Shown: positions 1 to 64,000 of the stretch, in pieces
Numbering within the stretch: the first letter of the stretch is position 1
Layout: each line of letters opens with the position of its first letter
Assembly: GCA_025677825.1 (NCBI GenBank)
Contig: JAIXMO010000022.1
Coordinates: forward strand, 405,742 to 469,741
Reading direction: 5' to 3'
DNA: 64,000 nt
Source: Helicostylum pulchrum
Lineage: Eukaryota; Mucoromycota; Mucoromycetes; Mucorales; Mucoraceae
The notes under the pieces: model-generated
Databases searched by the model: none
What the model was told of the DNA's origin: nothing
The model's input: only the letters and a program-made list of their open reading frames with translations
Position numbers and translations under genes: made by a program

Positions 1-1432
1 GCACTGTACCCTAATAATTATTTTGAAAAAAAGTCGATTTTGTTCGGAAACAAATGTAATTTTGTAACACCTATTTATTAATACATTTCACTATTTTAAT
101 GAATCTTTTTTTTTTTTGTCGCACAAGCCATGTTGCCTTACGGGTCCAGGTCGCCGCAGAAAACAAAAAAGGTTAGAACACGTGGCGATCCTACGAAATC
201 TTTTTTTTTTTTTTTTTATAAAATAACGTGCAAAGAAAGAAATACTGAAGTCATTGCTCATCTCGTACTACCTACATTAAAAGATGACAGAATTTTTGAT
301 AGCATAAGGACTTTTAATATTCTCGTGAACAATTGACTTTATTATATTTTCTGCATTTGCTAAAACTATATACCGTGTACCGAAATCTATTTCTGACTTT
401 GATACCTTTTTCTCAAATATTGAATGCATGTAGTTTATAGATAACTGCGGTCGAATAAAGCAGCGGCACATGTATCATTTTGTTTTAAACATATCAATTA
501 TTTAGAGAAGCTGTAATAGGCGGGGGAGTTTTGTATGTGATAAAGAGGCGCATAACGAGTAGCGTTTTTGAATACGATGTAAGGATATTAATCAATTGAT
601 GCTTGACACAATTTCAAACACAATTGCATTAGTCATACATAGATACTTGAGCTCTTTTTTTTTATGTGATCTATTTAGAATAACTACCATTGAAAACGTA
701 AATTTATATATACTTTACCGAGGTTCAGTGTAAAAAAAAAAAATTCTGTCATAACCTATAGCTTGTAATTCAAAGCTTTCAATAGTATAATACTATAAAT
801 ACAAACCGGGTGCAATTGATTTCGCTCGTATACCAATAACTGATAAGTTTGATAGATATTATTTACACTATAAAGTTATATATCAGTAATTGGCTTATCA
901 AAGTATATATAAAAAAAAAGTGTAAGTAGCTCACTATTCTTCTCCTTGACCAAACTTTTTTTGAAAAAATAATAATATGGATAGCATAAGTTATAGATGT
1001 TCCTCGTGTTTATATGCATGTCAAGTCTTCTTTGTGTCTCCCGAATTAAGAGGAATGTCGTCTTTTGAAGTGATGGACATTTTAAGTGAATGCTCGGTTG
1101 AAAAACCATTTCATATTAGTAAGCCTGAATTAAGTCATACGCAATTATAATATTTTACTCAGTATACATTACACATATTTACCAAAAAATAAAATAAAAA
1201 AAATCCTTGTATATAGATATTGTCACATACATTTTGAAACCGAGGAGAAAGCAAGTTATTTTTATTATTATTATCGCAAAAATAATACTTTCCCGTGTAA
1301 GAAATTTTCACAAGGTGTTGTCAAAGCATCCCAAAAAAAAGGAGGGATAGATGTTTATTACGTAACTAACAAAAAAAAATTACTATCGCTTTTCAAGAAG
1401 AAAAAAGATACTAATGTGCCCATGAACTATAG

Positions 1433-1774
1433 GATATATCTTTATATCTGAAACGGCGAGATGATAGAATTAATACGGGCGGTTGCAATTACCCATCTTC
1501 TTCGATAATTGAATCCCGCAGTAGCTTTAGCGGCTCTAGTAATGCTACTACTACCACTACTGTTATCACTACTATCACTACTAATATTAATACTAGTATT
1601 GCTGGAGCCACTACTACTACGGCTACGACTACGACTACAACTACAACTACGACTACTACTGCTGAAGCTACTACTGGAGCTACTACTGATCGTAATAGTA
1701 GTGATAATGATGATGCTTTTAGTATCGCCAGAACAGAAAACGGCGATAACCATACGATCTTCGATACCATCTAG
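1433..1774 (+). CDS. Possible 3'-terminal exon of an unrecognised Thr-rich protein (partial)
   Basis: An open frame of about 113 codons ends in TAG at 1772-1774. It follows a good intron end: TACTAAT at 1409-1415 as branch point and CTATAG at 1427-1432 as acceptor. The predicted peptide runs from a charged segment (LKRRDDRINTGGCNYPSSS) into a Thr-rich tract encoded by ACT/ACG/ACA triplets. It ends in a non-repetitive, mixed-composition tail of about 30 residues (NSSDNDDAFSIARTENGDN). That tail suggests real coding and not only a microsatellite. I could not find convincing upstream exons or a start codon. The triplet array keeps the other frames open too, so several overlapping ORFs here are shadows. 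No family was recognised; a mucin-like linker is only a guess. Confidence 0.3.
   Translation, partial: DISLYLKRRDDRINTGGCNYPSSSIIESRSSFSGSSNATTTTTVITTITTNINTSIAGATTTTATTTTTTTTTTTTAEATTGATTDRNSSDNDDAFSIARTENGDNHTIFDTI
1530..1710. repeat. Imperfect (ACT)n trinucleotide array
   Basis: A roughly 180 bp tract is built mainly of ACT triplets with ACG, ACA, ATC and GCT variants. The interruptions keep a triplet period, and all three forward frames stay open across most of it. It overlaps the possible Thr-rich exon. It could be a decayed microsatellite or a coding repeat. Confidence 0.7.
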
Positions 1775-4700
1775 AAACCAAGAGTTACAGTAAAAATAAA
1801 AATTTGATGAAATAAAAATCCAAGAAGAGTTAATTGAACGAGGGGGGGGGGGATAGTCAAGTTATTACAAGAGGTACACGACGTTTAACAAACTGTCTTC
1901 TTTTGCTACTTTACAAACATCATAGCTTATAAATAAAATTATATTTGAACCACTTTGTCAAGTTGGTGTGTAGTACATTATAAAATATTATGAACAAGAT
2001 ACTTTTTTTTTAATTATATCACGGACTTTCTTTTTTAGAGACGTATAAAAATTTACAGTGATTAAAAAAAAGCCTTTTAATAGAAATAAGAAATAATGGT
2101 GTCACAGCATATATGCAAAAAAGTGTTTTGACGTGATGTCAAAACGAGTCCTTGTTTTGGGCGTTTTTTTTAAAAAAACAAAAAAAGGTACCGTGCATTG
2201 CTTATGAAATTATTGTAATAGCAACCGTTGTTTATACAAGTAAAAATAGTTTATAACACCCACGAAATTTATAGTAGAGAACATCTTTTTATATATAAAA
2301 TATATTAGTGCGCCCACCATCTTGTGTAATTTTCGGAATGGATGGGTTTTTGTTTATGGTAATCGGCAAAGGCTCCGGGACCAGCACTTTTATTTTCCTA
2401 GATTTTGTGCACATATTTTTATATATCCTGTACTTATCAGCACTATATTATTGCTCTGGAACTATGCAAATACTACTTTAGGTCAAGAAATAAACTTTTT
2501 TTTTTATTTTTTTTTACTATTTCTTGTATATATTACGTAAGTTTAAATATAGTGTTACGGGTGTGTATAAAGCGCGTGTGTGTTTTCTCGGGAGAACGAC
2601 ATGGAACTTAAGCACTATATTAGAACTTACTTAATTTTTAAAGGACGAGAAAAGTTTGTCGCGGAAGACAGTTTCCGAAAGGCGTTTTAGCTATTCGGTT
2701 TTTATTTAAATGATCTATGCATTTCTAATAATTTATTCTCCCCTAAGAATATGCGAAGCAACTATGAGGTTTTTTACTTTTAGAGAAAAATGGTGAACTC
2801 TACTCTATATTGAGAAACGTGATTGTTTTAAGGGAAAAAGGGACTGATCGATATAGTGAATCCGGTAAATGACGCGATAGATCGGCTTTATATAACTTTT
2901 ATTTATCATAATAATAATAAAAATATGCCAAGTCCAATGCAACTGTTTCAAGTAAAAAAAAAAGACAAGTAGGCTACCTATTGATATCGGGGGTGTATAA
3001 AACCTTGGAGGAGGAGAGAGCTGTCTAACCGTGAGCCGTTAAAACAGAAAAAAAAAAGATCTGAGCCCCCATAAATTTAGCAGCGTTCAAAAACTATCGT
3101 ATTTTTCACACGGGGGGGGGGGGGGGGATAATGTATTCAGTGTGTGTGTCTAATATGTATCATCAACACAATATACACGTACAATAATATACCCACATCA
3201 TAGTACAAAAAGCGAACATTGTACGCTAAGTCAACATATGACACTTCCATGCCCTATATAATATTTTTTTATATATTCTCCTATTATTCATTTATTAAGA
3301 ACAAACGTTTTTTTTTTTGGTCATTTTTTTTTCTAGCGCCCAAAGATTCAATTTCCCGGTGTTTGACTATATATGGACAACGAAATTCAGGGATTTTTGT
3401 TTTAAACTACCCCCCTGCATAATCCAAAGACTTGATATTATTTTTTTTCCTTGGATAAAAAAAGTAGATTAAGAACACAAGCCCGTGTAGAAGAATATAA
3501 AGTTTTGACCAAGCGAGTAAAAAAAAGGTGCGTGCTTCGAGCGTGCGTTACATTTTTTTGTTTCGAGAAGAAACTAATAATTTCTTAATTTAGATTATTA
3601 AACTGCCCAGAGAATGAGATTTTTACCCTTCTATTCTTTGTACTACACCCGCACAATCTTTTTTTTTTTATGTAGCGTAATATGTCGTATATTTAGCCCC
3701 CATCCCTAAGTTGGGCTTCGTGCATTATATATTTCATTATTCTGATAATTATATTTTTTTAAAAAAAAATTAATAGCCTATTTAATACATATTTTTAATA
3801 TTAAACTTGTAGTAAAAATAAAAACTAGTTTTTTTTTAATACTTAACACTTGAGACTACGTAACCAATAAATACATGTACATTAAAACGAGATTTCGATA
3901 GTAATAGTCGGTCAGCAAGCATAGATATTTAGAAAGAAGAGAGGTGACACACCAAAATGACCTATATATTCACATACATATACAAGTTTTTAACGTTTAA
4001 GCTTTTTTTTTTCTTCTTAAAACAAACAAAATGTAAGAACTTGTTAACATTAGGGTTCACGTTACTTGATTAAAAAAAAAGTATAATTCGAATATTTTAA
4101 CATAGAAATATTGACAGTTATATAAAAGAACTATTTTTACTTTTTGTAATAAAGGTATATTCATATACAGCGAGCACATTGGGTAGATCATATTTTATTG
4201 TCATGTAGATTAATAGATCGTTTTTGATATTCTTTGCGCATATCTTATCGAGAAAAAAAATACAAAAAAAAAAAATAATGCTCCATCGATTGTCTTAGTT
4301 TTGCTATCATCCCAAAAAAGAAAGTGCTACTTTGTCTCGTAATTAGCGTACAGTAATTGTATCGGAATATCTCTTTATTTAGCTTTACTTGATTCAAAAA
4401 AAAGTTCATCTGTTGTGTATTAAAATTAAATTAACCGTGTCCTTGCTGACGAAGGGGTTTTTTTTTTAAAAAAAAAAAGTTTGCAACTGTAAAAGAAACA
4501 CAATAGGCATCCTTACAGTCCAAAGTATAATTTACCGGAGATACACCAAATGCAAAAAAAAAAAAAAAAAAAAAGTAAGATGTAATTAAAAACGTGCTTC
4601 TAATTAAAAAATACAATGAAAACTACTTCACATTACAGTACTTTGAAAAAGTTAAATGTATAAGTCCACAACACGTTATTTATTGGATAACTATAACAAA

Positions 4701-5587
4701 GAAATTTTTTTATGATTTGACACAAGTAATAAAGTGATTTGCTCTATTAGTAACGCAGGGGACAGGAGAGAGAGAGCGGGGGGAAACGAAAAAAAGAGAG
4801 ACGTGTTATTGGTATATACAGTGAGAATCTTCATATACCATGCAGACAATTCATTGTTATAAATAGATGATTAATAGTTATGCGTTGCATAAAACGTGGA
4901 ATAACTATTGTAGCCTCTAGTACACAGTAACGAAAAAAAAACACTTTGTAGTTTTTCGTCGCATACAAAAAAAAAAAAGTTTCGGAAGCAATAAGTTTTA
5001 TATTTATAAGGTAACGGTCGCACCATAGATATTGATGTGTAATGATAATCTCTCACTCTGTCAAAAAAATCCCAGAATTAAGGAGTAGCCCAGAGGGGAA
5101 AACGATAAGGCGAAATACGAATGATGGGATTCTAAATTATTATAATTACTTATAATTTTTTACACAACAACAACAATTAAAACAAGAATAAAAAAAGAAC
5201 GTATTGAATGCATTGGGTCAAGGCGTTTTTATTTAATTGCAGCACGGTAAAAAAAAAAAGATTGTTCTAATAGGAGAAAAGGAAAAAAGCGTTTTCTAGC
5301 TGAAAGAACGGTGTTTGACCATTTATGGAGATTATACGGAGGAGTCTAGTACTAGAAAAATAAAATAAACAAATACAGAGAAAGAGAAATAAGGGTAAAA
5401 AAAAAGATGAGAAGGAGTCAAAAATATTAAGCTTTTCGACAGTTTATTTGATTGGTCAGGCGATCGTTTTTTTTTCTAGATAAATAGGATATGATTTTTT
5501 TTCTGGTTGGGTTCACAAAATAACACTCTTTCTATTATCAATTAATAACTCACTTTTTTATATAAAATATTTTTTTTTTCAGCAAAA
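1775..5587. other. Gene-poor intergenic region
   Basis: This is about 3.8 kb of AT-rich sequence full of A/T homopolymers, with G-runs of 11 (1842-1852) and 16 (3112-3127) bases. Only short unsupported ORFs are present. A CT-rich stretch ending in a CAG acceptor just before 5582 suggests a 5' UTR intron of the following HMG gene. I see no other feature I can support. The first 1432 bases of the window are similar and also hold nothing recognisable. Confidence 0.6.
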
Positions 5588-6532
5588 ATGACTAAAATTA
5601 ATACTTGTAACACTGAACAATCAGCTATTCCTAGACCTTTGAATTGCTTTTTAATGTATCGTCTTGAAAAGCAAAAGGAAATTGTTGCAAAGTGTGCTGG
5701 CGCCAATCATCGCGATATTTCCAAGATCATTGCAAAGTGGTGGCGGGAAGCTTCTGAAGTAGAAAAGAGACCTTTCCGTGAAAGAGCTCGTATTGCAAAA
5801 ATTGAACATCGCAAGTTGTATCCCGATTACAAGTATACACCAAAGAAGAAAACCGCACCCAAGCGTGTTTATATTCGCAAAAACAAGAAGGAGCAATTTA
5901 CCTCTCGTGAAAAAGAAAACAACAAATTTATGGAAATGATTTATGATGACGTTAACGCACTCGAATCAGTTAAACAAACTAAACTCGCAGCAAATGACAA
6001 ACCTAAAAAAGTCGCCAAGAGAACCAGCAGAGTTACTAAAAAACAAGTGATCGATACTATTACTGCCGAAGAAAGCATCTATAAAAAATATGAAGCTAAA
6101 GAATTTGATCAAGATTTTTATCGACCTTCTTGTAGATATTCTGTTACTACACCTGAATTTGGATCTCAAGCCACCAGTCCTTTCACCGAGTGCTACAGCG
6201 ACTCAGATTTTTCTAGCCCCCAAATTGGGTATTCACCTTATGAAACCACCATGTCTTATACCGCCTCTCCTGCTGAAGCCATCTCCCCTTATAGTGTACT
6301 CGATACACCTTATATTAACGACTTTAATGCCTTCCCGACTATGCCATACTTTGATCAAATTGATTACTTTCACTTTGAACACTCTGCCAACAACAACCAC
6401 AAAGTCAATCAAGAATTCAGCTGGACTGAATATCCTGATTTCTGTTCAACACAGCAATACCAAAACACGATTAATATGTATTCTGAATCTGAACAACTTC
6501 AATATATCAATCCCGCTCTTCTCCATATGTAA
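5588..6532 (+). CDS. HMG-box (MATA_HMG-like) transcription factor
   Basis: A single-exon gene encodes 314 residues. Residues about 13-85 form an HMG box: it opens with IPRPLNCFLMYRLEKQ, has the helix-2 core ISKIIAKWWREASEVEKRPF, and closes with a basic tail (HRKLYPDYKYTPKKK). This is the arrangement of fungal MAT/SOX-like HMG proteins that bind DNA in the minor groove. The remainder is a Ser/Thr/Tyr/Pro-rich, low-complexity region with no domain I recognise, plausibly an activation region. The ATG follows a pyrimidine-tract CAG by six bases, so a leader intron is likely. The neighbour is HPRT. The TPT-transporter and RNA-helicase genes that flank the Mucorales sex locus are absent, so I do not call this sexM or sexP. 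Family is confident; the target and role are unknown. Confidence 0.9.
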   Translation: MTKINTCNTEQSAIPRPLNCFLMYRLEKQKEIVAKCAGANHRDISKIIAKWWREASEVEKRPFRERARIAKIEHRKLYPDYKYTPKKKTAPKRVYIRKNKKEQFTSREKENNKFMEMIYDDVNALESVKQTKLAANDKPKKVAKRTSRVTKKQVIDTITAEESIYKKYEAKEFDQDFYRPSCRYSVTTPEFGSQATSPFTECYSDSDFSSPQIGYSPYETTMSYTASPAEAISPYSVLDTPYINDFNAFPTMPYFDQIDYFHFEHSANNNHKVNQEFSWTEYPDFCSTQQYQNTINMYSESEQLQYINPALLHM

Positions 6533-6816
6533 ACTTTCTCTTCTCTTCCTCTTCTTTTTCCTTTAAGCATTTAAATTCTCTTATGATGAAAACGGCCGTT
6601 TTTTTATTATTATTACTATACCCTCCCCTACATTTTTTCTCTTTTTTTTATTCTACTAATTTATGATACACACACAACCATTTTCTTTTTTCATCCTTAT
6701 GAGATTTTTTTACACTGTAAACCTTAGACTAAACTACCATACACTATTTAATTGTATTAAATAAAATTAACTCTAATACTCTAAATATATATTTTTTTAT
6801 TATTTATTATTAAAAC

Positions 6817-7606
6817 TTAGACAGCATAAGCCTTCTTTCCGTGTTCCTGTGTTGAATAATAATAAAAAAAAAAAATTAATACCGCAAAATACAAACTCCA
6901 TTTTTGACAGAAATCAACTTACACTAATAACACAGATGTGATCTAAATCACGGAAATACTCATTGTAATCCAAAGCGTAACCAACAACAAACTCATCAGG
7001 GATAGAGAAACCAACGTAATCAGGAATATAACCGTTACTCTTGGGAGTCTTCTTGACTAATAAACTAGTCACCTTGACAGACTTGGGAGCGAAACCTTCC
7101 AATTTCTTTAATAATTGAACCATGGTGGCACCAGTATCAATGATATCTTCAACGATTAAAAGGTTCTATAAAAAAAAGACATATAAGTGAATATATCATA
7201 CTGACTCTTGTTTTTTAAGTAGTACCTTTCCCTTGAATTCGGCACATTCTTCATCAGTGATAGACATGGTAACACCTTCGGATTGGTCGTTCTTGTAAGA
7301 CTTGACACGGATAAATTCCAAACTCAAAGGGATAGTCTTACCCTCCTTGGTGAGCTTCTTGACAGCGTTCACAAGGTCAGCAAAGTATTGGTGACCACCC
7401 TTCAAGATACAACATACAACCAAAGGACCAGTAGTATCTTCAACAATCAAACGAGCAATCTTGTTGACTCTATCCATGATAACACCGTGAGGAATAAGGA
7501 TAGAAGAAACGTCCTTTTCATAATGAGTAGGAATAACAAAGTGATCAAGAGAATAGTGATTCTTCTCGGTGGTCACGTCAATCCATTGCTTAGAGTCCAT
7601 GGGCAT
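6817..7606 (-). CDS. Hypoxanthine-guanine phosphoribosyltransferase
   Basis: Three exons (7226-7606, 6923-7165, 6817-6846) join in frame to about 217 residues, the normal size for HGPRT. The enzyme salvages hypoxanthine and guanine to IMP and GMP using PRPP in the cytosol. The PRPP-binding motif [14 protein letters not shown] opens exon 2. Upstream lie the conserved [15 protein letters not shown] segment (PRPP/pyrophosphate loop) and the flexible loop region. The C-terminal [19 protein letters not shown] segment is typical of the family. The tiny last exon supplies the terminal [10 protein letters not shown] chose the start at MPMDSKQW (7604-7606) because the upstream in-frame extension is a low-complexity poly-Lys/Phe stretch. 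The gene is convergent with the HMG gene, with about 280 bp between stops. Confidence 0.95.
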
Positions 7607-10600
7607 TTTAAAGTTTGCAAAAAAGAGAAGAGAAAAAAAAAAAAGGAAAATAATTTTTTTTTTCATTTTTGGGAAATTAAAAATGTGACTGTTTGACAAA
7701 CTTGCTTCCCCCATGGTTGTAACCATGGTACCCGACCGCTACCTGTCAAAAATTGCAATTGCAGAAAAAAGAAGTGATAAAGTTATGAAAAAACACACGA
7801 AAAAAAAAAAAACACGAAAAATCAAAAGATACTACGTGTAACTATCCTACAAAGTTGTTTTTGTTTCTTGTGAAAGGAGGTAACAATATTCCGGAATCGT
7901 TAATAATTTCTGAATACAAAAAAGCTTAATGACCCTCAAAAATAGATAGAGTTTTAACTTTTAAAAAAGATACGCTTAAAAAAGTATAATCTGATAATCT
8001 ATAGTTTTTTATTAAGCAAAATTTCTTACATCTGTATAAGGTTAACGCGTATATGTAAATTTTTGGGTAAGTTTTATTAAAGGGTCATTTGAACAACGAA
8101 ATGAGCAGTCCATTTTATCGTAGAACACATCTTTTTAAAAAAAAAATCACTGTATTTACGTGTTAAAAAGTAAGTTATTCAACCTTGTTCCAACACGCAT
8201 TTAAGAAAATTCCTTCTTTTCTTCTTAACGCACAAGAAAAGAACGTTGAAAGAAAGTCGAAAAAAAAATATACGTTATTGTTAAACTTACTAGAACTTCT
8301 TCTGGGCCACCCGTTTCAAGGAGGAGGGGGGGGGGGGGGGGGGGGAAATGAACGACGCATAAAGTACGATATCTGACTTATAAAATAGTTGTTTTATTCC
8401 TGAGCTACTTTGCAAGTTATTACATGTAAAAAATATTTTTACTAACAGATCTCTTTTTTTTTTTAAAAAAAAAGATAAATGATAGTACTTTCTCAGAGCT
8501 AGTAGATGATTAGTTTAGTTTAAAACAACGTTCCTCTTCAGGGTAATCAGAGTATCAGAAAATTGATCTTCGTTGTTACTCTATTGGCTATAAGCGTTTT
8601 ACTAGAAGTTGGTATTTTTTAAAAAAGTAAAGGGTTCTCGATACAAAACCAAAATTCGGATAATTTAACTGGTGTTACGCCATTTATATCATGTTTCTGA
8701 ACGCTTTATTAAGGGGCACGATATAAGAAGAAAATCGTCGAGATTTTTTTTCTTTAGAGGATAAATTCTTCTTTCTCTCTTTCTTGTTTCGATTATATAA
8801 AATAGCGATGTGGATTTTGGCTCCATCTTCGATCGGTTTGCACAAGTTTGTTGATCGTCTTTTTTTAACGAAAAATAAAAGTCCTCCTTTGTTGGTAATC
8901 TTCTGTTCATCGAGTTGGGGGGGGGGGGGAAAGATATCTCGTCAAAAAAGTATAGCTTATTTTTTAAGCTTTTACAAGAAAAAAAAGGGGGTAGTTATGC
9001 ACGTCCATTTAAGGTTTTTTTTTTGTATAGTTAAAATTTCATCCACTATTATAAAATTCATGCTGGATAGATAAATACAAGTCAAATAAGGAGAGAGAAA
9101 AAAAAATATGTGTTTCGTTTTATTTGATCTAAATACAGTCGTTCCGCTACCAATTTGGGGATTTAGCGAATATATACAAAATAAAGTGCGGATTAAAACA
9201 TTACTCTAATTTAGTTTATTAACGGCGAGTTGGTATTATGGATGATATATATTGTTAGTATGTTTAATAAGACAAATAAATTGATAAAAGTCAAGCAAGA
9301 GATTTTAATATTTGAAAGGAATAAGAATGACTATTTATATGAATGAGAAGATTTCAACGACAGTTGAATCAAATGATGGTAAAATAAGAAGTTGTTCATA
9401 ATAGTAATCATTATAACAGATACACAAGAAGTAAATCTTTTATGGAAGTGAACGTACCGAGTTGTCTGTAGTATTATTTGAGTGAACAGATCACGATAAA
9501 TAAGAATAGGTAATTTGCGTAACAGAGTCACGAACATCTATTATAAGGAAAATACACTTGGTATAGATTTACCTGTACTTGCCAAAATAAAGCAGCAGAA
9601 CAGACTTTATAATAGTAGTCGAAAGGTGTGGGTATATAGCGTGTATATATCAATGTATAGCTTACGAGAATCTTAAAGGAGGTTCTATTTTATCTTGGAG
9701 AATACACCTATTCCTCCTATACTCCTGTATAGAAGAAACAATAAAAAAAAAAGCAATAGGATCTTACTATCTCAATAACATTGAAGCAAGTTAAGGTTTT
9801 CGTGAGTTAAAATGAAAAAAAGTACCGACAAAGTAAAAGACAGAAAATTAGTGGTGTTTTGACGAATTTTCTTAACGCATGTTTCTACTTCGAGAAGTTA
9901 ACTATTTTATCATTTGCTACAGTACGCGGCTGTACTTAAGGATGCATTTATGCACGATGTCTTTAGTGCTCAGCTTAAACGCCACTATTTACTACTGTTC
10001 GATTTATAAGGGTGGAATTCGACTTCACAAAACTACTAAATATATATAAAAAAATGAAATGATAATAAAAAGCTAGTCTTCGAGTAATTTGAGACGTGTT
10101 TATTTAACTTATAAAGAGATTGCATAAAAGCACCAAATCTTCAAAATAACACTACCAAACCGATGTTATTTACCTAATCATAAAATAAAGCGATAACAAT
10201 CAAACTGCTAGAGAGAGAGAGAGGAGTGTGTATCAGAAGTGAATCTTTAGGAAACGTAATTAAGTACGAATGGCTGCTAAGTGATGAAGGATTGAAAAAG
10301 ATATGCAGCATATTTTTTTTTGTACAATAGCTTAGGTGAGCCCAAGAACTATTCAAAGTGTTATAATCCATCATTGCCTGCCCATTATCCTCTTTAAAAT
10401 GCGTGTTTTTAAGCGAATGTTTAGCCATTACTTCTAAAAAAAAAGTCATTTTTAAAGTGACCGAAATAAGCTATTTTCTTTGTACGATTAAACGTCAGGA
10501 ACTGATTCTTTTTCCATAGTTATTTAGTGAACGTTAATTGTTAGGATGTTGTCTTTAATACCAAACATTGAAAACTGCTTGATATTTTTCTACTTTTTTT

Positions 10601-11174
10601 TTTCGGTGGGTCATTTTTGATAATTTTTGATCATTTTGGGGGGTCAATCCCTTTTGTGTTTTGAAGATATTATTTAGAGATCCACTCTGCCTCTCTTTGT
10701 GAAAAAAACAAGGATGATTAGTTACGTTCTCTTTTAGGCGCTTCTATTTACTAAAAACAATGAAAAAAATAGGGGGTTTATTATTAAAAAAAAGCCGACT
10801 TGTTACAAAAAAGTGAACTAGTCTTTTTTACAAGTGATTATATACCCAAGTACTTTTTTTATTAAAAATATAATTATAATATAGCATACGAACTCATTAC
10901 ATTGATATACAATATATACGTGAAGATCATAAACTCTTGCTTTAAGACTGTATTACAAATGTCACTTGTAAAACAGTTTAATCCACCCACTATTATTGCT
11001 CAAAAAAAAAAAAGAAAAATCTATATGCGACTAACTTACGTATCTTGTCCTTCTCTGTAACCATAATTGCCCACCATCTTACATATAACTTCTTTTCATT
11101 TTACGTATAATACGAATTATTATGATATCCTTTACTCTCGACAAATATCTTTTTTTTTCTCCTTTTTTTTCCTT
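7607..11174. other. Gene-poor intergenic region with G-runs
   Basis: About 3.6 kb of AT-rich sequence lies between HPRT and repeat copy 1. G-runs of 20 bases (8326-8345) and 13 bases (8917-8929) are present. The ORFs are short and low-complexity, and I could not support any exon chain. The first 150-250 bp upstream of 7606 presumably hold the HPRT promoter, but no specific site is evident. Confidence 0.6.
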
Positions 11175-11825
11175 TGGGTGTAGGTTTAAATAAGATGGCT
11201 TTCTACCCACAATGTCAATGATTATGGCGTTATATTAAAACACCAATGCTGTTTGTCGTTGTTGCAATATTAGGTTGTGCCTTTTGTCCATGAGCTCTCT
11301 CAAGTGAAAAAAAAAGAAAAGCTGGGAGTATCTTTGTAGTGCATGAACTAATTCATTGTTTTCTGTTCAATCTCAGACCAATTCATGCCAACTTTGAATT
11401 GTCAGCAGTTGTGTGCTTTGAGCAAAGAAAACTATTAGTAGGTAAATAGCTAGTGAGTAGTGGACTACATCATCTAATATATTTCCTCAGGAAATACTAC
11501 TTTATTACAATGTTAATGAAGTTATTATATCAGACTGTAAATCGTGTGTTTGTATCGCCTATTTAATAAATTGAAAGATAGATAGTATTCCGAAACATGC
11601 ACTTTTTAACTGATTCTATGATAGACTTTATTAAAAAAAAGCTTCTTCATTTGAAGCAACTTGCTTTCGTACAAGAGACATTCAGTATAACAGTTGACTT
11701 AGTAATAGCTGATGATTCGCTCTCACAAAACAGTCACTCCTCCCTCGCCGCAGCAGCAATGGTATAATAAACAAAACAAAACAAAAAAAAGCTGGTTCTT
11801 CTTTATATTGTTAAATAAAAAGGAA

Positions 11826-13669
11826 ATGCCTACTTCAAAGCTCACGTAAGTAAAAAAAAAATTAAGACGCTTTTTTTTTTATTATAACTTGAGACTAATC
11901 TCTTTTTGAAATTAGCTTACAACAACAACAACAACTTCTTACCGCAGCCTGTTTAGCTGTACTTAACTCACCGGATACTGTGTATCCTGTTATGTGGACA
12001 CCTTTTGAACTTTTCGTTTTTAAGGCCCATAACTTTTATAAAAACCTGGTTTACTTTGCTTTAGCTTTTGCTATCGCCTTGTTCTCCTTGTTTGTCTCCA
12101 AATATAGCCTCATCTTTCTTGCCGTTACCTTGGGATTAGTAAGAATTTACTCTCTCGACGGCAAACGCGTCATTAGAGATGCTGCTCGTTGGTATTGGTA
12201 CGAATGTTCTGATAACCACGAGGGGGTTCGGGGGTCAAATCACGTTCCTTCTATTGATAATAGGGATAATAGCTGTTACTGTAGCACTCTTGGCGCAGAA
12301 GATGATGCTGGCTTATTATCCAAGTCGGATATTGATGGTTGCTGTTACTGTAGTAGTCTTGAAGGTGAAGATGCTGGTAGCCACAATTCTGGCGCCACCG
12401 GTCACTGTTACTGTAGCGCTCTTGGTGAAAAAGATGACGCTGGTGCCGGTGAGAGCAATTCCTGCTGTTACTGTAGTAGTCTTGAAGGTGAAGATGCTGG
12501 TGGGGTTGCTAGAGGTGATGATGCGATTGCAGAAGTAGGAGTAAGCAATGCTCATGTACCTGGAGAAACTGACTTGAGCGATGTTCATGGTGCGAATGAC
12601 ATCAATCTCGTCGATGGTGAATTTTTGGGATGCGTAGATACTAACTTGTTAGTATTAAATGCAGGGATTTCTGGTGACATTAATCCAGCATTTTTAGAAA
12701 CCAAGTTCTTATCTCCTCCTACCGAGAAGATGGATAATTTTAATACAGTTCTTGTATTTTATCCTTTTGTTGAAGTCGAAAAAGAATGTGGTGGTAGTAA
12801 CACTCCTTTTTCATATTTCAAAAATTATTCTAAGGTGCAAGTAGATTCGGTTCGTCGTTCTCGTTTACGAGTTCGTCGTTTAATCCGTTCTCGCCCTGGT
12901 GTACCTCGTTGTGCACGCCTTAGACCTCTCCGCTTGTCTAGCGATTCTTCTTTCCGTTGCTCTTCCTCTTTGGCTGAGTATATGGAAGTAGATAGCTTTG
13001 ATGATGAGTTGGAAAAGATGGCTAACTTTTGCGAACCAATGGATATTGACTCTTTTGAGGAAATGTCCGATAGAGGTAATGAACAGGAGTTAGTTGTTGG
13101 CAATTTTGGATCTTTTTCTTTTGGTTACGTACCAAACTTAAAAGAAGGCTCTTTTGAGCCTGTAGTCACTGGTGCTGGTTCACCAGTTGTATCTATACCT
13201 TTTACACCATCTTTTGGTGTATTTTCACCACCTTCATGTGGTGTACTTTTGCCACCATCTTCGAATGGTATATTTTTGAAGGAACCCGTTCCCTCAGATG
13301 GCGTACCTGTAGCGGGTACTAAATTTGAAACGTCTGTTTCCAAGGAGCGTGGGCTCACCCCTCTTCCTGAGCCTGTGGTTCAGGAAAATCTTGCCCCGGG
13401 AAAAGAAAACGTATCTGTTTCTTTGACCGAGGCAATTACTTCTTCATCTTCGAGACCTGCGATGAAGGTACCTGCTGCGGTCTTGAGAACAAGACCAATG
13501 ATTGCGTCTCCCAAGCCGCCAAGGCCAAGACCGACGTCGTCTTCTACCACTGCCACTACTTCTGCAAGACCTTTGGTAGAAGACCCATTCAATTCAAAGC
13601 CCTTGAATAAAATGCCTGTCTCTGGCATGAAAGTAAAGCCAACGGCTTCTACTTCTTCTTCTTTGTCGT

Positions 13670-13705
<36 letters not shown>

Positions 13706-13940
13706 AAAAGCAAAGCACTAAATCAATTTTAGATGCATTATTTGACGGTAAGATATATATATATATATTAAAAATTTAACTCTGGGTACTAAAAAAACAC
13801 GTGTTTATAATATAGACGCGGAAGAAGAAGAAGAGGAAGAAGAAGAACTCAAGAAAAAAGAGGAAAAGGAAGAAAAGAAGCACAATAAAAAAGTAGATGG
13901 CAGAAGAATAGTTCACCCTAAAGCTCGCATGATTAGATAA
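11826..13940 (+). CDS. Unrecognised membrane protein with CYCS repeats (repeat family gene, copy 1)
   Basis: Exons 11826-11845, 11916-13747 and 13816-13940 join in frame to about 658 residues. The ATG codes for MPTSKLTLQQQQQLL, and the splice sites GTAAGT/TTAG and GTAAGA/ATAG are clean. Visible layout: a Gln-rich N-terminus; a two-helix hydrophobic hairpin at about residues 50-85; four C-Y-C-S repeats at about 127, 150, 171 and 191, each followed by an acidic D/E-D-A-G unit; a strongly basic Arg-rich patch around residues 310-345; two related acidic blocks (MEVDSFDDELEKM and MDIDSFEEM); a Pro/Gly/Phe-rich segment; a Ser/Thr-rich segment with poly-Thr; and a Glu/Lys-rich tail ending KARMIR. 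It resembles no family I know. The hairpin suggests a membrane anchor. The very high identity to copy 2 argues for a recent duplication or gene conversion. Confidence 0.75.
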
Positions 13941-13962
13941 ACAATTTCTGCCATCTACTTTT
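13889..13962. repeat. Perfect 17 bp inverted repeat spanning the stop codon
   Basis: The arm AAAAGTAGATGGCAGAA (13889-13905) is exactly complemented at 13946-13962, leaving a 40 nt loop. The loop contains the last coding residues and the TAA at 13938-13940. The same stem-loop is present in copies 2 and 3. In RNA it would form a strong hairpin at the coding/3' UTR junction. Its role, if any, is unknown. Confidence 0.85.
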
Positions 13963-13989
13963 ATTCAATCCTTGTAAAAAAACAAAAAA

Positions 13990-14890
13990 CAAAGAAGAAG
14001 TCAAGAGAAACACAAATGAGCTCCTTTTCATGGAAAAACCAGCGGTAGAATATCAAGACAGGTATAATAAATGACACCCGGTAAATCATCACTCAGAAAT
14101 AGAGTATCAAGACAAATGTGGTGAAATCAGTTGTAGCAAAGCAAAAGAAACATCATAGCTGATACCTGGTTCAATTAGCCATAGCAAGCCAAGAAAAGAA
14201 ACATATCTGATACCTGGTTAAATCTGCAAGATAAATTTGAATGATATCTACCGTGTCAAAAATCAGCAAGAGAATGTCAAGACCAAAACCTCTTACCCTC
14301 CTTTACTATCTTACGAAAAAAAAAATCTAGATTTTTCCTTTGGCTAAACCACTTGAAAGTTACTTGAAAAATCAAAAGGCCTTTTGTTGTTGTGCCTTCT
14401 TAGGGGTAATGTTTACTTATTTAACAATATCACTGAAATGAGAAGCCAAAATATTTCATTGCTTCAAGATTTTCAAGATTGCAATCGTGAAGGAAAAAAA
14501 AGAACACTCACCACTGAATTACGAAGAATTGCTACAGATTCTCCTTCAAGATATTTATGATTGAACATTCTTGCTGATTAACAAGAAAGAGTTGAAACAA
14601 AACCATTCACTCTGTAATTTCAACCAAACTGAAATTACATCAAATTCATCAAATACCCGCTACAATATATCAAATAGGTAATGTCTACTAAAAAAAAAAT
14701 AGTTTCTGAACCACTCTCTCACTTTTGATCTTTAGGTAGTAGGAAGGAAATCATTATATTATTCAAGAAGCGGAGAAGAGTTGTCAATATTACACATGAA
14801 AACCATCTTTTTTAAAGAGGTAAGTATTCTTCAATCTGTATGTACAATATTAACGTTTTTTATTTAAAACAAGTACTATAGAAAGATGAA
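13990..14890 (+). repeat. Repeat-rich 3' flank with splice-like signals
   Basis: Short modules recur here: variants of ATCAAGACA, of ACCTGGTTAAAT, and of a TCAAG..TTTATGATTG block. Intron-like GT..AG segments occur at about 14,676-14,733 and at 14,820-14,881 (GTAAGT to CTATAG). The arrangement is conserved in all three copies. It may be a long spliced 3' UTR, a separate non-coding transcript, or decayed coding sequence. Confidence 0.45.
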
Positions 14891-14904
14891 AATTCGGCGT
14901 CAAG

Positions 14905-15096
14905 ATGGGCTATTCTTTCAAGGATCCAAATATCCCTTTTGCTCTCTCTCATGATCTGAGATCTCTCCACCAAAGAGGCATATATCACAAAACCAAGTTT
15001 ATAATCCTTCCTCTACTTATGTTATCTGGCAACAAGTATTCATTGTTGGTACCTTTTTGTAAAGAGATTGAGATGCCCACACTTCTAGACCTATAG
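14905..15096 (+). CDS. Small ORF in the repeat's 3' flank (copy 1)
   Basis: A 63-codon ORF begins MGYSFKDPNIPFALSHDL. A related ORF starts identically in copy 2. Copy 3 has a 2 bp deletion that breaks the frame after about 37 codons. It lies directly after an ideal 3' splice site, so its sequence may instead be part of a spliced exon in another frame. No family was recognised, and the broken copy 3 argues against strong coding constraint. Confidence 0.25.
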   Translation: MGYSFKDPNIPFALSHDLRSLHQRGIYHKTKFIILPLLMLSGNKYSLLVPFCKEIEMPTLLDL

Positions 15097-15196
15097 TTAA
15101 ACAGTTAAAATATTATATTAATAAAGTTTATACTATAGTCATATACCTTTCCCGTTGGCGTTTTTTCTTCTTCTTGAATGTGTAGATATAAATAAG

Positions 15197-15836
15197 ATGA
15201 AGCTTTTCTGCTTATCTTTTTTTTTTTCGTAAAAAAATAAACAAAATGAATACCTTTTTTTTTTTTTTTTTTTTGGTATATGAATATTAGGTATTACCTT
15301 TCTACATTTTGAATATCTCAGTACACGTTCAGAAAGAAAGCGCTCTTTTGCATGGCGGTTGATTTAAGAAGAGCAGTATCTTTTTGTACGAACATAAAAG
15401 AAAGAAACAGTGATTAATTTTTTTATTGGACTGATAAAATAGCGGGTCTATTTTCTCATGCGATCTATTTAACATGTCTGCAACTTGTTGTTACAACCCA
15501 AAAATGTCTCATGCGTCAGATATTTTTTTGCCTGAACGTGTAACAAGAAAAAGGAATTTCGCTTACGTTCCCGTTAACCGATAACCATTTTTTTTTTTGT
15601 AACTGACAATTTTATTTCTTATGTGAGCGATTTTTAAACTTTGGTATCTCAGTGATTTTCAAGCTATACCTTCCATTACTGATCCCCTTAAATCCTCATA
15701 ATATACGAAAGGAACAAAGATAACGAAAAAGTTGTCTAAAAGCGGACTTAATATACTTTTTTTTTTTTTTACGTTTTATCATTACACGAAACACTTTTTG
15801 GTCCCCTTCTTTTTACACATAAAACAGAAACAAAAC
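15197..15836. other. Intergenic region between repeat copy 1 and VPS16
   Basis: AT-rich, with T-runs. No ORF or RNA gene that I can support. The promoter of VPS16 presumably lies in the last few hundred bases. Confidence 0.5.
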
Positions 15837-18800
15837 ATGGCGCCTAACCCTACGTCTGACTGGACCGAACTTCACGTAAGTATATATACAACAATGAACA
15901 AGTCTCTCTTTGAGCTTCAAAACTAAACCACATTTTTGTTTGCTTAGGATCGTTTTTACAGGTAAAAGAAAGAAAAAGAACATGCTTAAAAAAAAGTTTC
16001 AAATTCATCTAATATTTTACAAAAAAAACTTATTAGAAAGCAAGAGATTTACTCCTTGTCATGGAACCAAACCGACTTGTCTAAGTTTATGATCTCGGGT
16101 GCACAATATGGTGGACCCATTGGTAAAAATGAAAAGAAAAAAAAAAAGCTACAGTTTTTTTTTATTAGTTACTAACCTTTGTATCGTGTAGCCATGATTA
16201 GAGATGACAAGAAAGTTTTATTGCTTCAGAAACAACAACCTATTAAACCTACTATTTACATGTACACCAGTGCAGGAAAACTTATTGAACAAATTCAGGT
16301 ACGCACAACTTTTTTTTTTTTTAAAAAAAAAATAATAAAAATAAAAAAGTGTTATTGAAAATGATGTATGTAGTGGGATAAAGGACGTATTGTAGCGTTA
16401 GGATGGACAGATCAAGAGCAACTGGTTGTTGTTACAGATGATGGGTCTGTTAGATTATATACTTTACACGGAAACTATACACAATTCTCTTTAGGAAAGG
16501 TAAAACACAATTTGGATTTACGTGTGTATATATATTTAACAAAATGATAAGGATGCAAAAAATGACGGTGTTATCGATTGTCAAATTTGGGGAGGAGGAT
16601 TAATAGCCATGACCAGTAAATGCCAACTTATATCCGTTACGAATTTTGAAGAGCCTCAACCGAAGCCCATGGCCGAGATCAACTTGGAAGAGCCACCTCA
16701 CAGTTGGACTGTGGTGCCGCCTCAATTTACGCTCAGTCGACATGTTGAAGTCTTGATCGCTACGGGATCAACTATTCTTGTTGTCGATAGTAAAGAAGCT
16801 ACTGATCAACACTTGACTCAGGGGCCCTTTACTAAAATGGTGGTTTCACCTAACGGTAAATTCTTGGCGTTGTTTACTTTGGATGGTAAATTATGGGTGG
16901 TGTCTACGGATTTTCAAAAGAACCTGTCAGAGTATGCAACAAAATCCAAGATCCCGCCTCAGCAACTCGTGTGGTGCGGTACGGATTCAGTTGTGCTGTA
17001 CTGGGATAAAATTGTATTGATGGTAGGTCCGTTTGGCGATTGGATCAAGTACACGTACGAAGACCCCATTTATCTTGCGTCTGAAATTGACGGCGTACGC
17101 ATTATCAGTAACGATAAATGTGAGTTGCTTCAAAAGGTGCCCGCTTCGACGGAAAAAATCTTTAAAATTGGGTCTACTGAACCTGCCGCCATGTTGTTTG
17201 ATGCGCTTGATCATTATGAAAGAAAGAGTCCTAAAGCCGATGAAAATATTCGTAGTATTAAGGCAGAGTTGGTAGAGGCGGTGGACAGTTGTATTGAAGC
17301 AGCCGGGTTTGAATTTCAGCATCAGTATCAACGTTCGTTATTAAAGGCTGCGTCCTTTGGTAAATGCTTTTTGGAAAATTACAATGCGAATAATTTTGTC
17401 GATATGTCACAGACGATTCGAGTTTTAAATGCTGTAAGGTTTTATGATGTGGGAATTCCGTTGACCTATGCACAGTAAAGTATATAAAGCCGATTGCTAA
17501 AAAGAAAAAAAAGGAAAAAAAAAATACAGTTTTTGACATTTTTTTTTTAATTTTAGATATAAGCGTCAAAGTCCAGATGTATTGATTGATCGTTTGATTA
17601 ACCGTAACAGTCATTTACTTGCTATTCGAATTGCAGAGTACCTGAAACTTCGTACGGATAAAATTCTTATTCATTGGGCTTGCGAAAAGATCAAGTCGTC
17701 TACAGAAGACGAAGAAAGTATTTGCAGAACAATTGTAGACAAGTTGGCAAAGAAACCAGGACTGTCGTATGCGGAAATTGCAAAGACTGCTCATGATGCT
17801 GGTCAGACGCGATTAGCTACCAAGTTGTTGGATTATGAACCTAGAGCTGCTGATCAAGTACCTTTGCTTATTTCGATGCAGGAAGATGAAACTGCATTAA
17901 TTAAAGCTATCGATAGTGGTGACACTGACTTGGGTATGTTTGTAGCTGTTTATTTTTGTAACTGTTTTTTATTTATTTTTTATTTCGTAGTGTACCTGGT
18001 TATTTTTCATTTGAAACGTAAATTACCTCTTGGAGAATTCTTTAGGATGATTAATAATAAACCCATGGCGTGTAATCTTTTGGAGGTTTATTGTAAAGAA
18101 CAAGATACGGAACTTTTGAAAGATTTCTATTATCAAGATGATCGGAGAATCGATAGTGCTAATATCGTATTATCTGAAGGTTTCAGTGAATTGGTAAAAA
18201 AAAAAAAAAAAAAAGCTTCCCTGATTGTCACTTTTTTTTTTTGGTACTCAATTTTTGCTCAAAATAGGATATTGCAGAACGTATCAAGAAACTCAAGATT
18301 GCAGGAAAAACGTACAGTGAACATCGTGAACAAGCATTTGAAGCCAAGGTAACTTTAATAAAAAAAAAAGGAAAGACATTTTATTTACTTTGTATTTAAA
18401 TTAGGCAGTGGATGAAGCTATTAAATTACTTCAGTTCCAACTCACACTTGAAAAAGATACCCAACAATCATTTACTGGACTTTCTACAAGTGAAACCATT
18501 TACAAGTGTACGACTCTTGGACAACATCATAAAGCTACCAAAGTCAAAACTGATTTCAAGATCCCTGATAAAAGGTAAAAATATAATGTATATATTTTAG
18601 TGTATACACATATTAAACCTTTTTTTTTTTTAAATAGATTTTGGTGGGTCAAATTGCGTGCTCTTGTTGAGGTAAGAGATTGGGAAACATTGGAAAAGTT
18701 GGCAAAAAGTAAAAAATCACCTATTGGTTACGAAGTAAGTACATCACACATACAGTATTTGGTAGTACGTACAGATAAATTAAAGTTTTTTTTTTTTTTT

Positions 18801-19128
18801 TTTTTTTTTTTTTCGTGTGTAGCCATTTGTTGAAGAATGTATTAAAGCAAAACAATACCAGGAAGCATCTAAATATATTCTTAAATGTGACCCACCTGTT
18901 CGACCTATGCTGTTTGTAAAAATTGGTGCGTTTAAAGAAGCTGGTGAACAAGCTTACTTGAATAAAGACGTAGAAGGTTTAAGGTAAAGTTATATATATG
19001 AATAGTACCACAATACTTTTTTTTATTGATTTCGTTGTTTTTGTTGTAGACAAGTACGAGCCAAATGTACAAATCATATTGTTGCACAAGAACTAGATTC
19101 TCTTCTGGCTCAACTCAATGCGAAGTAA
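15837..19128 (+). CDS. VPS16: Vacuolar sorting protein 16 (HOPS/CORVET core subunit)
   Basis: Thirteen exons join in frame to about 820 residues, close to the usual VPS16 length: 15837-15875, 15948-15961, 16037-16122, 16192-16298, 16374-16499, 16552-17474, 17557-17933, 17991-18193, 18268-18348, 18405-18574, 18638-18734, 18823-18983, 19050-19128. The N-terminal half is a beta-propeller opening [20 protein letters not shown] and including [10 protein letters not shown] and [16 protein letters not shown]. The C-terminal half is the alpha-solenoid, with [20 protein letters not shown] and the conserved [19 protein letters not shown]16 is a core scaffold of the HOPS and CORVET tethers and binds VPS33; it is needed for fusion at endosomes and the vacuole. 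The 14 bp second exon was accepted because it restores both frame and conserved sequence. The family call is secure. Confidence 0.95.
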
Positions 19129-19273
19129 ACTTGAAACTCATTTTGTTGTCGTTCAAAGCAGACACTGAGTCTAAATTAAAAACCTTATATATAAAAAATG
19201 TCGTTATTTTTTTTTTTCCGTTTTCTTTCTTTCTTTCTTTCCATTTTTTTTTTCTTTCTTCTTTCTTTTCAAA

Positions 19274-21083
19274 ATGAATAATCAACTGGAATTTGATACT
19301 AAATCAGTTATAGCAGGTGTGCTTATTATTCTTGCAACTGTTAGTGTCTTCCGTAAAGGATGGAATCCAACTCAATTTTTTAAAGTCGTGTGGTCAATAC
19401 TCCGTCACTGGAGTCAGTTCACAAAGGTCTGGTGATAAAATGATGTCTTTTGTTTTAAATAGCATGTTATTAAACTTTTGTAATAGAACTTATTTACGCT
19501 ATCTTTAACGACATCAGAGCAATCGAGATTTGAAGAGGAATTCAAGTACTTGATCGTGACTTCTTCTTTATTCAACGAAACACCTCAACAATCTACATTT
19601 GACTCGACAAGGAGGAGAAAGTTGGATTTAGATACGAATAAATCACTAACGGTCCAAGTGCTGTTTGTCAGTACATTAAATGTGATTATCAGCGTGGTTA
19701 TTTTCACGAAATTTAATTCTGTCTCACCATTGGTATTTACATGCTTAGTACCAGCTTATTTCACTACTTGTTACTTTCTTTACCGGCACCATGTAAAGTA
19801 TTAACAGCAGAGGGAAGGTTATTTTAATTTATATGGTACTAACTACATTTTTTGTTTTGTATAGAGACATGTACAAGTCCGCAGAATCCATGCATCAGCA
19901 CTAGATTCTATGCATAAAATGATATCCTTGTCTCAGGAAAGTGATGGCATCCTGATCCGGTTATTAAATCAGTTTCATTCCACATCTGATAAATTACAAC
20001 AACAAACATTAGGCACTTGTTTGTCTGCTCATTTTGAAACTTATACAGAACTTGTGTTCCTGTTACAGCCTTTGATCGATAGTGGCAACTTGACCACTTT
20101 ACGTGATATGTATAATGTAAACGGGGAAATACCTTCATTGTTGTTGGGATTTGATTCTCTTCAGTATAATATGGATGATATTGATTTGATATATTCAGTG
20201 ATTAGTTGGAAGCGCCGTGAGTACTTGTTGTACCTGTTGGCGTTGGATGTCATGTCGAACAATAGAACCAATAATCATTACGGAAAGAATTGGAGACAGG
20301 CTATTCAAGTCAATACAATGTTGGTACAAGAGTATAATCAATTTAATAAGAAATTACTTGATATTACAACTACTACTGCTAGTGAGTACATTTTGAACTA
20401 GTTACACTTTTTTATTGTTATTTTCTAATAACTTTCTTTATTTAAAAAAAAAAAAAAAGCTGAAAAAGTAGAAACTGTTTGTTCACCAACAGTAATTACA
20501 CCTGTACAACAAAAAGATAGTTCACCAAGTGCTTCATCAGATACTCGTTCACTTACTTTAATGCATCGTGTCTCTGCTCTTGAAAAGCATGTTGAAGATA
20601 TTCAAGCTAAGCTATTCTTATGTAAGCAAGACACCAAGTCACTTTCGTCCGGTCGAGGTACGCTGACAAAATAATTAAAAAAAAATAATATACTCAATTT
20701 ATCTCTATTTTTACCATCCCCCTTATTCAGTATCAGTACTAGGGTTAGAAAGAATGAGTAAACGATTTAATCATATTGATCAACATATTCGTCAACTATT
20801 AACACAATGGGAAGAAAGTAAAATGACATTAAATACACTATTAGAAGACGAACAATCAAAATTAACAACAATTGCATTACTACCTTCACCTCCTTCTTCA
20901 CCTCGTGGTAAATCATTTCAAGAAGAATCAATTCATTCTATTAATGAAGTGAGTCGAAGTAAAAGCTGTAGTGGTGGTGAATTTAATAATACCACCAACA
21001 GTTTACCTTCGTTGACTAAAAATAGATTAAGACGTATCCAGTCTTTGAAAACCAATAGCAGTAGAATTGCGGTTGAAAAATAA
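19274..21083 (+). CDS. Vezatin/Inp2-like (myosin-binding motif of peroxisomes) membrane protein
   Basis: Five exons (19274-19426, 19487-19792, 19865-20381, 20460-20657, 20731-21083) join to about 508 residues. Seen directly: an early hydrophobic segment (VIAGVLIILATVSVF); the stretch FEEEFKYLIVTSSLFNE; a predicted helix pair (VQVLFVSTLNVIISVVIF and a following hydrophobic segment); then a long helical region and a Ser-rich tail. This order matches the fungal vezatin-like family, in which yeast Inp2 recruits myosin V to peroxisomes. The assignment rests on layout and remembered family motifs, so treat the family as probable and the peroxisomal role as inferred. The first intron has an unusual donor (GTCTGG), but the join restores a long open frame. 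The gene starts 145 bp after VPS16 on the same strand. Confidence 0.65.
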
Positions 21084-21334
21084 GATATACCGCTTAAATT
21101 GAACTATAAATACACTACCTCTTACTTACTTTATTAAAATTAAATTATATGTACGCATGTGATGATGATACCACTGTCAAAAAAAAAAACCGAGATTTTT
21201 TGGTTTAAAAGTAAATGTTATAAAATACAAATAAAAAAGAAAGTTCCTAAAAACACAATAAGGAGTGAGTTAGACAGGTTTACTATACTTTTAACTCTTT
21301 TACTTTTTATGTACCCTCTTCTTCTTTAAAGAGA

Positions 21335-22080
21335 ATGAAAAAGATTCGAATATCTCGAGCGAAATTTGAAAATATTGTGTACCTAACACTGAATGTAATA
21401 AACATTTCAACTTATTTAATGGTATTTGCTGCATCTATTGTAAAGGCAAACCAAGGGACATTGGCTGACATCATTCAAGCCATTTATTGCACGTAAAAAA
21501 AAAACACAGAAAAAAAAACCCTTTCTGCTGTATTAAACATGTGTTTTTTTATTGTAGAATGATTAGCTTCTTACTTATCCTGCATGAATTTACGTCACCT
21601 GCATGGTCCCAAATGTATTTTGGTTTTCTAAGTATACATCGGGGTAAAAGTTTATTAATGTTATTGTGGGTGTATAAAAAATATACTGTATATAGTAAAC
21701 CCTTTTTCATGTAACTTCTTTTTAGTTTAGGTTGTCTTGTGATGTGTGAAATTGCATTTAATATCATCGTGGCTATTATAACATTTACAATTGGATTTGG
21801 ATATTTTATACTTTCTTTAATACCTGTATTACCTCCACCAAACGCCTTTTTAATTCATTGGAGAAATCACAAGGATTTTTGGGCAGAAGGATTGGATTTA
21901 GCTGTACCTCCTACTACTACAGTTCCTGCTGCTGCTGCTGCTGCTGTCACTCCCATGATGATGATGCCTCATCCGTCTGCCTGGCATCCTAATGCTTCAC
22001 TTCAACCCATGTATAATATCGAGTATTCTAAATTTCAGAATTATATAGTCGATGATAATAATAAAGTTGCGATTTATTGA
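21335..22080 (+). CDS. Four-helix membrane protein (possibly Tvp15/COPI-associated-like)
   Basis: Exons 21335-21492, 21558-21643 and 21731-22080 join to about 197 residues. I see four hydrophobic segments: IVYLTLNVINISTYLMVFAA, the region MISFLLILHEF..MYFGF, CLVMCEIAFNIIVAIITFTI, and GYFILSLIPVL. A short Ala/Met/Pro-rich cytosolic tail follows. The size and the four-helix plan with a short inter-helix HRG motif recall fungal Golgi Tvp15/COPI-associated proteins. I cannot confirm this from sequence alone, and a Mucoromycota-specific protein is equally possible. The third exon's acceptor was placed at the second of two nearby AGs because the first gives an immediate stop. Confidence 0.6.
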
Positions 22081-22578
22081 TCTTGTTACCTTTTAAGAGC
22101 ATATGGTACACTACAAAAAAAAAAAAAAAAAAATGCGGCACAATTCTTTTTCCCTCAGTAAAAAAAAAAAAACTGTATAGGAAGTAAGCGTTATATTTGT
22201 ATCAAACGATTTGGTGCACCATAAAAAAGACAACAGCCGGTTTTTTTATTCCTAATTTGAACGTCAAAAAGATTTTTTTTTGCAGCGAAAAAAAAAAAAA
22301 AAAAAAAAAAGTTTTAACAGGTACAAGTGTATATGATATCATTTAAAAGGGTGCGTTCATTTCTTTTTTTTATGCGCGTGCAGAAGAAAGAAAAAACGTT
22401 TCTTTTTTTACTATCTTTTTTTTTTTTTTTTTTTTTATAACGTGAGCCCCATATTATGCGTTTTATCAGTGCGCTTTTAAATTGTTTTTTTATTTTATTT
22501 TATTGCTCAGCTGAGATATTTTTTCTATCTTCTTCTTTCTTTCTTCTTTTGCAACTTTTTTTTTCTTTTTCTTTTAGT

Positions 22579-22703
22579 ATGAAAGCTCGTTCAAAGACAA
22601 ACAAAGTGTTGGATATTATTCTCTCTGAAGAAAAGTTTTACTTTCCAGGAGAAACCATTCGAGGTAAAAAAAAAAAGAGAGTTACATTCACATTTGTAAA
22701 CCA

Positions 22704-22740
<37 letters not shown>

Positions 22741-23989
22741 GAATTTACACATAAAAAAAAGGATCCATCATGGTAAAACCAAAGAGTTCAATCAAGGTGA
22801 ATCCAATTATAATAAAATTCTCTGGAGCGATATACATATCAGCCAAAGATAAAGAAGTAATTCCTTTATTTCAAACCTGTAAAACAATACCTATCAATGA
22901 AGGAAAATCAAAAGTCTTGGAACCAAAGTTGTATTCATTTCCTTTTGAATTCTTGGTACCTAATAATTTTCCAAGTGCAATGGATGTAAAGTACACCAAA
23001 AAAAAAAAAAAAAAAAAGCCTCGTATTATCGATTTAATTAACTTTTTTGTGTGTGTAATATAGTTTGGTAAAAATAAGACAACAAGGATTAATTACAAGC
23101 TGACAGTGATATTGGATAGACCAATGATGCCAGAAAGTTTATGTCCAAAGCTTGAATATCAAGTTTCGGTAATGGAATATGTTGATGTGACAAAAGATAA
23201 TTTTGTAAAACCGTTGGAGAAACAAAAGGAAGTAATGACTTTAAATAATGGAAAATGTCACGCAAAACTATCTGTTCCTAGAACTGGTTTCACAAGAGGT
23301 TATTATTATGTAATATCCCCCCTCCTATTAGAAAAAAAAATGCTAACAATTTTTATTTTTTATTTTAGGTGAGACGGTACCAGTAAATATCGTGGTAAAT
23401 ACATTTCAAAGTTTTGTAAAGAAGGAATCTCTTGTCATTGATCTTGTACGTAAAGTAAAGATACAAACATCCAAGTAAGATATTTTGCAGTAGTGATAAA
23501 GATTATACGTGTATACATATTAACCCAACCTTTCTAGAAACACGTTGGATGAAGAACATGTATTAAAGTCAAGTAAATTTGATTTGAATATTATTGGACC
23601 TTACAACTTTTCTCAATCGATTACGAGCCAAATATTAATACCATCCACACCTCCTACCATTCGATACAAGGACAGAGTGTTGCGTGTACACTACAAGATT
23701 CGAGCTCAATTATTAACTGAAAAGAAAAAGACACCTAATATCGTATTAGAGTTACCTATTGTGATTGGTACTTGGCCGAGAGCAGATGTACCTATTGACG
23801 ACGACGATGATGAAGATATTATACAAAACATGGGTGAATTAATGATCAGTGATGCTGTCGATGACGATGTTTGGATGCGACAACAAGAAGAATTAGAATT
23901 CACTCGACACTCACACAGTTCGTTTACTTTAAACAATACACCTTCCCCTACATCTACTATATCTATGAAATACTCTCAAAGTTACTACT

Positions 23990-24040
<51 letters not shown>

Positions 24041-24852
24041 CTAATAATTCTAATTCTAATAATTCGGCAGCAGCTGTGAAACGTTCTGGATCAAATAATT
24101 CACTTGGATCTGTTTCTTCTTGGAGATCTCAATCGACTTCGGATCCACGCCTATCCGCTACAACAAGCCCTACTTCCATCACTGGTAGCGTTCTTTCTAA
24201 TAATACTATACCCGACTATCAGCGCAATACCCTTGGATTTAAAATGTCAAATGGATACTTGAATCGATCTTCTTCGACGCCGGATTTATTATCCAATCCG
24301 CCTCCTACACCGTCTCCAACACTTCAGCAAAATACAAGTAACAATACAAGGGCAAGAGTCATTGATCCAACCATTCGATCTTCGTATTATGAACCGCAGA
24401 TGAATAATAGTAGTGGGTTGTCGCACAGGTCTACGAAATCATTACATTCTATTCATCATCCGTCACAACAGCAACAACAACAACATCGAAGAATAGGATC
24501 GGATGAGTTTAATGTATCACCTACTTCTTCTTTTTCAGTACCGCCTATTCCACAAAATAATGAACCGGATGTACCGAGTCATACACTGATGTTTTTATCG
24601 TCAAGTATGACACAACAACGGAGGACTTCGCCTCCTCGAATTATTACACAGCAAAGGAAATATATTGATTCACTGGATGAACCTTTTGATTCTGGATCAT
24701 ATCTCAACGATGATGATGAGGATGATGACGACGACGAAGATGATGATGAAGATTCTGATGATGATTTGTTTGCTATTATTGAAAAAAAGAAGAGAAGAGA
24801 AGAAAAGGAACAAAAAAGAAGACAAAGGATGATGTATACATTAACTGAATAA
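22579..24852 (+). CDS. Alpha-arrestin (arrestin-domain protein)
   Basis: Five exons (22579-22663, 22762-22985, 23064-23298, 23369-23474, 23538-24852) join to about 654 residues. The arrestin N domain is recognised by KFYFPGETIRGSIMVKP and the following beta-strand segments. The arrestin C domain is marked by the classic start GFTRGETVPVNIVVN and by SSKFDLNIIGPYNF. Such proteins act as adaptors that recruit Rsp5/Nedd4 ubiquitin ligases to membrane transporters for endocytosis. The C-terminal half is disordered: an Asn run from an (AAC)n tract at about 23,990-24,041, Ser/Pro-rich stretches, a Gln run, an Asp-rich block and a Lys/Arg tail. I did not find a clear PPxY motif. The third intron uses an atypical donor (GTTATT), chosen because it exactly restores the GETVPV motif. 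Confidence 0.88.
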
Positions 24853-24875
24853 AAATTATTATTTATTATTACATT

Positions 24876-26831
24876 TTATTCTTTTTCTTCATTATCACCA
24901 GGAAGTACAAACCCAAATTGGGTTAATATGTTACCAACAGGTCCTGGTAAACCTTGTTGACTCTTAAAACTTTCTAATACGTTCTTTACAAGGTTTAATT
25001 GAACATCTACAGGTGCATTTTCATCTTCTTGTTCTTCATTTTCTTCATTTGTTGTTAATTTGGCAAATGATCCACTGATTTTATCGTGGCTGGATATTTC
25101 TTGATCCATTTCTTGCATCACATCCGTCATATTTTCTTCCTCTTCTTGTTTAAATGATGATTCTCCTTTAAGTATACTCATAAATTTATCCATATCAAAT
25201 TTAATTGGACCTTGGTATTCATCATCATCACTATACTCTTCTTCTTTGTCTTCGTCGCTATCTTCATCATCATCATCTGATGTCATCTCTCTAGGAAACT
25301 CTACACCATCAATACCACTCTTCTTATTCTCTACAAAGTTTTCAAGGTTGGACATCATGGCTTCTAAATCCATACCACCATTCTCTAAATCATCGTCTTC
25401 GAAATCTTGTTTTAGATCATCCATCATGCTTTCCTTTATATTTCCCATACGCTTCATCAACATTTCCTCCAGTTGTTGAGGATCTACGTTCATCCAATCA
25501 TCCAATTCCTCACTATCCGTATTTTGGTCCAGCAGCAGCTGTAATTTTTCTTCAGAGTACTGTGATAAAAGGTCATCGATTCGTTTCCGTACGAGACTCG
25601 TACCGTTTGATAAAACTGAATCACTTCCTTTAAATGTATCATCATCGTCTACATCTATATCGTCTAACGAGACTACGCGTTTATCTGAATCTTGTTTTTT
25701 ATACTGCAAGTATTGTTCTTTCGATTGCTGCTGTAATAAGTTGTAGAGTTTTGATCCGGGTCTTTCAGATCGAAAGTAACCCAGTTTTGTCAAATGTGTA
25801 ATATAAGCCGTGTACTTTTTATCATGTTCAAAGTCATAAGTTTCGATATCGTCATTGCTGTTTCCTGTATCGTCTTCTGATATATGGTACAACATCTCCA
25901 GCCCACACGCTACTTTCATACCCAGTTCGGCATACTTGTACTGTCTCTTTTGGTTCATGGCAGGCAATCGAAACGGTTTAGGCGCATAAAACTTCTGGCT
26001 TACGGTTTGCGCGTATGTTGTCTTTGTAAACCTGACCACGGTTTCCACCGTGTTTACAGGAGAGAAAGTGCGCATCGATGCACATGCCTTCATTGAAATA
26101 GGGTCACGTAAATAAAACGCTTCCACTGCTAATGTAATTAATTGAGGCTCTGATAGTAATACAAATGCTGCTTTAGACGGTAATAAACATTTTGCTCGGT
26201 GGATTTCTTGTTGTGCTGCGGAAGGGTACTCGGAAATACGTTGGTTGATGGCGTGTTGAATGGAGTCGGATGCAGCAGGGCAGGTGTGTCGGACAAGGGG
26301 GATGGCTTTTTGGCGCAAGAGGTGTCCTGATGTAGGAACTTGCAAGATATCCGCTGGAGATTTGGGAAGTGGTATAATGTATACTTGGCCACGGTACATG
26401 TAGACGCGGTTCTCACTGTTGGACGGGTCCAGCCAAGAAGGTAATTCGAGTGCGGCTTCGATGAGTAACACGTCGCCGTCGTTGTCGCTGATGGATATCA
26501 CGGCGTCGGTGAGTTGTGAGGAAATGGTCTTTAGTAAGTAAACGATAAACCATTCATCGTTGAGACAATCGCCGAATCGAGTGATGCCGAATAGGAATGG
26601 GTAGCTAGGATCGTTGGATTGGTCGTAGGTGATGGAGAGATGGAACCGATCTTTGTGCCAAATGTAGTCCTTGATTAAAGGTTGGATCAGTGAATTGATC
26701 ATGGCAAGCGTGTCTTGTAAGTAGGAATGTGTGTCGGATTCGGTTTCTTTTGATGGCAAGTAAATTGCATATTGAACGTAATCGATTTCTTTGGCTGAAG
26801 ATCCTTTAAATACATCTTGTAAAGTGTCCAT
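24876..26831 (-). CDS. Ecdysoneless/SGT1 family protein (ECD)
   Basis: A single-exon gene of 651 residues. The N-terminal two thirds match the ECD/SGT1 family: VQYAIYLPSKE at the start, YIWHKDRFHLSI, ITRFGDCLNDEWFIVYLL, the acidic strand DNDGDVLLIEAALELPSWL, and ENRVYMYRGQVYIIPL. The C-terminal third is rich in Asp/Glu with several acidic runs, as in ECD proteins of animals and fungi. Family members are linked to pre-mRNA splicing (PRP8 assembly), cell-cycle control and, in yeast, to activation of glycolytic genes. The stop codon lies 23 bp from the arrestin stop on the other strand, so the 3' UTRs must overlap. The 5' end faces SED5 across 177 bp. Confidence 0.92.
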   Translation of the reverse strand: MDTLQDVFKGSSAKEIDYVQYAIYLPSKETESDTHSYLQDTLAMINSLIQPLIKDYIWHKDRFHLSITYDQSNDPSYPFLFGITRFGDCLNDEWFIVYLLKTISSQLTDAVISISDNDGDVLLIEAALELPSWLDPSNSENRVYMYRGQVYIIPLPKSPADILQVPTSGHLLRQKAIPLVRHTCPAASDSIQHAINQRISEYPSAAQQEIHRAKCLLPSKAAFVLLSEPQLITLAVEAFYLRDPISMKACASMRTFSPVNTVETVVRFTKTTYAQTVSQKFYAPKPFRLPAMNQKRQYKYAELGMKVACGLEMLYHISEDDTGNSNDDIETYDFEHDKKYTAYITHLTKLGYFRSERPGSKLYNLLQQQSKEQYLQYKKQDSDKRVVSLDDIDVDDDDTFKGSDSVLSNGTSLVRKRIDDLLSQYSEEKLQLLLDQNTDSEELDDWMNVDPQQLEEMLMKRMGNIKESMMDDLKQDFEDDDLENGGMDLEAMMSNLENFVENKKSGIDGVEFPREMTSDDDDEDSDEDKEEEYSDDDEYQGPIKFDMDKFMSILKGESSFKQEEEENMTDVMQEMDQEISSHDKISGSFAKLTTNEENEEQEDENAPVDVQLNLVKNVLESFKSQQGLPGPVGNILTQFGFVLPGDNEEKE

Positions 26832-27008
26832 TTTTGAAAAAATTTAAAAAAGGGGGGGAAGAAAGAAGGGGGGTGCGTTTTTTTATTTTATTTTATAAAT
26901 GTCAAAAATTACTTTCTGTAGCCATTTTGATTGGGCATGATTATTTTTTAAAAAAAACTTAATTCGCACTTTTTTTATTTTTTCTTCATCTTGTTCATCA
27001 TTTTCAAC
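26832..27008. promoter_or_regulatory. Divergent promoter, ECD / SED5
   Basis: Only 177 bp separate the two divergent start codons, so both promoters must lie or overlap here. The segment has A/T runs and a purine block with a G7 run near 26,850. No specific factor site can be named. Confidence 0.5.
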
Positions 27009-28137
27009 ATGAACTTTAAGGATAGAACATCCGAGTTTTATAACTTGGTAGAAAGAATCAAGAAGAGAGGAAAGGTACATGTGCCTACAGCCAAGAGACA
27101 GCCCACCGTTACCTCACGTTCAGAGTTTGCTCGAATGGCAGCACAATTAGGACGTAGTATTGCTTCTACTTCTCAAAAACTTGAGCAATTAACCACACGT
27201 AAATAACAATGAACAAGTACACTTTTTTTTTTTTCATACAGAAAAAGAATTAACGTATAAAGATTTTTTTAAAAAAAACCAGTAACTAAATCCAAAAATG
27301 GGATCCCAAACCAAAATGGAATTAATGCAAGTATTTTATTGATTATCTTTTTTTTTTTTGATATGCAGGAACTAAGTTATATTAAAACAGACTTTAACAC
27401 TATCAATTAAACAAGATATTACAAAGTTAAACAATCAACTTAAAATACTGCAATCCGTCTCTAAATCAAAAGCTAATTCGAAACAAGCGACGGATCATAC
27501 AAATAGCGTGATCATGTCACTGCAGACCAAGTTGGCAGATACTTCGTTAGGATTTAAAGACGTTTTAGAATCAGAAGTAAGTTTTTTATAATGAAAGTTT
27601 AAAGTATACTGATTTTTCATTGTTCCCCAGGTTGATATACAACAAGAGCAGTCTTTTGCAGCGGCACCTTCTTACTCGCCTCAACCTCGTCGACGCGTAA
27701 ATGCAAACCAACAAAGCACACAAGAAATATACGAATCTCCTCAGTCTTTAGGTATACCCATGATCTCTCAACAGCAGCAGCAGCAAGTGATGATAGAGCA
27801 GCAAGATCAACGTATTGAGACTAGATCCAATGCCATGGAAACTGTTGAAAGTACAATTGCCGAATTAGGAAGTATCTTTCAACAATTAGCTACCATGGTA
27901 GCAGAGCAACGAGAGACTATCCAAAGGTATAGTGCAGATAAATTTAAAGAGACGTACTGTTAAATATTAACTTGTATACGTAGAATCGATCAAAATACAG
28001 ATGACATTGAAATGAATGTATTGGGTGCACAAAATCAATTAATGAAATATTATACAAACATTAGTTCAAATAGGTCTTTCATTATTAAAGTATTCATTAC
28101 TGTCATCTTGTTATTTCTGTTATTCAGCTTGTTTTAG
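27009..28137 (+). CDS. SED5: Syntaxin-5-type Golgi SNARE (Sed5)
   Basis: Five exons give about 295 residues in the model used: 27009-27198, 27283-27330, 27377-27576, 27631-27926, 27984-28137. The N-terminus (MNFKDRTSEFYNLVERIKK) matches the Sed5/syntaxin-5 start. The conserved Habc segment SIKQDITKLNNQLKILQ follows. The Qa-SNARE motif spans roughly RSNAMETVESTIAELGSIFQ through ERIQ-type residues to RIDQNTDDIEMNVLGAQNQL. The C-terminal anchor is SFIIKVFITVILLFLLFSLF. Sed5 drives ER-to-Golgi and intra-Golgi fusion. The second exon and the start of the third are uncertain: an in-frame solution exists, but the most family-like peptide (MELMQELSYI) lies in another frame. The other exons are firm. 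Confidence 0.88.
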
Positions 28138-28228
28138 AATAAAGCGTTTTTTTTTGAAAAATACGTCACCATTGTAAACCCCCTCATCCCCCCCTTTTTT
28201 TTTTATACAAATATATTATTTGTTTTAT

Positions 28229-28606
28229 TTATTTAGCAGCTTCATCACAGAAAGTAGCGAGTTGGATATCGTTGGTAGATAAACCTTGACAATCATGAGT
28301 AGATAAAGTAACTTCAACTCTGTTATAGACCTAAAAGAGGAGGGAAGGGAAAATTACCGGTTTTAGGGTACGTATATAAAAAAAAAAGTAATAAGTAAAA
28401 GAACTTACGTTGAACCATTCGGGATGATGATCAGCCTTATCAGCCTTTAATGCGACACGAGTCATGAAACCAAAGGCCTCGTTAAAGTCCTTGAAGGAAT
28501 ACTTCTTGATGATAGCGTCTCTGTTCTCAACCATTTCCCAACCAGAGGAAAGCAAAGGCTTCAAGATTTGTTCACGTTGTTCAGTAGTAAGTGTTGTAAC
28601 AGCCAT
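28229..28606 (-). CDS. Pterin-4a-carbinolamine dehydratase
   Basis: Two exons (28409-28606, 28229-28330) join to 99 residues, the typical size of PCD/DCoH. Seen: [40 protein letters not shown], and [20 protein letters not shown]. These include the His-His pair (ADHHPEW) and the later STHD motif of the active site. The enzyme dehydrates 4a-hydroxytetrahydrobiopterin, regenerating the cofactor used by aromatic amino acid hydroxylases. The gene is convergent with SED5 (91 bp between stops) and lies downstream of the NOPCHAP1-like gene on the same strand. Confidence 0.95.
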
Positions 28607-28774
28607 TTTTTGAATATGAAATGTGGATTTATAAACAAGAGAAAAAAGAGGTTTTGACTTTGTTAAAAGCATACTTTTTTATATTTCCCACGGGGTTTGT
28701 TGTTTTACAAAAAAAAAAAATATTTTAATAATAACAGTCTTTTTATTTTTTTTAACTTCAGAACAAAAAACTTT

Positions 28775-29424
28775 CTATTTCTTTACTTCTTGGATCAATG
28801 AGTTACTACTACTGCTGGTGGTATTGGGTAAAATTGAATCTTCTTCTTCTTCACTATCTTCACTATCGGATTGACCAGGTACCTTTTGTTCATATACACC
28901 TAATCCCAAATTCTATAATTTGATAGTTAGTATCATCATCTCGTTTAAATCAATCAATCTAAATCGTTTACCATTTCAATATATTGTTCGGATTCCTCGT
29001 CAACATTCTCAATATCTAATTTCTTTGGATCAGCAGCTTTTAATTGTTCATTAGCGCTCTTTAGTTGTGGTAAAAATGCTTGTACTCGAGATAAAACTGA
29101 GACATATGTTTTTTTTTTAGTATAATGCATAATATTTTTGTTGTTGTGGTGATACTTACTATCGCTAGGTGGGCCTACAGGAAATGTCTTTTTGCTCTCT
29201 GCTGCTGCAAGCAAAGAAGGTATATCGTTAATGCTTTTTTGATCTTGAGTTGCGGAAGGATTGATCAAGTCTTCTGTAAAAGAAAAAAAAAAGGAGGAGG
29301 GGGAAGGAAACACTGTTAGTTACCAGTACTTTCGAGGTTTTTGACAGTAAAGAGGTTATTTACCAAGTACTTTTTGTTTTCCAGAAACGTTTAATAAATC
29401 AAAAGACTTGTTAGAATTAGACAT
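28775..29424 (-). CDS. NOPCHAP1-like (DUF4598) protein
   Basis: Four exons (29364-29424, 29160-29273, 28972-29096, 28775-28912) join to about 145 residues. The conserved part is the second half: ILSRVQAFLPQLKSANEQL, then an acidic stretch leading to SEQYIEMNLGLGVYEQK. This arrangement is like the DUF4598/NOPCHAP1 family, which in animals links the R2TP/RUVBL chaperone to NOP58 during box C/D snoRNP assembly. The N-terminus (MSNSNKSFDLLNVSGKQKVL) and the acidic Ser-rich C-terminus are less informative. The assignment is from memory of the motif, so moderately sure. It is divergent from RRP45, another nucleolar RNA-biogenesis gene. Confidence 0.65.
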
Positions 29425-29603
29425 GCTGTAATAAGTTTTTATGTATAAAGAAAAAAAGGTACACTTTTTTTTTTTCCTTCTTTTGAAAGGTTTAAGATAT
29501 TCGTGACCATTCCCAGTGACTTCTTTTAACCTTCAATTTACAAAAAAAAAAAAACCCTTTTGGAAAATTTCTTTTTTTTCTTCATTTAACAAGTATCAAA
29601 AAA
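29425..29603. promoter_or_regulatory. Divergent promoter, NOPCHAP1-like / RRP45
   Basis: 179 bp separate the two divergent start codons. The segment is T/A-run rich with no named site visible. The arrangement would allow shared regulation of two RNA-biogenesis genes. Confidence 0.5.
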
Positions 29604-30646
29604 ATGGTTAGAGAAATAGAACCAAGTCTTAACGAAAGGGCTTTTGTGTTGGAAGCACTTAAACAAGGAAGACGTGTGGATGGACGTGAAGTTTACGATG
29701 TACGTCCCCTTTCCATCACTTTAGGTTCCGATTTCGGTCATGTCGAAGTTCACCTTGGTAAAACAAAAGTTGTTGCCATTGTTTCCGCTGAAGTTATTAG
29801 ACCGTATGCTGATAAACCAACTGAGGGTATCTTGATTTTCAACACTGAAATTTCTCCCATGGCTGCACCTACTTTTGAATCTGGAGCGTAAATATATATA
29901 TACACTTTTTGTTTTTGTTTTAGGGTGCTAATATTTTATTTTTTATAGTCGTTCAGAGGAAGAAGTTTTAATTAGTCGTATTATTGAAAAGTCGTTACGT
30001 AGAAGTAGAGCTATTGATACAGAAGGCCTTTGTATTGTTGCCGGTGAAAAAGTTTGGCAGATTCGTGTTGATCTTCATTTCCTTGACCATGATGGTAACT
30101 TGGTTGATTGCGCTTCTATCGCAGCTATCACTGCTTTATTACATTTCAGACGTCCTGATGTTACAGTATCCGGTGAAGATGTTACTATTGTAAGTAGGAA
30201 ATTGGGTTTATAAAAGAGAGAGACAGAGAGGGAAATACTAAAAAAAAGTTTTGAAATAGCATCCTATTGATCAAAGAAATCCTGTACCTTTAAGTATTCA
30301 TCATATTCCTATTTGCGTCACATTTGCGTTCTTTGATAATGGGTAAACAAGAGTTTTTTGATTTTTTATATGCAAAAAAAAAAAACTAATTTTTCAAAAC
30401 AAAAAAAGTGAATTACTAGTTGTAGATCCTAATTATTTGGAAGGACAAGTGAAAGAAGGTGATATGACAATTACAATGAACAGTCATAAAGAAATTTGCG
30501 CGTTATCAAAGGCAGGTGGTATACCTTTAGAGATGGACCAAGTATTAAGATGCTCTCAAATCGCTATTATTAAAGTTACAGAGGTAGATGAGTTGATTAA
30601 AAAGGTTTTAGACGAGGATAAGGCAGCAAGAAAAGCACGTAAATAA
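29604..30646 (+). CDS. RRP45: Exosome complex component Rrp45 (EXOSC9)
   Basis: Four exons (29604-29887, 29949-30189, 30260-30342, 30409-30646) join to about 281 residues, close to yeast Rrp45. The RNase PH-like fold is clear: the opening SLNERAFVLEALKQGRRVDG, RPLSITLGSDFGHVEVHLG, KTKVVAIVSAEVIRPYADKP, FNTEISPMAAPTFESG, then IIEKSLRRSRAIDTEGLCI and LLVVDPNYLEGQV. Rrp45 is an inactive RNase PH-like subunit of the exosome ring that degrades and processes RNA in nucleus and cytoplasm. It lacks the long C-terminal extension of the human protein. Intron phases all agree with the conserved sequence. Confidence 0.96.
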
Positions 30647-31644
30647 TTCCAGTTAATATCCTCATCACTTTCACCTTTACGCATATTTTTTTTTTTCTGT
30701 ACTTATCGACATGCGTTTTTTTTTTTTTTTCTTACTTTTTTACTTTTTTGTATTCACCCCCATATCCTCTCTAAAAACAATATATTTTTTTAAACTGTAA
30801 CGTTCCTTTTTTTAAAAAAAAAATATATGGCATGAAAAATAAGATAATGCATTTACAGTAGCGGCTATATTTAAAGGCGGTCGAAGAACTCCACTCTTAC
30901 ATCCAACAGTGAACGAGATAGTTTATATCCAGCAATAAAATTACATGCGCTGTAGCGGACAAGTCGGTTAATAACAAAAACATTCCTAAGAGACAAGAGG
31001 CGGAAAAGGTGAAAGCAATTGTGCTAAAAAGATCAGCTTGAAAATCGCTGTCAAGATACCCTTTTTTTGCATGATTTGTTTACTTTGCGCAAGTTAAAAA
31101 AAGTAATCTCGACAAACTTCTACTTCTCTACCATAAACTCTCTGCCACACTGTCAAAAAAAAAAAGACTAGACTTTATAATTACTACTTGGGTGTTTCCT
31201 AACCCTCTCTAATCTTATCACAGATCACCCCACAAAATCATACATATATTTACCTGTAACGTTCTTGAGAAAAAAAAAAGTTGCTAAATCTCTAACAAAT
31301 TATTATGCAGCCTGCGTTGACTAATAGTAAATATTCCTGGTAAACTAATGTCTTTGGTAACTTTCTACAAATAATCCTTTTAATCTATAAATATGATGTA
31401 GGGAGAATGAATCTTTTTAATTTTTATATAAGACATTATACAAACAATTTACGCCAGTCAATTTTTTTATTTCTCAAGAACCAAAAAAAAAAGACAACCT
31501 TATTTAACGAAAAAAAAACGCATACTCAACCTCATTTAATAACAATGAATATAATGATTAAAAGTAGTAGCAATTCAATAATACCTTATAGTAATTGTCA
31601 TTACGGGTAGAAACTGTTGTAAATAAAGACGATTTCGAAACCAC
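30647..31644. repeat. Intergenic region, partly shared with the copy 3 flank
   Basis: The first 400 bp after RRP45 are AT-rich with no gene. From about 31,065 onward the sequence is recognisably similar, with gaps, to 44,517-44,930 beside copy 3. For example, both contain a GCATGATTTGTTTAC segment, and a segment with CTAATGTCTTTGGTA. Copies 2 and 3 therefore share several hundred bases that copy 1 lacks. Confidence 0.6.
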
Positions 31645-31775
31645 CTTATTTATATCTACATTCAAGAAGAAGAAGAAAAAAAAATACAAACGGGAAAGGT
31701 ACACGACTATAGTATAAAACTTTATTAAAACGTAAAATTTTAACTATTTAACTAGATCTAGTTTAGGCATCTCAA

Positions 31776-31973
31776 TCACTTTATATAAAAAGACGGCAAG
31801 TAGATCCAAAGGTCGCAAAAAAAAGGCACCAACAATGAATACTTGTTGTCAGATAACAGAGGTAAAGGAAGGATTATAAACTTGGTTTTGTGATATATGC
31901 CTTTAATCTGTAGAGATCTCAGATCATGAGAGAGAGCAAAAGGGATATTTGGATCCTTGAAAGAATAGCCCAT
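31776..31973 (-). CDS. Small ORF in the repeat's 3' flank (copy 2)
   Basis: A 65-codon ORF starts identically to the copy 1 ORF (MGYSFKDPNIPFALSHDL) but diverges towards its C-terminus. Function is unknown, and it may not be translated. Confidence 0.2.
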   Translation of the reverse strand: MGYSFKDPNIPFALSHDLRSLQIKGIYHKTKFIILPLPLLSDNKYSLLVPFFCDLWIYLPSFYIK

Positions 31974-32946
31974 CTTGATGCCGAATTTTCATCTTTCTAT
32001 AGTACTTGTTTTAAATAAAAAACGTTAATATTGTACATACAGATTGAAGAATACTTACCTCTTTAAAAAAGATGGTTTTCATGTGTAATATTGATAACTC
32101 TTCTCCGCTTCTTGAATAATATAATGATTTCCTTCCTACTACCTAAAGATCAAAAGTGAGAGAGTGGTTCAGAAACTATTTTTTTTTTAGTAGACATTAC
32201 CTATTTGATATATTGTAGCGGGTATTTGATGAATTTGATGTAATTTCAGTTTGGTTGAAATTACAGAGTGAATGATTTTGTTTCCTCTTTTTTGTTAATC
32301 AGCAAGAATGTTCGTTTTTTTATTACAATCATAAAAACCTTGAAGGAGACTCTGTTGCAATTCTTTGTAATTCAGTGGTGAGTGTTCTTTTTTTTTCCTT
32401 CACGATTGCAATCATAAAAACCTTGAAGCATTGCTATGTTTTGGCTTCTCATTTCAGTGACATTGTTAAATAAGTAAACATTACCCCTAAGAAGGCACAA
32501 CAAAAGGCCTTTTGATTTTTCAAGTAACTTTCAAGTGGTTTAGCCAAAGGAAAAATCTAGATTTTTTTTTTCGTAAGATAGTAAAGGAGGGTAAGAGGTT
32601 TTGGTCTTGACATTCTCTTGCTGATTTTTGACACGGTAGATATCATTCAAATTTATCTTGCAGATTTAACCAGGTATCAGATATGTTTCTTTTCTTGGCT
32701 TGCTATGGCTAATTGAACCAGGTATCAGCTATAATGTTTCTTTTGCTTTGCTACAACTGATTTCACCACATTTGTCTTGATACTCTATTTCTGAGTGATG
32801 ATTTACCGGGTGTCATTTATTATACCTGTCTTGATATTCTACCGCTGGTTTTTCCATGAAAAGGAGCTCATTTGTGTTTCTCTTGACTTCTTCTTTGTTT
32901 TTTGTTTTTTTACAAGGATTGAATAAAAGTAGATGGCAGAAATTGT

Positions 32947-35054
32947 TTATCTAATCATGCGAGCTTTAGGGTGAACTATTCTTCTGCCATCTACTTTTTT
33001 ATTGTGCTTCTTTTCTTCCTTTTCCTCTTTTTTCTTGAGTTCTTCTTCTTCTTCTTCTTCTTCTTCTTCCGCGTCTATATTATAAACACGTGTTTTTTTA
33101 GTACCCAGAGTTAAATTTTTAATATATATATATATATCTTACCGTCAAATAATGCATCTAAAATTGATTTAGTGCTTTGCTTTTTAGTAGTAGTAGTAGT
33201 AGTAGCAGTAGACGACAAAGAAGAAGAAGTAGAAGCCGTTGGCTTTGCTTTCATGCCAGAGACAGGCATTTTATTCAAGGGCTTTGAATTGAATGGGTCT
33301 TCTACCAAAGGTCTTGCAGAAGTAGTGGCAGTGGTAGAAGACGACGTCGGTCTTGGCCTTGGCGGCTTGGGAGACGCAATCATTGGTCTTGTTCTCAAGA
33401 CCGCAGCAGGTACCTTCATCACAGGTCTTGAAGATGAAGAGGTAATTGCCTCGGTCAAAGAAACAGATACGTTTTCTTTTCCCGGGGCAAGATTTTCCTG
33501 AACCACAGGCTCAGGAAGAGGGGTGAGCCTACGCTCCTTGGAAACAGACGTTTCAAATTTAGTACCCGCTACAGGTACGCCATCTGAGGGAACGGATTCC
33601 TTCAAAAATATACCATTCGAAGATGGTGGCAAAAATACACCACATGAAGGTGGTGAAAATACACCAAAAGATGGTGTAAAAGGTATAGATACAACTGGTG
33701 AACCAGCACCAGTGACTACAGGCTCAAAAGAGCCTTCTTTTAAGTTTGGTACGTAACCAAAAGAAAAAGATCCAAAATTGCCAACAACTAACTCCTGTTC
33801 ATTACCTCTATCGGACATTTCCTCAAAAGAGTCAATATCCATTGGTTCGCAAAAGTTAGCCATCTTTTCCAACTCATCATCAAAGCTATCTACTTCCATA
33901 TACTCAGCCAAAGAGGAAGAGCAACGGAAAGAAGAATCGCTAGACAAGCGGAGAGGTCTAAGGCGTGCACAACGAGGTACACCAGGGCGAGAACGGATTA
34001 AACGACGAACTCGTAAACGAGAACGACGAACCGAATCTACTTGCACCTTAGAATAATTTTTGAAGTATGAAAAAGGAGTGTTACTACCACCACATTCTTT
34101 TTCGACTTCAACAAAAGGATAAAATACAAGAACTGTATTAAAATTATCCATCTTCTCGGTAGGAGGAGATAAGAACTTGGTTTCTAAAAATGCTGGATTA
34201 ATGTCACCAGAAATCCCTGCATTTAATACTAACAAGTTAGTATCTACGCATCCCAAAAATTCACCATCGACGAGATTGATGTCATTCGCACCACGAACAT
34301 CGCTCAAGTCAGTTTCTCCAGGTACATGAGCATTGCTTACTCCTACTTCTGCAATCGCATCATCACCTCTAGCAACCCCACCAGCATCTTCACCTTCAAG
34401 ACTACTACAGTAACAGCAGGAATTGCTCTCACCGGCACCAGCGTCATCTTTTTCACCAAGAGCGCTACAGTAACAGTGACCGGTGGCGCCAGAATTGTGG
34501 CTACCAGCATCTTCACCTTCAAGACTACTACAGTAACAGCAACCATCAATATCTGACTTGGATAATAAGCCAGCATCATCTTCTGCGCCAAGAGTGCTAC
34601 AGTAACAGCTATTATCCCTATTATCAATAGAAGGAACGTGATTTGACCCCCGAACCCCCTCGTGGTTATCAGCACATTCGTACCAATACCAACGAGCAGC
34701 ATCTCTAATGACGCGTTTGCCGTCGAGAGAGTAAATTCTTACTAATCCCAAGGTAACGGCAAGAAAGATGAGGCTATATTTGGAGACAAACAAGGAGAAC
34801 AAGGCGATAGCAAAAGCTAAAGCAAAGTAAACCAGGTTTTTATAAAAGTTATGGGCCTTAAAAACGAAAAGTTCAAAAGGTGTCCACATAACAGGATACA
34901 CAGTATCCGGTGAGTTAATTACAGCTAAACAGGCTGCGGTAAGAAGTTGTTGTTGTTGTTGTAAGCTAATTTCAAAAAGAGATTAGTCTCAAGTTATAAT
35001 AAAAAAAAAAGCGTCTTAATTTTTTTTTACTTACGTGAGCTTTGAAGTAGGCAT
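32947..35054 (-). CDS. Unrecognised membrane protein with CYCS repeats (repeat family gene, copy 2)
   Basis: Exons 35035-35054, 33143-34965 and 32947-33074 join in frame to about 656 residues. Every feature of copy 1 is present: the Gln-rich start, the hydrophobic hairpin, the four CYCS repeats, the Arg-rich patch, the two acidic MDIDSF-type blocks, the Ser/Thr region and the Glu/Lys tail. Observed differences include a Ser-to-Ala and a His-to-Arg change, Leu-to-Phe in the Pro/Gly region, Pro-to-Ser, Gly-to-Arg, Ala-to-Val and a shorter poly-Thr run. All frames and splice sites are intact, so both copies could be expressed. The hairpin around the stop is conserved (arms 32,925-32,941 and 32,982-32,998). 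Confidence 0.75.
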
Positions 35055-35707
35055 TTCCTTTTTATTTAACAATATAAAGAAGAACCAGCTTTTTTTTGTT
35101 TTGTTTTGTTTATTATACCATTGCTGCTGCGGCGAGGGAGGAGTGACTGTTTTGTGAGAGCGAATCATCAGCTATTACTAAGTCAACTGTTATACTGAAT
35201 GTCTCTTGTACGAAAGCAAGTTGCTTTAAATGAGGAAGCTTTTTTTTAATAAAGTCTATCATAGAATCAGTTAAAAAGTGCATGTTTCGGAATACTATCT
35301 ATCTTTCAATTTATTAAATAGGCGATACAAACACACGATTTACAGTCTGATATAATAACTTCATTAACATTGTAATAAAGTAGTATTTCCTGAGGAGATA
35401 TATTAGATGATGTAGTCTACTACTCACTAGTTATTTACCTACTAATAGTTTTCTTTGCTCAAAGCACACAACTGCTGACAATTCAAAGTTGGCATGAATT
35501 GGTCTGAGATTGAACAAAAAACAATGAATTAGTTCATGCACTACAAAGATACTCCCAGCTTTTCTTTTTTTTTTCACTTGAGAGAGCTCATGGACAAAAG
35601 GCACAACCTAATGTTGCAACAATGACGAACAGCATTGGTGTTTTCATAACACGACATGAGCATCAACATTGTGGGTAGAAAGCCGTCTTATTTAAACCTA
35701 TACCCAA

Positions 35708-36539
35708 GAAAAAAAAAGAATAAAAGGATATTTGATACTTAATGGTATATTGAATTGTTGTATTAAATTACTCCCTCTCTCTACCTCTCTATATGTCAGT
35801 TTAATTACTACCCCTTTGTTTTATGAGTAATATCGATTGATAAGACACTATTGAAAACTAAACAATTTCTTCATAACTTAAATAGATATGCCTCAAAATT
35901 AGTTGAAAACTTACAATCGGATACCCACTTAAATTAAAAAAAAAACAACTTGCTTGCATGAAATAAGTTGGAACGACTTGAGTATACTTGAAACAAACTG
36001 CATCACAAATACATCATCATGATTACACAGATCGCATGAGTAGGAGTGACCCTATTTATCAACCCAATTATTTCCTTTTTTTTACAAGTATTTTTCTTTT
36101 TGTTTTTAATTTTTATGTTCTCTTCATCCATAAAAGAAATATGAACGTTTCGTTTTTTTTTTTTTTCTGAGTGTGTACCAATGCTTTCATTTTGTTCTTC
36201 TTCTTCTTTTCTTCTATATGGTCTGGTTTACCATAGCTCTTTGCAGGGAAAGACTCTTGGAAATAAATCCAAGTATTCCAAAGTGATTTTACCGCTCATT
36301 GTTTTTGATTATAAAAATAATGTAAAGAGTAAGGACAACTAAACTGAAAGCTCCTCTCCGAGTATCGTTAAACAAGATACTTTTGGTGCATCAGTTCAAC
36401 ATTCTATCATTATAATAAACCAATAATTCCGACTTCGCCATCCCTTCCATTAATATGCAACTGCGAGCACTTTAAAAATTTTGGACAGAATATCGAGGTA
36501 ACTATCACGTTTTATTACAATTTTTAAAAAAAGACATCA
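35708..36539. other. Intergenic region between repeat copy 2 and KEX2
   Basis: AT-rich sequence with no ORF I can support. Confidence 0.5.
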
Positions 36540-39023
36540 CTAACGATGTTCATCTTCATCACTCTCATCATCTTCGTCACTCTCACCCTCCGTCAACAAA
36601 TTATCAAATTCATAGGTATCGTCCTCCGTAGGTCTTGCATAATTAATATTACTTGTATCCAGCATATACTTTTTAACGATAAATGCCGTACTAGCTAAAC
36701 TAGCTACCATAAACACAGTGATCAAACTATACACAATAAACGAAGAGCCGCTATCTGTCTTTTCGTCTTGATCTAAAAACGATTGATTATTCTCTGTCTT
36801 GTTGGAACTATAATCAAAATCGTCTACGCCTATACTAGGTTTCTCCTTTTCTGGAAGTTTGAATCCTTCTTTTACTTCTCCCCATAAAGATAATTTCCAA
36901 TCGATGAATTTCCCTGTGTATTCCGTATTTTTGGCATCAATGACAATAAGCGACCAGTTTCCAACTGGATTCTCTTCCCTTTTTTTTAAAAAAAAAAAGT
37001 CAACACTTTTTTATACACTATAAACTTCTTTTTTTTCTTACCAATGCTTTACAGTCATAAAAGTCCAATGATTAAACCCCTCAGCACTAGTATCATACTT
37101 GCGCGGTGTCCCCAACTGGCTTACAACGCCATTAGGACTCTTTAGCAAAATCTCTAAATCACCACGTCTCTTATGCTCGATACTGACGGTGACTGTAACG
37201 TGCTCTAAACGAGAAAGCCCTACGCCATCTACCATTTTATCTGTTACTTGCAAGATACTAATAAACGCCTTACTTTTATCGACCTCTGTATTTAAATCAT
37301 TTGGAGTTAAATCTGGAATATCAACTTTCTCATTCTTTTCATCTACAACCGACAGTACATTTAGACTCGTTTGCGGTCGTACGGATTTAAATCGTTTTGC
37401 TAATTCAACAATACGGTATGCATCCAAGACACCGTACCCGTACTTGTGATTAAACATACGACCGGAAGGTAAAGTGGTCCAATCATCATCGTCCAAGGAA
37501 ATAGGGATAGCGGATTGTACGCAGAGGTGTTGCATGTCACGCCACGTTAAATCAGGACGAACGGATAAAACAAGTGCAAATACACCTGCAGCCAAAGGTG
37601 CAGCAGCAGATGTTCCACCATGTCGATCTGAACATTGACCTCCAATATCTGTTGTATACTATCAAAGGATAAATTAAATATGTGTATATATATATAAACA
37701 AGTCTTTTATACTTACGATATATCCTCCATTACCACTAGAATAAGCAACCACAAGCTGCGCAGAACACTGTTCTGAATAAGACGGATGATTTCCCAACTT
37801 ATCAATAGCACCCACTGTAATTGTAAAAATACTATTGGTATACCCATCAAAATTACAATTATCATCATTGGCACCTCCATTACCCGACGCAAACACATAG
37901 ATTGAGCCAGATCCGTTTCTGCCGTTTTCAATACCATTTTTAATAGCATCCAAAAGTATACCTTCAGGAGCCTCAGCAACTTCACCTAAATCAGGAGGTC
38001 CCCAAGAACAAGAATAAATATGATTCTTTTGAAACTCATAATTTAACGCAGCTGCTTCATCCGCTTCTGTAATCTCTCCCGATAAAATACGTATACCAGA
38101 TACTTTAGCATCGTAAGCTATACCTACACCACATAAATCGTTTTTGACCGCTGCTATCTCTCCTGCGCATCGAGTACCGTGTGTATCATCTTCTAGTCTA
38201 GGTTTTGGGTCTGCGACATGGTTATTAAAGTCGTACGATCCCTCCGCAAACTTTAAAAAAAAACGTTAATTTTGGGCGTTATAGAAACGAAGTCCAATTT
38301 ACTTACGTAGTTATCTTCAAGGTCTTTATGGTTCATATCTAATCCATCATCTAAAATGGCTACAACTACATTTTTACCAGTAATACCTTGACTCCATACA
38401 CCTGTTACGTTCATATCATGACCCCTAGTCTCTTTATTCAACTAAAAAAAAAGCAATATGCTTTTTTTTAGAAGTATGCACAAACAAACAAACAAATAAA
38501 AATACTTTACCAAGTGCCACTGCTCGTTAAATCCTGGATCTTGAATATCCAATAAACCTTTTATTTTATCATAAGCACCTTCTTCCAATACCCCAGGCAA
38601 TTCAATCGGTTGACTCTCTCCATTTAATTTATACTCTTCTTCCTTGTTCTCTACTATAGGTTCTGAATAAATGGGTGGTGCACGTTTATAAATACGACGA
38701 GTAGGTACTTGAGCTTGTATTTGATCTACTCTTTGCCAATCCAGATCTCGTTTTGAAAGACGAGTTTTGTAATTGTTAAAACGAGTGATGAGAGAATCGT
38801 CTGTTCGCTTGGACTGTTTGGGTATACTTATTAAATAATATTGGTTCAGCTCACCAACTTGACCTTCTAATCTTGCGTTTAAAGTAATAGCTACATTTTC
38901 AACGGCGTCTTTAGAGTCTTTGTCAGTGGTACGAAGAGTATAATAAAGTCGGTTGGTATAGTCTCTTGTGGATAAAGTTCCAGTGATAAAAGTGAATAGT
39001 AAGAATAAAGGTATTAGTTTCAT
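36540..39023 (-). CDS. KEX2: Kexin, Kex2-type proprotein convertase
   Basis: Five exons (38511-39023, 38307-38441, 37717-38250, 37042-37658, 36540-36978) join to about 745 residues. The layout is complete: a signal peptide (MKLIPLFLLFTFITGTLS), a propeptide with a dibasic site (RRIYKR), then the S8 catalytic domain. The catalytic triad is visible as Asp about 202 in AILDDGLD, His about 240 in DTHGTRCAG, and Ser about 411 in HGGTSAAAPLAAG, with the oxyanion Asn in FASGNGG. A P domain follows, containing LEHVTVTVSIEHKRRGDLEI. A single transmembrane helix (SLITVFMVASLASTAFIV) and an acidic cytosolic tail complete it. Kex2 cleaves after Lys-Arg/Arg-Arg in the late Golgi. All splice joins restore family motifs. 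Confidence 0.97.
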
Positions 39024-39101
39024 TTTGCAACCATGGTTTTTTATTGAAAGAAAAAGAAGAAAAAAAAAAAGGAATTTTATAAAACGTTAAAAGGCGGGTA
39101 T

Positions 39102-40601
39102 TTAAATGGCTGGGTATAAGAGAAAGGGAATCGTACCATTGACTAAATCTTTTATTGTACTCTTTTCACTTCTTCGTTCTCTCATTCTTGATTTGACTTG
39201 ATCTGTTTCTTCTTGTAAGTGAACTAACAAGTTGAATTGTTCTTTTCGTTCTTGATCATACTCTTGTTGAATCAAGGTTTGCCAATCAATATGTTTTAAA
39301 CAATTTTGTGTGTTACATATAATTGATTTTTGTTTTGGTGAAACTATCCTACTATCAAATTGACAGTAATCATCGTCATTACTATTACTACTAGATTCCA
39401 ATATGATTTTTTTTAATAATCGAGATCGTTGATTTATATCGTTCACACGATCACGTATCTTTTGTTTTTCTTGTCTTATTTCAGTTAAACGTTTTCTATC
39501 TTGTTTATCCGCAAAAGATTCAATGCGTAACTGCCTTTGTTTCATCAAGGTCAATTTTGCGATAGATACTGAATGTTCACCAGTTTGGCGCCGCTTCATT
39601 TCGACTAATTCCAATCGAGCTCGTGCGACCTGTATACCGCATGAATCCGAACAATATTTTGAAAGGTGACCTAAACTTGAGCTTATTCTAGATGCTTTAT
39701 GACAAGCAGGATTTACACATTTTGGCTTCCATAAAGTTTTTTTACCTGTGACTATATATAATTTATCAGCTTCTTTTTTTTTTTTTTGTAATAGTATGCA
39801 CATTAAAAAAGAAACTTACTCTTGGAACATTTAGAACAAAAATAAAGGTCTATAAATTCACTTTCCTTTTCGTTGATATCGATACATTCACCATGGAACC
39901 AATCATCACATCGATCACACGCAATCATAAACCGTGTAGCATCATAGGATTGTCGACACACACAATATAATTTACCCTCTGTTGTATATTTACCGCTGTT
40001 TTTTCGAACTTTTACAGGTGCTTGATCGTCCATAGATAATGATCGTTTAGATATAGATGGTCTACCTCGTTTTGTTGAGCCAGCAGATATAGAATTCGAT
40101 TTTTTAACTACAAACTTCTATTAAACTATTTAGTTGATAATTATCTATAACCAGTGACAACAACAACAAACCTTTTCTTCTTGTTCCTCCTCTTCTTCCT
40201 CGTCTTCTTCATCTTGATCTCCTAGCCAAGCGGATTTAAATGAATCGATCGTATCTTCTGCCGAAGCCCAAGGAGCCTTTTTTTTTTTTGTGCAGTAAGT
40301 ATCTAAATTACATATTATATTATTATTATTTTTGACAGTAACTTACATATCTTTCTGTATCACCATTATTCCATAACAAAGGGTTTCCAGTTAACCCACA
40401 ACTATTCGACGGTTGTTTTCTGTGAGCCACAGGCTGTAAAGAAATACAATTGTAAGCTTTCTTTAAAGGTTGCTTAATGGGTTTTGGTATACTGGTAATA
40501 TTTGGAGATGCATCGCAAAGTGTTTGTTTCTTTACACTTAATCGTTTACGTAGTGGAAGACTTTTGATAGGCGGTAAATGGTCTATTGTTTTATTGTTCA
40601 T
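39102..40601 (-). CDS. CFP1/Spp1-like PHD-finger subunit of the Set1 (COMPASS) complex
   Basis: Four exons (40347-40601, 40172-40276, 39820-40117, 39102-39772) join to about 442 residues. After a basic N-terminus and an acidic stretch comes an AT-hook-like KRGRPSISKR. A PHD finger follows (YCVCRQSYDATRFMIACDRC, DDWFHGECIDINEKESEF, FCSKCSK). Then comes a second Cys/His motif (KPKCVNPACHKASRISSSLG, KYCSDSCGIQVARARLELVE) typical of the CFP1 C-terminal domain, and a coiled-coil region. CFP1/Spp1 reads H3K4me3 and guides the Set1 methyltransferase. No CXXC domain is seen, as in yeast Spp1. The C-terminus may include further unseen structure, because the last exon simply runs to the first stop. Confidence 0.85.
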
Positions 40602-41973
40602 TTGTGATCGTTTGCTAGGAAAAATAAAGTATGTTATATAGTTCGGTTTATATACATGTATTAAATGGTATGTTGTTAGTGAGAAGAAGAAAAAGAATAT
40701 AAAAAAAAGGGAAAAAAAAAGAAATATTTTCGGATGTTTAAATTTTTAATTTAAGACTATGAAAATACACCTGGACCAAAAAAGGGTAAGTTAGCTTTTG
40801 AAAATACATTTATACTTACTTGTAAGTATCTAAATTGTTGCTTCAGACAAAACCATGTTCTCTGCAACAAAATCTCTTGTGAATAACAAAGTTCTTCCTT
40901 TGTCCTCCCAAACAGAAGGCGAAATACCCAGCATGTTTTTACTTGCGTCGATATCTCTATCTAAAAATACCTTGGAAATACTAATGTTCGGACAGTTTTT
41001 TTGGTTTAAGCATGTTTTTTAAAAGCTATTACATATCTGAATATATGCAGTTTAAAATGTCAGGAATAGGAATTCTTTTGATGCTTGAATACGGTAACAA
41101 TACTGACCTTCAAGGTATTATACTCATTAATATCTACGACAACAAAACGAAAGGTTCTATTTAGTGTTATAAGCTCCTTTAAGAGTACGCCTGTGGTACC
41201 CGAAGTATGTTCTTTGATTGATACGGTGCCTTTGCTCTTCTTTACATCACCAAAGACAATGAAAGGAATGGTATCCGTTTTTTTAAAGCAAGCACTTTTT
41301 TGACCACTTAACAGGGTTTTTTATTTCCACCAAGCTCAAGATTGCCATTTTAATACATGCGCCCTAAAATATATATATAGAATAAACCCTTTGTCTTCTT
41401 GTCTTTACAATTTTTTCATTGCAAACTCGATGGGTCTTTAAGGGGTCAGCCCGTGTTTGTTCCTGTTCTTATCCTACAAAAACATATTACCTAAACACTA
41501 GAATATTTTACGTTTTTGGGAACTGATAATGGCGTCGTTATTATGACATACTCTGTGCCTCTATTACTTAGATTTAAATTTCATTTGAAGTTTCGCAACT
41601 ATTACAGAAGCTGATTATCTGAATCTACCGCAAAGTAACAAAAAATTCGTCAGGTGAAATTGATTTTAGGGGTGGCCATTTCAAACGTTACTTGCAAATT
41701 ATCTAGTCAAGGAAAACGTGTAAAAGCTATCGAGGAAAACATGTAAAAGCTATCGAGGAAAACATGTCTAAAGCTAATTTGACCCATGCTGCTACTTCAG
41801 CTAAAGCGTTTCCGACTGTTGTGATAAACTAAGGCAGTTTTACAATTACAAAAAATTTGTCAATGAAAATCGTCATACAGAAATACAAAAGCATAAGTTT
41901 TGTCCCTAAAAGAAAGAAGGAAACTTGGTAATACGATTTTTACCAATATTTATAGTTGCTAGTATTTTGTTTA
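40602..41973. other. Intergenic region with short tandem repeat
   Basis: No intact gene. Several short open stretches hint at decayed coding sequence, but I could not connect them. A 23 bp unit is repeated in tandem at 41,710-41,732 and 41,733-41,755 with a partial third copy. Confidence 0.5.
41710..41775. repeat. 23 bp tandem repeat, about 2.9 copies
   Basis: The unit AGGAAAACRTGTAAAAGCTA plus TCG occurs twice, differing at one base, and is followed by a partial copy. No function is suggested. Confidence 0.8.
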
Positions 41974-42153
41974 GGAAGTACCACTAATAAAAGGCCCATG
42001 ATTCTCATCGGAGACAGAGGAGCTGGAGTAGGATCAATTATCAAAGGTTTTAGAAGATAGGGGGGAAAGTGGAAAGAACATATTCGTGGTGAAGCGCATT
42101 ACAAACGAAAGTCTGAGAAGCGTATATTTAACTTAGTCACTGCGGCGATTTAA
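41974..42153 (+). pseudogene. Transposase-like relic
   Basis: One frame reads TTNKRPMILIGDRGAGVGS, then IIKGFRR, a TAG at 42,058-42,060, and GGKWKEHIRGEAHYKRKSEK before a final stop. The GDRG..GVGS and GGKWK segments recall transposase-related proteins that are abundant in Mucorales genomes, possibly with an OrfB/Fanzor-like zinc ribbon. I am not sure of the family. The in-frame stop and the lack of a start point to a dead copy. Confidence 0.35.
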
Positions 42154-42550
42154 TATTGCTTCATTTTGAACCCTACTGAACAATAGGTGCTCGAAGAAAG
42201 TGCATAATGATTGACAAATTCCTCTTTCTTTTTCCCGGCCTATTAGGTATATAATCGTTTCATTTTATTTCAATGGATGGATGAAAAGAGATAGAGATGA
42301 ATACAGTCGACCTGGATACTTTTTTAAAATATACAGATGGATGGATACTATTAAAATAATGGATATTTTTTGATGCAACCACAGAAAAAAAAAATTGTTT
42401 TGACATTTTTAAAATGGACGACATTTATACATTCGAATCAACATCTCTTTTTACTCCCAATCCGACTATTATTATGTTTTTGCATGTACAACCAAAAGTA
42501 TTCACTCCATTTTTTATTATTTTGTAATTAGGTGTATAATTGAATAGACG

Positions 42551-43314
42551 ATGGTTCACGCTCCCAGAAACTCCGTTCTCGCTCCCGGTGTCAGCCGTCT
42601 CAGTCGTTCTGCTGTCTACGCCAAGAAGGCCTTGTACAAGCGCAAGCACACCACCGTTGCTGCCGCTGCCAAGACCACTGCCGCTGAAAAGATGGTTGAA
42701 GTTAAGGGTGCTAAGAATGGTTCCAAGCGTACCATTCCTGCTCAAAAGGCTTCTCGCTTCTACCCTGCTGAGGATGTTCCTCAACCCAAGGTTGGTCGCA
42801 AGACTGCCAAGAAGACTGGTCTTCGTTCCACCATCACTGCTGGTACCGTTGTCATCCTTCTTGCCGGTCGTTACCGTGGAAAGCGTGCTGTTGTCTTGAA
42901 GCAACTCGATTCTGGTCTTCTCCTTATCACTGGTCCCTTCAAGGTCAACGGTGTCCCCATGAGACGTGTTAACCAAGCCTATGTTATTGCCACCTCTACC
43001 AAGCTTGATCTTTCTGCTGTCAAGGTAAAAAGAAAAAAAAATATACATAGATATGCGCAGTTAACTAACAATACAATTTATAGATTGACGAAAAGTTCAA
43101 CGATTGTTACTTCAAGAAGTCCAACAAGACTGAGAAGGCTTTCCTTGAAGGTGAGACCAAGAAGGCTGCTTTCCCTGCCTCCAAGGCCGCTGACCAAAAG
43201 GTTGTTGATAAGGCTCTTCTTGATGTTGTTTCCAAGACTCCTTTCCTCCGTCAATACCTTGCTTCCACCTTCGGTCTCTCCAAGGGTCAATTTGTTCACA
43301 ACATGAAGTTTTAA
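42551..43314 (+). CDS. RPL6: 60S ribosomal protein L6 (eL6)
   Basis: Two exons (42551-43024, 43084-43314) join to 234 residues. The KOW-like core is clear: [67 protein letters not shown], ending with [12 protein letters not shown]. The N-terminal Ala/Lys-rich extension is usual for fungal eL6. Codon use is strongly biased to C-ending codons, unlike the AT-rich neighbours, as expected for a highly expressed ribosomal gene. The large ORFs on the opposite strand across this gene are shadows caused by that bias. Confidence 0.97.
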
Positions 43315-44509
43315 ATTGCCTTGTAATAAAATAGTCAATTTTTTTTCTATATCATAATAAAACTGGGAGATCATTTTGGAAATCTATATTAAAAAAAAGG
43401 TAACTTTATTTCGGTCTTATATTTGCGTGGTAAAAAGAGGGTTTATTCGTGTTTATGGAGGCTTGATTTTCTTCAATCCATAGCTTGATTGACACTGGTT
43501 TTTGGAAGCGAGTTGCAGATTGATGTAGATGTAAAAGTGTGATATCACCAGAAGTTTTTTAGAAGTGAATGTGTGATAAACATACTTACAGTATAAAAGA
43601 GATCGTAGTAACATGTTCACCGCGAAATTTCATAATCTAAAGTATGAGGATTATCCACAAGCGCAGTTTCCTTGTAGATATTCTGAGAGAGTATCGTGTC
43701 ACTGGGGGGTTTTTTTTAAGCATATTACTTTTAAAAAGCTGATTAAATAACCTAAATCGCCTTTCTCCGTATTGTATTCTTTTTTTTTCTTGATATTTTA
43801 CGCGGGTATGTAAGTCTGTACTCTGATACCAAACCAAATACATCTACTCCACACTATTCTTCCAGCGTATAAAGAAGTTTCTGTCAAAAAACCAAAAGAA
43901 GGTCACTCGTTTGAGAGCAAAAGATATTAAGTTTGTTGCAAGAGAAAAATTACTTGTACTAGTAAGTTTTTTTTTTTTTCTATATATATGTGCATCTTTT
44001 AAACGAGCTTATACCTTATGTTCTTTTATTATTCTGCTATTGTCTAGCGTTTTGTTTTCTTTATGTTCATACGAACGTTTACGGCTCAAAGTAGCCATGC
44101 ATTATACCATTTCTCAAAATATTTAGTACTAACCTTTCTTCTTATACATCTTGGTTTCAGCTTGGTGAAAAAAGGAGATATTGAAATCGTGCAGATTTTT
44201 TCAGTGTATTATTCTAGTAGATGACATCGATTTTAGTAGTTATTCAATCTTTAAAAAAAATAGCATTCAAAGCTTGTAAAGGGAAAACAAGTAAATAAAT
44301 ACACTTTAATTACGTGTTGTTATGGCTATTACTTCACTTACACACAGACATTTTTTTTACGTAATACCTTTTTGTTGTACTTTTTTTTTACTCACTTTTT
44401 TATCATCTAGCGTGTAGATAGTGAATGTATTCCTTAAATACTAGAGTTATAAGGTGCCGATACATAGTAATTATTTTTTCGTCCGTTTAAAAAACTTTGC
44501 TTGAATTTG
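43315..44509. other. Intergenic region
   Basis: AT-rich, with no gene or RNA I can support. Confidence 0.5.
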
Positions 44510-46448
44510 TAATTTTGCATGATTTGTTTACTATTTACTAAAAGGAAAACTATATCTTCTTGAAAAAAAGTAGCTAAATCTCTGAGAAATTATTATGCAA
44601 CTTGTATTGTTCCTGGTAACTAATGTCTTTGGTACCTTTATACAAACGATCCTTTTAATCTATAAATGGGATATTTAATATAATGATTTTACACAGAGTA
44701 CTGATATAAAAGTAAAATGATTTATTCTCCCTTTAAAACAAATGCATGTTTTCATTATACAAACAATTTATGCAAGTTCTTTTCTCTCCCAGAACCAAAA
44801 AAGACGCAAACTCAACCTCATTTAACAACAATGAATATAATGATTAAAAGTAGTAGCAATTCAATAATACCTTATAGTAATTGTCATTACGGGTAGAAAC
44901 TGTTGTAAATAAAGACGATTTCGAAACCACCTTATTTATATCTACATTCAAGAAGAAGAAGAAAAAAAAAATACAAACGGGAAAGGTACACGACTATAGT
45001 ATAAAACTTTATTAAAACGTAAAATTTTAACTATTTAACTAGATCTAGTTTAGGCATCTCAATCACTTTATATAAAAAGACGGCAAGTAGATCCAAAGGT
45101 CGCAAAAAAAAGGCACCAACAATGAATACTTGTTGTCAGATAACGGAGGTAGAGGAAGGATTAAACTTGGTTTTTTGATATATGCCTCTTTGGTGGAGAG
45201 ATCTCAGATCATGAGAGAGAGCAAAACGGATATTTGGATCCTTGAAAGAATAGCCCATCTTGACGCCGAATTTTCATCTTTCTATAGTACTTGTTTTAAA
45301 TAAAAAACGTTAATATTGTACATACAGATTGAAGAATACTTACCTCTTTAAAAAAGATGGTTTTCATGTGTAATATTGATAACTCTTCTCCGCTTCTTGA
45401 ATAATATAATGATTTCCTTCCTACTACCTAAAGATCAAAAGTGAGAGAGTGGTTCAGAAACTATTTTTTTTTTTAGTAGACATTACCTATTTGATATATT
45501 GTAGCGGTATTTGATGAATTTGATGTAATTTCAGTTTGGTTGAAATTACAGAGTGAATGGTTTTGTTTCAACTCTTTCTTGTTAATCAGCAAGAATGTTC
45601 AATCATAAATATCTTGAAGGAGAATCTGTAGCAATTCTTCGTAATTCAGTGGTGAGTGTTCTTTTTTTTCCTTCACGATTGCAATCTTGAAAATCTTGAA
45701 GCAATGAAATATTTTGGCTTCTCATTTCAGTGATATTGTTAAATAAGTAAACATTACCCCCAAGAAGGCACAACAACAAAAGGCCTTTTGATTTTTCAAG
45801 TAACTTTCAAGTGGTTTAGCCAAAGGAAAAATCTAGATTATTTTTTTCGTAAGATAGTAAAGGAGGGTAAGAGGTTTTGGTCTCGACATTCTCTTGCTGA
45901 TTTTTGACACGGTAGATATCATTCAAATTTATCTTGCAGATTTAACCAGGTATCAGATATGTTTCTTTTCTTGGCTTGCTATGGCTAATTGAACCAGGTA
46001 TCAGCTATAATGTTTCTTTTGCTTTGCTACAACTGATTTCACCACATTTGTCTTGATACTCTATTTCTGAGTGATGATTTACCGAGTGTCATTTATTATA
46101 CCTGTCTTAATATTCTACCGCTGGTTTTTTCATGAAAAGGAGCTCATTTGTGTTTCTCTTGACTTCTTCTTTGTTTTTTGTTTTTTTACAAGGATTGAAT
46201 AAAAGTAGATGGCAGAAATTGTTTATCTAATCATGCGAGCTTTAGGGTGAACTATTCTTCTGCCATCTACTTTTTTATTGTGCTTCTTTTCTTCCTTTTC
46301 CTCTTTTTTCTTGAGTTCTTCTTCTTCTTCTTCCGCGTCTATATTATAAACACGTGTTTTTTTAGTACCCAGAGTTAAATTTTTAATATATATATATATA
46401 TCTTACCGTCAAATAATGCATCTAAAATTGATTTAGTGCTTTGCTTTT

Positions 46449-46484
<36 letters not shown>

Positions 46485-47535
46485 ACGACAAAGAAGAAGT
46501 AGAAGCCGTTGGCTTTGCTTTCGTGCCAGAGACAGGCATTTTATTCAAGGGCTTTGAATTGAATGGGTCTTCTACCAAAGGTCTTGCAGAAGTAGTGGCA
46601 GTGGTAGAAGACGACGTCGGTCTTGGCCTTGGCGGCTTGGGAGACGCAATCATTGGTCTTGTTCTCAAGACCGCAGCAGGTACCTTCATCGCAGGTCTTG
46701 AAGATGAAGAGGTAATTGCCTCGGTCAAAGAAACAGATACGTTTTCTTTTCCCGGGGCAAGATTTTCCTGAACCACAGGCTCAGGAAGAGGGGTGAGCCC
46801 ACGCTCCTTGGAAACAGACGTTTCAAATTTAGTACCCGCTACAGGTACGCCATCTGAGGGAACGGGTTCCTTCAAAAATATACCATTCGAAGATGGTGGC
46901 AAAAATACACCACATGAAGGTGGTGAAAATACACCAAAAGATGGTGTAAAAGGTATAGATACAACTGGTGAACCAGCACCAGTGACTACAGGCTCAAAAG
47001 AGCCTTCTTTTAAGTTTGGTACGTAACCAAAAGAAAAAGATCCAAAATTGCCAACAACTAACTCCTGTTCATTACCTCTATCGGACATTTCCTCAAAAGA
47101 GTCAATATCCATTGATTCGCAAAAGTTAGCCATCTTTTCCAACTCATCATCAAAGCTATCTACTTCCATATACTCAGCCAAAGAGGAAGAGTAACGGAAA
47201 GAAGAGTCGCTAGACAAGCGGAGAGGTCTAAGGCGTGCACAACAAGGTACACCAGGGCGAGAACGGATTAAACGACGAACTCGTAAACGAGAACGACGAA
47301 CCGAATCTACTTGCACCTTGGAATAATTTTTGAAATATGAAAAAGTTGTGTTACTACCACCACATTCTTTTTCGACTTCAACAAAAGGATAAAATACAGG
47401 AACTGTATCATAATCTTCTATCTTCTCGACAGGAGGAGATAAGAGCTTGGTTTCTAAAAATGCTGGATTAATGTCACCAGAAATCCCTGCATTTGATACT
47501 AAGTTAGTATCTAAATAAAACGTGTACCAAAAATT
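44510..47535 (-). repeat. Dispersed gene-bearing repeat, copy 3 (5'-truncated)
   Basis: Same orientation as copy 2. It contains the conserved 3' flank and the 3' two thirds of the gene, and it shares an extra outer flank (44,517-44,930) with copy 2. Recognisable similarity to copies 1 and 2 ends near 47,535, in the middle of the coding region. The outer direct-repeat motif is present only on the 3' side (about 44,930). Confidence 0.8.
46223..47513 (-). pseudogene. 5'-truncated copy of the CYCS-repeat gene (copy 3)
   Basis: Two exons remain (46407-47513 and 46223-46338). The frame is open from the truncation point to the normal stop. It keeps the Arg-rich patch, acidic blocks, Pro/Gly segment, poly-Thr and Glu/Lys tail. 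The start codon, membrane hairpin and all CYCS repeats are gone. The 3' intron and the hairpin around the stop are intact. Without a promoter or start it is most likely a pseudogene, although a short in-frame extension upstream is open. Residue changes are scattered, and the open frame suggests the truncation is not ancient. Confidence 0.75.
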
Positions 47536-48356
47536 CCCCCCAAATTAGAGTACACTCTTTGCCGCAACATCTAGTACCACTATCACTACAGACGATAATT
47601 ACTTCAATAACAGCAATGGTTTTATAATTCACGTATTTGGTCTGAAACCCACTTGTGTGCGTGCCCCAAACTATATTTATTTAAAGAATAGAACGACTAT
47701 AATTTCAAGATAAACAACGAACATGCTGCAATGCTTAGAGACGCATAATTTTAATTGACGTAACTTACTATATTTTTGGTATGCATTTAACGAAATAGCA
47801 TCTCAAGATCAACACAATAACCGTCTAAAGACATCTAAAAAATATATTTGGTGAGAATAGATTTACGTATCAAATCTTCTTTATAAAACTATGCCATGTA
47901 TATAAAAAAAATTTAAAAAAAAAAAATAGTTTTCTGTTTATTTCTTTCTTTGTTATAAAAAAGGAAAGCAAAAGTGCTAGACGCAGGGTGTAACAAATTA
48001 AGCAAGAATTAAGTATATACATTTCTAGGGGGCTAAAAAGAATTCGAACATCCAGATTATATACATCTTTTTACAAAGAAAAAAAAACTCTGTTACAAAT
48101 AATATAAAATTATGAATTACTGATTACGCTGTATGATAACATTTTTAATGACGATTTCACCAGCGTGTTGCCATATATTCAACAAGTTGCGCCATGTTTA
48201 ATTTTTACACGTTACACGGGTAAAACTATTTGACCTCCGCTTATGCAATCTTGCAGTAATTTAAATACATTCTCTTCTATTTATTTTTCTGTACCTTTTT
48301 TTTTCATTTAGTTTTTTTTTTTTTTTCTTTTTTTTTGTAAAAAAAAATATACAAAA
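47536..48356. other. Intergenic region before the MFS gene
   Basis: AT-rich. A faint similarity to the upstream coding part of the repeat family may continue past 47,535, but it is too weak to claim. Confidence 0.4.
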
Positions 48357-50324
48357 ATGACTTTATCTATACATGAGCAAGAACCTTTGCTTACGGAATC
48401 CTCTCAAAATCGGTCAAATTATGTTACAGCAAAGGATATAGATGAAGAGTCGCTGGGTGATAATAAAAGAGTAGAAGAACATGACGCCGAATATATTGTC
48501 AACAATCGACTAGGGAATGCTTCTTTATTTATGGTCACTTTTTGGTAAAATTAAGAATCATCCGCTATACCTGTGTTGTGCTAATATACAAATGTAGTCT
48601 TTCTTTGAGTGGATTTTTAGCGGCCGTTGATACTTCGATTGTTACAACCATCTTTAATGAAATTGGAACCGAATTTAAAAGGTAAGAAAAAAAAAAAGAA
48701 GATATAAATAATGGCGTTCTTTAATCGTAAATATACCTGTTTTAGTTCAAATCTCTCTGTATGGATTATGACTTCTTACATGCTTAGTACATCCGCACTT
48801 CAACCATTATGTAATTATCACTGATAATAGTTTTTCTTTTTTATCGATTAACTCATTCATTGTTTAGATGGTAAGCTCTCAGATATATTCGGTCGAAAAT
48901 CTACGCTTGTAGCTATTCTTTGTTTCTTTTTAATTGGATCCGGGCTTTGTGGTATGGCTAACTCGATGGTTCAAATGAGCATTGCGCGGGCCATTGCAGG
49001 TTTAGGGGGCGGTGGATTAATGACAATGGCATCAGTTGTTATTCATGATTTAATCCCTATGCGTAGTAGAGGAAAATATCAATCATATGTGAATATGGCG
49101 CAAACAGTAAGTTAAGGTTTTTGTTTTTGTGGTACAAATCTAATCTTTTTTTTTTGTTTTTTTCAAAAGGTTGGAACAACAGTTGGGGCTCCTTTAGGAG
49201 GGTTTATTAATGATTATGTTGGCTGGAGATATTGCTTTTACCTCAATTTACCTCCCTGTTTCTTTATTCTTTATATATATGTTTACAAACTAGAAAACTA
49301 TAACCTTGTTCGTGGAGCAAGAGCAAGGGATAACCTATCAAAGAAATTGGAACAAATTGATTTTGTAGGAGCTATTTTACTATTGATTGCCAACCTATCA
49401 TTTGTCACAGGGGCTTCATTAGGCGGAAATACACATGATTGGAATGATCCTGTGATCGTAGCCTTATTGTCTTCTGCTGTCTCCTTCTTTTTCTTTTTCG
49501 GAATATATGAGTTTAACTGGGCTAAGCATCCTCTTGTGTCACGTAGCTTGATCAAAAACCGTAATGTGGTCGCTGTCTGTTTGAATAATTTCTTCTTGTG
49601 TTCATCTACCATGACATTTACCTATTTGATTCCACAGTATTTTATGGTATGTACAGATATAACGAAATAATAATTTATTATATACTTACTTATATATTTC
49701 TGTATTTAGGGAGTCTTGGGTTATAGCGCCTCTTCAGCTGGCTTGTGGGTATTACCAAGAACAGCAATGGTTGCTTTTGGTTGTTGGTTAGCTGGTAAAT
49801 ACTTGGGAGTGACAGGACGGTACAAGAATTTATTGGTTTCGATTCTAGTTTTACAAGTATTAGCAGCAGTAGGTACACTTTCGTGGAAAATCGATACCTC
49901 AATCCCATTCCGACTTTTATGTATGAACGTGGAAGGATTTTGTTTCGGTGTAGTGCTAGTAGCTACCATGGTAGCACTAGTAGCAGATATTACTCATTTG
50001 GAAACAGCTTCGGCCACATCCATGATTTTCTTGTGTCGTTCCACTGGTTGGTTATCAGGTAGTACAGTAACAGCAGCCATTTTACAGTCTTCGTTCAAAA
50101 AAAATTTATCAAAGAGAATTACTGGGCCCGAAGCAGCTGACATTATAGAATTTGTACGTACTTCCATTACAAAATTAAGGACTTTGGCACCTGAAATTCA
50201 AGTGGTGGTGATTACATCTCTGGAACAGGCAATGCACCCCGCGATAGGTTACGGTGTGGCATGTTCTGCCTTGTGTTTTATCGCAACTTTATTTATAAGA
50301 GATTGTCAATTAGGTTCAAAATAA
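48357..50324 (+). CDS. MFS transporter, 14-helix DHA2-like (drug or vacuolar basic amino acid type)
   Basis: Six exons (48357-48544, 48598-48681, 48746-48810, 48868-49106, 49170-49646, 49710-50324) join to about 555 residues. The family signature motifs are seen: GFLAAVDTSIVTTIFNEIG in helix 1, YGKLSDIFGRKST (motif A), ARAIAGLGGGGLMTM (motif B) and GTTVGAPLGGFINDYVGWRY (motif C). The many hydrophobic segments fit a 14-helix plan. The acidic N-terminus carries a dileucine-type EQEPLL motif, used in vacuolar sorting. This recalls Vba/Fnx1-type vacuolar amino acid transporters, but drug:H+ antiporters share these motifs, so the substrate is open. Confidence 0.9.
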
Positions 50325-51440
50325 TATCAACGCTACAACTAATAGTTGAAAAAGCTAATTGAATAAAAAAGGGGATTTTAGTTACTTTTACGCATTAAAA
50401 ACTACTAGCTACGATAAATGGGACTAAAAAATATCTTTATGTTTACTTTATTTGGTTTATACTGCATCCCTTTTCAATTAATGAGTTATCTATATTTATA
50501 TATATTATACAAAGAACATTTTTATCACAAATGTCTCTTTTTTCTCATCAGGTTTATGGGTTGCCTCCTTTTTGCTTCTTTTCAAACACAATTTGCTCGT
50601 CGAATCAAATGAAGTAGAAAAGATAGGAAGAGAATCCTGTAAAGTAGAAGCGATGCTGCTAAAGTAGGTGTAACTAATTGATCAAGATCAACCTCTGAAG
50701 AGAAAAGGAGCATACTTTCTCGCTATGTATCATCTTTGTACTTATTCCTTAAAACGTTTTTTTCCTTTAGATGAACTCTCAGTAGATTCATCTTTATTTT
50801 TTCGCTTTATGATACGTTTTGATAAGAAAAGAAAAAGTTAAAAGATATATTTATTCAAGTTATGCTTAATAATAATAGTTTTAATTAAAATACCGAGAAA
50901 TATTTCAAAATGTGTATATCATATTTTTGACTTCTCCCGTGAAAAAAAAGTTTATCAAAACAAGTATTTCATCACAAAGCCGGGAAAGGTGTTATATACC
51001 ACGTTAACGTTGGTCTATTAACGTACAAAGGCTCTTCTCGCTATTAAATATATGACCAAGGTAAGCAGTCTATGTGTGAAACATCGCAACGATGTTACAA
51101 TAATATCCAAATAACAGTAACTGTTTTTGAACGCAAACAATGTTTCGGTACCTTGACTTTTAGTCCAGACTTTTTATGCAATCCGTGATAAGATAAAAAA
51201 AAAAAGCTCTTTGGAATTCTCGTACTTTTTCATAAAACTTGATTACACTCTCCTTTTTTTTTTCACGAAACTCTCAAATTGGCAGTTGAACAACTGTAAT
51301 TTTAATTGGCTCGCTTTTGTTACATGCGAATTTTCACATGTGAATAGCTTGGCCCTTTTTTTTCCTCTTTTTTAAAAAATATATCTTTCTCTTTCCTTTT
51401 TTTTTGTTGTTGTCAAAAACTGTCTTTTTTAAAAAAAGAA
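50325..51440. other. Intergenic region
   Basis: AT-rich between the MFS and PEX genes. Only short unsupported ORFs, no recognisable feature. Confidence 0.5.
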
Positions 51441-52883
51441 ATGGCAAAACCTATTAACGAAAGGACAAACTCAATGCCCCCGTCCGAAGCGTTTAAGCTC
51501 AGTACAACTGACCAAAGACCTATAAGTTTTTCGTCACCCAATACCATACAAACCTTGGACCAGATTCCCATACCATTATTAAAACTTCTTGTGGTGTTGG
51601 GACCTTCATTACGTTACATTTCACAGCTTATTGAAATCCTCATGTGGCGAACCAACCAACCGCGTCAATCTGTACTAGTAGTATTAATGTGGATTATGGC
51701 ATGTTTATGGACTTGGCAATTACTTGCGTTCGGCTTACCTTTAATTTTATTATACAAGTTGGGTAAAGACTGGTTATCAGTCAAGACGAGTAAAGCACGA
51801 AGAGAATCAATGGAAAGAACCAGACAAGAGCAACGCAGGTTACGTGAAGAGAGATTGAAACGAGATAGGTATCATGATGAAGAAGATGATGAAGTATCAA
51901 GGTTGCAACAACAAAAGGAAGAGGAAGATGAATTGATTTCGAGAAAGATTCGTCCAGAGGGACAAGTATCGCTGGACGATACCTTACAAGATTTAGCTAT
52001 TGTAAACGGTTTTATTGATCATGTCGTATTGAATTTGAAGCGAGTTTGGATTCATTTGGATGGATCAAGAAAAGATACAGTTATTTCAGTCTTGAGTATC
52101 TTGGTGTATACTTGGCCTGCATGGATTTTATTGAATTGGATCTTGGGTGCTCATATGATTTTAGCTATTACTGGTGCCATCTTATTAATTAGTCCTTCAC
52201 CTTGGTTTACTATTATCACTATGGCTTTGAGAAAGAATCTTATTTTAAAGCATATTGTTTCTGCAATTTGGGCATATGGGGTAGCCTTTATTACGACCAC
52301 ATTTAGCTATTTTTCTGCTGAAAAGTTCCAAAAATCGTTTGGAATTCGACAATGGATCTCCGCCGTTATGTCTCGTGCTAAAACCGAAAAGGGCAAGGCT
52401 TTGGAAATGTTAAAGATCTCAACAAATGAATCTGAATCGACTGGCAATCGCAGCGAAATGATATTTCAGTTTGAAGTCTTTGAGAATCAACGTTGGTGGC
52501 TCGGCGTAAATTGGACTACTAATATGATGCCGAGTGAACGTGGTCCATGGACTGACAATCAATTGAAGCCTATTCATTCTAAAGAATACTTTAAATTACC
52601 TGAACCCACCATCAAGACCAGCTCATCAACTGTAAATGGTAAAACTATTGAGCGTACAACAAACAAGACTTGGGGTTGGGCAGATGGTGATTGGTGGGTT
52701 GACATGACTGGTGAATTACAAGGAAAAATTGATCACAATGGATGGGAGTATGGTAATAATGCCTGGAAGCAAATGAGTGGATTGCCCGGTATTCAAACGT
52801 TTACCAGAAGAAGAAGATGGTGTCGTAGAGCGCGTTTAGTAGAGCGTGATATGGAACAAATTGAAAATAAGAAGGATGTTTAA
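51441..52883 (+). CDS. Peroxisomal membrane peroxin, Pex24/Pex28-32 type with dysferlin domain
   Basis: A single-exon gene of 480 residues. Two N-terminal hydrophobic segments (about residues 70-105) are followed by a charged coiled coil (RRESMERTRQEQRRLREERL). A second hydrophobic region at about 215-290 follows. The C-terminal dysferlin domain is clear: its first half reads FQFEVFENQRWWLGVNWTTN, and the second half has TWGWADGDWWVDM and HNGWEYGNNAWKQ. The protein ends in a basic stretch. This is the plan of fungal Pex24/Pex30-family proteins, which control peroxisome number and ER-peroxisome contacts. A decayed duplicate lies directly downstream. Confidence 0.88.
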   Translation: MAKPINERTNSMPPSEAFKLSTTDQRPISFSSPNTIQTLDQIPIPLLKLLVVLGPSLRYISQLIEILMWRTNQPRQSVLVVLMWIMACLWTWQLLAFGLPLILLYKLGKDWLSVKTSKARRESMERTRQEQRRLREERLKRDRYHDEEDDEVSRLQQQKEEEDELISRKIRPEGQVSLDDTLQDLAIVNGFIDHVVLNLKRVWIHLDGSRKDTVISVLSILVYTWPAWILLNWILGAHMILAITGAILLISPSPWFTIITMALRKNLILKHIVSAIWAYGVAFITTTFSYFSAEKFQKSFGIRQWISAVMSRAKTEKGKALEMLKISTNESESTGNRSEMIFQFEVFENQRWWLGVNWTTNMMPSERGPWTDNQLKPIHSKEYFKLPEPTIKTSSSTVNGKTIERTTNKTWGWADGDWWVDMTGELQGKIDHNGWEYGNNAWKQMSGLPGIQTFTRRRRWCRRARLVERDMEQIENKKDV

Positions 52884-53075
52884 GAAGTTATAATATTAAT
52901 AAAATTGCCCTTTTTTTTATTCCCTCTCTCTTTACTATATATAATCTTATTTTAAAGCATACTGTTTCTGCAATTTGGGCTTAGCATTCATCGCTAAAAC
53001 TGAAAGGCATTTGAGATATTAAGCAAATGAAACTGAATCAAGTGGTAATTATAGTGGGGCGATATTTTGAAGTAT

Positions 53076-54675
53076 CAGGACCTCCTGTCCTAAAAAACAA
53101 ATTTGTCCCAAAAGTTTTAGTCTGTGTAACTAACGTCCAGGTATTTTTTGGGTATCTCCCTTTTTTCTTAGTATCTTCCACTTGTCCCAACCATTACAGA
53201 TATTCCTTATTTTAAATAATCCGACGCGAATAAAAAAAATGCTACAGTTGAACTCACTTACATAATAAAAAAAACACATTTATTTATTTAAAAAAAAGAT
53301 ATGTGCTACTACAGTTCTTTCTTTAATTCCTTGCTCAATTTATTTAGGGGCCAATTTTGGGTTTGACGTCTTGGCTCTACTTGAGAAACTGCAGAAGTTA
53401 TATCACCACCATTTTCTTCAGATACTTTTTTTATGGTAGTAATAATAGCAACACGACGAGAATACGTCTTCCGTTCTACTCGGCCACAAATTGTCTTCGG
53501 GTAACCACTGAAGCAATTGATACTTTCTTCATCTTCATACCCGGATTCAATCAATGGTAGTACTTCATCCACCCAGGGGGGACACCTTCCTCAGCAATGA
53601 TTATGGAGAGGTAAGAGAGTTATGAGGAAGCCAAAAGTGGCCACCGACACCAGGAAAACCGTTGATGAATCTAATATTTGGCCTGGGAAGTCCAGACAGA
53701 TAATTATTCTCCATACTTTGTGCATTCCATCTTCCATGTCTTCGTAATTGATCTTCTGAAGCACCTGCAACTTCAGAGTGTCGAGCGCCACATCCTCTAC
53801 CAGCGTGAGTTTTCTTGATAATATTAATTCCACAGGCATCAAAGGCTTTGCAAATTGAATTGTGCTGAGACTTATAGTCAATTCCCGTAAAGATATTACC
53901 CTTGTTACTCTTAATATCAAACCAATTGGAGTTTTGCTCAAAATTTGGAAGCGGTTCATTGTGTACGTGCCAGCGAGTAAATAAATAAAAAGCGAGGGCC
54001 CCAAAAGCGCAAACTTTATAATCTTTATTACGAATAGTTGCACCATACTCAGTTTTACCCTCTCTCATCAACAGAACTAAGGCGGGAAATTCGGAATAGC
54101 CTTCGTCTTTAAAATCTAAAGTAAACAGGTCGGTAAGATCCATTTTTCTAGTACTCTCGCCACGGAGATACATCATATGCCATAATAAAAATACGCTCCT
54201 AACGCGCATAGATGTTTCAGTACCAACGCTTAAAATAATACATTGATACTCTGAGCATTTCCTCGGGATTATATCCATCTCGTAAAGAGCCGGATCTGCG
54301 GTCTGTAAAGGAGTTCTCAAGTCTTTCAGACTCTTGAAGGCGTAATGATCTAAGATAGGATTTCAATAGTGTTGTACCTCGAGGATTCTGAAGAGTTATT
54401 CCAATTGTTGGTGATCTTTTTGATCTGCACGAAGATCCGTCACAGCTTTTAAATACTGGTCAATTGACGAAACACCTATAGGATAAGGACTACCATCAGG
54501 TCTAAGCTCTCCTCGGTTAGATTTACGTGTGTTTCCTTGCGAAACAATGTCTGTTCGCAAGAATCCAATCAATTTAGTTTCTGTTACCAAAGAGCCCGTT
54601 GGATATCTTTCTCTTGCCTAAAATCCCTAAATAGACTTTTTTAATTTTCACGAAAAGAAATTCGTATTGTATTAT
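53076..54675 (-). mobile_element. Crypton-like tyrosine-recombinase element
   Basis: About 1.6 kb interrupts the PEX pseudogene, with GTAT on both sides (53,072-53,075 and 54,676-54,679). Terminal inverted repeats are not evident. It encodes a decayed tyrosine recombinase on the minus strand. Absence of inverted repeats, a short flanking direct repeat and a YR gene are the hallmarks of Crypton elements. The exact ends are inferred from where PEX similarity stops. Confidence 0.7.
53309..54611 (-). pseudogene. Crypton-type tyrosine recombinase / NDC10_II-like gene, broken
   Basis: The N-terminal part (54,611-54,396) reads TGSLVTETKLIGFLRTDIVS and SSIDQYLKAVTDLRADQK, matching the DNA-binding region of Crypton and Ndc10-like proteins. 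Two in-frame stops follow (54,396-54,398 and 54,363-54,365). The catalytic part runs on to 53,601, with MMYLRGESTRKMDLTDLF (first Arg), then RNKDYKVCAFGALAFYLFTR, and the box-II region THAGRGCGARHSEVAG, DQLRRHGRWNAQSMENNYL. The last contains the H-x-x-R-like, HGRW and Tyr elements. The remaining C-terminal part (53,572-53,309: WVDEVLPLIESG and onward) is in another frame. At least two stops and a frameshift mean it is inactive. The same fold occurs in host CBF3 Ndc10, but the setting favours a transposon. Confidence 0.75.
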
Positions 54676-55104
54676 GTATTTGAGAGTCAAATGTTGGTGG
54701 CTTCAGTGTAAATGGGACTAGCAATGATGCAAAAGTGGCTAAGTGAAAAAGAAGTTCGCGGACAGCAGAAGACAAATCATTTGAAACCCATACAGAATGT
54801 AAATTACCCGAACCCGCTATCAAGTACGTCTACTTTGTAAACGGACGAAATTATTAAACAGTACAAACACTTTGTGGTATGACGGGTGAGCTGCTAGGAA
54901 ATATTAAGCATAATGGGGTTGGATTTACCTTGTGTTCAAAACATTTAACAAAAAGAAGATTATATTTAGAGTGTGAGGGTTTAATAAAAAGGTGAAATTA
55001 AACAAATTGAAAATAAGAAGGATGTTTAGGAAAATATTATAAAAATAAAATCACCTTTTTTTTAATATGTGTATTCCCTTCTCTTTATATTATCACAAGA
55101 CAAA

Positions 55105-55661
55105 ATGAATACAGTCAAGAGACAAGTGGGAAAATGCTTACATGTACCACAAATGGTCGATAAAGTAAGAGAAATGGGCGTAGAACAAATAACTCATGTT
55201 GAAAAACAATTTCCTTTTCTGGACCAACGATTACCGTCAGACGAGGTGTCTCAAGAAGAAAGAGATCAACGATTGAAGAGGATTGAAGCTATTGCTACAG
55301 GATTAGATAATATATTTCCATGGTGCCCAATTCCTATTGGTATTGGATCTATCTTGGGGTTTATTCCATTCATTGGAGGAGCAATGGGATCCATTTTATC
55401 ACTTTATCAAAGTAAGTTTTTTTTTAGGAGATATGATTTATTATGGCAATTATTAACAAAGCGTGTGTATATACAGTTTATTTGTCAACAAAGTTCGGCA
55501 TACCACTTTGGCTATTGTTACGAATGTTGTTTAATATAGTGGTGGCATTTTTACTTGGACTTATTCCATTATTGGGTGGATTTTTTCATATGTTTTACAA
55601 GTCTAATTTGTATAATTATCAAGAATTAAACAAATGGGAACGGAGAGAGAAAATAGAATAA
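55105..55661 (+). CDS. DUF4112 family small membrane protein
   Basis: Exons 55105-55411 and 55477-55661 join to 163 residues. The core has WCPIPIGIGSILGFIPFIGG and, after the intron, FGIPLWLLLRMLFNIVVAFL followed by LGLIPLLGGFFHMFYKSN. This repeats the pattern of DUF4112 proteins: paired G-I/L-P-F/L-hydrophobic-GG motifs and a conserved Arg-Met before the second helix. Function is unknown in any organism to my knowledge; a membrane location is likely from two hydrophobic regions. The stop is 43 bp from the convergent neighbour's stop. Confidence 0.82.
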
Positions 55662-55704
55662 AAAAAAATTTTATTATAAAGTAGTAATATGAAAAAAAAG
55701 ACGG

Positions 55705-56169
55705 TTAGATTCTCAAAAGATCTTCCAATTCATCTTCATCAGAAACCAATTCAGTTAAAGTGTTCATCAAGATAGAAAAGTCACCGTCAGAACGTAACCA
55801 AACTAACTGACGCACTTTTTCTAAACGTAACTGAGCAGACTTTTCTTTATAATTTTTATTTGAGTTAGATAAAAGTATTTCTTCTCTTGCTTCACTTATC
55901 AAACGTTGTAAATGAATCGGTAGAGCATAAATGTCATCGTTAAAACTAGTCGCTGATAAATAAGCGTTCATATCCGGCGCAGTCATTAAATTTAGTAAAT
56001 AATTGTAACGATATGGTTCTTGTTCGTTGTGAGAGGGAATAATATTAAATGTTTCAAATGTAGGTAAACAACTCATTGAGTCTTCACCAAATGTATAGTG
56101 TTCTTCATCAAGGTGGCAATAACCGCAGGATGAGTTATAAGGGTGGTTTATAGGTTGATATTCCATCAT
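55705..56169 (-). CDS. Hypothetical protein, unrecognised
   Basis: A single-exon ORF of 154 residues starts MMEYQPINHPYNSSCGYCHL. Upstream in-frame codons are low-complexity and unlikely to be coding. The N-terminal part has a C-G-Y-C-H motif and is Tyr/Asn-rich. The second half looks helical and charged (LPIHLQRLISEAREEILLSN, KEKSAQLRLEKVRQLVWLRS) and ends in an acidic tail (ELVSDEDELEDLLRI). It resembles a small regulatory or adaptor protein, but I recognise no family. Balanced composition and the compact convergent setting support a real gene. Confidence 0.6.
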   Translation of the reverse strand: MMEYQPINHPYNSSCGYCHLDEEHYTFGEDSMSCLPTFETFNIIPSHNEQEPYRYNYLLNLMTAPDMNAYLSATSFNDDIYALPIHLQRLISEAREEILLSNSNKNYKEKSAQLRLEKVRQLVWLRSDGDFSILMNTLTELVSDEDELEDLLRI

Positions 56170-56871
56170 GGTATAGTTTAAAAAAAAGAAAGATAAAAAA
56201 GATAAAAAAAACGTACAAAATATTTTATCGTACCCTTTTTTTATACCCTTTTTTTTTTTTTTACACAAAAGTATTTGATTGGATCTTTCACCCGGTATGT
56301 ACTGACAACCCCGCATTTATTTAAAACCAACTTTTTTTTTTTTTCTCTCGCAGCACTAAAAACCTATTTCTATTTTTCTTTTTAATAAGATAACCCTTCT
56401 TTTTTCGGTTTTTAATGCAAAAAGGAAAAACAGCGCTGCAGTAGCGTGTGAAACTAAATAATCACGCAACACTTTTTTTTGTGCATTAATGTAAATAATG
56501 CTAATGTGGAAAAATCATTTGGCGTATTTAAAAAAGCGACTTTTTAACCTTTTTGCTTTTTGTTATTTATCAGGTTTTGGTGCCACAGAAACTGTAATAA
56601 CCGCCGCCTAATCCGTTTCAAGTCCAGTTGCTTTTCCCTTCTGCATTATGTTGAGTTACGTCAAGTTGATTTCATTAAGCGAATACTACATATCAAAGGG
56701 GAGTCTTACCCCCTTTTTCATCACTGATTAAAAATATAATTGATAAAATCATATTTAGGCGAACCATCCTCTCTTTTTTTCAACTGTGATTACTTTTTGT
56801 ATGGATACACCAGCTTATTTTGCGTCAAAATAAACAGACAGACAATGTATGTTTTTATTTTATTTATTTTT
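56170..56871. other. Intergenic region
   Basis: Promoter side of the hypothetical gene and 3' side of GET4. AT-rich and T-run rich; no other feature seen. Confidence 0.5.
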
Positions 56872-58179
56872 TTAATCAAGGTCTTCACTCGATTTTGCAT
56901 TACCTAACTGAAGTAAAGGATTGGCAGCACCTCCGGCACCAGCACCTCCACCAGAGAATAAGTTTGCCATCATTTCAGCCATCATATTACCTTGTTTTCT
57001 AGGCTTTTGAATGTTAAAGAACTGAAGACCAATATCTTGAACAAGTTCAACAAAATTAGGCTCTGATCCATATAATCCTTCGTATTTAGCTTGAGCCTCT
57101 TTAAACAAATCGGATGCGTCTCTTTGAACTGTTAATAACAACATTTGAGTAAAATTGATCCATGGGTCTGCATAAATATAATAACTGGTTGGCTCATCAG
57201 CAGGTGCTCTACGAACTTGTGATTCGCCTGCAACAGGTTGCTTTCCTGCAGAAATAAAGTTTTTATATGCCAATTGTGCGAATAAAATATCTTTTGTGGC
57301 TAAAAATCTACTCTTTCTTTAGTAATCATAATTATATATCCATTTTAAAAACTCTGTAACTTACTGTAAAACAATACGTGCAAGATAGATACCCTTATAT
57401 TGAACGTTCTCTTCAACTGCCCATTCGTAAGCCAACTTTCCAATTAATTCCGCACTATGATTGGTTCCTAAAAGCAAATGATCTTCTGCCAAACTATACT
57501 TTTTTTCTAAGAAAAAAAAAACTCAACACATGTTTCCTTTTTTCTTTTTCTTTTATCTCTCTTTACCGTTATAAAACATGGTACCAACATAATCATGTAA
57601 TTCAGGATCACCTTGAGGATACTCTCCATGTGCTTTTGTCCATCTATATACGTATATTTGTTTAATGTTACCCTTCCTATTACAGTACCGAAAAAAAAAT
57701 TTTACCTGAAAGCATTACTAATAAATGTTTTACGACCAACATCGGCAGCAGGATAAAGACTAAGAATTTCAACAACACGGTCTATATAAAGTACGTTTTA
57801 ATATACATGTATAATAACAAACGGGATGATGAACAAACCTAAAGAAGCTTCATCAACAGGTACCGATGCAAGTTTATAAGTGTCCAACATATAGTTTGCT
57901 AAATCAGAACCAGAACCATTTTGGTTATGTTGCAATAATAAGATTGCACCATCATGAAGTAATCGAATAGTATCTTGATACTTTTGTTGTTTATTAAGTC
58001 TTTAGAAAAAAGGGTTAAAACGTTACTTTTTTTATGTACATGTATAGTGCGCGTTCAATTTAAATAGTTTACCTTCTTGCGACTGTACGATACATTTGTT
58101 GAGCTTCATAGTAGTTACCAGCGTTAACTGACTCTCTCAACTTTTGAAGTGTCTTTTCTGTTCCTTTAATTGAAGCCAT
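56872..58179 (-). CDS. GET4: Guided-entry of tail-anchored proteins factor Get4
   Basis: Six exons (58073-58179, 57839-57999, 57706-57781, 57567-57643, 57365-57506, 56872-57307) join to 332 residues, the usual Get4 length. The alpha-solenoid repeats are recognisable: ESVNAGNYYEAQQMYRTVAR, KYQDTIRLLHDGAILLLQHN, SGSDLANYMLDTY, FISNAFRWTKAHGEYPQGDP and LAYEWAVEENVQYKGIYLAR. The C-terminus has a Gly/Ala-rich disordered tail. Get4 with Get5 passes tail-anchored proteins from Sgt2 to the Get3 ATPase in the cytosol. All intron phases agree with conserved sequence. The acceptor of the last exon was picked at the upstream AG (after GAGTAG) because it alone keeps the frame. Confidence 0.93.
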
Positions 58180-58771
58180 TTTTATTAAAGATATAACAAC
58201 AACAAAAAAAGAAAAGGAAGGATTTTTTTCATATTTTTTTTTCACAAAAAATGTTAATACGTTTGATTGGCTGTAAAATGACGTCTTTTAAAGAAGTACA
58301 GGTTCAGTTAAACTCGGGGCAAAATTAAATAAACTTCTTTATTTAAAAAGCTACTATAATTTATTTGTTAGCTGTTAAAGTTTTTTATTCGGGTCAAAAG
58401 TAAGGCATTTGTTCTGCTTAAATTGCTCCTGTACAACTATTTGAAGAAGAAGAAAGGTACTTGATTGCAATCATTTTTCATAGCCCTAATAGATATCATT
58501 TATCGGCGTATTTGATATAAAATAAACTTGTTATTCGCACATATAAACGCTTTAAATAGCTTATTAATCACATAAAGTATCTTTGATTAAACAAATATTT
58601 ATATACATATATAAAAATCGCGGAAAATCAATAGTGGTCTTTATCTTAATTACCGGAAAACATACTATAATTCGGAAACATAATTCATTATATTTCCTCT
58701 ATATTTTTTTTTTGAAAAAAAAAAATCCCACTACTTTTTTTTTCCCTTCTTTTTACCGTCATTATTATAAA
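58180..58771. other. Divergent intergenic region, GET4 / ankyrin gene
   Basis: About 590 bp holding both promoters. It is AT-rich, and no named site is visible. An in-frame extension of the ankyrin ORF reaches 58,583 but is low-complexity. Confidence 0.5.
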
Positions 58772-59974
58772 ATGCCTACTCTACTTACGCGAACATTTGC
58801 TTTACTAAACAATATCAAACCCCCAACTGAGGAAGAACGAGTACCCGCAGACACAGTATCCACCCCTTCCTCTCCCAAATACAAACCCGATATATCGATA
58901 TGGAAAGCAGCAGAGCAAGGAGACTTATCCGCACTAGAATACTACGTTCAACACTCCAGTGTAGATCCTAACACTCTTTTGAATACCCGAGATCCAGACA
59001 CAGACTGTACTTTACTTCATTTAGTCGTATCCAACAACACCATCAACACAGTACCAATTATCACATTATTATTAAAGCATGGTGCAGATGCCACGGCTCG
59101 TAATATATATAACGTACAGGCTATACATATGGCATCATTACATTCTCCTCAACCCTTAGAATTAGTCACTCTTTTATTAAACAACAGTGCCAAACCTAAT
59201 GCACGCGATGGAGACGGCTGGACTCCATTACATTACGCTGCTAGATTTTGTCAACCGCCTGATAAAATCTTAAAATTACTTGTATCCAAGGGTGCCGATA
59301 TTAATTTGACAGATACGGGTCATAAATCACCCTTATTTGGTCTTTTAGCAAACGGAGATCTCTCTAATTGTCTTGATTGGCTTATCCATACCGCAAAAGC
59401 CGATGTTAGTATTCGAGGAGATTTCTTGGATCAAAACAACCGAAAGACCAGACCAGGTACAATTATTTTACAGGCAGCAAAATACAGTCGTATCAATTGC
59501 CTGTCTTTGTTGATGGCAAGTACTGTGGCAATGAACCAGTTACGTCGCGTTATTCATCGTGATGAATTAAATTATGCCAATCAATTAGTCAAGGAACACA
59601 GACGAAAGCTAATCAATCCAGCTGCTAACGAATCTCAAAAATTAGAATCTATACTATCTCTTTTACAGGAACTGGAAGACACGCTAGAACGAGATCCTTT
59701 GTCTCTGTTGAATACTAGGAAGCTTGAAAGTTCAAATACTTTACCTTTAGAATCAAAAGGAAATAACAAGATTCGAAGAAGACATACCTTTATGGTCATG
59801 ATAGATTCTATGCGTAAAAAAGGAAGTCCATTTACAAGTACTTCCGTACAAAGAAAAGGGTCTGCCACAAGTAAAATATTTAGAAGAATGAGCAGGATCA
59901 TTCGTAGAACAAAGAGTGAAAGTTATCCTACCACTGACCAGAACGAAAACAAATCGACTGAATTAGGTCGTTAA
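58772..59974 (+). CDS. Ankyrin-repeat protein
   Basis: A single-exon gene of 400 residues starting at MPTLLTRTFALLNNIKPPTE; the upstream extension was rejected as poly-Lys/Phe. Residues about 45-230 hold four to five ankyrin repeats: SIWKAAEQGDLSALEYYVQH, TLLHLVVSNN with LLLKHGADATARN, LVTLLLNNSAKPNARDGDGW, and TPLHYAARFCQPPDKILKLL with VSKGADINLTDTGHKSPLFG. The C-terminal third is Lys/Arg/Ser-rich (SKIFRRMSRIIRRTKSESYP). The repeats point to a protein-binding scaffold; the partner is unknown. The family is confident, while the role cannot be inferred. Confidence 0.9.
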   Translation: MPTLLTRTFALLNNIKPPTEEERVPADTVSTPSSPKYKPDISIWKAAEQGDLSALEYYVQHSSVDPNTLLNTRDPDTDCTLLHLVVSNNTINTVPIITLLLKHGADATARNIYNVQAIHMASLHSPQPLELVTLLLNNSAKPNARDGDGWTPLHYAARFCQPPDKILKLLVSKGADINLTDTGHKSPLFGLLANGDLSNCLDWLIHTAKADVSIRGDFLDQNNRKTRPGTIILQAAKYSRINCLSLLMASTVAMNQLRRVIHRDELNYANQLVKEHRRKLINPAANESQKLESILSLLQELEDTLERDPLSLLNTRKLESSNTLPLESKGNNKIRRRHTFMVMIDSMRKKGSPFTSTSVQRKGSATSKIFRRMSRIIRRTKSESYPTTDQNENKSTELGR

Positions 59975-60044
59975 AAAAAAAGCTACAGTACTTTTTTTTT
60001 TTACATACATTTTATTTAATAATAAACCATCATTCTCTCCTTAA

Positions 60045-63011
60045 CTAATTCGGTAAAAGTTGAGAGCTAATCATCATACAAGCGAGTAACTGTTCATTAA
60101 TTGCAGAGTAACCTAATTTCCATTCGTTCTCACTTTCTTTCCAGATCAAATTATCTAAAGCAGTTTCCAAATCTTTTTCTACTGGTTGATTGATATAGAT
60201 TTCTTCAGCAAGTGATTTATAGTATTGAATTACTTTTTTCGGTCGAACAAATTCTCCCTCCTTTGATTCCATCATTAACGAAAGTAGTTCTCTAAAGTCT
60301 GAAGTACCGTATCCGGTTCCAAGTGTGTAAATACCAGTAAACTGTATCACCAAATTATTAGACACTAAGTCTATATATATAAAGCGTCAATAGAAACCAT
60401 ATACAAATGTAATGTTTTAATTATTATTTTTTACCTTTTCTCCATCTTACTCTAAATCCATTGTTAACAATTCTATAGTCTACTATTTCACTGTATGTAG
60501 TTTTTTGGCATCCGTGCATGTCATCCTCTACATAGCTTTCCTTGGTCTTTAATCTAAATAACACTGGACATAATCTATCTTGGCTATGAATTTTTATTTG
60601 TATGGGACGATCAAACGTTTTTTTACAGACAAGTGGACGCTCTTTTACAAGTTTGTTGACAATATCATTAATATACAGAGCTTTCAATTTCACCACACCC
60701 AATTGATATATCTGATGCCGATGCTGATCTAATACCGACGGGTTCCCACGCGTATAAAACGAAAGCCCGTGTTTATCCAAGCCAGCGGGTGCTTCTAATA
60801 AACGCGTAACTTGACCAGCATGTCCATAGTCGTTCATGGACAAGTAATCTTCAATACGTATACGATATGTCTCCGACAGAATTTCTTTGCGTTTTGGGTA
60901 CGTCTTTTTTATATCCTCTAAATCACAATCGATTGTAAGAGATTGGTTTAATGTGTTACATAGTTGTTGAACGTTAGGAGGTCTTGTCGTAGTCTTATTT
61001 CGATTGAGTAACGATGTGATATCGCGTCGTGCTTTGGGTTGTGGCGGCAAAGACACTCGAGGTTTGGGAGAAGAAATCGTAGTAGATTGAACAGCAGGTA
61101 CTGTATCTTTTGGTGGTGGTGGTAAGGGCAATGCTAACGATGGAAGCGACGGAATCGACGGCGTATCAGCGCGCGTGTTTGCATTTAACTCGGGTGATAC
61201 AGCAGGATATGTTTTTGTGTATTTGGTTATTCGCTCCCTTTGATCAGGTTCAGTAGGTCTCTTTTTAGGGATCACAGATGTTTTTTGAGGATAAACCGAG
61301 TTTGTATTGTTTACAGTCTGGTGATTCGTGTGAGAAATTGCAGTTGGCCTATTAATGGGCCTCCACGAAGCCTCACTGGCATGTGTTGAATCACTTGCAT
61401 TATCAATTTGCCAAGTTTCTATTGATGCTTTATTACCGAGCGTATTATTTTCTACCCTGTTATTATCATCTGATCTTACGCCCTCATTCCGTTGCATAAT
61501 AGGTGGTACATTCACTTGCGAAACAGGTCTGTGCATTTCAGAGAAAAAAAATTATTTTTTTTTGTTTTCCCTTTGTGAGAATGTTATATTTTGTAACTTA
61601 CGTCTTGGTAAAGAAATGATCGATTTTGTTTGGATAAATCGTATCTAGTATATTTTTAACTAGGTTAAATACAAGCTCTTTGTTATGAAATAAAACTGTC
61701 GTCTTATTTGGTTCAATATTAACTATTTAAAAGCGTCAGATTATATCAGCGAATAGTGTAGATGTAAACATACCGTCAAATTCATTCGGTGGTAATTGAA
61801 TATCAATATATATAAATGGTGTCTTTTTACTAGTGTTTTCAGTTAAACCAATAGCTTCTCGATATCTATTTCGTATCGATGTAACTATTTCTTTCAACTC
61901 GGACTTAGCATAATCAATAGGCCTTTGATTGACGTAAAAGTAGATACGTTCAGGCCCTTTTAATATAATCGAAGGATCTGATATTTTTTAAAAGATTTAG
62001 TAAAAAAAAGGGAGTAGAATATACCCATTTATGTAGCTTACCCGAATCTGGCTTTGGCAATATAGCATCAATTGTCAACGATTCATTACGGGTTGAATCA
62101 GTTTCGATAAAACGTTCTAGCATATCACTATAAGCAGCTCCAAATAGGTGAAGTATAGTTTTTTCAATAGATGGTGTGACTGGTTTAATCCAAGTGTTGT
62201 TTACATCATTCTTGTTTCCTACAGTTTCTTTAACCAGAGTATACGAGAATCTGACTTTGGGATGCGCTAATGCATATTTTGTCAATAAATCTTGAACTTT
62301 CTTCATGTTATTTGCTGCATTCTTTTGGGCCAATTGTCGTCTAACCGGCAAATTATAAAACGGTTTATAGAGTGTTATAATGGTTCCAGAACTTGCTAAT
62401 GTATTGGACACTTTCTCACTATAAAAAAAAGTGTGAATCAATTTAATGCCGCATACATGTATAAACACGACAACATATTTCCATTACTTTGACAGCGACC
62501 CTTCTTTATCGATATCATACTGTTTAGCAATTATATCATGCTTGGTCTTTGTTACTATAGTCATCTTATCCGATACAGAACAAATTGCATTAATGGCTTC
62601 ACCGCGAAAACCATAAGTTTGAATTTTTTCCAAGTCTTGAAACTCTATGATTTTAGATGTGTAGTGTTGTTTTGCTACGTAGAGTCTATCTTGTTCTTCA
62701 ATACCGTCACCATTATCTTTTATCTACGTTCTATTATTTTAAGCAAGTGTTTTAAAATATTCACTTTTTTTTCCTTTGCTTACGTTTACTGATTCTAGTC
62801 CATTGTTCACAAACATGAACTCAATTGAGGTTGAATGAGCATCGAGCGAGTTCCTAACTAGGTGTTCAGTCAAGTTTACTTTTATTTTATTTTTCTTTAT
62901 GTAAAGACGACATTACTCTAGCAATTCTTTTACAATTGCCTCCAGATCGACAATGACTTGTCCCGAATGTATACTTCGTACTGTTACGCTATCTAATACT
63001 TTAATCGTCAT
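60045..63011 (-). CDS. MutL homologue of PMS1/MLH2 type (mismatch repair)
   Basis: Eight exons join to about 840 residues: 62917-63011, 62784-62853, 62488-62723, 62042-62418, 61774-61977, 61602-61722, 60435-61528, 60045-60370. The GHKL ATPase domain is clear: SGQVIVDLEAIVKELLENSL, DNGDGI, QTYGFRGEAINAICSVS, the NLPVRRQL motif and the later PNKTTVLFHNKELVF. A long Pro/Ser/Thr-rich linker follows. The C-terminal region keeps YGHAGQVTRLLEAPAGL and VIQFTGIYTLGTGYG. The motif set is closest to human PMS1/yeast MLH2, a partner of MLH1 with an accessory role in repair. I did not see the DQHA(x)2E(x)4E endonuclease motif of PMS2-type proteins, consistent with this. PMS2-type cannot be fully excluded. 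Confidence 0.85.
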
Positions 63012-63639
63012 GACCTTAACGAAGTAAATGTGTGGAAAAAAAAAAAAAAAAAAATACTGAGTTCAGATTGTGGAAAATACTTCTTTTTTATATTTGACAG
63101 ATAAAGTTAATTCAAATCACTTTTACAAGACGAAAATTGGTATTCTATGCATATATTTATAAGTATCAGGCTGTGAGTCTTATTATAAGCGCTTTTCCGC
63201 GTATTAATACAGGACCTTTTTTTTAGTCCCTTTGGATTTTCAGCAAGATATTATATAAGCCGGCGAAAATTGAAGAATGGGTCTAATTTAACTGTGATGA
63301 TATATTTCTCTATTGCATTGATCAATAAAAACAAACAAAACTTTAGAAGCCGTATAAAAACAGTCTAAATATACTCTTCAAAGTATTCAGTAAGTATAAT
63401 AAATCTGAACTAGTTCACCAGCTGTGTAACATCTGCAATAAAACGAAAAAAATAAAGCTAATATTAATAATTTGAAAAATTTAGCTGCCTAAAAAAAATA
63501 AGTTTACTGAAAGCTTCGTGCTCGGATACTCTAATATATCGTTTTTGAGTGTTTAATTGAAGTTTAAGAGTGTATGTTTTTTGATGTTTTTTTGCTCAGA
63601 GTAATAGCATCAAGATTACCTCCAAATTTTCTTTTAATT
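63012..63639. other. Intergenic region upstream of the MutL gene
   Basis: AT-rich, with an A-run just before 63,056. No gene or RNA that I can support. Confidence 0.5.
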
Positions 63640-63770
63640 CTAACTGGGATATCTGTACAAATCAACTGTCTTACACACTCGAGACATTGCAACATACATT
63701 CGACCACGAGAGGGCATGAGTTCAAAGTGATAATACAGTGACAATTGGAAACTTGGTCCTTACTTAGCTC
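63640..63770 (-). pseudogene. Pif1-family helicase relic (possibly Helitron-derived)
   Basis: One minus-strand frame reads MPSRGRMYVAMSRV, then CKTVDLYRY and a stop. R-x-Y-V-A-x-S-R-V is the motif VI signature of Pif1-like helicases, including those of Helitrons. The frame is short, ends in stops, and the longer overlapping ORF is in a different frame. It appears to be a dead fragment. Confidence 0.45.
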
Positions 63771-64000
63771 GTACCAGCAATTGCCCTTGAAATAATTTGA
63801 ATCCACAATGCCACTTCATATCCTTCTACTTTTTTTTTAGCGAGCGCTATGTTCTCCTCGTCAATTTCAGTGACCTTTGCGAAAAAAAACTCTCATTAAA
63901 TAAAAATCAATTCATTCTGTTTACAGCTTAATTTTATATTTCTCTTAACTTATAAAAGACCTTTATCTTTTAATTCCATACTTTATTTTGTACTTGAATT

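Follow-up and report, generated by a model that had tools for sequence, protein, structure and literature searches.

A mosaic, lineage-restricted gene family with inverted, near-identical copies in Helicostylum pulchrum

Three copies of a gene-bearing unit in one window

We analysed a 64,000-nucleotide stretch of Helicostylum pulchrum DNA, hereafter the window, which forms the end of a 469,741-bp contig of this member of the Mucorales. Within it lie three copies of a repeated unit and, between the first two, a block of other genes:

11142–15058, + strand: copy 1; the core of the unit comprises the 5' region, gene and 3' region, and is delimited by self-BLAST of the window and by the genome-wide copies
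11142–11330, + strand: 5' promoter-like region of copy 1, with the TATA-like TTTAAATAAG; weakly similar to repeat E (see below) and in the same direction as the downstream E
11826–13940, + strand: copy 1 gene, exons 11826–11845, 11916–13747 and 13816–13940; 658 aa, intact; matches the exons of annotated protein P0001
15200–31270, no strand: spacer between the inverted copies, from VPS16 (named from the first reading) to RRP45
31820–35734, − strand: copy 2, inverted relative to copy 1 (self-BLAST); gene 32948–35054, 656 aa, intact
45112–47513, − strand: copy 3, comprising the 3' region and a gene remnant (46224–47513) that lacks the first part of the gene; annotated protein P0004

Self-BLAST of the window confirmed the arrangement given in a preliminary description of this locus, namely three copies with about 4 kb in common, on the +, − and − strands, the third being truncated. 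Copy 1 (11142–15058, +) matched copy 2 (35734–31820, −) with 97.4% identity over 3935 columns, copy 2 (31511–34246) matched copy 3 (44797–47513) on the same strand with 96.1%, and copy 1 (12635–15058) matched copy 3 (47513–45107) with 97.7%; all E-values were 0, far beyond chance. Copy 3 is truncated at its 5' end and has nothing 5' of approximately copy 1 position 12635. The spacer measured about 16 kb, in agreement with the first reading, and apart from short runs it is not repeated inside the window; the genome-wide search covered its two ends. Homologues were found for the spacer gene RRP45, the best match being a cluster named after Thamnidium elegans.

An orphan gene family of the Mucorales

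The unit contains one gene of three exons, which is intact in copies 1 and 2. Their proteins had been described as differing at a few amino acids; more precisely, there are 9 substitutions and 4 one-residue length differences. The protein has an N-terminal hydrophobic stretch, four Cys-rich repeats, and an acidic and basic tail. None of the five family proteins searched matched Pfam, and a search of the PDB by sequence returned no match for the family protein. AlphaFold2 run with 11 sequences gave a mean pLDDT of 30 and a pTM of 0.17, with helices only at residues 8–23, 35–65, 69–108 and 623–641. The family protein is probably membrane-anchored and largely disordered.

Coding constraint acts on the gene and is, on average, purifying: dN/dS over the whole alignment was 0.49–0.63 in eight of nine pairs, the broken copies C1_139 and C1_159 being among the pairs counted. 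The ninth pair, copy 1 and copy 3, gave 0.89, with 1.51 in one region. The 1.1 kb 3' of the gene was searched for a second gene, which was rejected, as the longest stop-to-stop frames there were 55 to 76 codons in nine copies. The longest frame was visibly the same one in four of the nine (copy 1, C1_139, C1_268 and the partial copy at C84:367 kb), but not in the others. We treat this stretch as non-coding, although it may contain a short conserved frame. Rfam at gathering scores and a tRNA search both returned nothing.

The preliminary description had counted three copies. Searching the genome enlarged this number to seven coding loci plus partial copies, including three near-full copies on another contig, C1:

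C1:135501–139443, − strand: near-full copy C1_139
C1:159316–163295, + strand: near-full copy C1_159
C1:265663–269567, − strand: near-full copy C1_268

A further copy on contig C122 showed 80–83% identity, and partial copies were found at C84:367 kb and on C159, C119 and C85. These paralogues occupy different places in the genome, and their outer flanks are for the most part unrelated to one another. Contig C1 bears a second near-identical inverted pair, with one disabling deletion common to both members. Protein relatives came only from H. pulchrum, Mucor flavus and Thamnidium elegans (11 matches, all Mucorales). A second annotated H. pulchrum protein set (HPULCUR, read as strain KT1b) contains four proteins of the family, and the gene numbers of two of these are three apart. 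We read the unit as a protein-coding gene, restricted to this lineage and equipped with promoter-like and 3' regions of its own, that belongs to a small dispersed family.

Dispersed repeats beside the gene

The unit had been taken to end at 11175 and 15200. These limits do not hold for the family, since in some other copies homology continues leftwards to about 9930 and rightwards to about 15550, across dispersed repeats, among them those which we call B and E:

9936–10746, + strand: block B, a piece of a dispersed repeat that measures about 1.5 kb elsewhere, 5' of the copy 1 gene
15053–15199, + strand: repeat E at the 3' end of copy 1, in a short form; compared with that beside copies 2 and 3 it is about 80% identical by BLAST, and 90% when gaps are left out
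31302–31789, − strand: repeat E at the 3' end of copy 2
44563–45077, − strand: repeat E at the 3' end of copy 3

At six loci block B is found on the 5' side of the gene or of what is left of it (copy 1, C1_139, C1_159, C1_268, where only its edge is present, C122 and the C159 relic), and E lies 3' at eight (copies 1, 2 and 3, the three C1 copies, C159 and C84:367). E is further dispersed over 14 places that match 239–467 bases, plus shorter pieces. The gene is framed by weakly similar direct repeats, the 3' one belonging to family E: the 5' regions were 59–71% identical to E over 64–237 columns, the comparison being made with E of contig C78 and of copy 2 rather than with the E of each copy itself. 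An LTR retrotransposon was rejected on this divergence and on the lack of a long frame besides the gene in copy 1. The statement that no transposase, LTR or terminal inverted repeat is visible stands for the unit itself, but it overlooked the weakly similar direct repeats and the dispersed families in the flanks.

These repeats raise the possibility of a non-autonomous mobile element, in which an enzyme from another locus would mobilise the unit in one piece, B or E perhaps forming its ends. The spread of the unit over seven coding loci and relics on several contigs is compatible with this, as is the recurrence of B on the 5' side and E on the 3' side, both of them dispersed. We nevertheless consider it unlikely. 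The left and right limits vary from copy to copy instead of forming constant ends, copy 1 has no open frame above 131 aa besides the gene, and the gene itself is under average purifying selection. The E sequences of five gene copies were distinct from eight of the nine solo E copies compared, and inspection of aligned junctions, by eye only, revealed no target-site duplications. The E sequences adjoining copies 2 and 3 and the three C1 copies group in a single clade (0.93), and the 3' flank of five copies has a common history. The repeated unit is probably not a transposon.

Mosaic relatedness and its interpretation

Copies 1 and 2 are not uniformly alike. Counting homologous stretches only, they were 90.2% identical at 11142–11310, 99.3% at 11311–14300, 96.3% at 14301–15057 (28 of 752 positions mismatched) and 89.6% at 15058–15199 (14 of 135); in 200-bp bins the edges gave 79% (at 11100) and 63% (at 15100), values that are too low because these bins include unrelated sequence. 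Fisher tests of the body against each of the three edges gave p = 7e-12, 1e-8 and 4e-11. The body can be delimited as follows:

11311–14300, + strand: tract of copy 1 near-identical to copy 2 (21 mismatches in 2980), a putative conversion tract with approximate edges

Outside this tract, copy 1 has other closest relatives. Its 5' edge is nearest to C1_268 (161/167, or 96% versus 90% for copy 2), its 3' edge to the C84:367 relic (139/142, or 98% versus 90%), and positions 14301–14700 are nearer to copy 3 (397/399) than to copy 2 (380/395).

If copies 1 and 2 had arisen very recently by inverted segmental duplication and had exchanged nothing since, their 97.4% overall identity, their position on one contig and the nine 200-bp bins at 100% (rounded) would be explained. 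This scenario is still less probable than a mobile element, as homologous identity drops from the body to about 90% at both edges, where copy 1 has nearer relatives, and as 14301–14700 sides with copy 3. Near-identical inverted blocks are a known hazard of assembly, but an artefact in which repeats were collapsed or placed twice is barely credible, given that 48 of 390 polymorphic sites, as well as the flanks, distinguish copy 1 from copy 2, that copy 3 is truncated, and that the second annotated set, read as strain KT1b, which was sequenced with HiFi reads, includes at least four proteins of the family, two of which lie near each other.

Mosaicism extends to the rest of the family. Copies 1 and 2 are split from the three C1 copies by 228 diagnostic sites, 178 of which fall in 851 of the 3517 aligned columns. 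Between copy 1 and C1_268, dS was 0.037 before position 13250 and 0.347 after it; between copy 1 and C122 it was 0.219 and 0.494, so part of the contrast is not exchange but a generally faster divergence of the gene towards its 3' end. A run-length permutation test gave p of at most 0.011 for all 10 pairs, related copies violating its assumption of independence; the longest run of copies 1 and 2 (13856–14151) lies in a block where the C1 copies differ, so the test itself is no proof of exchange between these two. In its C-terminal part, the copy-3-like HPULCUR protein P0008 carries 19 residues of copy 1 type, 11 of C1 type and 9 of neither, versus 43, 0 and 0 in copy 3 of our window. Before residue 461 there is less contrast (10 of copy 1 type and 5 of C1 type in P0004, 6 and 9 in P0008). 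This pairing of copy 3 with P0008 rests on a common odd start and on gene numbers; it compares proteins only, and P0008 reads past the end of exon 2.

We favour, with a probability of roughly 0.78, a gene family confined to this lineage, whose copies spread through ectopic duplication and were homogenised through gene conversion. Ectopic (segmental) duplication would have made the copies, bringing the flanking repeats along, and ectopic conversion would then swap sequence among them, including inverted pairs on one contig. Conversion among copies would account for a copy 1 body that recently became near-identical to that of copy 2, with each edge retaining its separate affinity. Conversion, as opposed to other kinds of homologous recombination, is our inference for these exchanges, as are the role of the flanking repeats as homology arms and the direction of transfer between copies. 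Alternatively, recombination inside pre-existing repeats during duplication, or crossovers, could have produced the mosaics without conversion. Among the options raised earlier, segmental duplication combined with gene conversion is supported by the mosaic identity; a new class of non-autonomous element is disfavoured by the variable limits. An inversion of the VPS16–RRP45 block, mediated by the inverted pair, would be a further possibility.

On this reading, what appeared to be a new repeat class clearly exemplifies the concerted evolution of an orphan gene family within the Mucoromycota. Among the papers searched, those on gene conversion in Mucorales do not, judged by title, treat this subject, and none concerned meiotic drivers in Mucorales. 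With its inverted pairs, the mould provides a natural system in which to assay ectopic conversion and inversion. The gene, in turn, may serve a fast-evolving function specific to this lineage, perhaps a selfish one.

Non-autonomous DNA elements such as MITEs are one comparison among known systems. B and E resemble them in being dispersed, and at the three loci retrieved B showed no open frame reaching 80 codons, whereas the gene-bearing unit has neither constant ends nor clear terminal inverted repeats.

The wtf family of Schizosaccharomyces pombe is described as comprising multi-copy membrane proteins with pseudogenes, non-allelic gene conversion and an association with dispersed repeats, and direct 'outer repeats' have been proposed at both gene ends (PMC11497594). 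The H. pulchrum family is likewise multi-copy and probably of membrane proteins, with broken copies, dispersed repeats, weakly similar direct repeats on both sides and, by our reading, non-allelic conversion. Unlike in wtf, the repeats beside the gene are not LTRs of a known retrotransposon. The two-isoform design of wtf, with the toxin started inside intron 1 (PMC11497594), is not evident here: the exon-2 methionine near residue 33 of P0001, a possible second start, is absent from M. flavus P0005, P0006 and P0009. The database searches, for relatives (11 matches) and against Pfam (five proteins), recovered no wtf protein. It is a long shot that this is a selfish mucoralean family which independently, and with a different protein, came to behave in the genome as killer meiotic drivers do, turning over fast, decaying, converting ectopically and spreading with outer repeats; repeat E would then be a present-day instance of the landing sites that had been no more than a postulate for the early spread of wtf.

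In the human Y palindrome P6, multi-kilobase arm-to-arm gene conversion is reported to keep inverted copies alike (PMC3723533). The inverted, near-identical H. pulchrum copies, with their putative multi-kilobase conversion, resemble it; in contrast to P6, their arms carry a small dispersed gene family and the spacer holds other genes, including RRP45.

A dispersed orphan gene family

Comparing the window with itself confirmed the repeat shared by copies 1 to 3. Copy 1 (11142-15058, +) aligned with copy 2 (35734-31820, -) at 97.4% identity, and copy 3 (-), truncated at 47513, resembled both up to that point. In a genome of 32.2 Mb, the window forms the right end of contig C84 (positions 405742-469741 of 469741). 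A genome-wide DNA search returned at least 36 matching pieces, and a protein search with P0001, an annotated family protein, revealed at least seven coding loci: copies 1 to 3 on C84, C1_139, C1_159 and C1_268 on C1, and one on C122. C96 and C88 each carried a further short fragment. The search tool describes its genome counts as minimum values. A Mucor flavus protein used as query led to the identical seven loci and the C96 fragment. Relics lacking a full gene occur at 367 kb on C84 (C84:367) and on C159, C119 and C85; the C159 relic has lost its coding part, its 5' block being fused straight to the 3' block. The preliminary description of a three-copy repeat holds within the window, while genome-wide there are at least seven coding loci plus relics. 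The repeat is a real, dispersed family of orphan genes and has the following features:

11826-11845, 11916-13747 and 13816-13940 (+): exons of the copy 1 gene, 658 aa, in agreement with annotated P0001
9936-10746 in copy 1: block B, 5' of the gene, dispersed in the genome; in the three loci fetched, no open frame reaches 80 codons
3' of copies 2 and 3, C1_139, C1_159, C1_268 and the C159 relic: repeat E, of which copy 1 and C84:367 have a short version

Three of the seven genes (copies 1 and 2, and C1_268) are intact. The same one-base deletion early in exon 2 disrupts both C1_139 and C1_159, the C122 gene is frame-shifted in exon 3, and copy 3, matched by annotated H. pulchrum protein P0004 (EDC94DRAFT set), has no start. 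None of the five proteins scanned had a Pfam family, and a search with one protein found no relative of solved structure by sequence. Single-sequence and profile searches, which scored just the candidates with the most words in common with the query (7994 and 7993), found 9 and 11 family proteins, and the relatives in both were confined to H. pulchrum, M. flavus and Thamnidium elegans. The structure model was poor (mean pLDDT 30), with two long N-terminal helices and little besides; the protein may be membrane-anchored and mostly disordered. Whole-alignment dN/dS (Nei-Gojobori script) was 0.49-0.63 for eight of nine copy pairs, with the broken C1_139 and C1_159 among the copies used, and 0.89 for copy 1 versus copy 3; single regions spanned 0.22 to 1.51. 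These ratios indicate weak average constraint on the gene.

Mosaic relatedness of copy 1

Over homologous stretches only, the body of copy 1 (11311-14300, copy 1 coordinates throughout) matched copy 2 at 99.3% identity, with 21 mismatches in 2980 bases. Identity was 90.2% at 11142-11310 on the 5' side, and 96.3% and 89.6% at 14301-15057 and 15058-15199 on the 3' side; the body differed from each of these three edges (Fisher p 7e-12, 1e-8 and 4e-11). At the 5' edge, C1_268 was closer to copy 1 (96.4%). At 14301-14700, copy 1 was nearest to copy 3 (99.5%, versus 96.2% for copy 2 and 97.7-98.2% for C1_268, C1_139 and C1_159). At the 3' edge, copy 1 was nearer to the C84:367 relic (97.9%), and there copies 2 and 3 resembled each other (100% in bin 15100). 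The closest relative of copy 1 therefore changes along its length. Of the 228 diagnostic sites separating copies 1 and 2 from the three C1 copies, 178 fell in bins 13400-14200, which make up 851 of the 3517 aligned columns. Coding-sequence dS for copy 1 against C1_268 was 0.037 before position 13250 and 0.347 after; in the control pair, copy 1 and C122, it rose from 0.219 to 0.494, so the 3' part of the gene is faster in general, but about twofold rather than ninefold. The longest identical runs exceeded those of 2000 site permutations in all ten pairs (p 0.0005 to 0.011); since the run between copies 1 and 2 sits where the C1 copies differ, this supports mosaicism of the family, not exchange between that pair.

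There is good evidence of ectopic exchange within the family. Ectopic homologous recombination accounts for the copy 1 mosaic, most simply through gene conversion, one of the origins proposed in the preliminary description. A single duplication does not yield closest relatives that vary along the length of copy 1, and on present evidence the repeated unit does not represent a new class of transposon.

Exchange specific to a strain is supported at the protein level by the HPULCUR proteins. These belong to a second H. pulchrum annotation, which we read as that of strain KT1b; PacBio HiFi reads were used to sequence this strain (PMC11385716), in a paper whose text does not contain the HPULCUR tag. 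HPULCUR_007147, 007150 and 007202 lie on one contig of 759,483 bases and HPULCUR_006930 on another. P0001 (007147) mixes copy 1 and copy 2 states at the 13 positions separating these copies. P0008 (007150) has the same odd start as P0004, and its orthology with copy 3 is based on this start and on gene numbers; its annotation continues beyond the end of exon 2. The C-terminal part of P0008 is a mixture of 19 copy-1-type states, 11 C1-type states and 9 of neither type, versus 43, 0 and 0 in copy 3 here. Before residue 461, copy-1-type and C1-type states number 6 and 9 in P0008, and 10 and 5 in P0004.

Flanking repeats and inverted pairs

Repeat E matched at least 14 further places over 239-467 bases, plus pieces; the single pair measured was 96.5% alike. 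On the 5' side of the gene, and in the same orientation, is a stretch weakly similar to E that includes a TATA-like motif; compared with E of C78 or copy 2, it was 59-71% alike over 64-237 columns (E-values 0.002 to 1.6e-12). A tree of 22 sequences contained three groups: the 3' repeats of copies 2 and 3 and the three C1 loci (0.93), the five 5' regions (1.00), and the repeats of copy 1 and C84:367 (1.00). Eight of nine solo copies stood apart (0.97); the ninth, on C57, and the C159 relic were placed next to the gene-linked group, but weakly supported (0.36, 0.42). This grouping indicates that the 3' repeat E moved along with the gene in five copies. Repeats E or B may have acted as homology arms.

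On C24, the halves of repeat E occur in swapped order 2.3 kb apart (L035 and L034, 169980-170292 and 172625-173306), and their break point (CAGGAAC) is the end point of another copy, L032, as if repeat E consisted of two separable modules. Inverted block B pieces lie directly 3' of C1_268 (L021, C1:264829-265275), the 5' side of which likewise ends in an edge of block B. Block A (window 9243-9655), a repeat of 410 bp, is dispersed over about twenty places in the genome with mostly 85-88% similarity; at least six of these places are no more than 11 kb from a contig start. Self-comparison also revealed short local direct repeats at 52236-55064 (74 bp at 84%, 38 bp at 97%), separate from the gene family.

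Copies 1 and 2 face one another over about 16 kb and might, as the preliminary description suggests, mediate inversion of the block between them. Another inverted pair consists of C1_139 (-) and C1_159 (+), about 20 kb apart and 95-100% identical in bins 11100 to 15300. Their common deletion, within loci L015-L018 (C1:135501-163295), implies that a broken copy too was duplicated or copied over. Outside the gene family, C124 carries inverted repeat B stretches of 1450 bp (L038, 89301-90750 and 94220-95669), 99.86% alike versus 81-84% for repeat B at three loci compared, with about 3.5 kb containing gene-like frames between them. Inverted pairs were examined in these families only, so we claim no rate.

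Comparison with known systems

The profile search relatives (11 proteins) included no wtf relative, and we found no conserved second start codon in the family. The likeness to wtf genes is one of genome dynamics, and membership is not implied. Non-allelic conversion, pseudogenes and ties to dispersed repeats are reported for wtf genes, as are direct outer repeats, which were suggested to be landing-site relics (PMC11497594). Mammalian palindromes, with arm-to-arm conversion, offer another parallel to the inverted H. pulchrum copies (PMC3723533).
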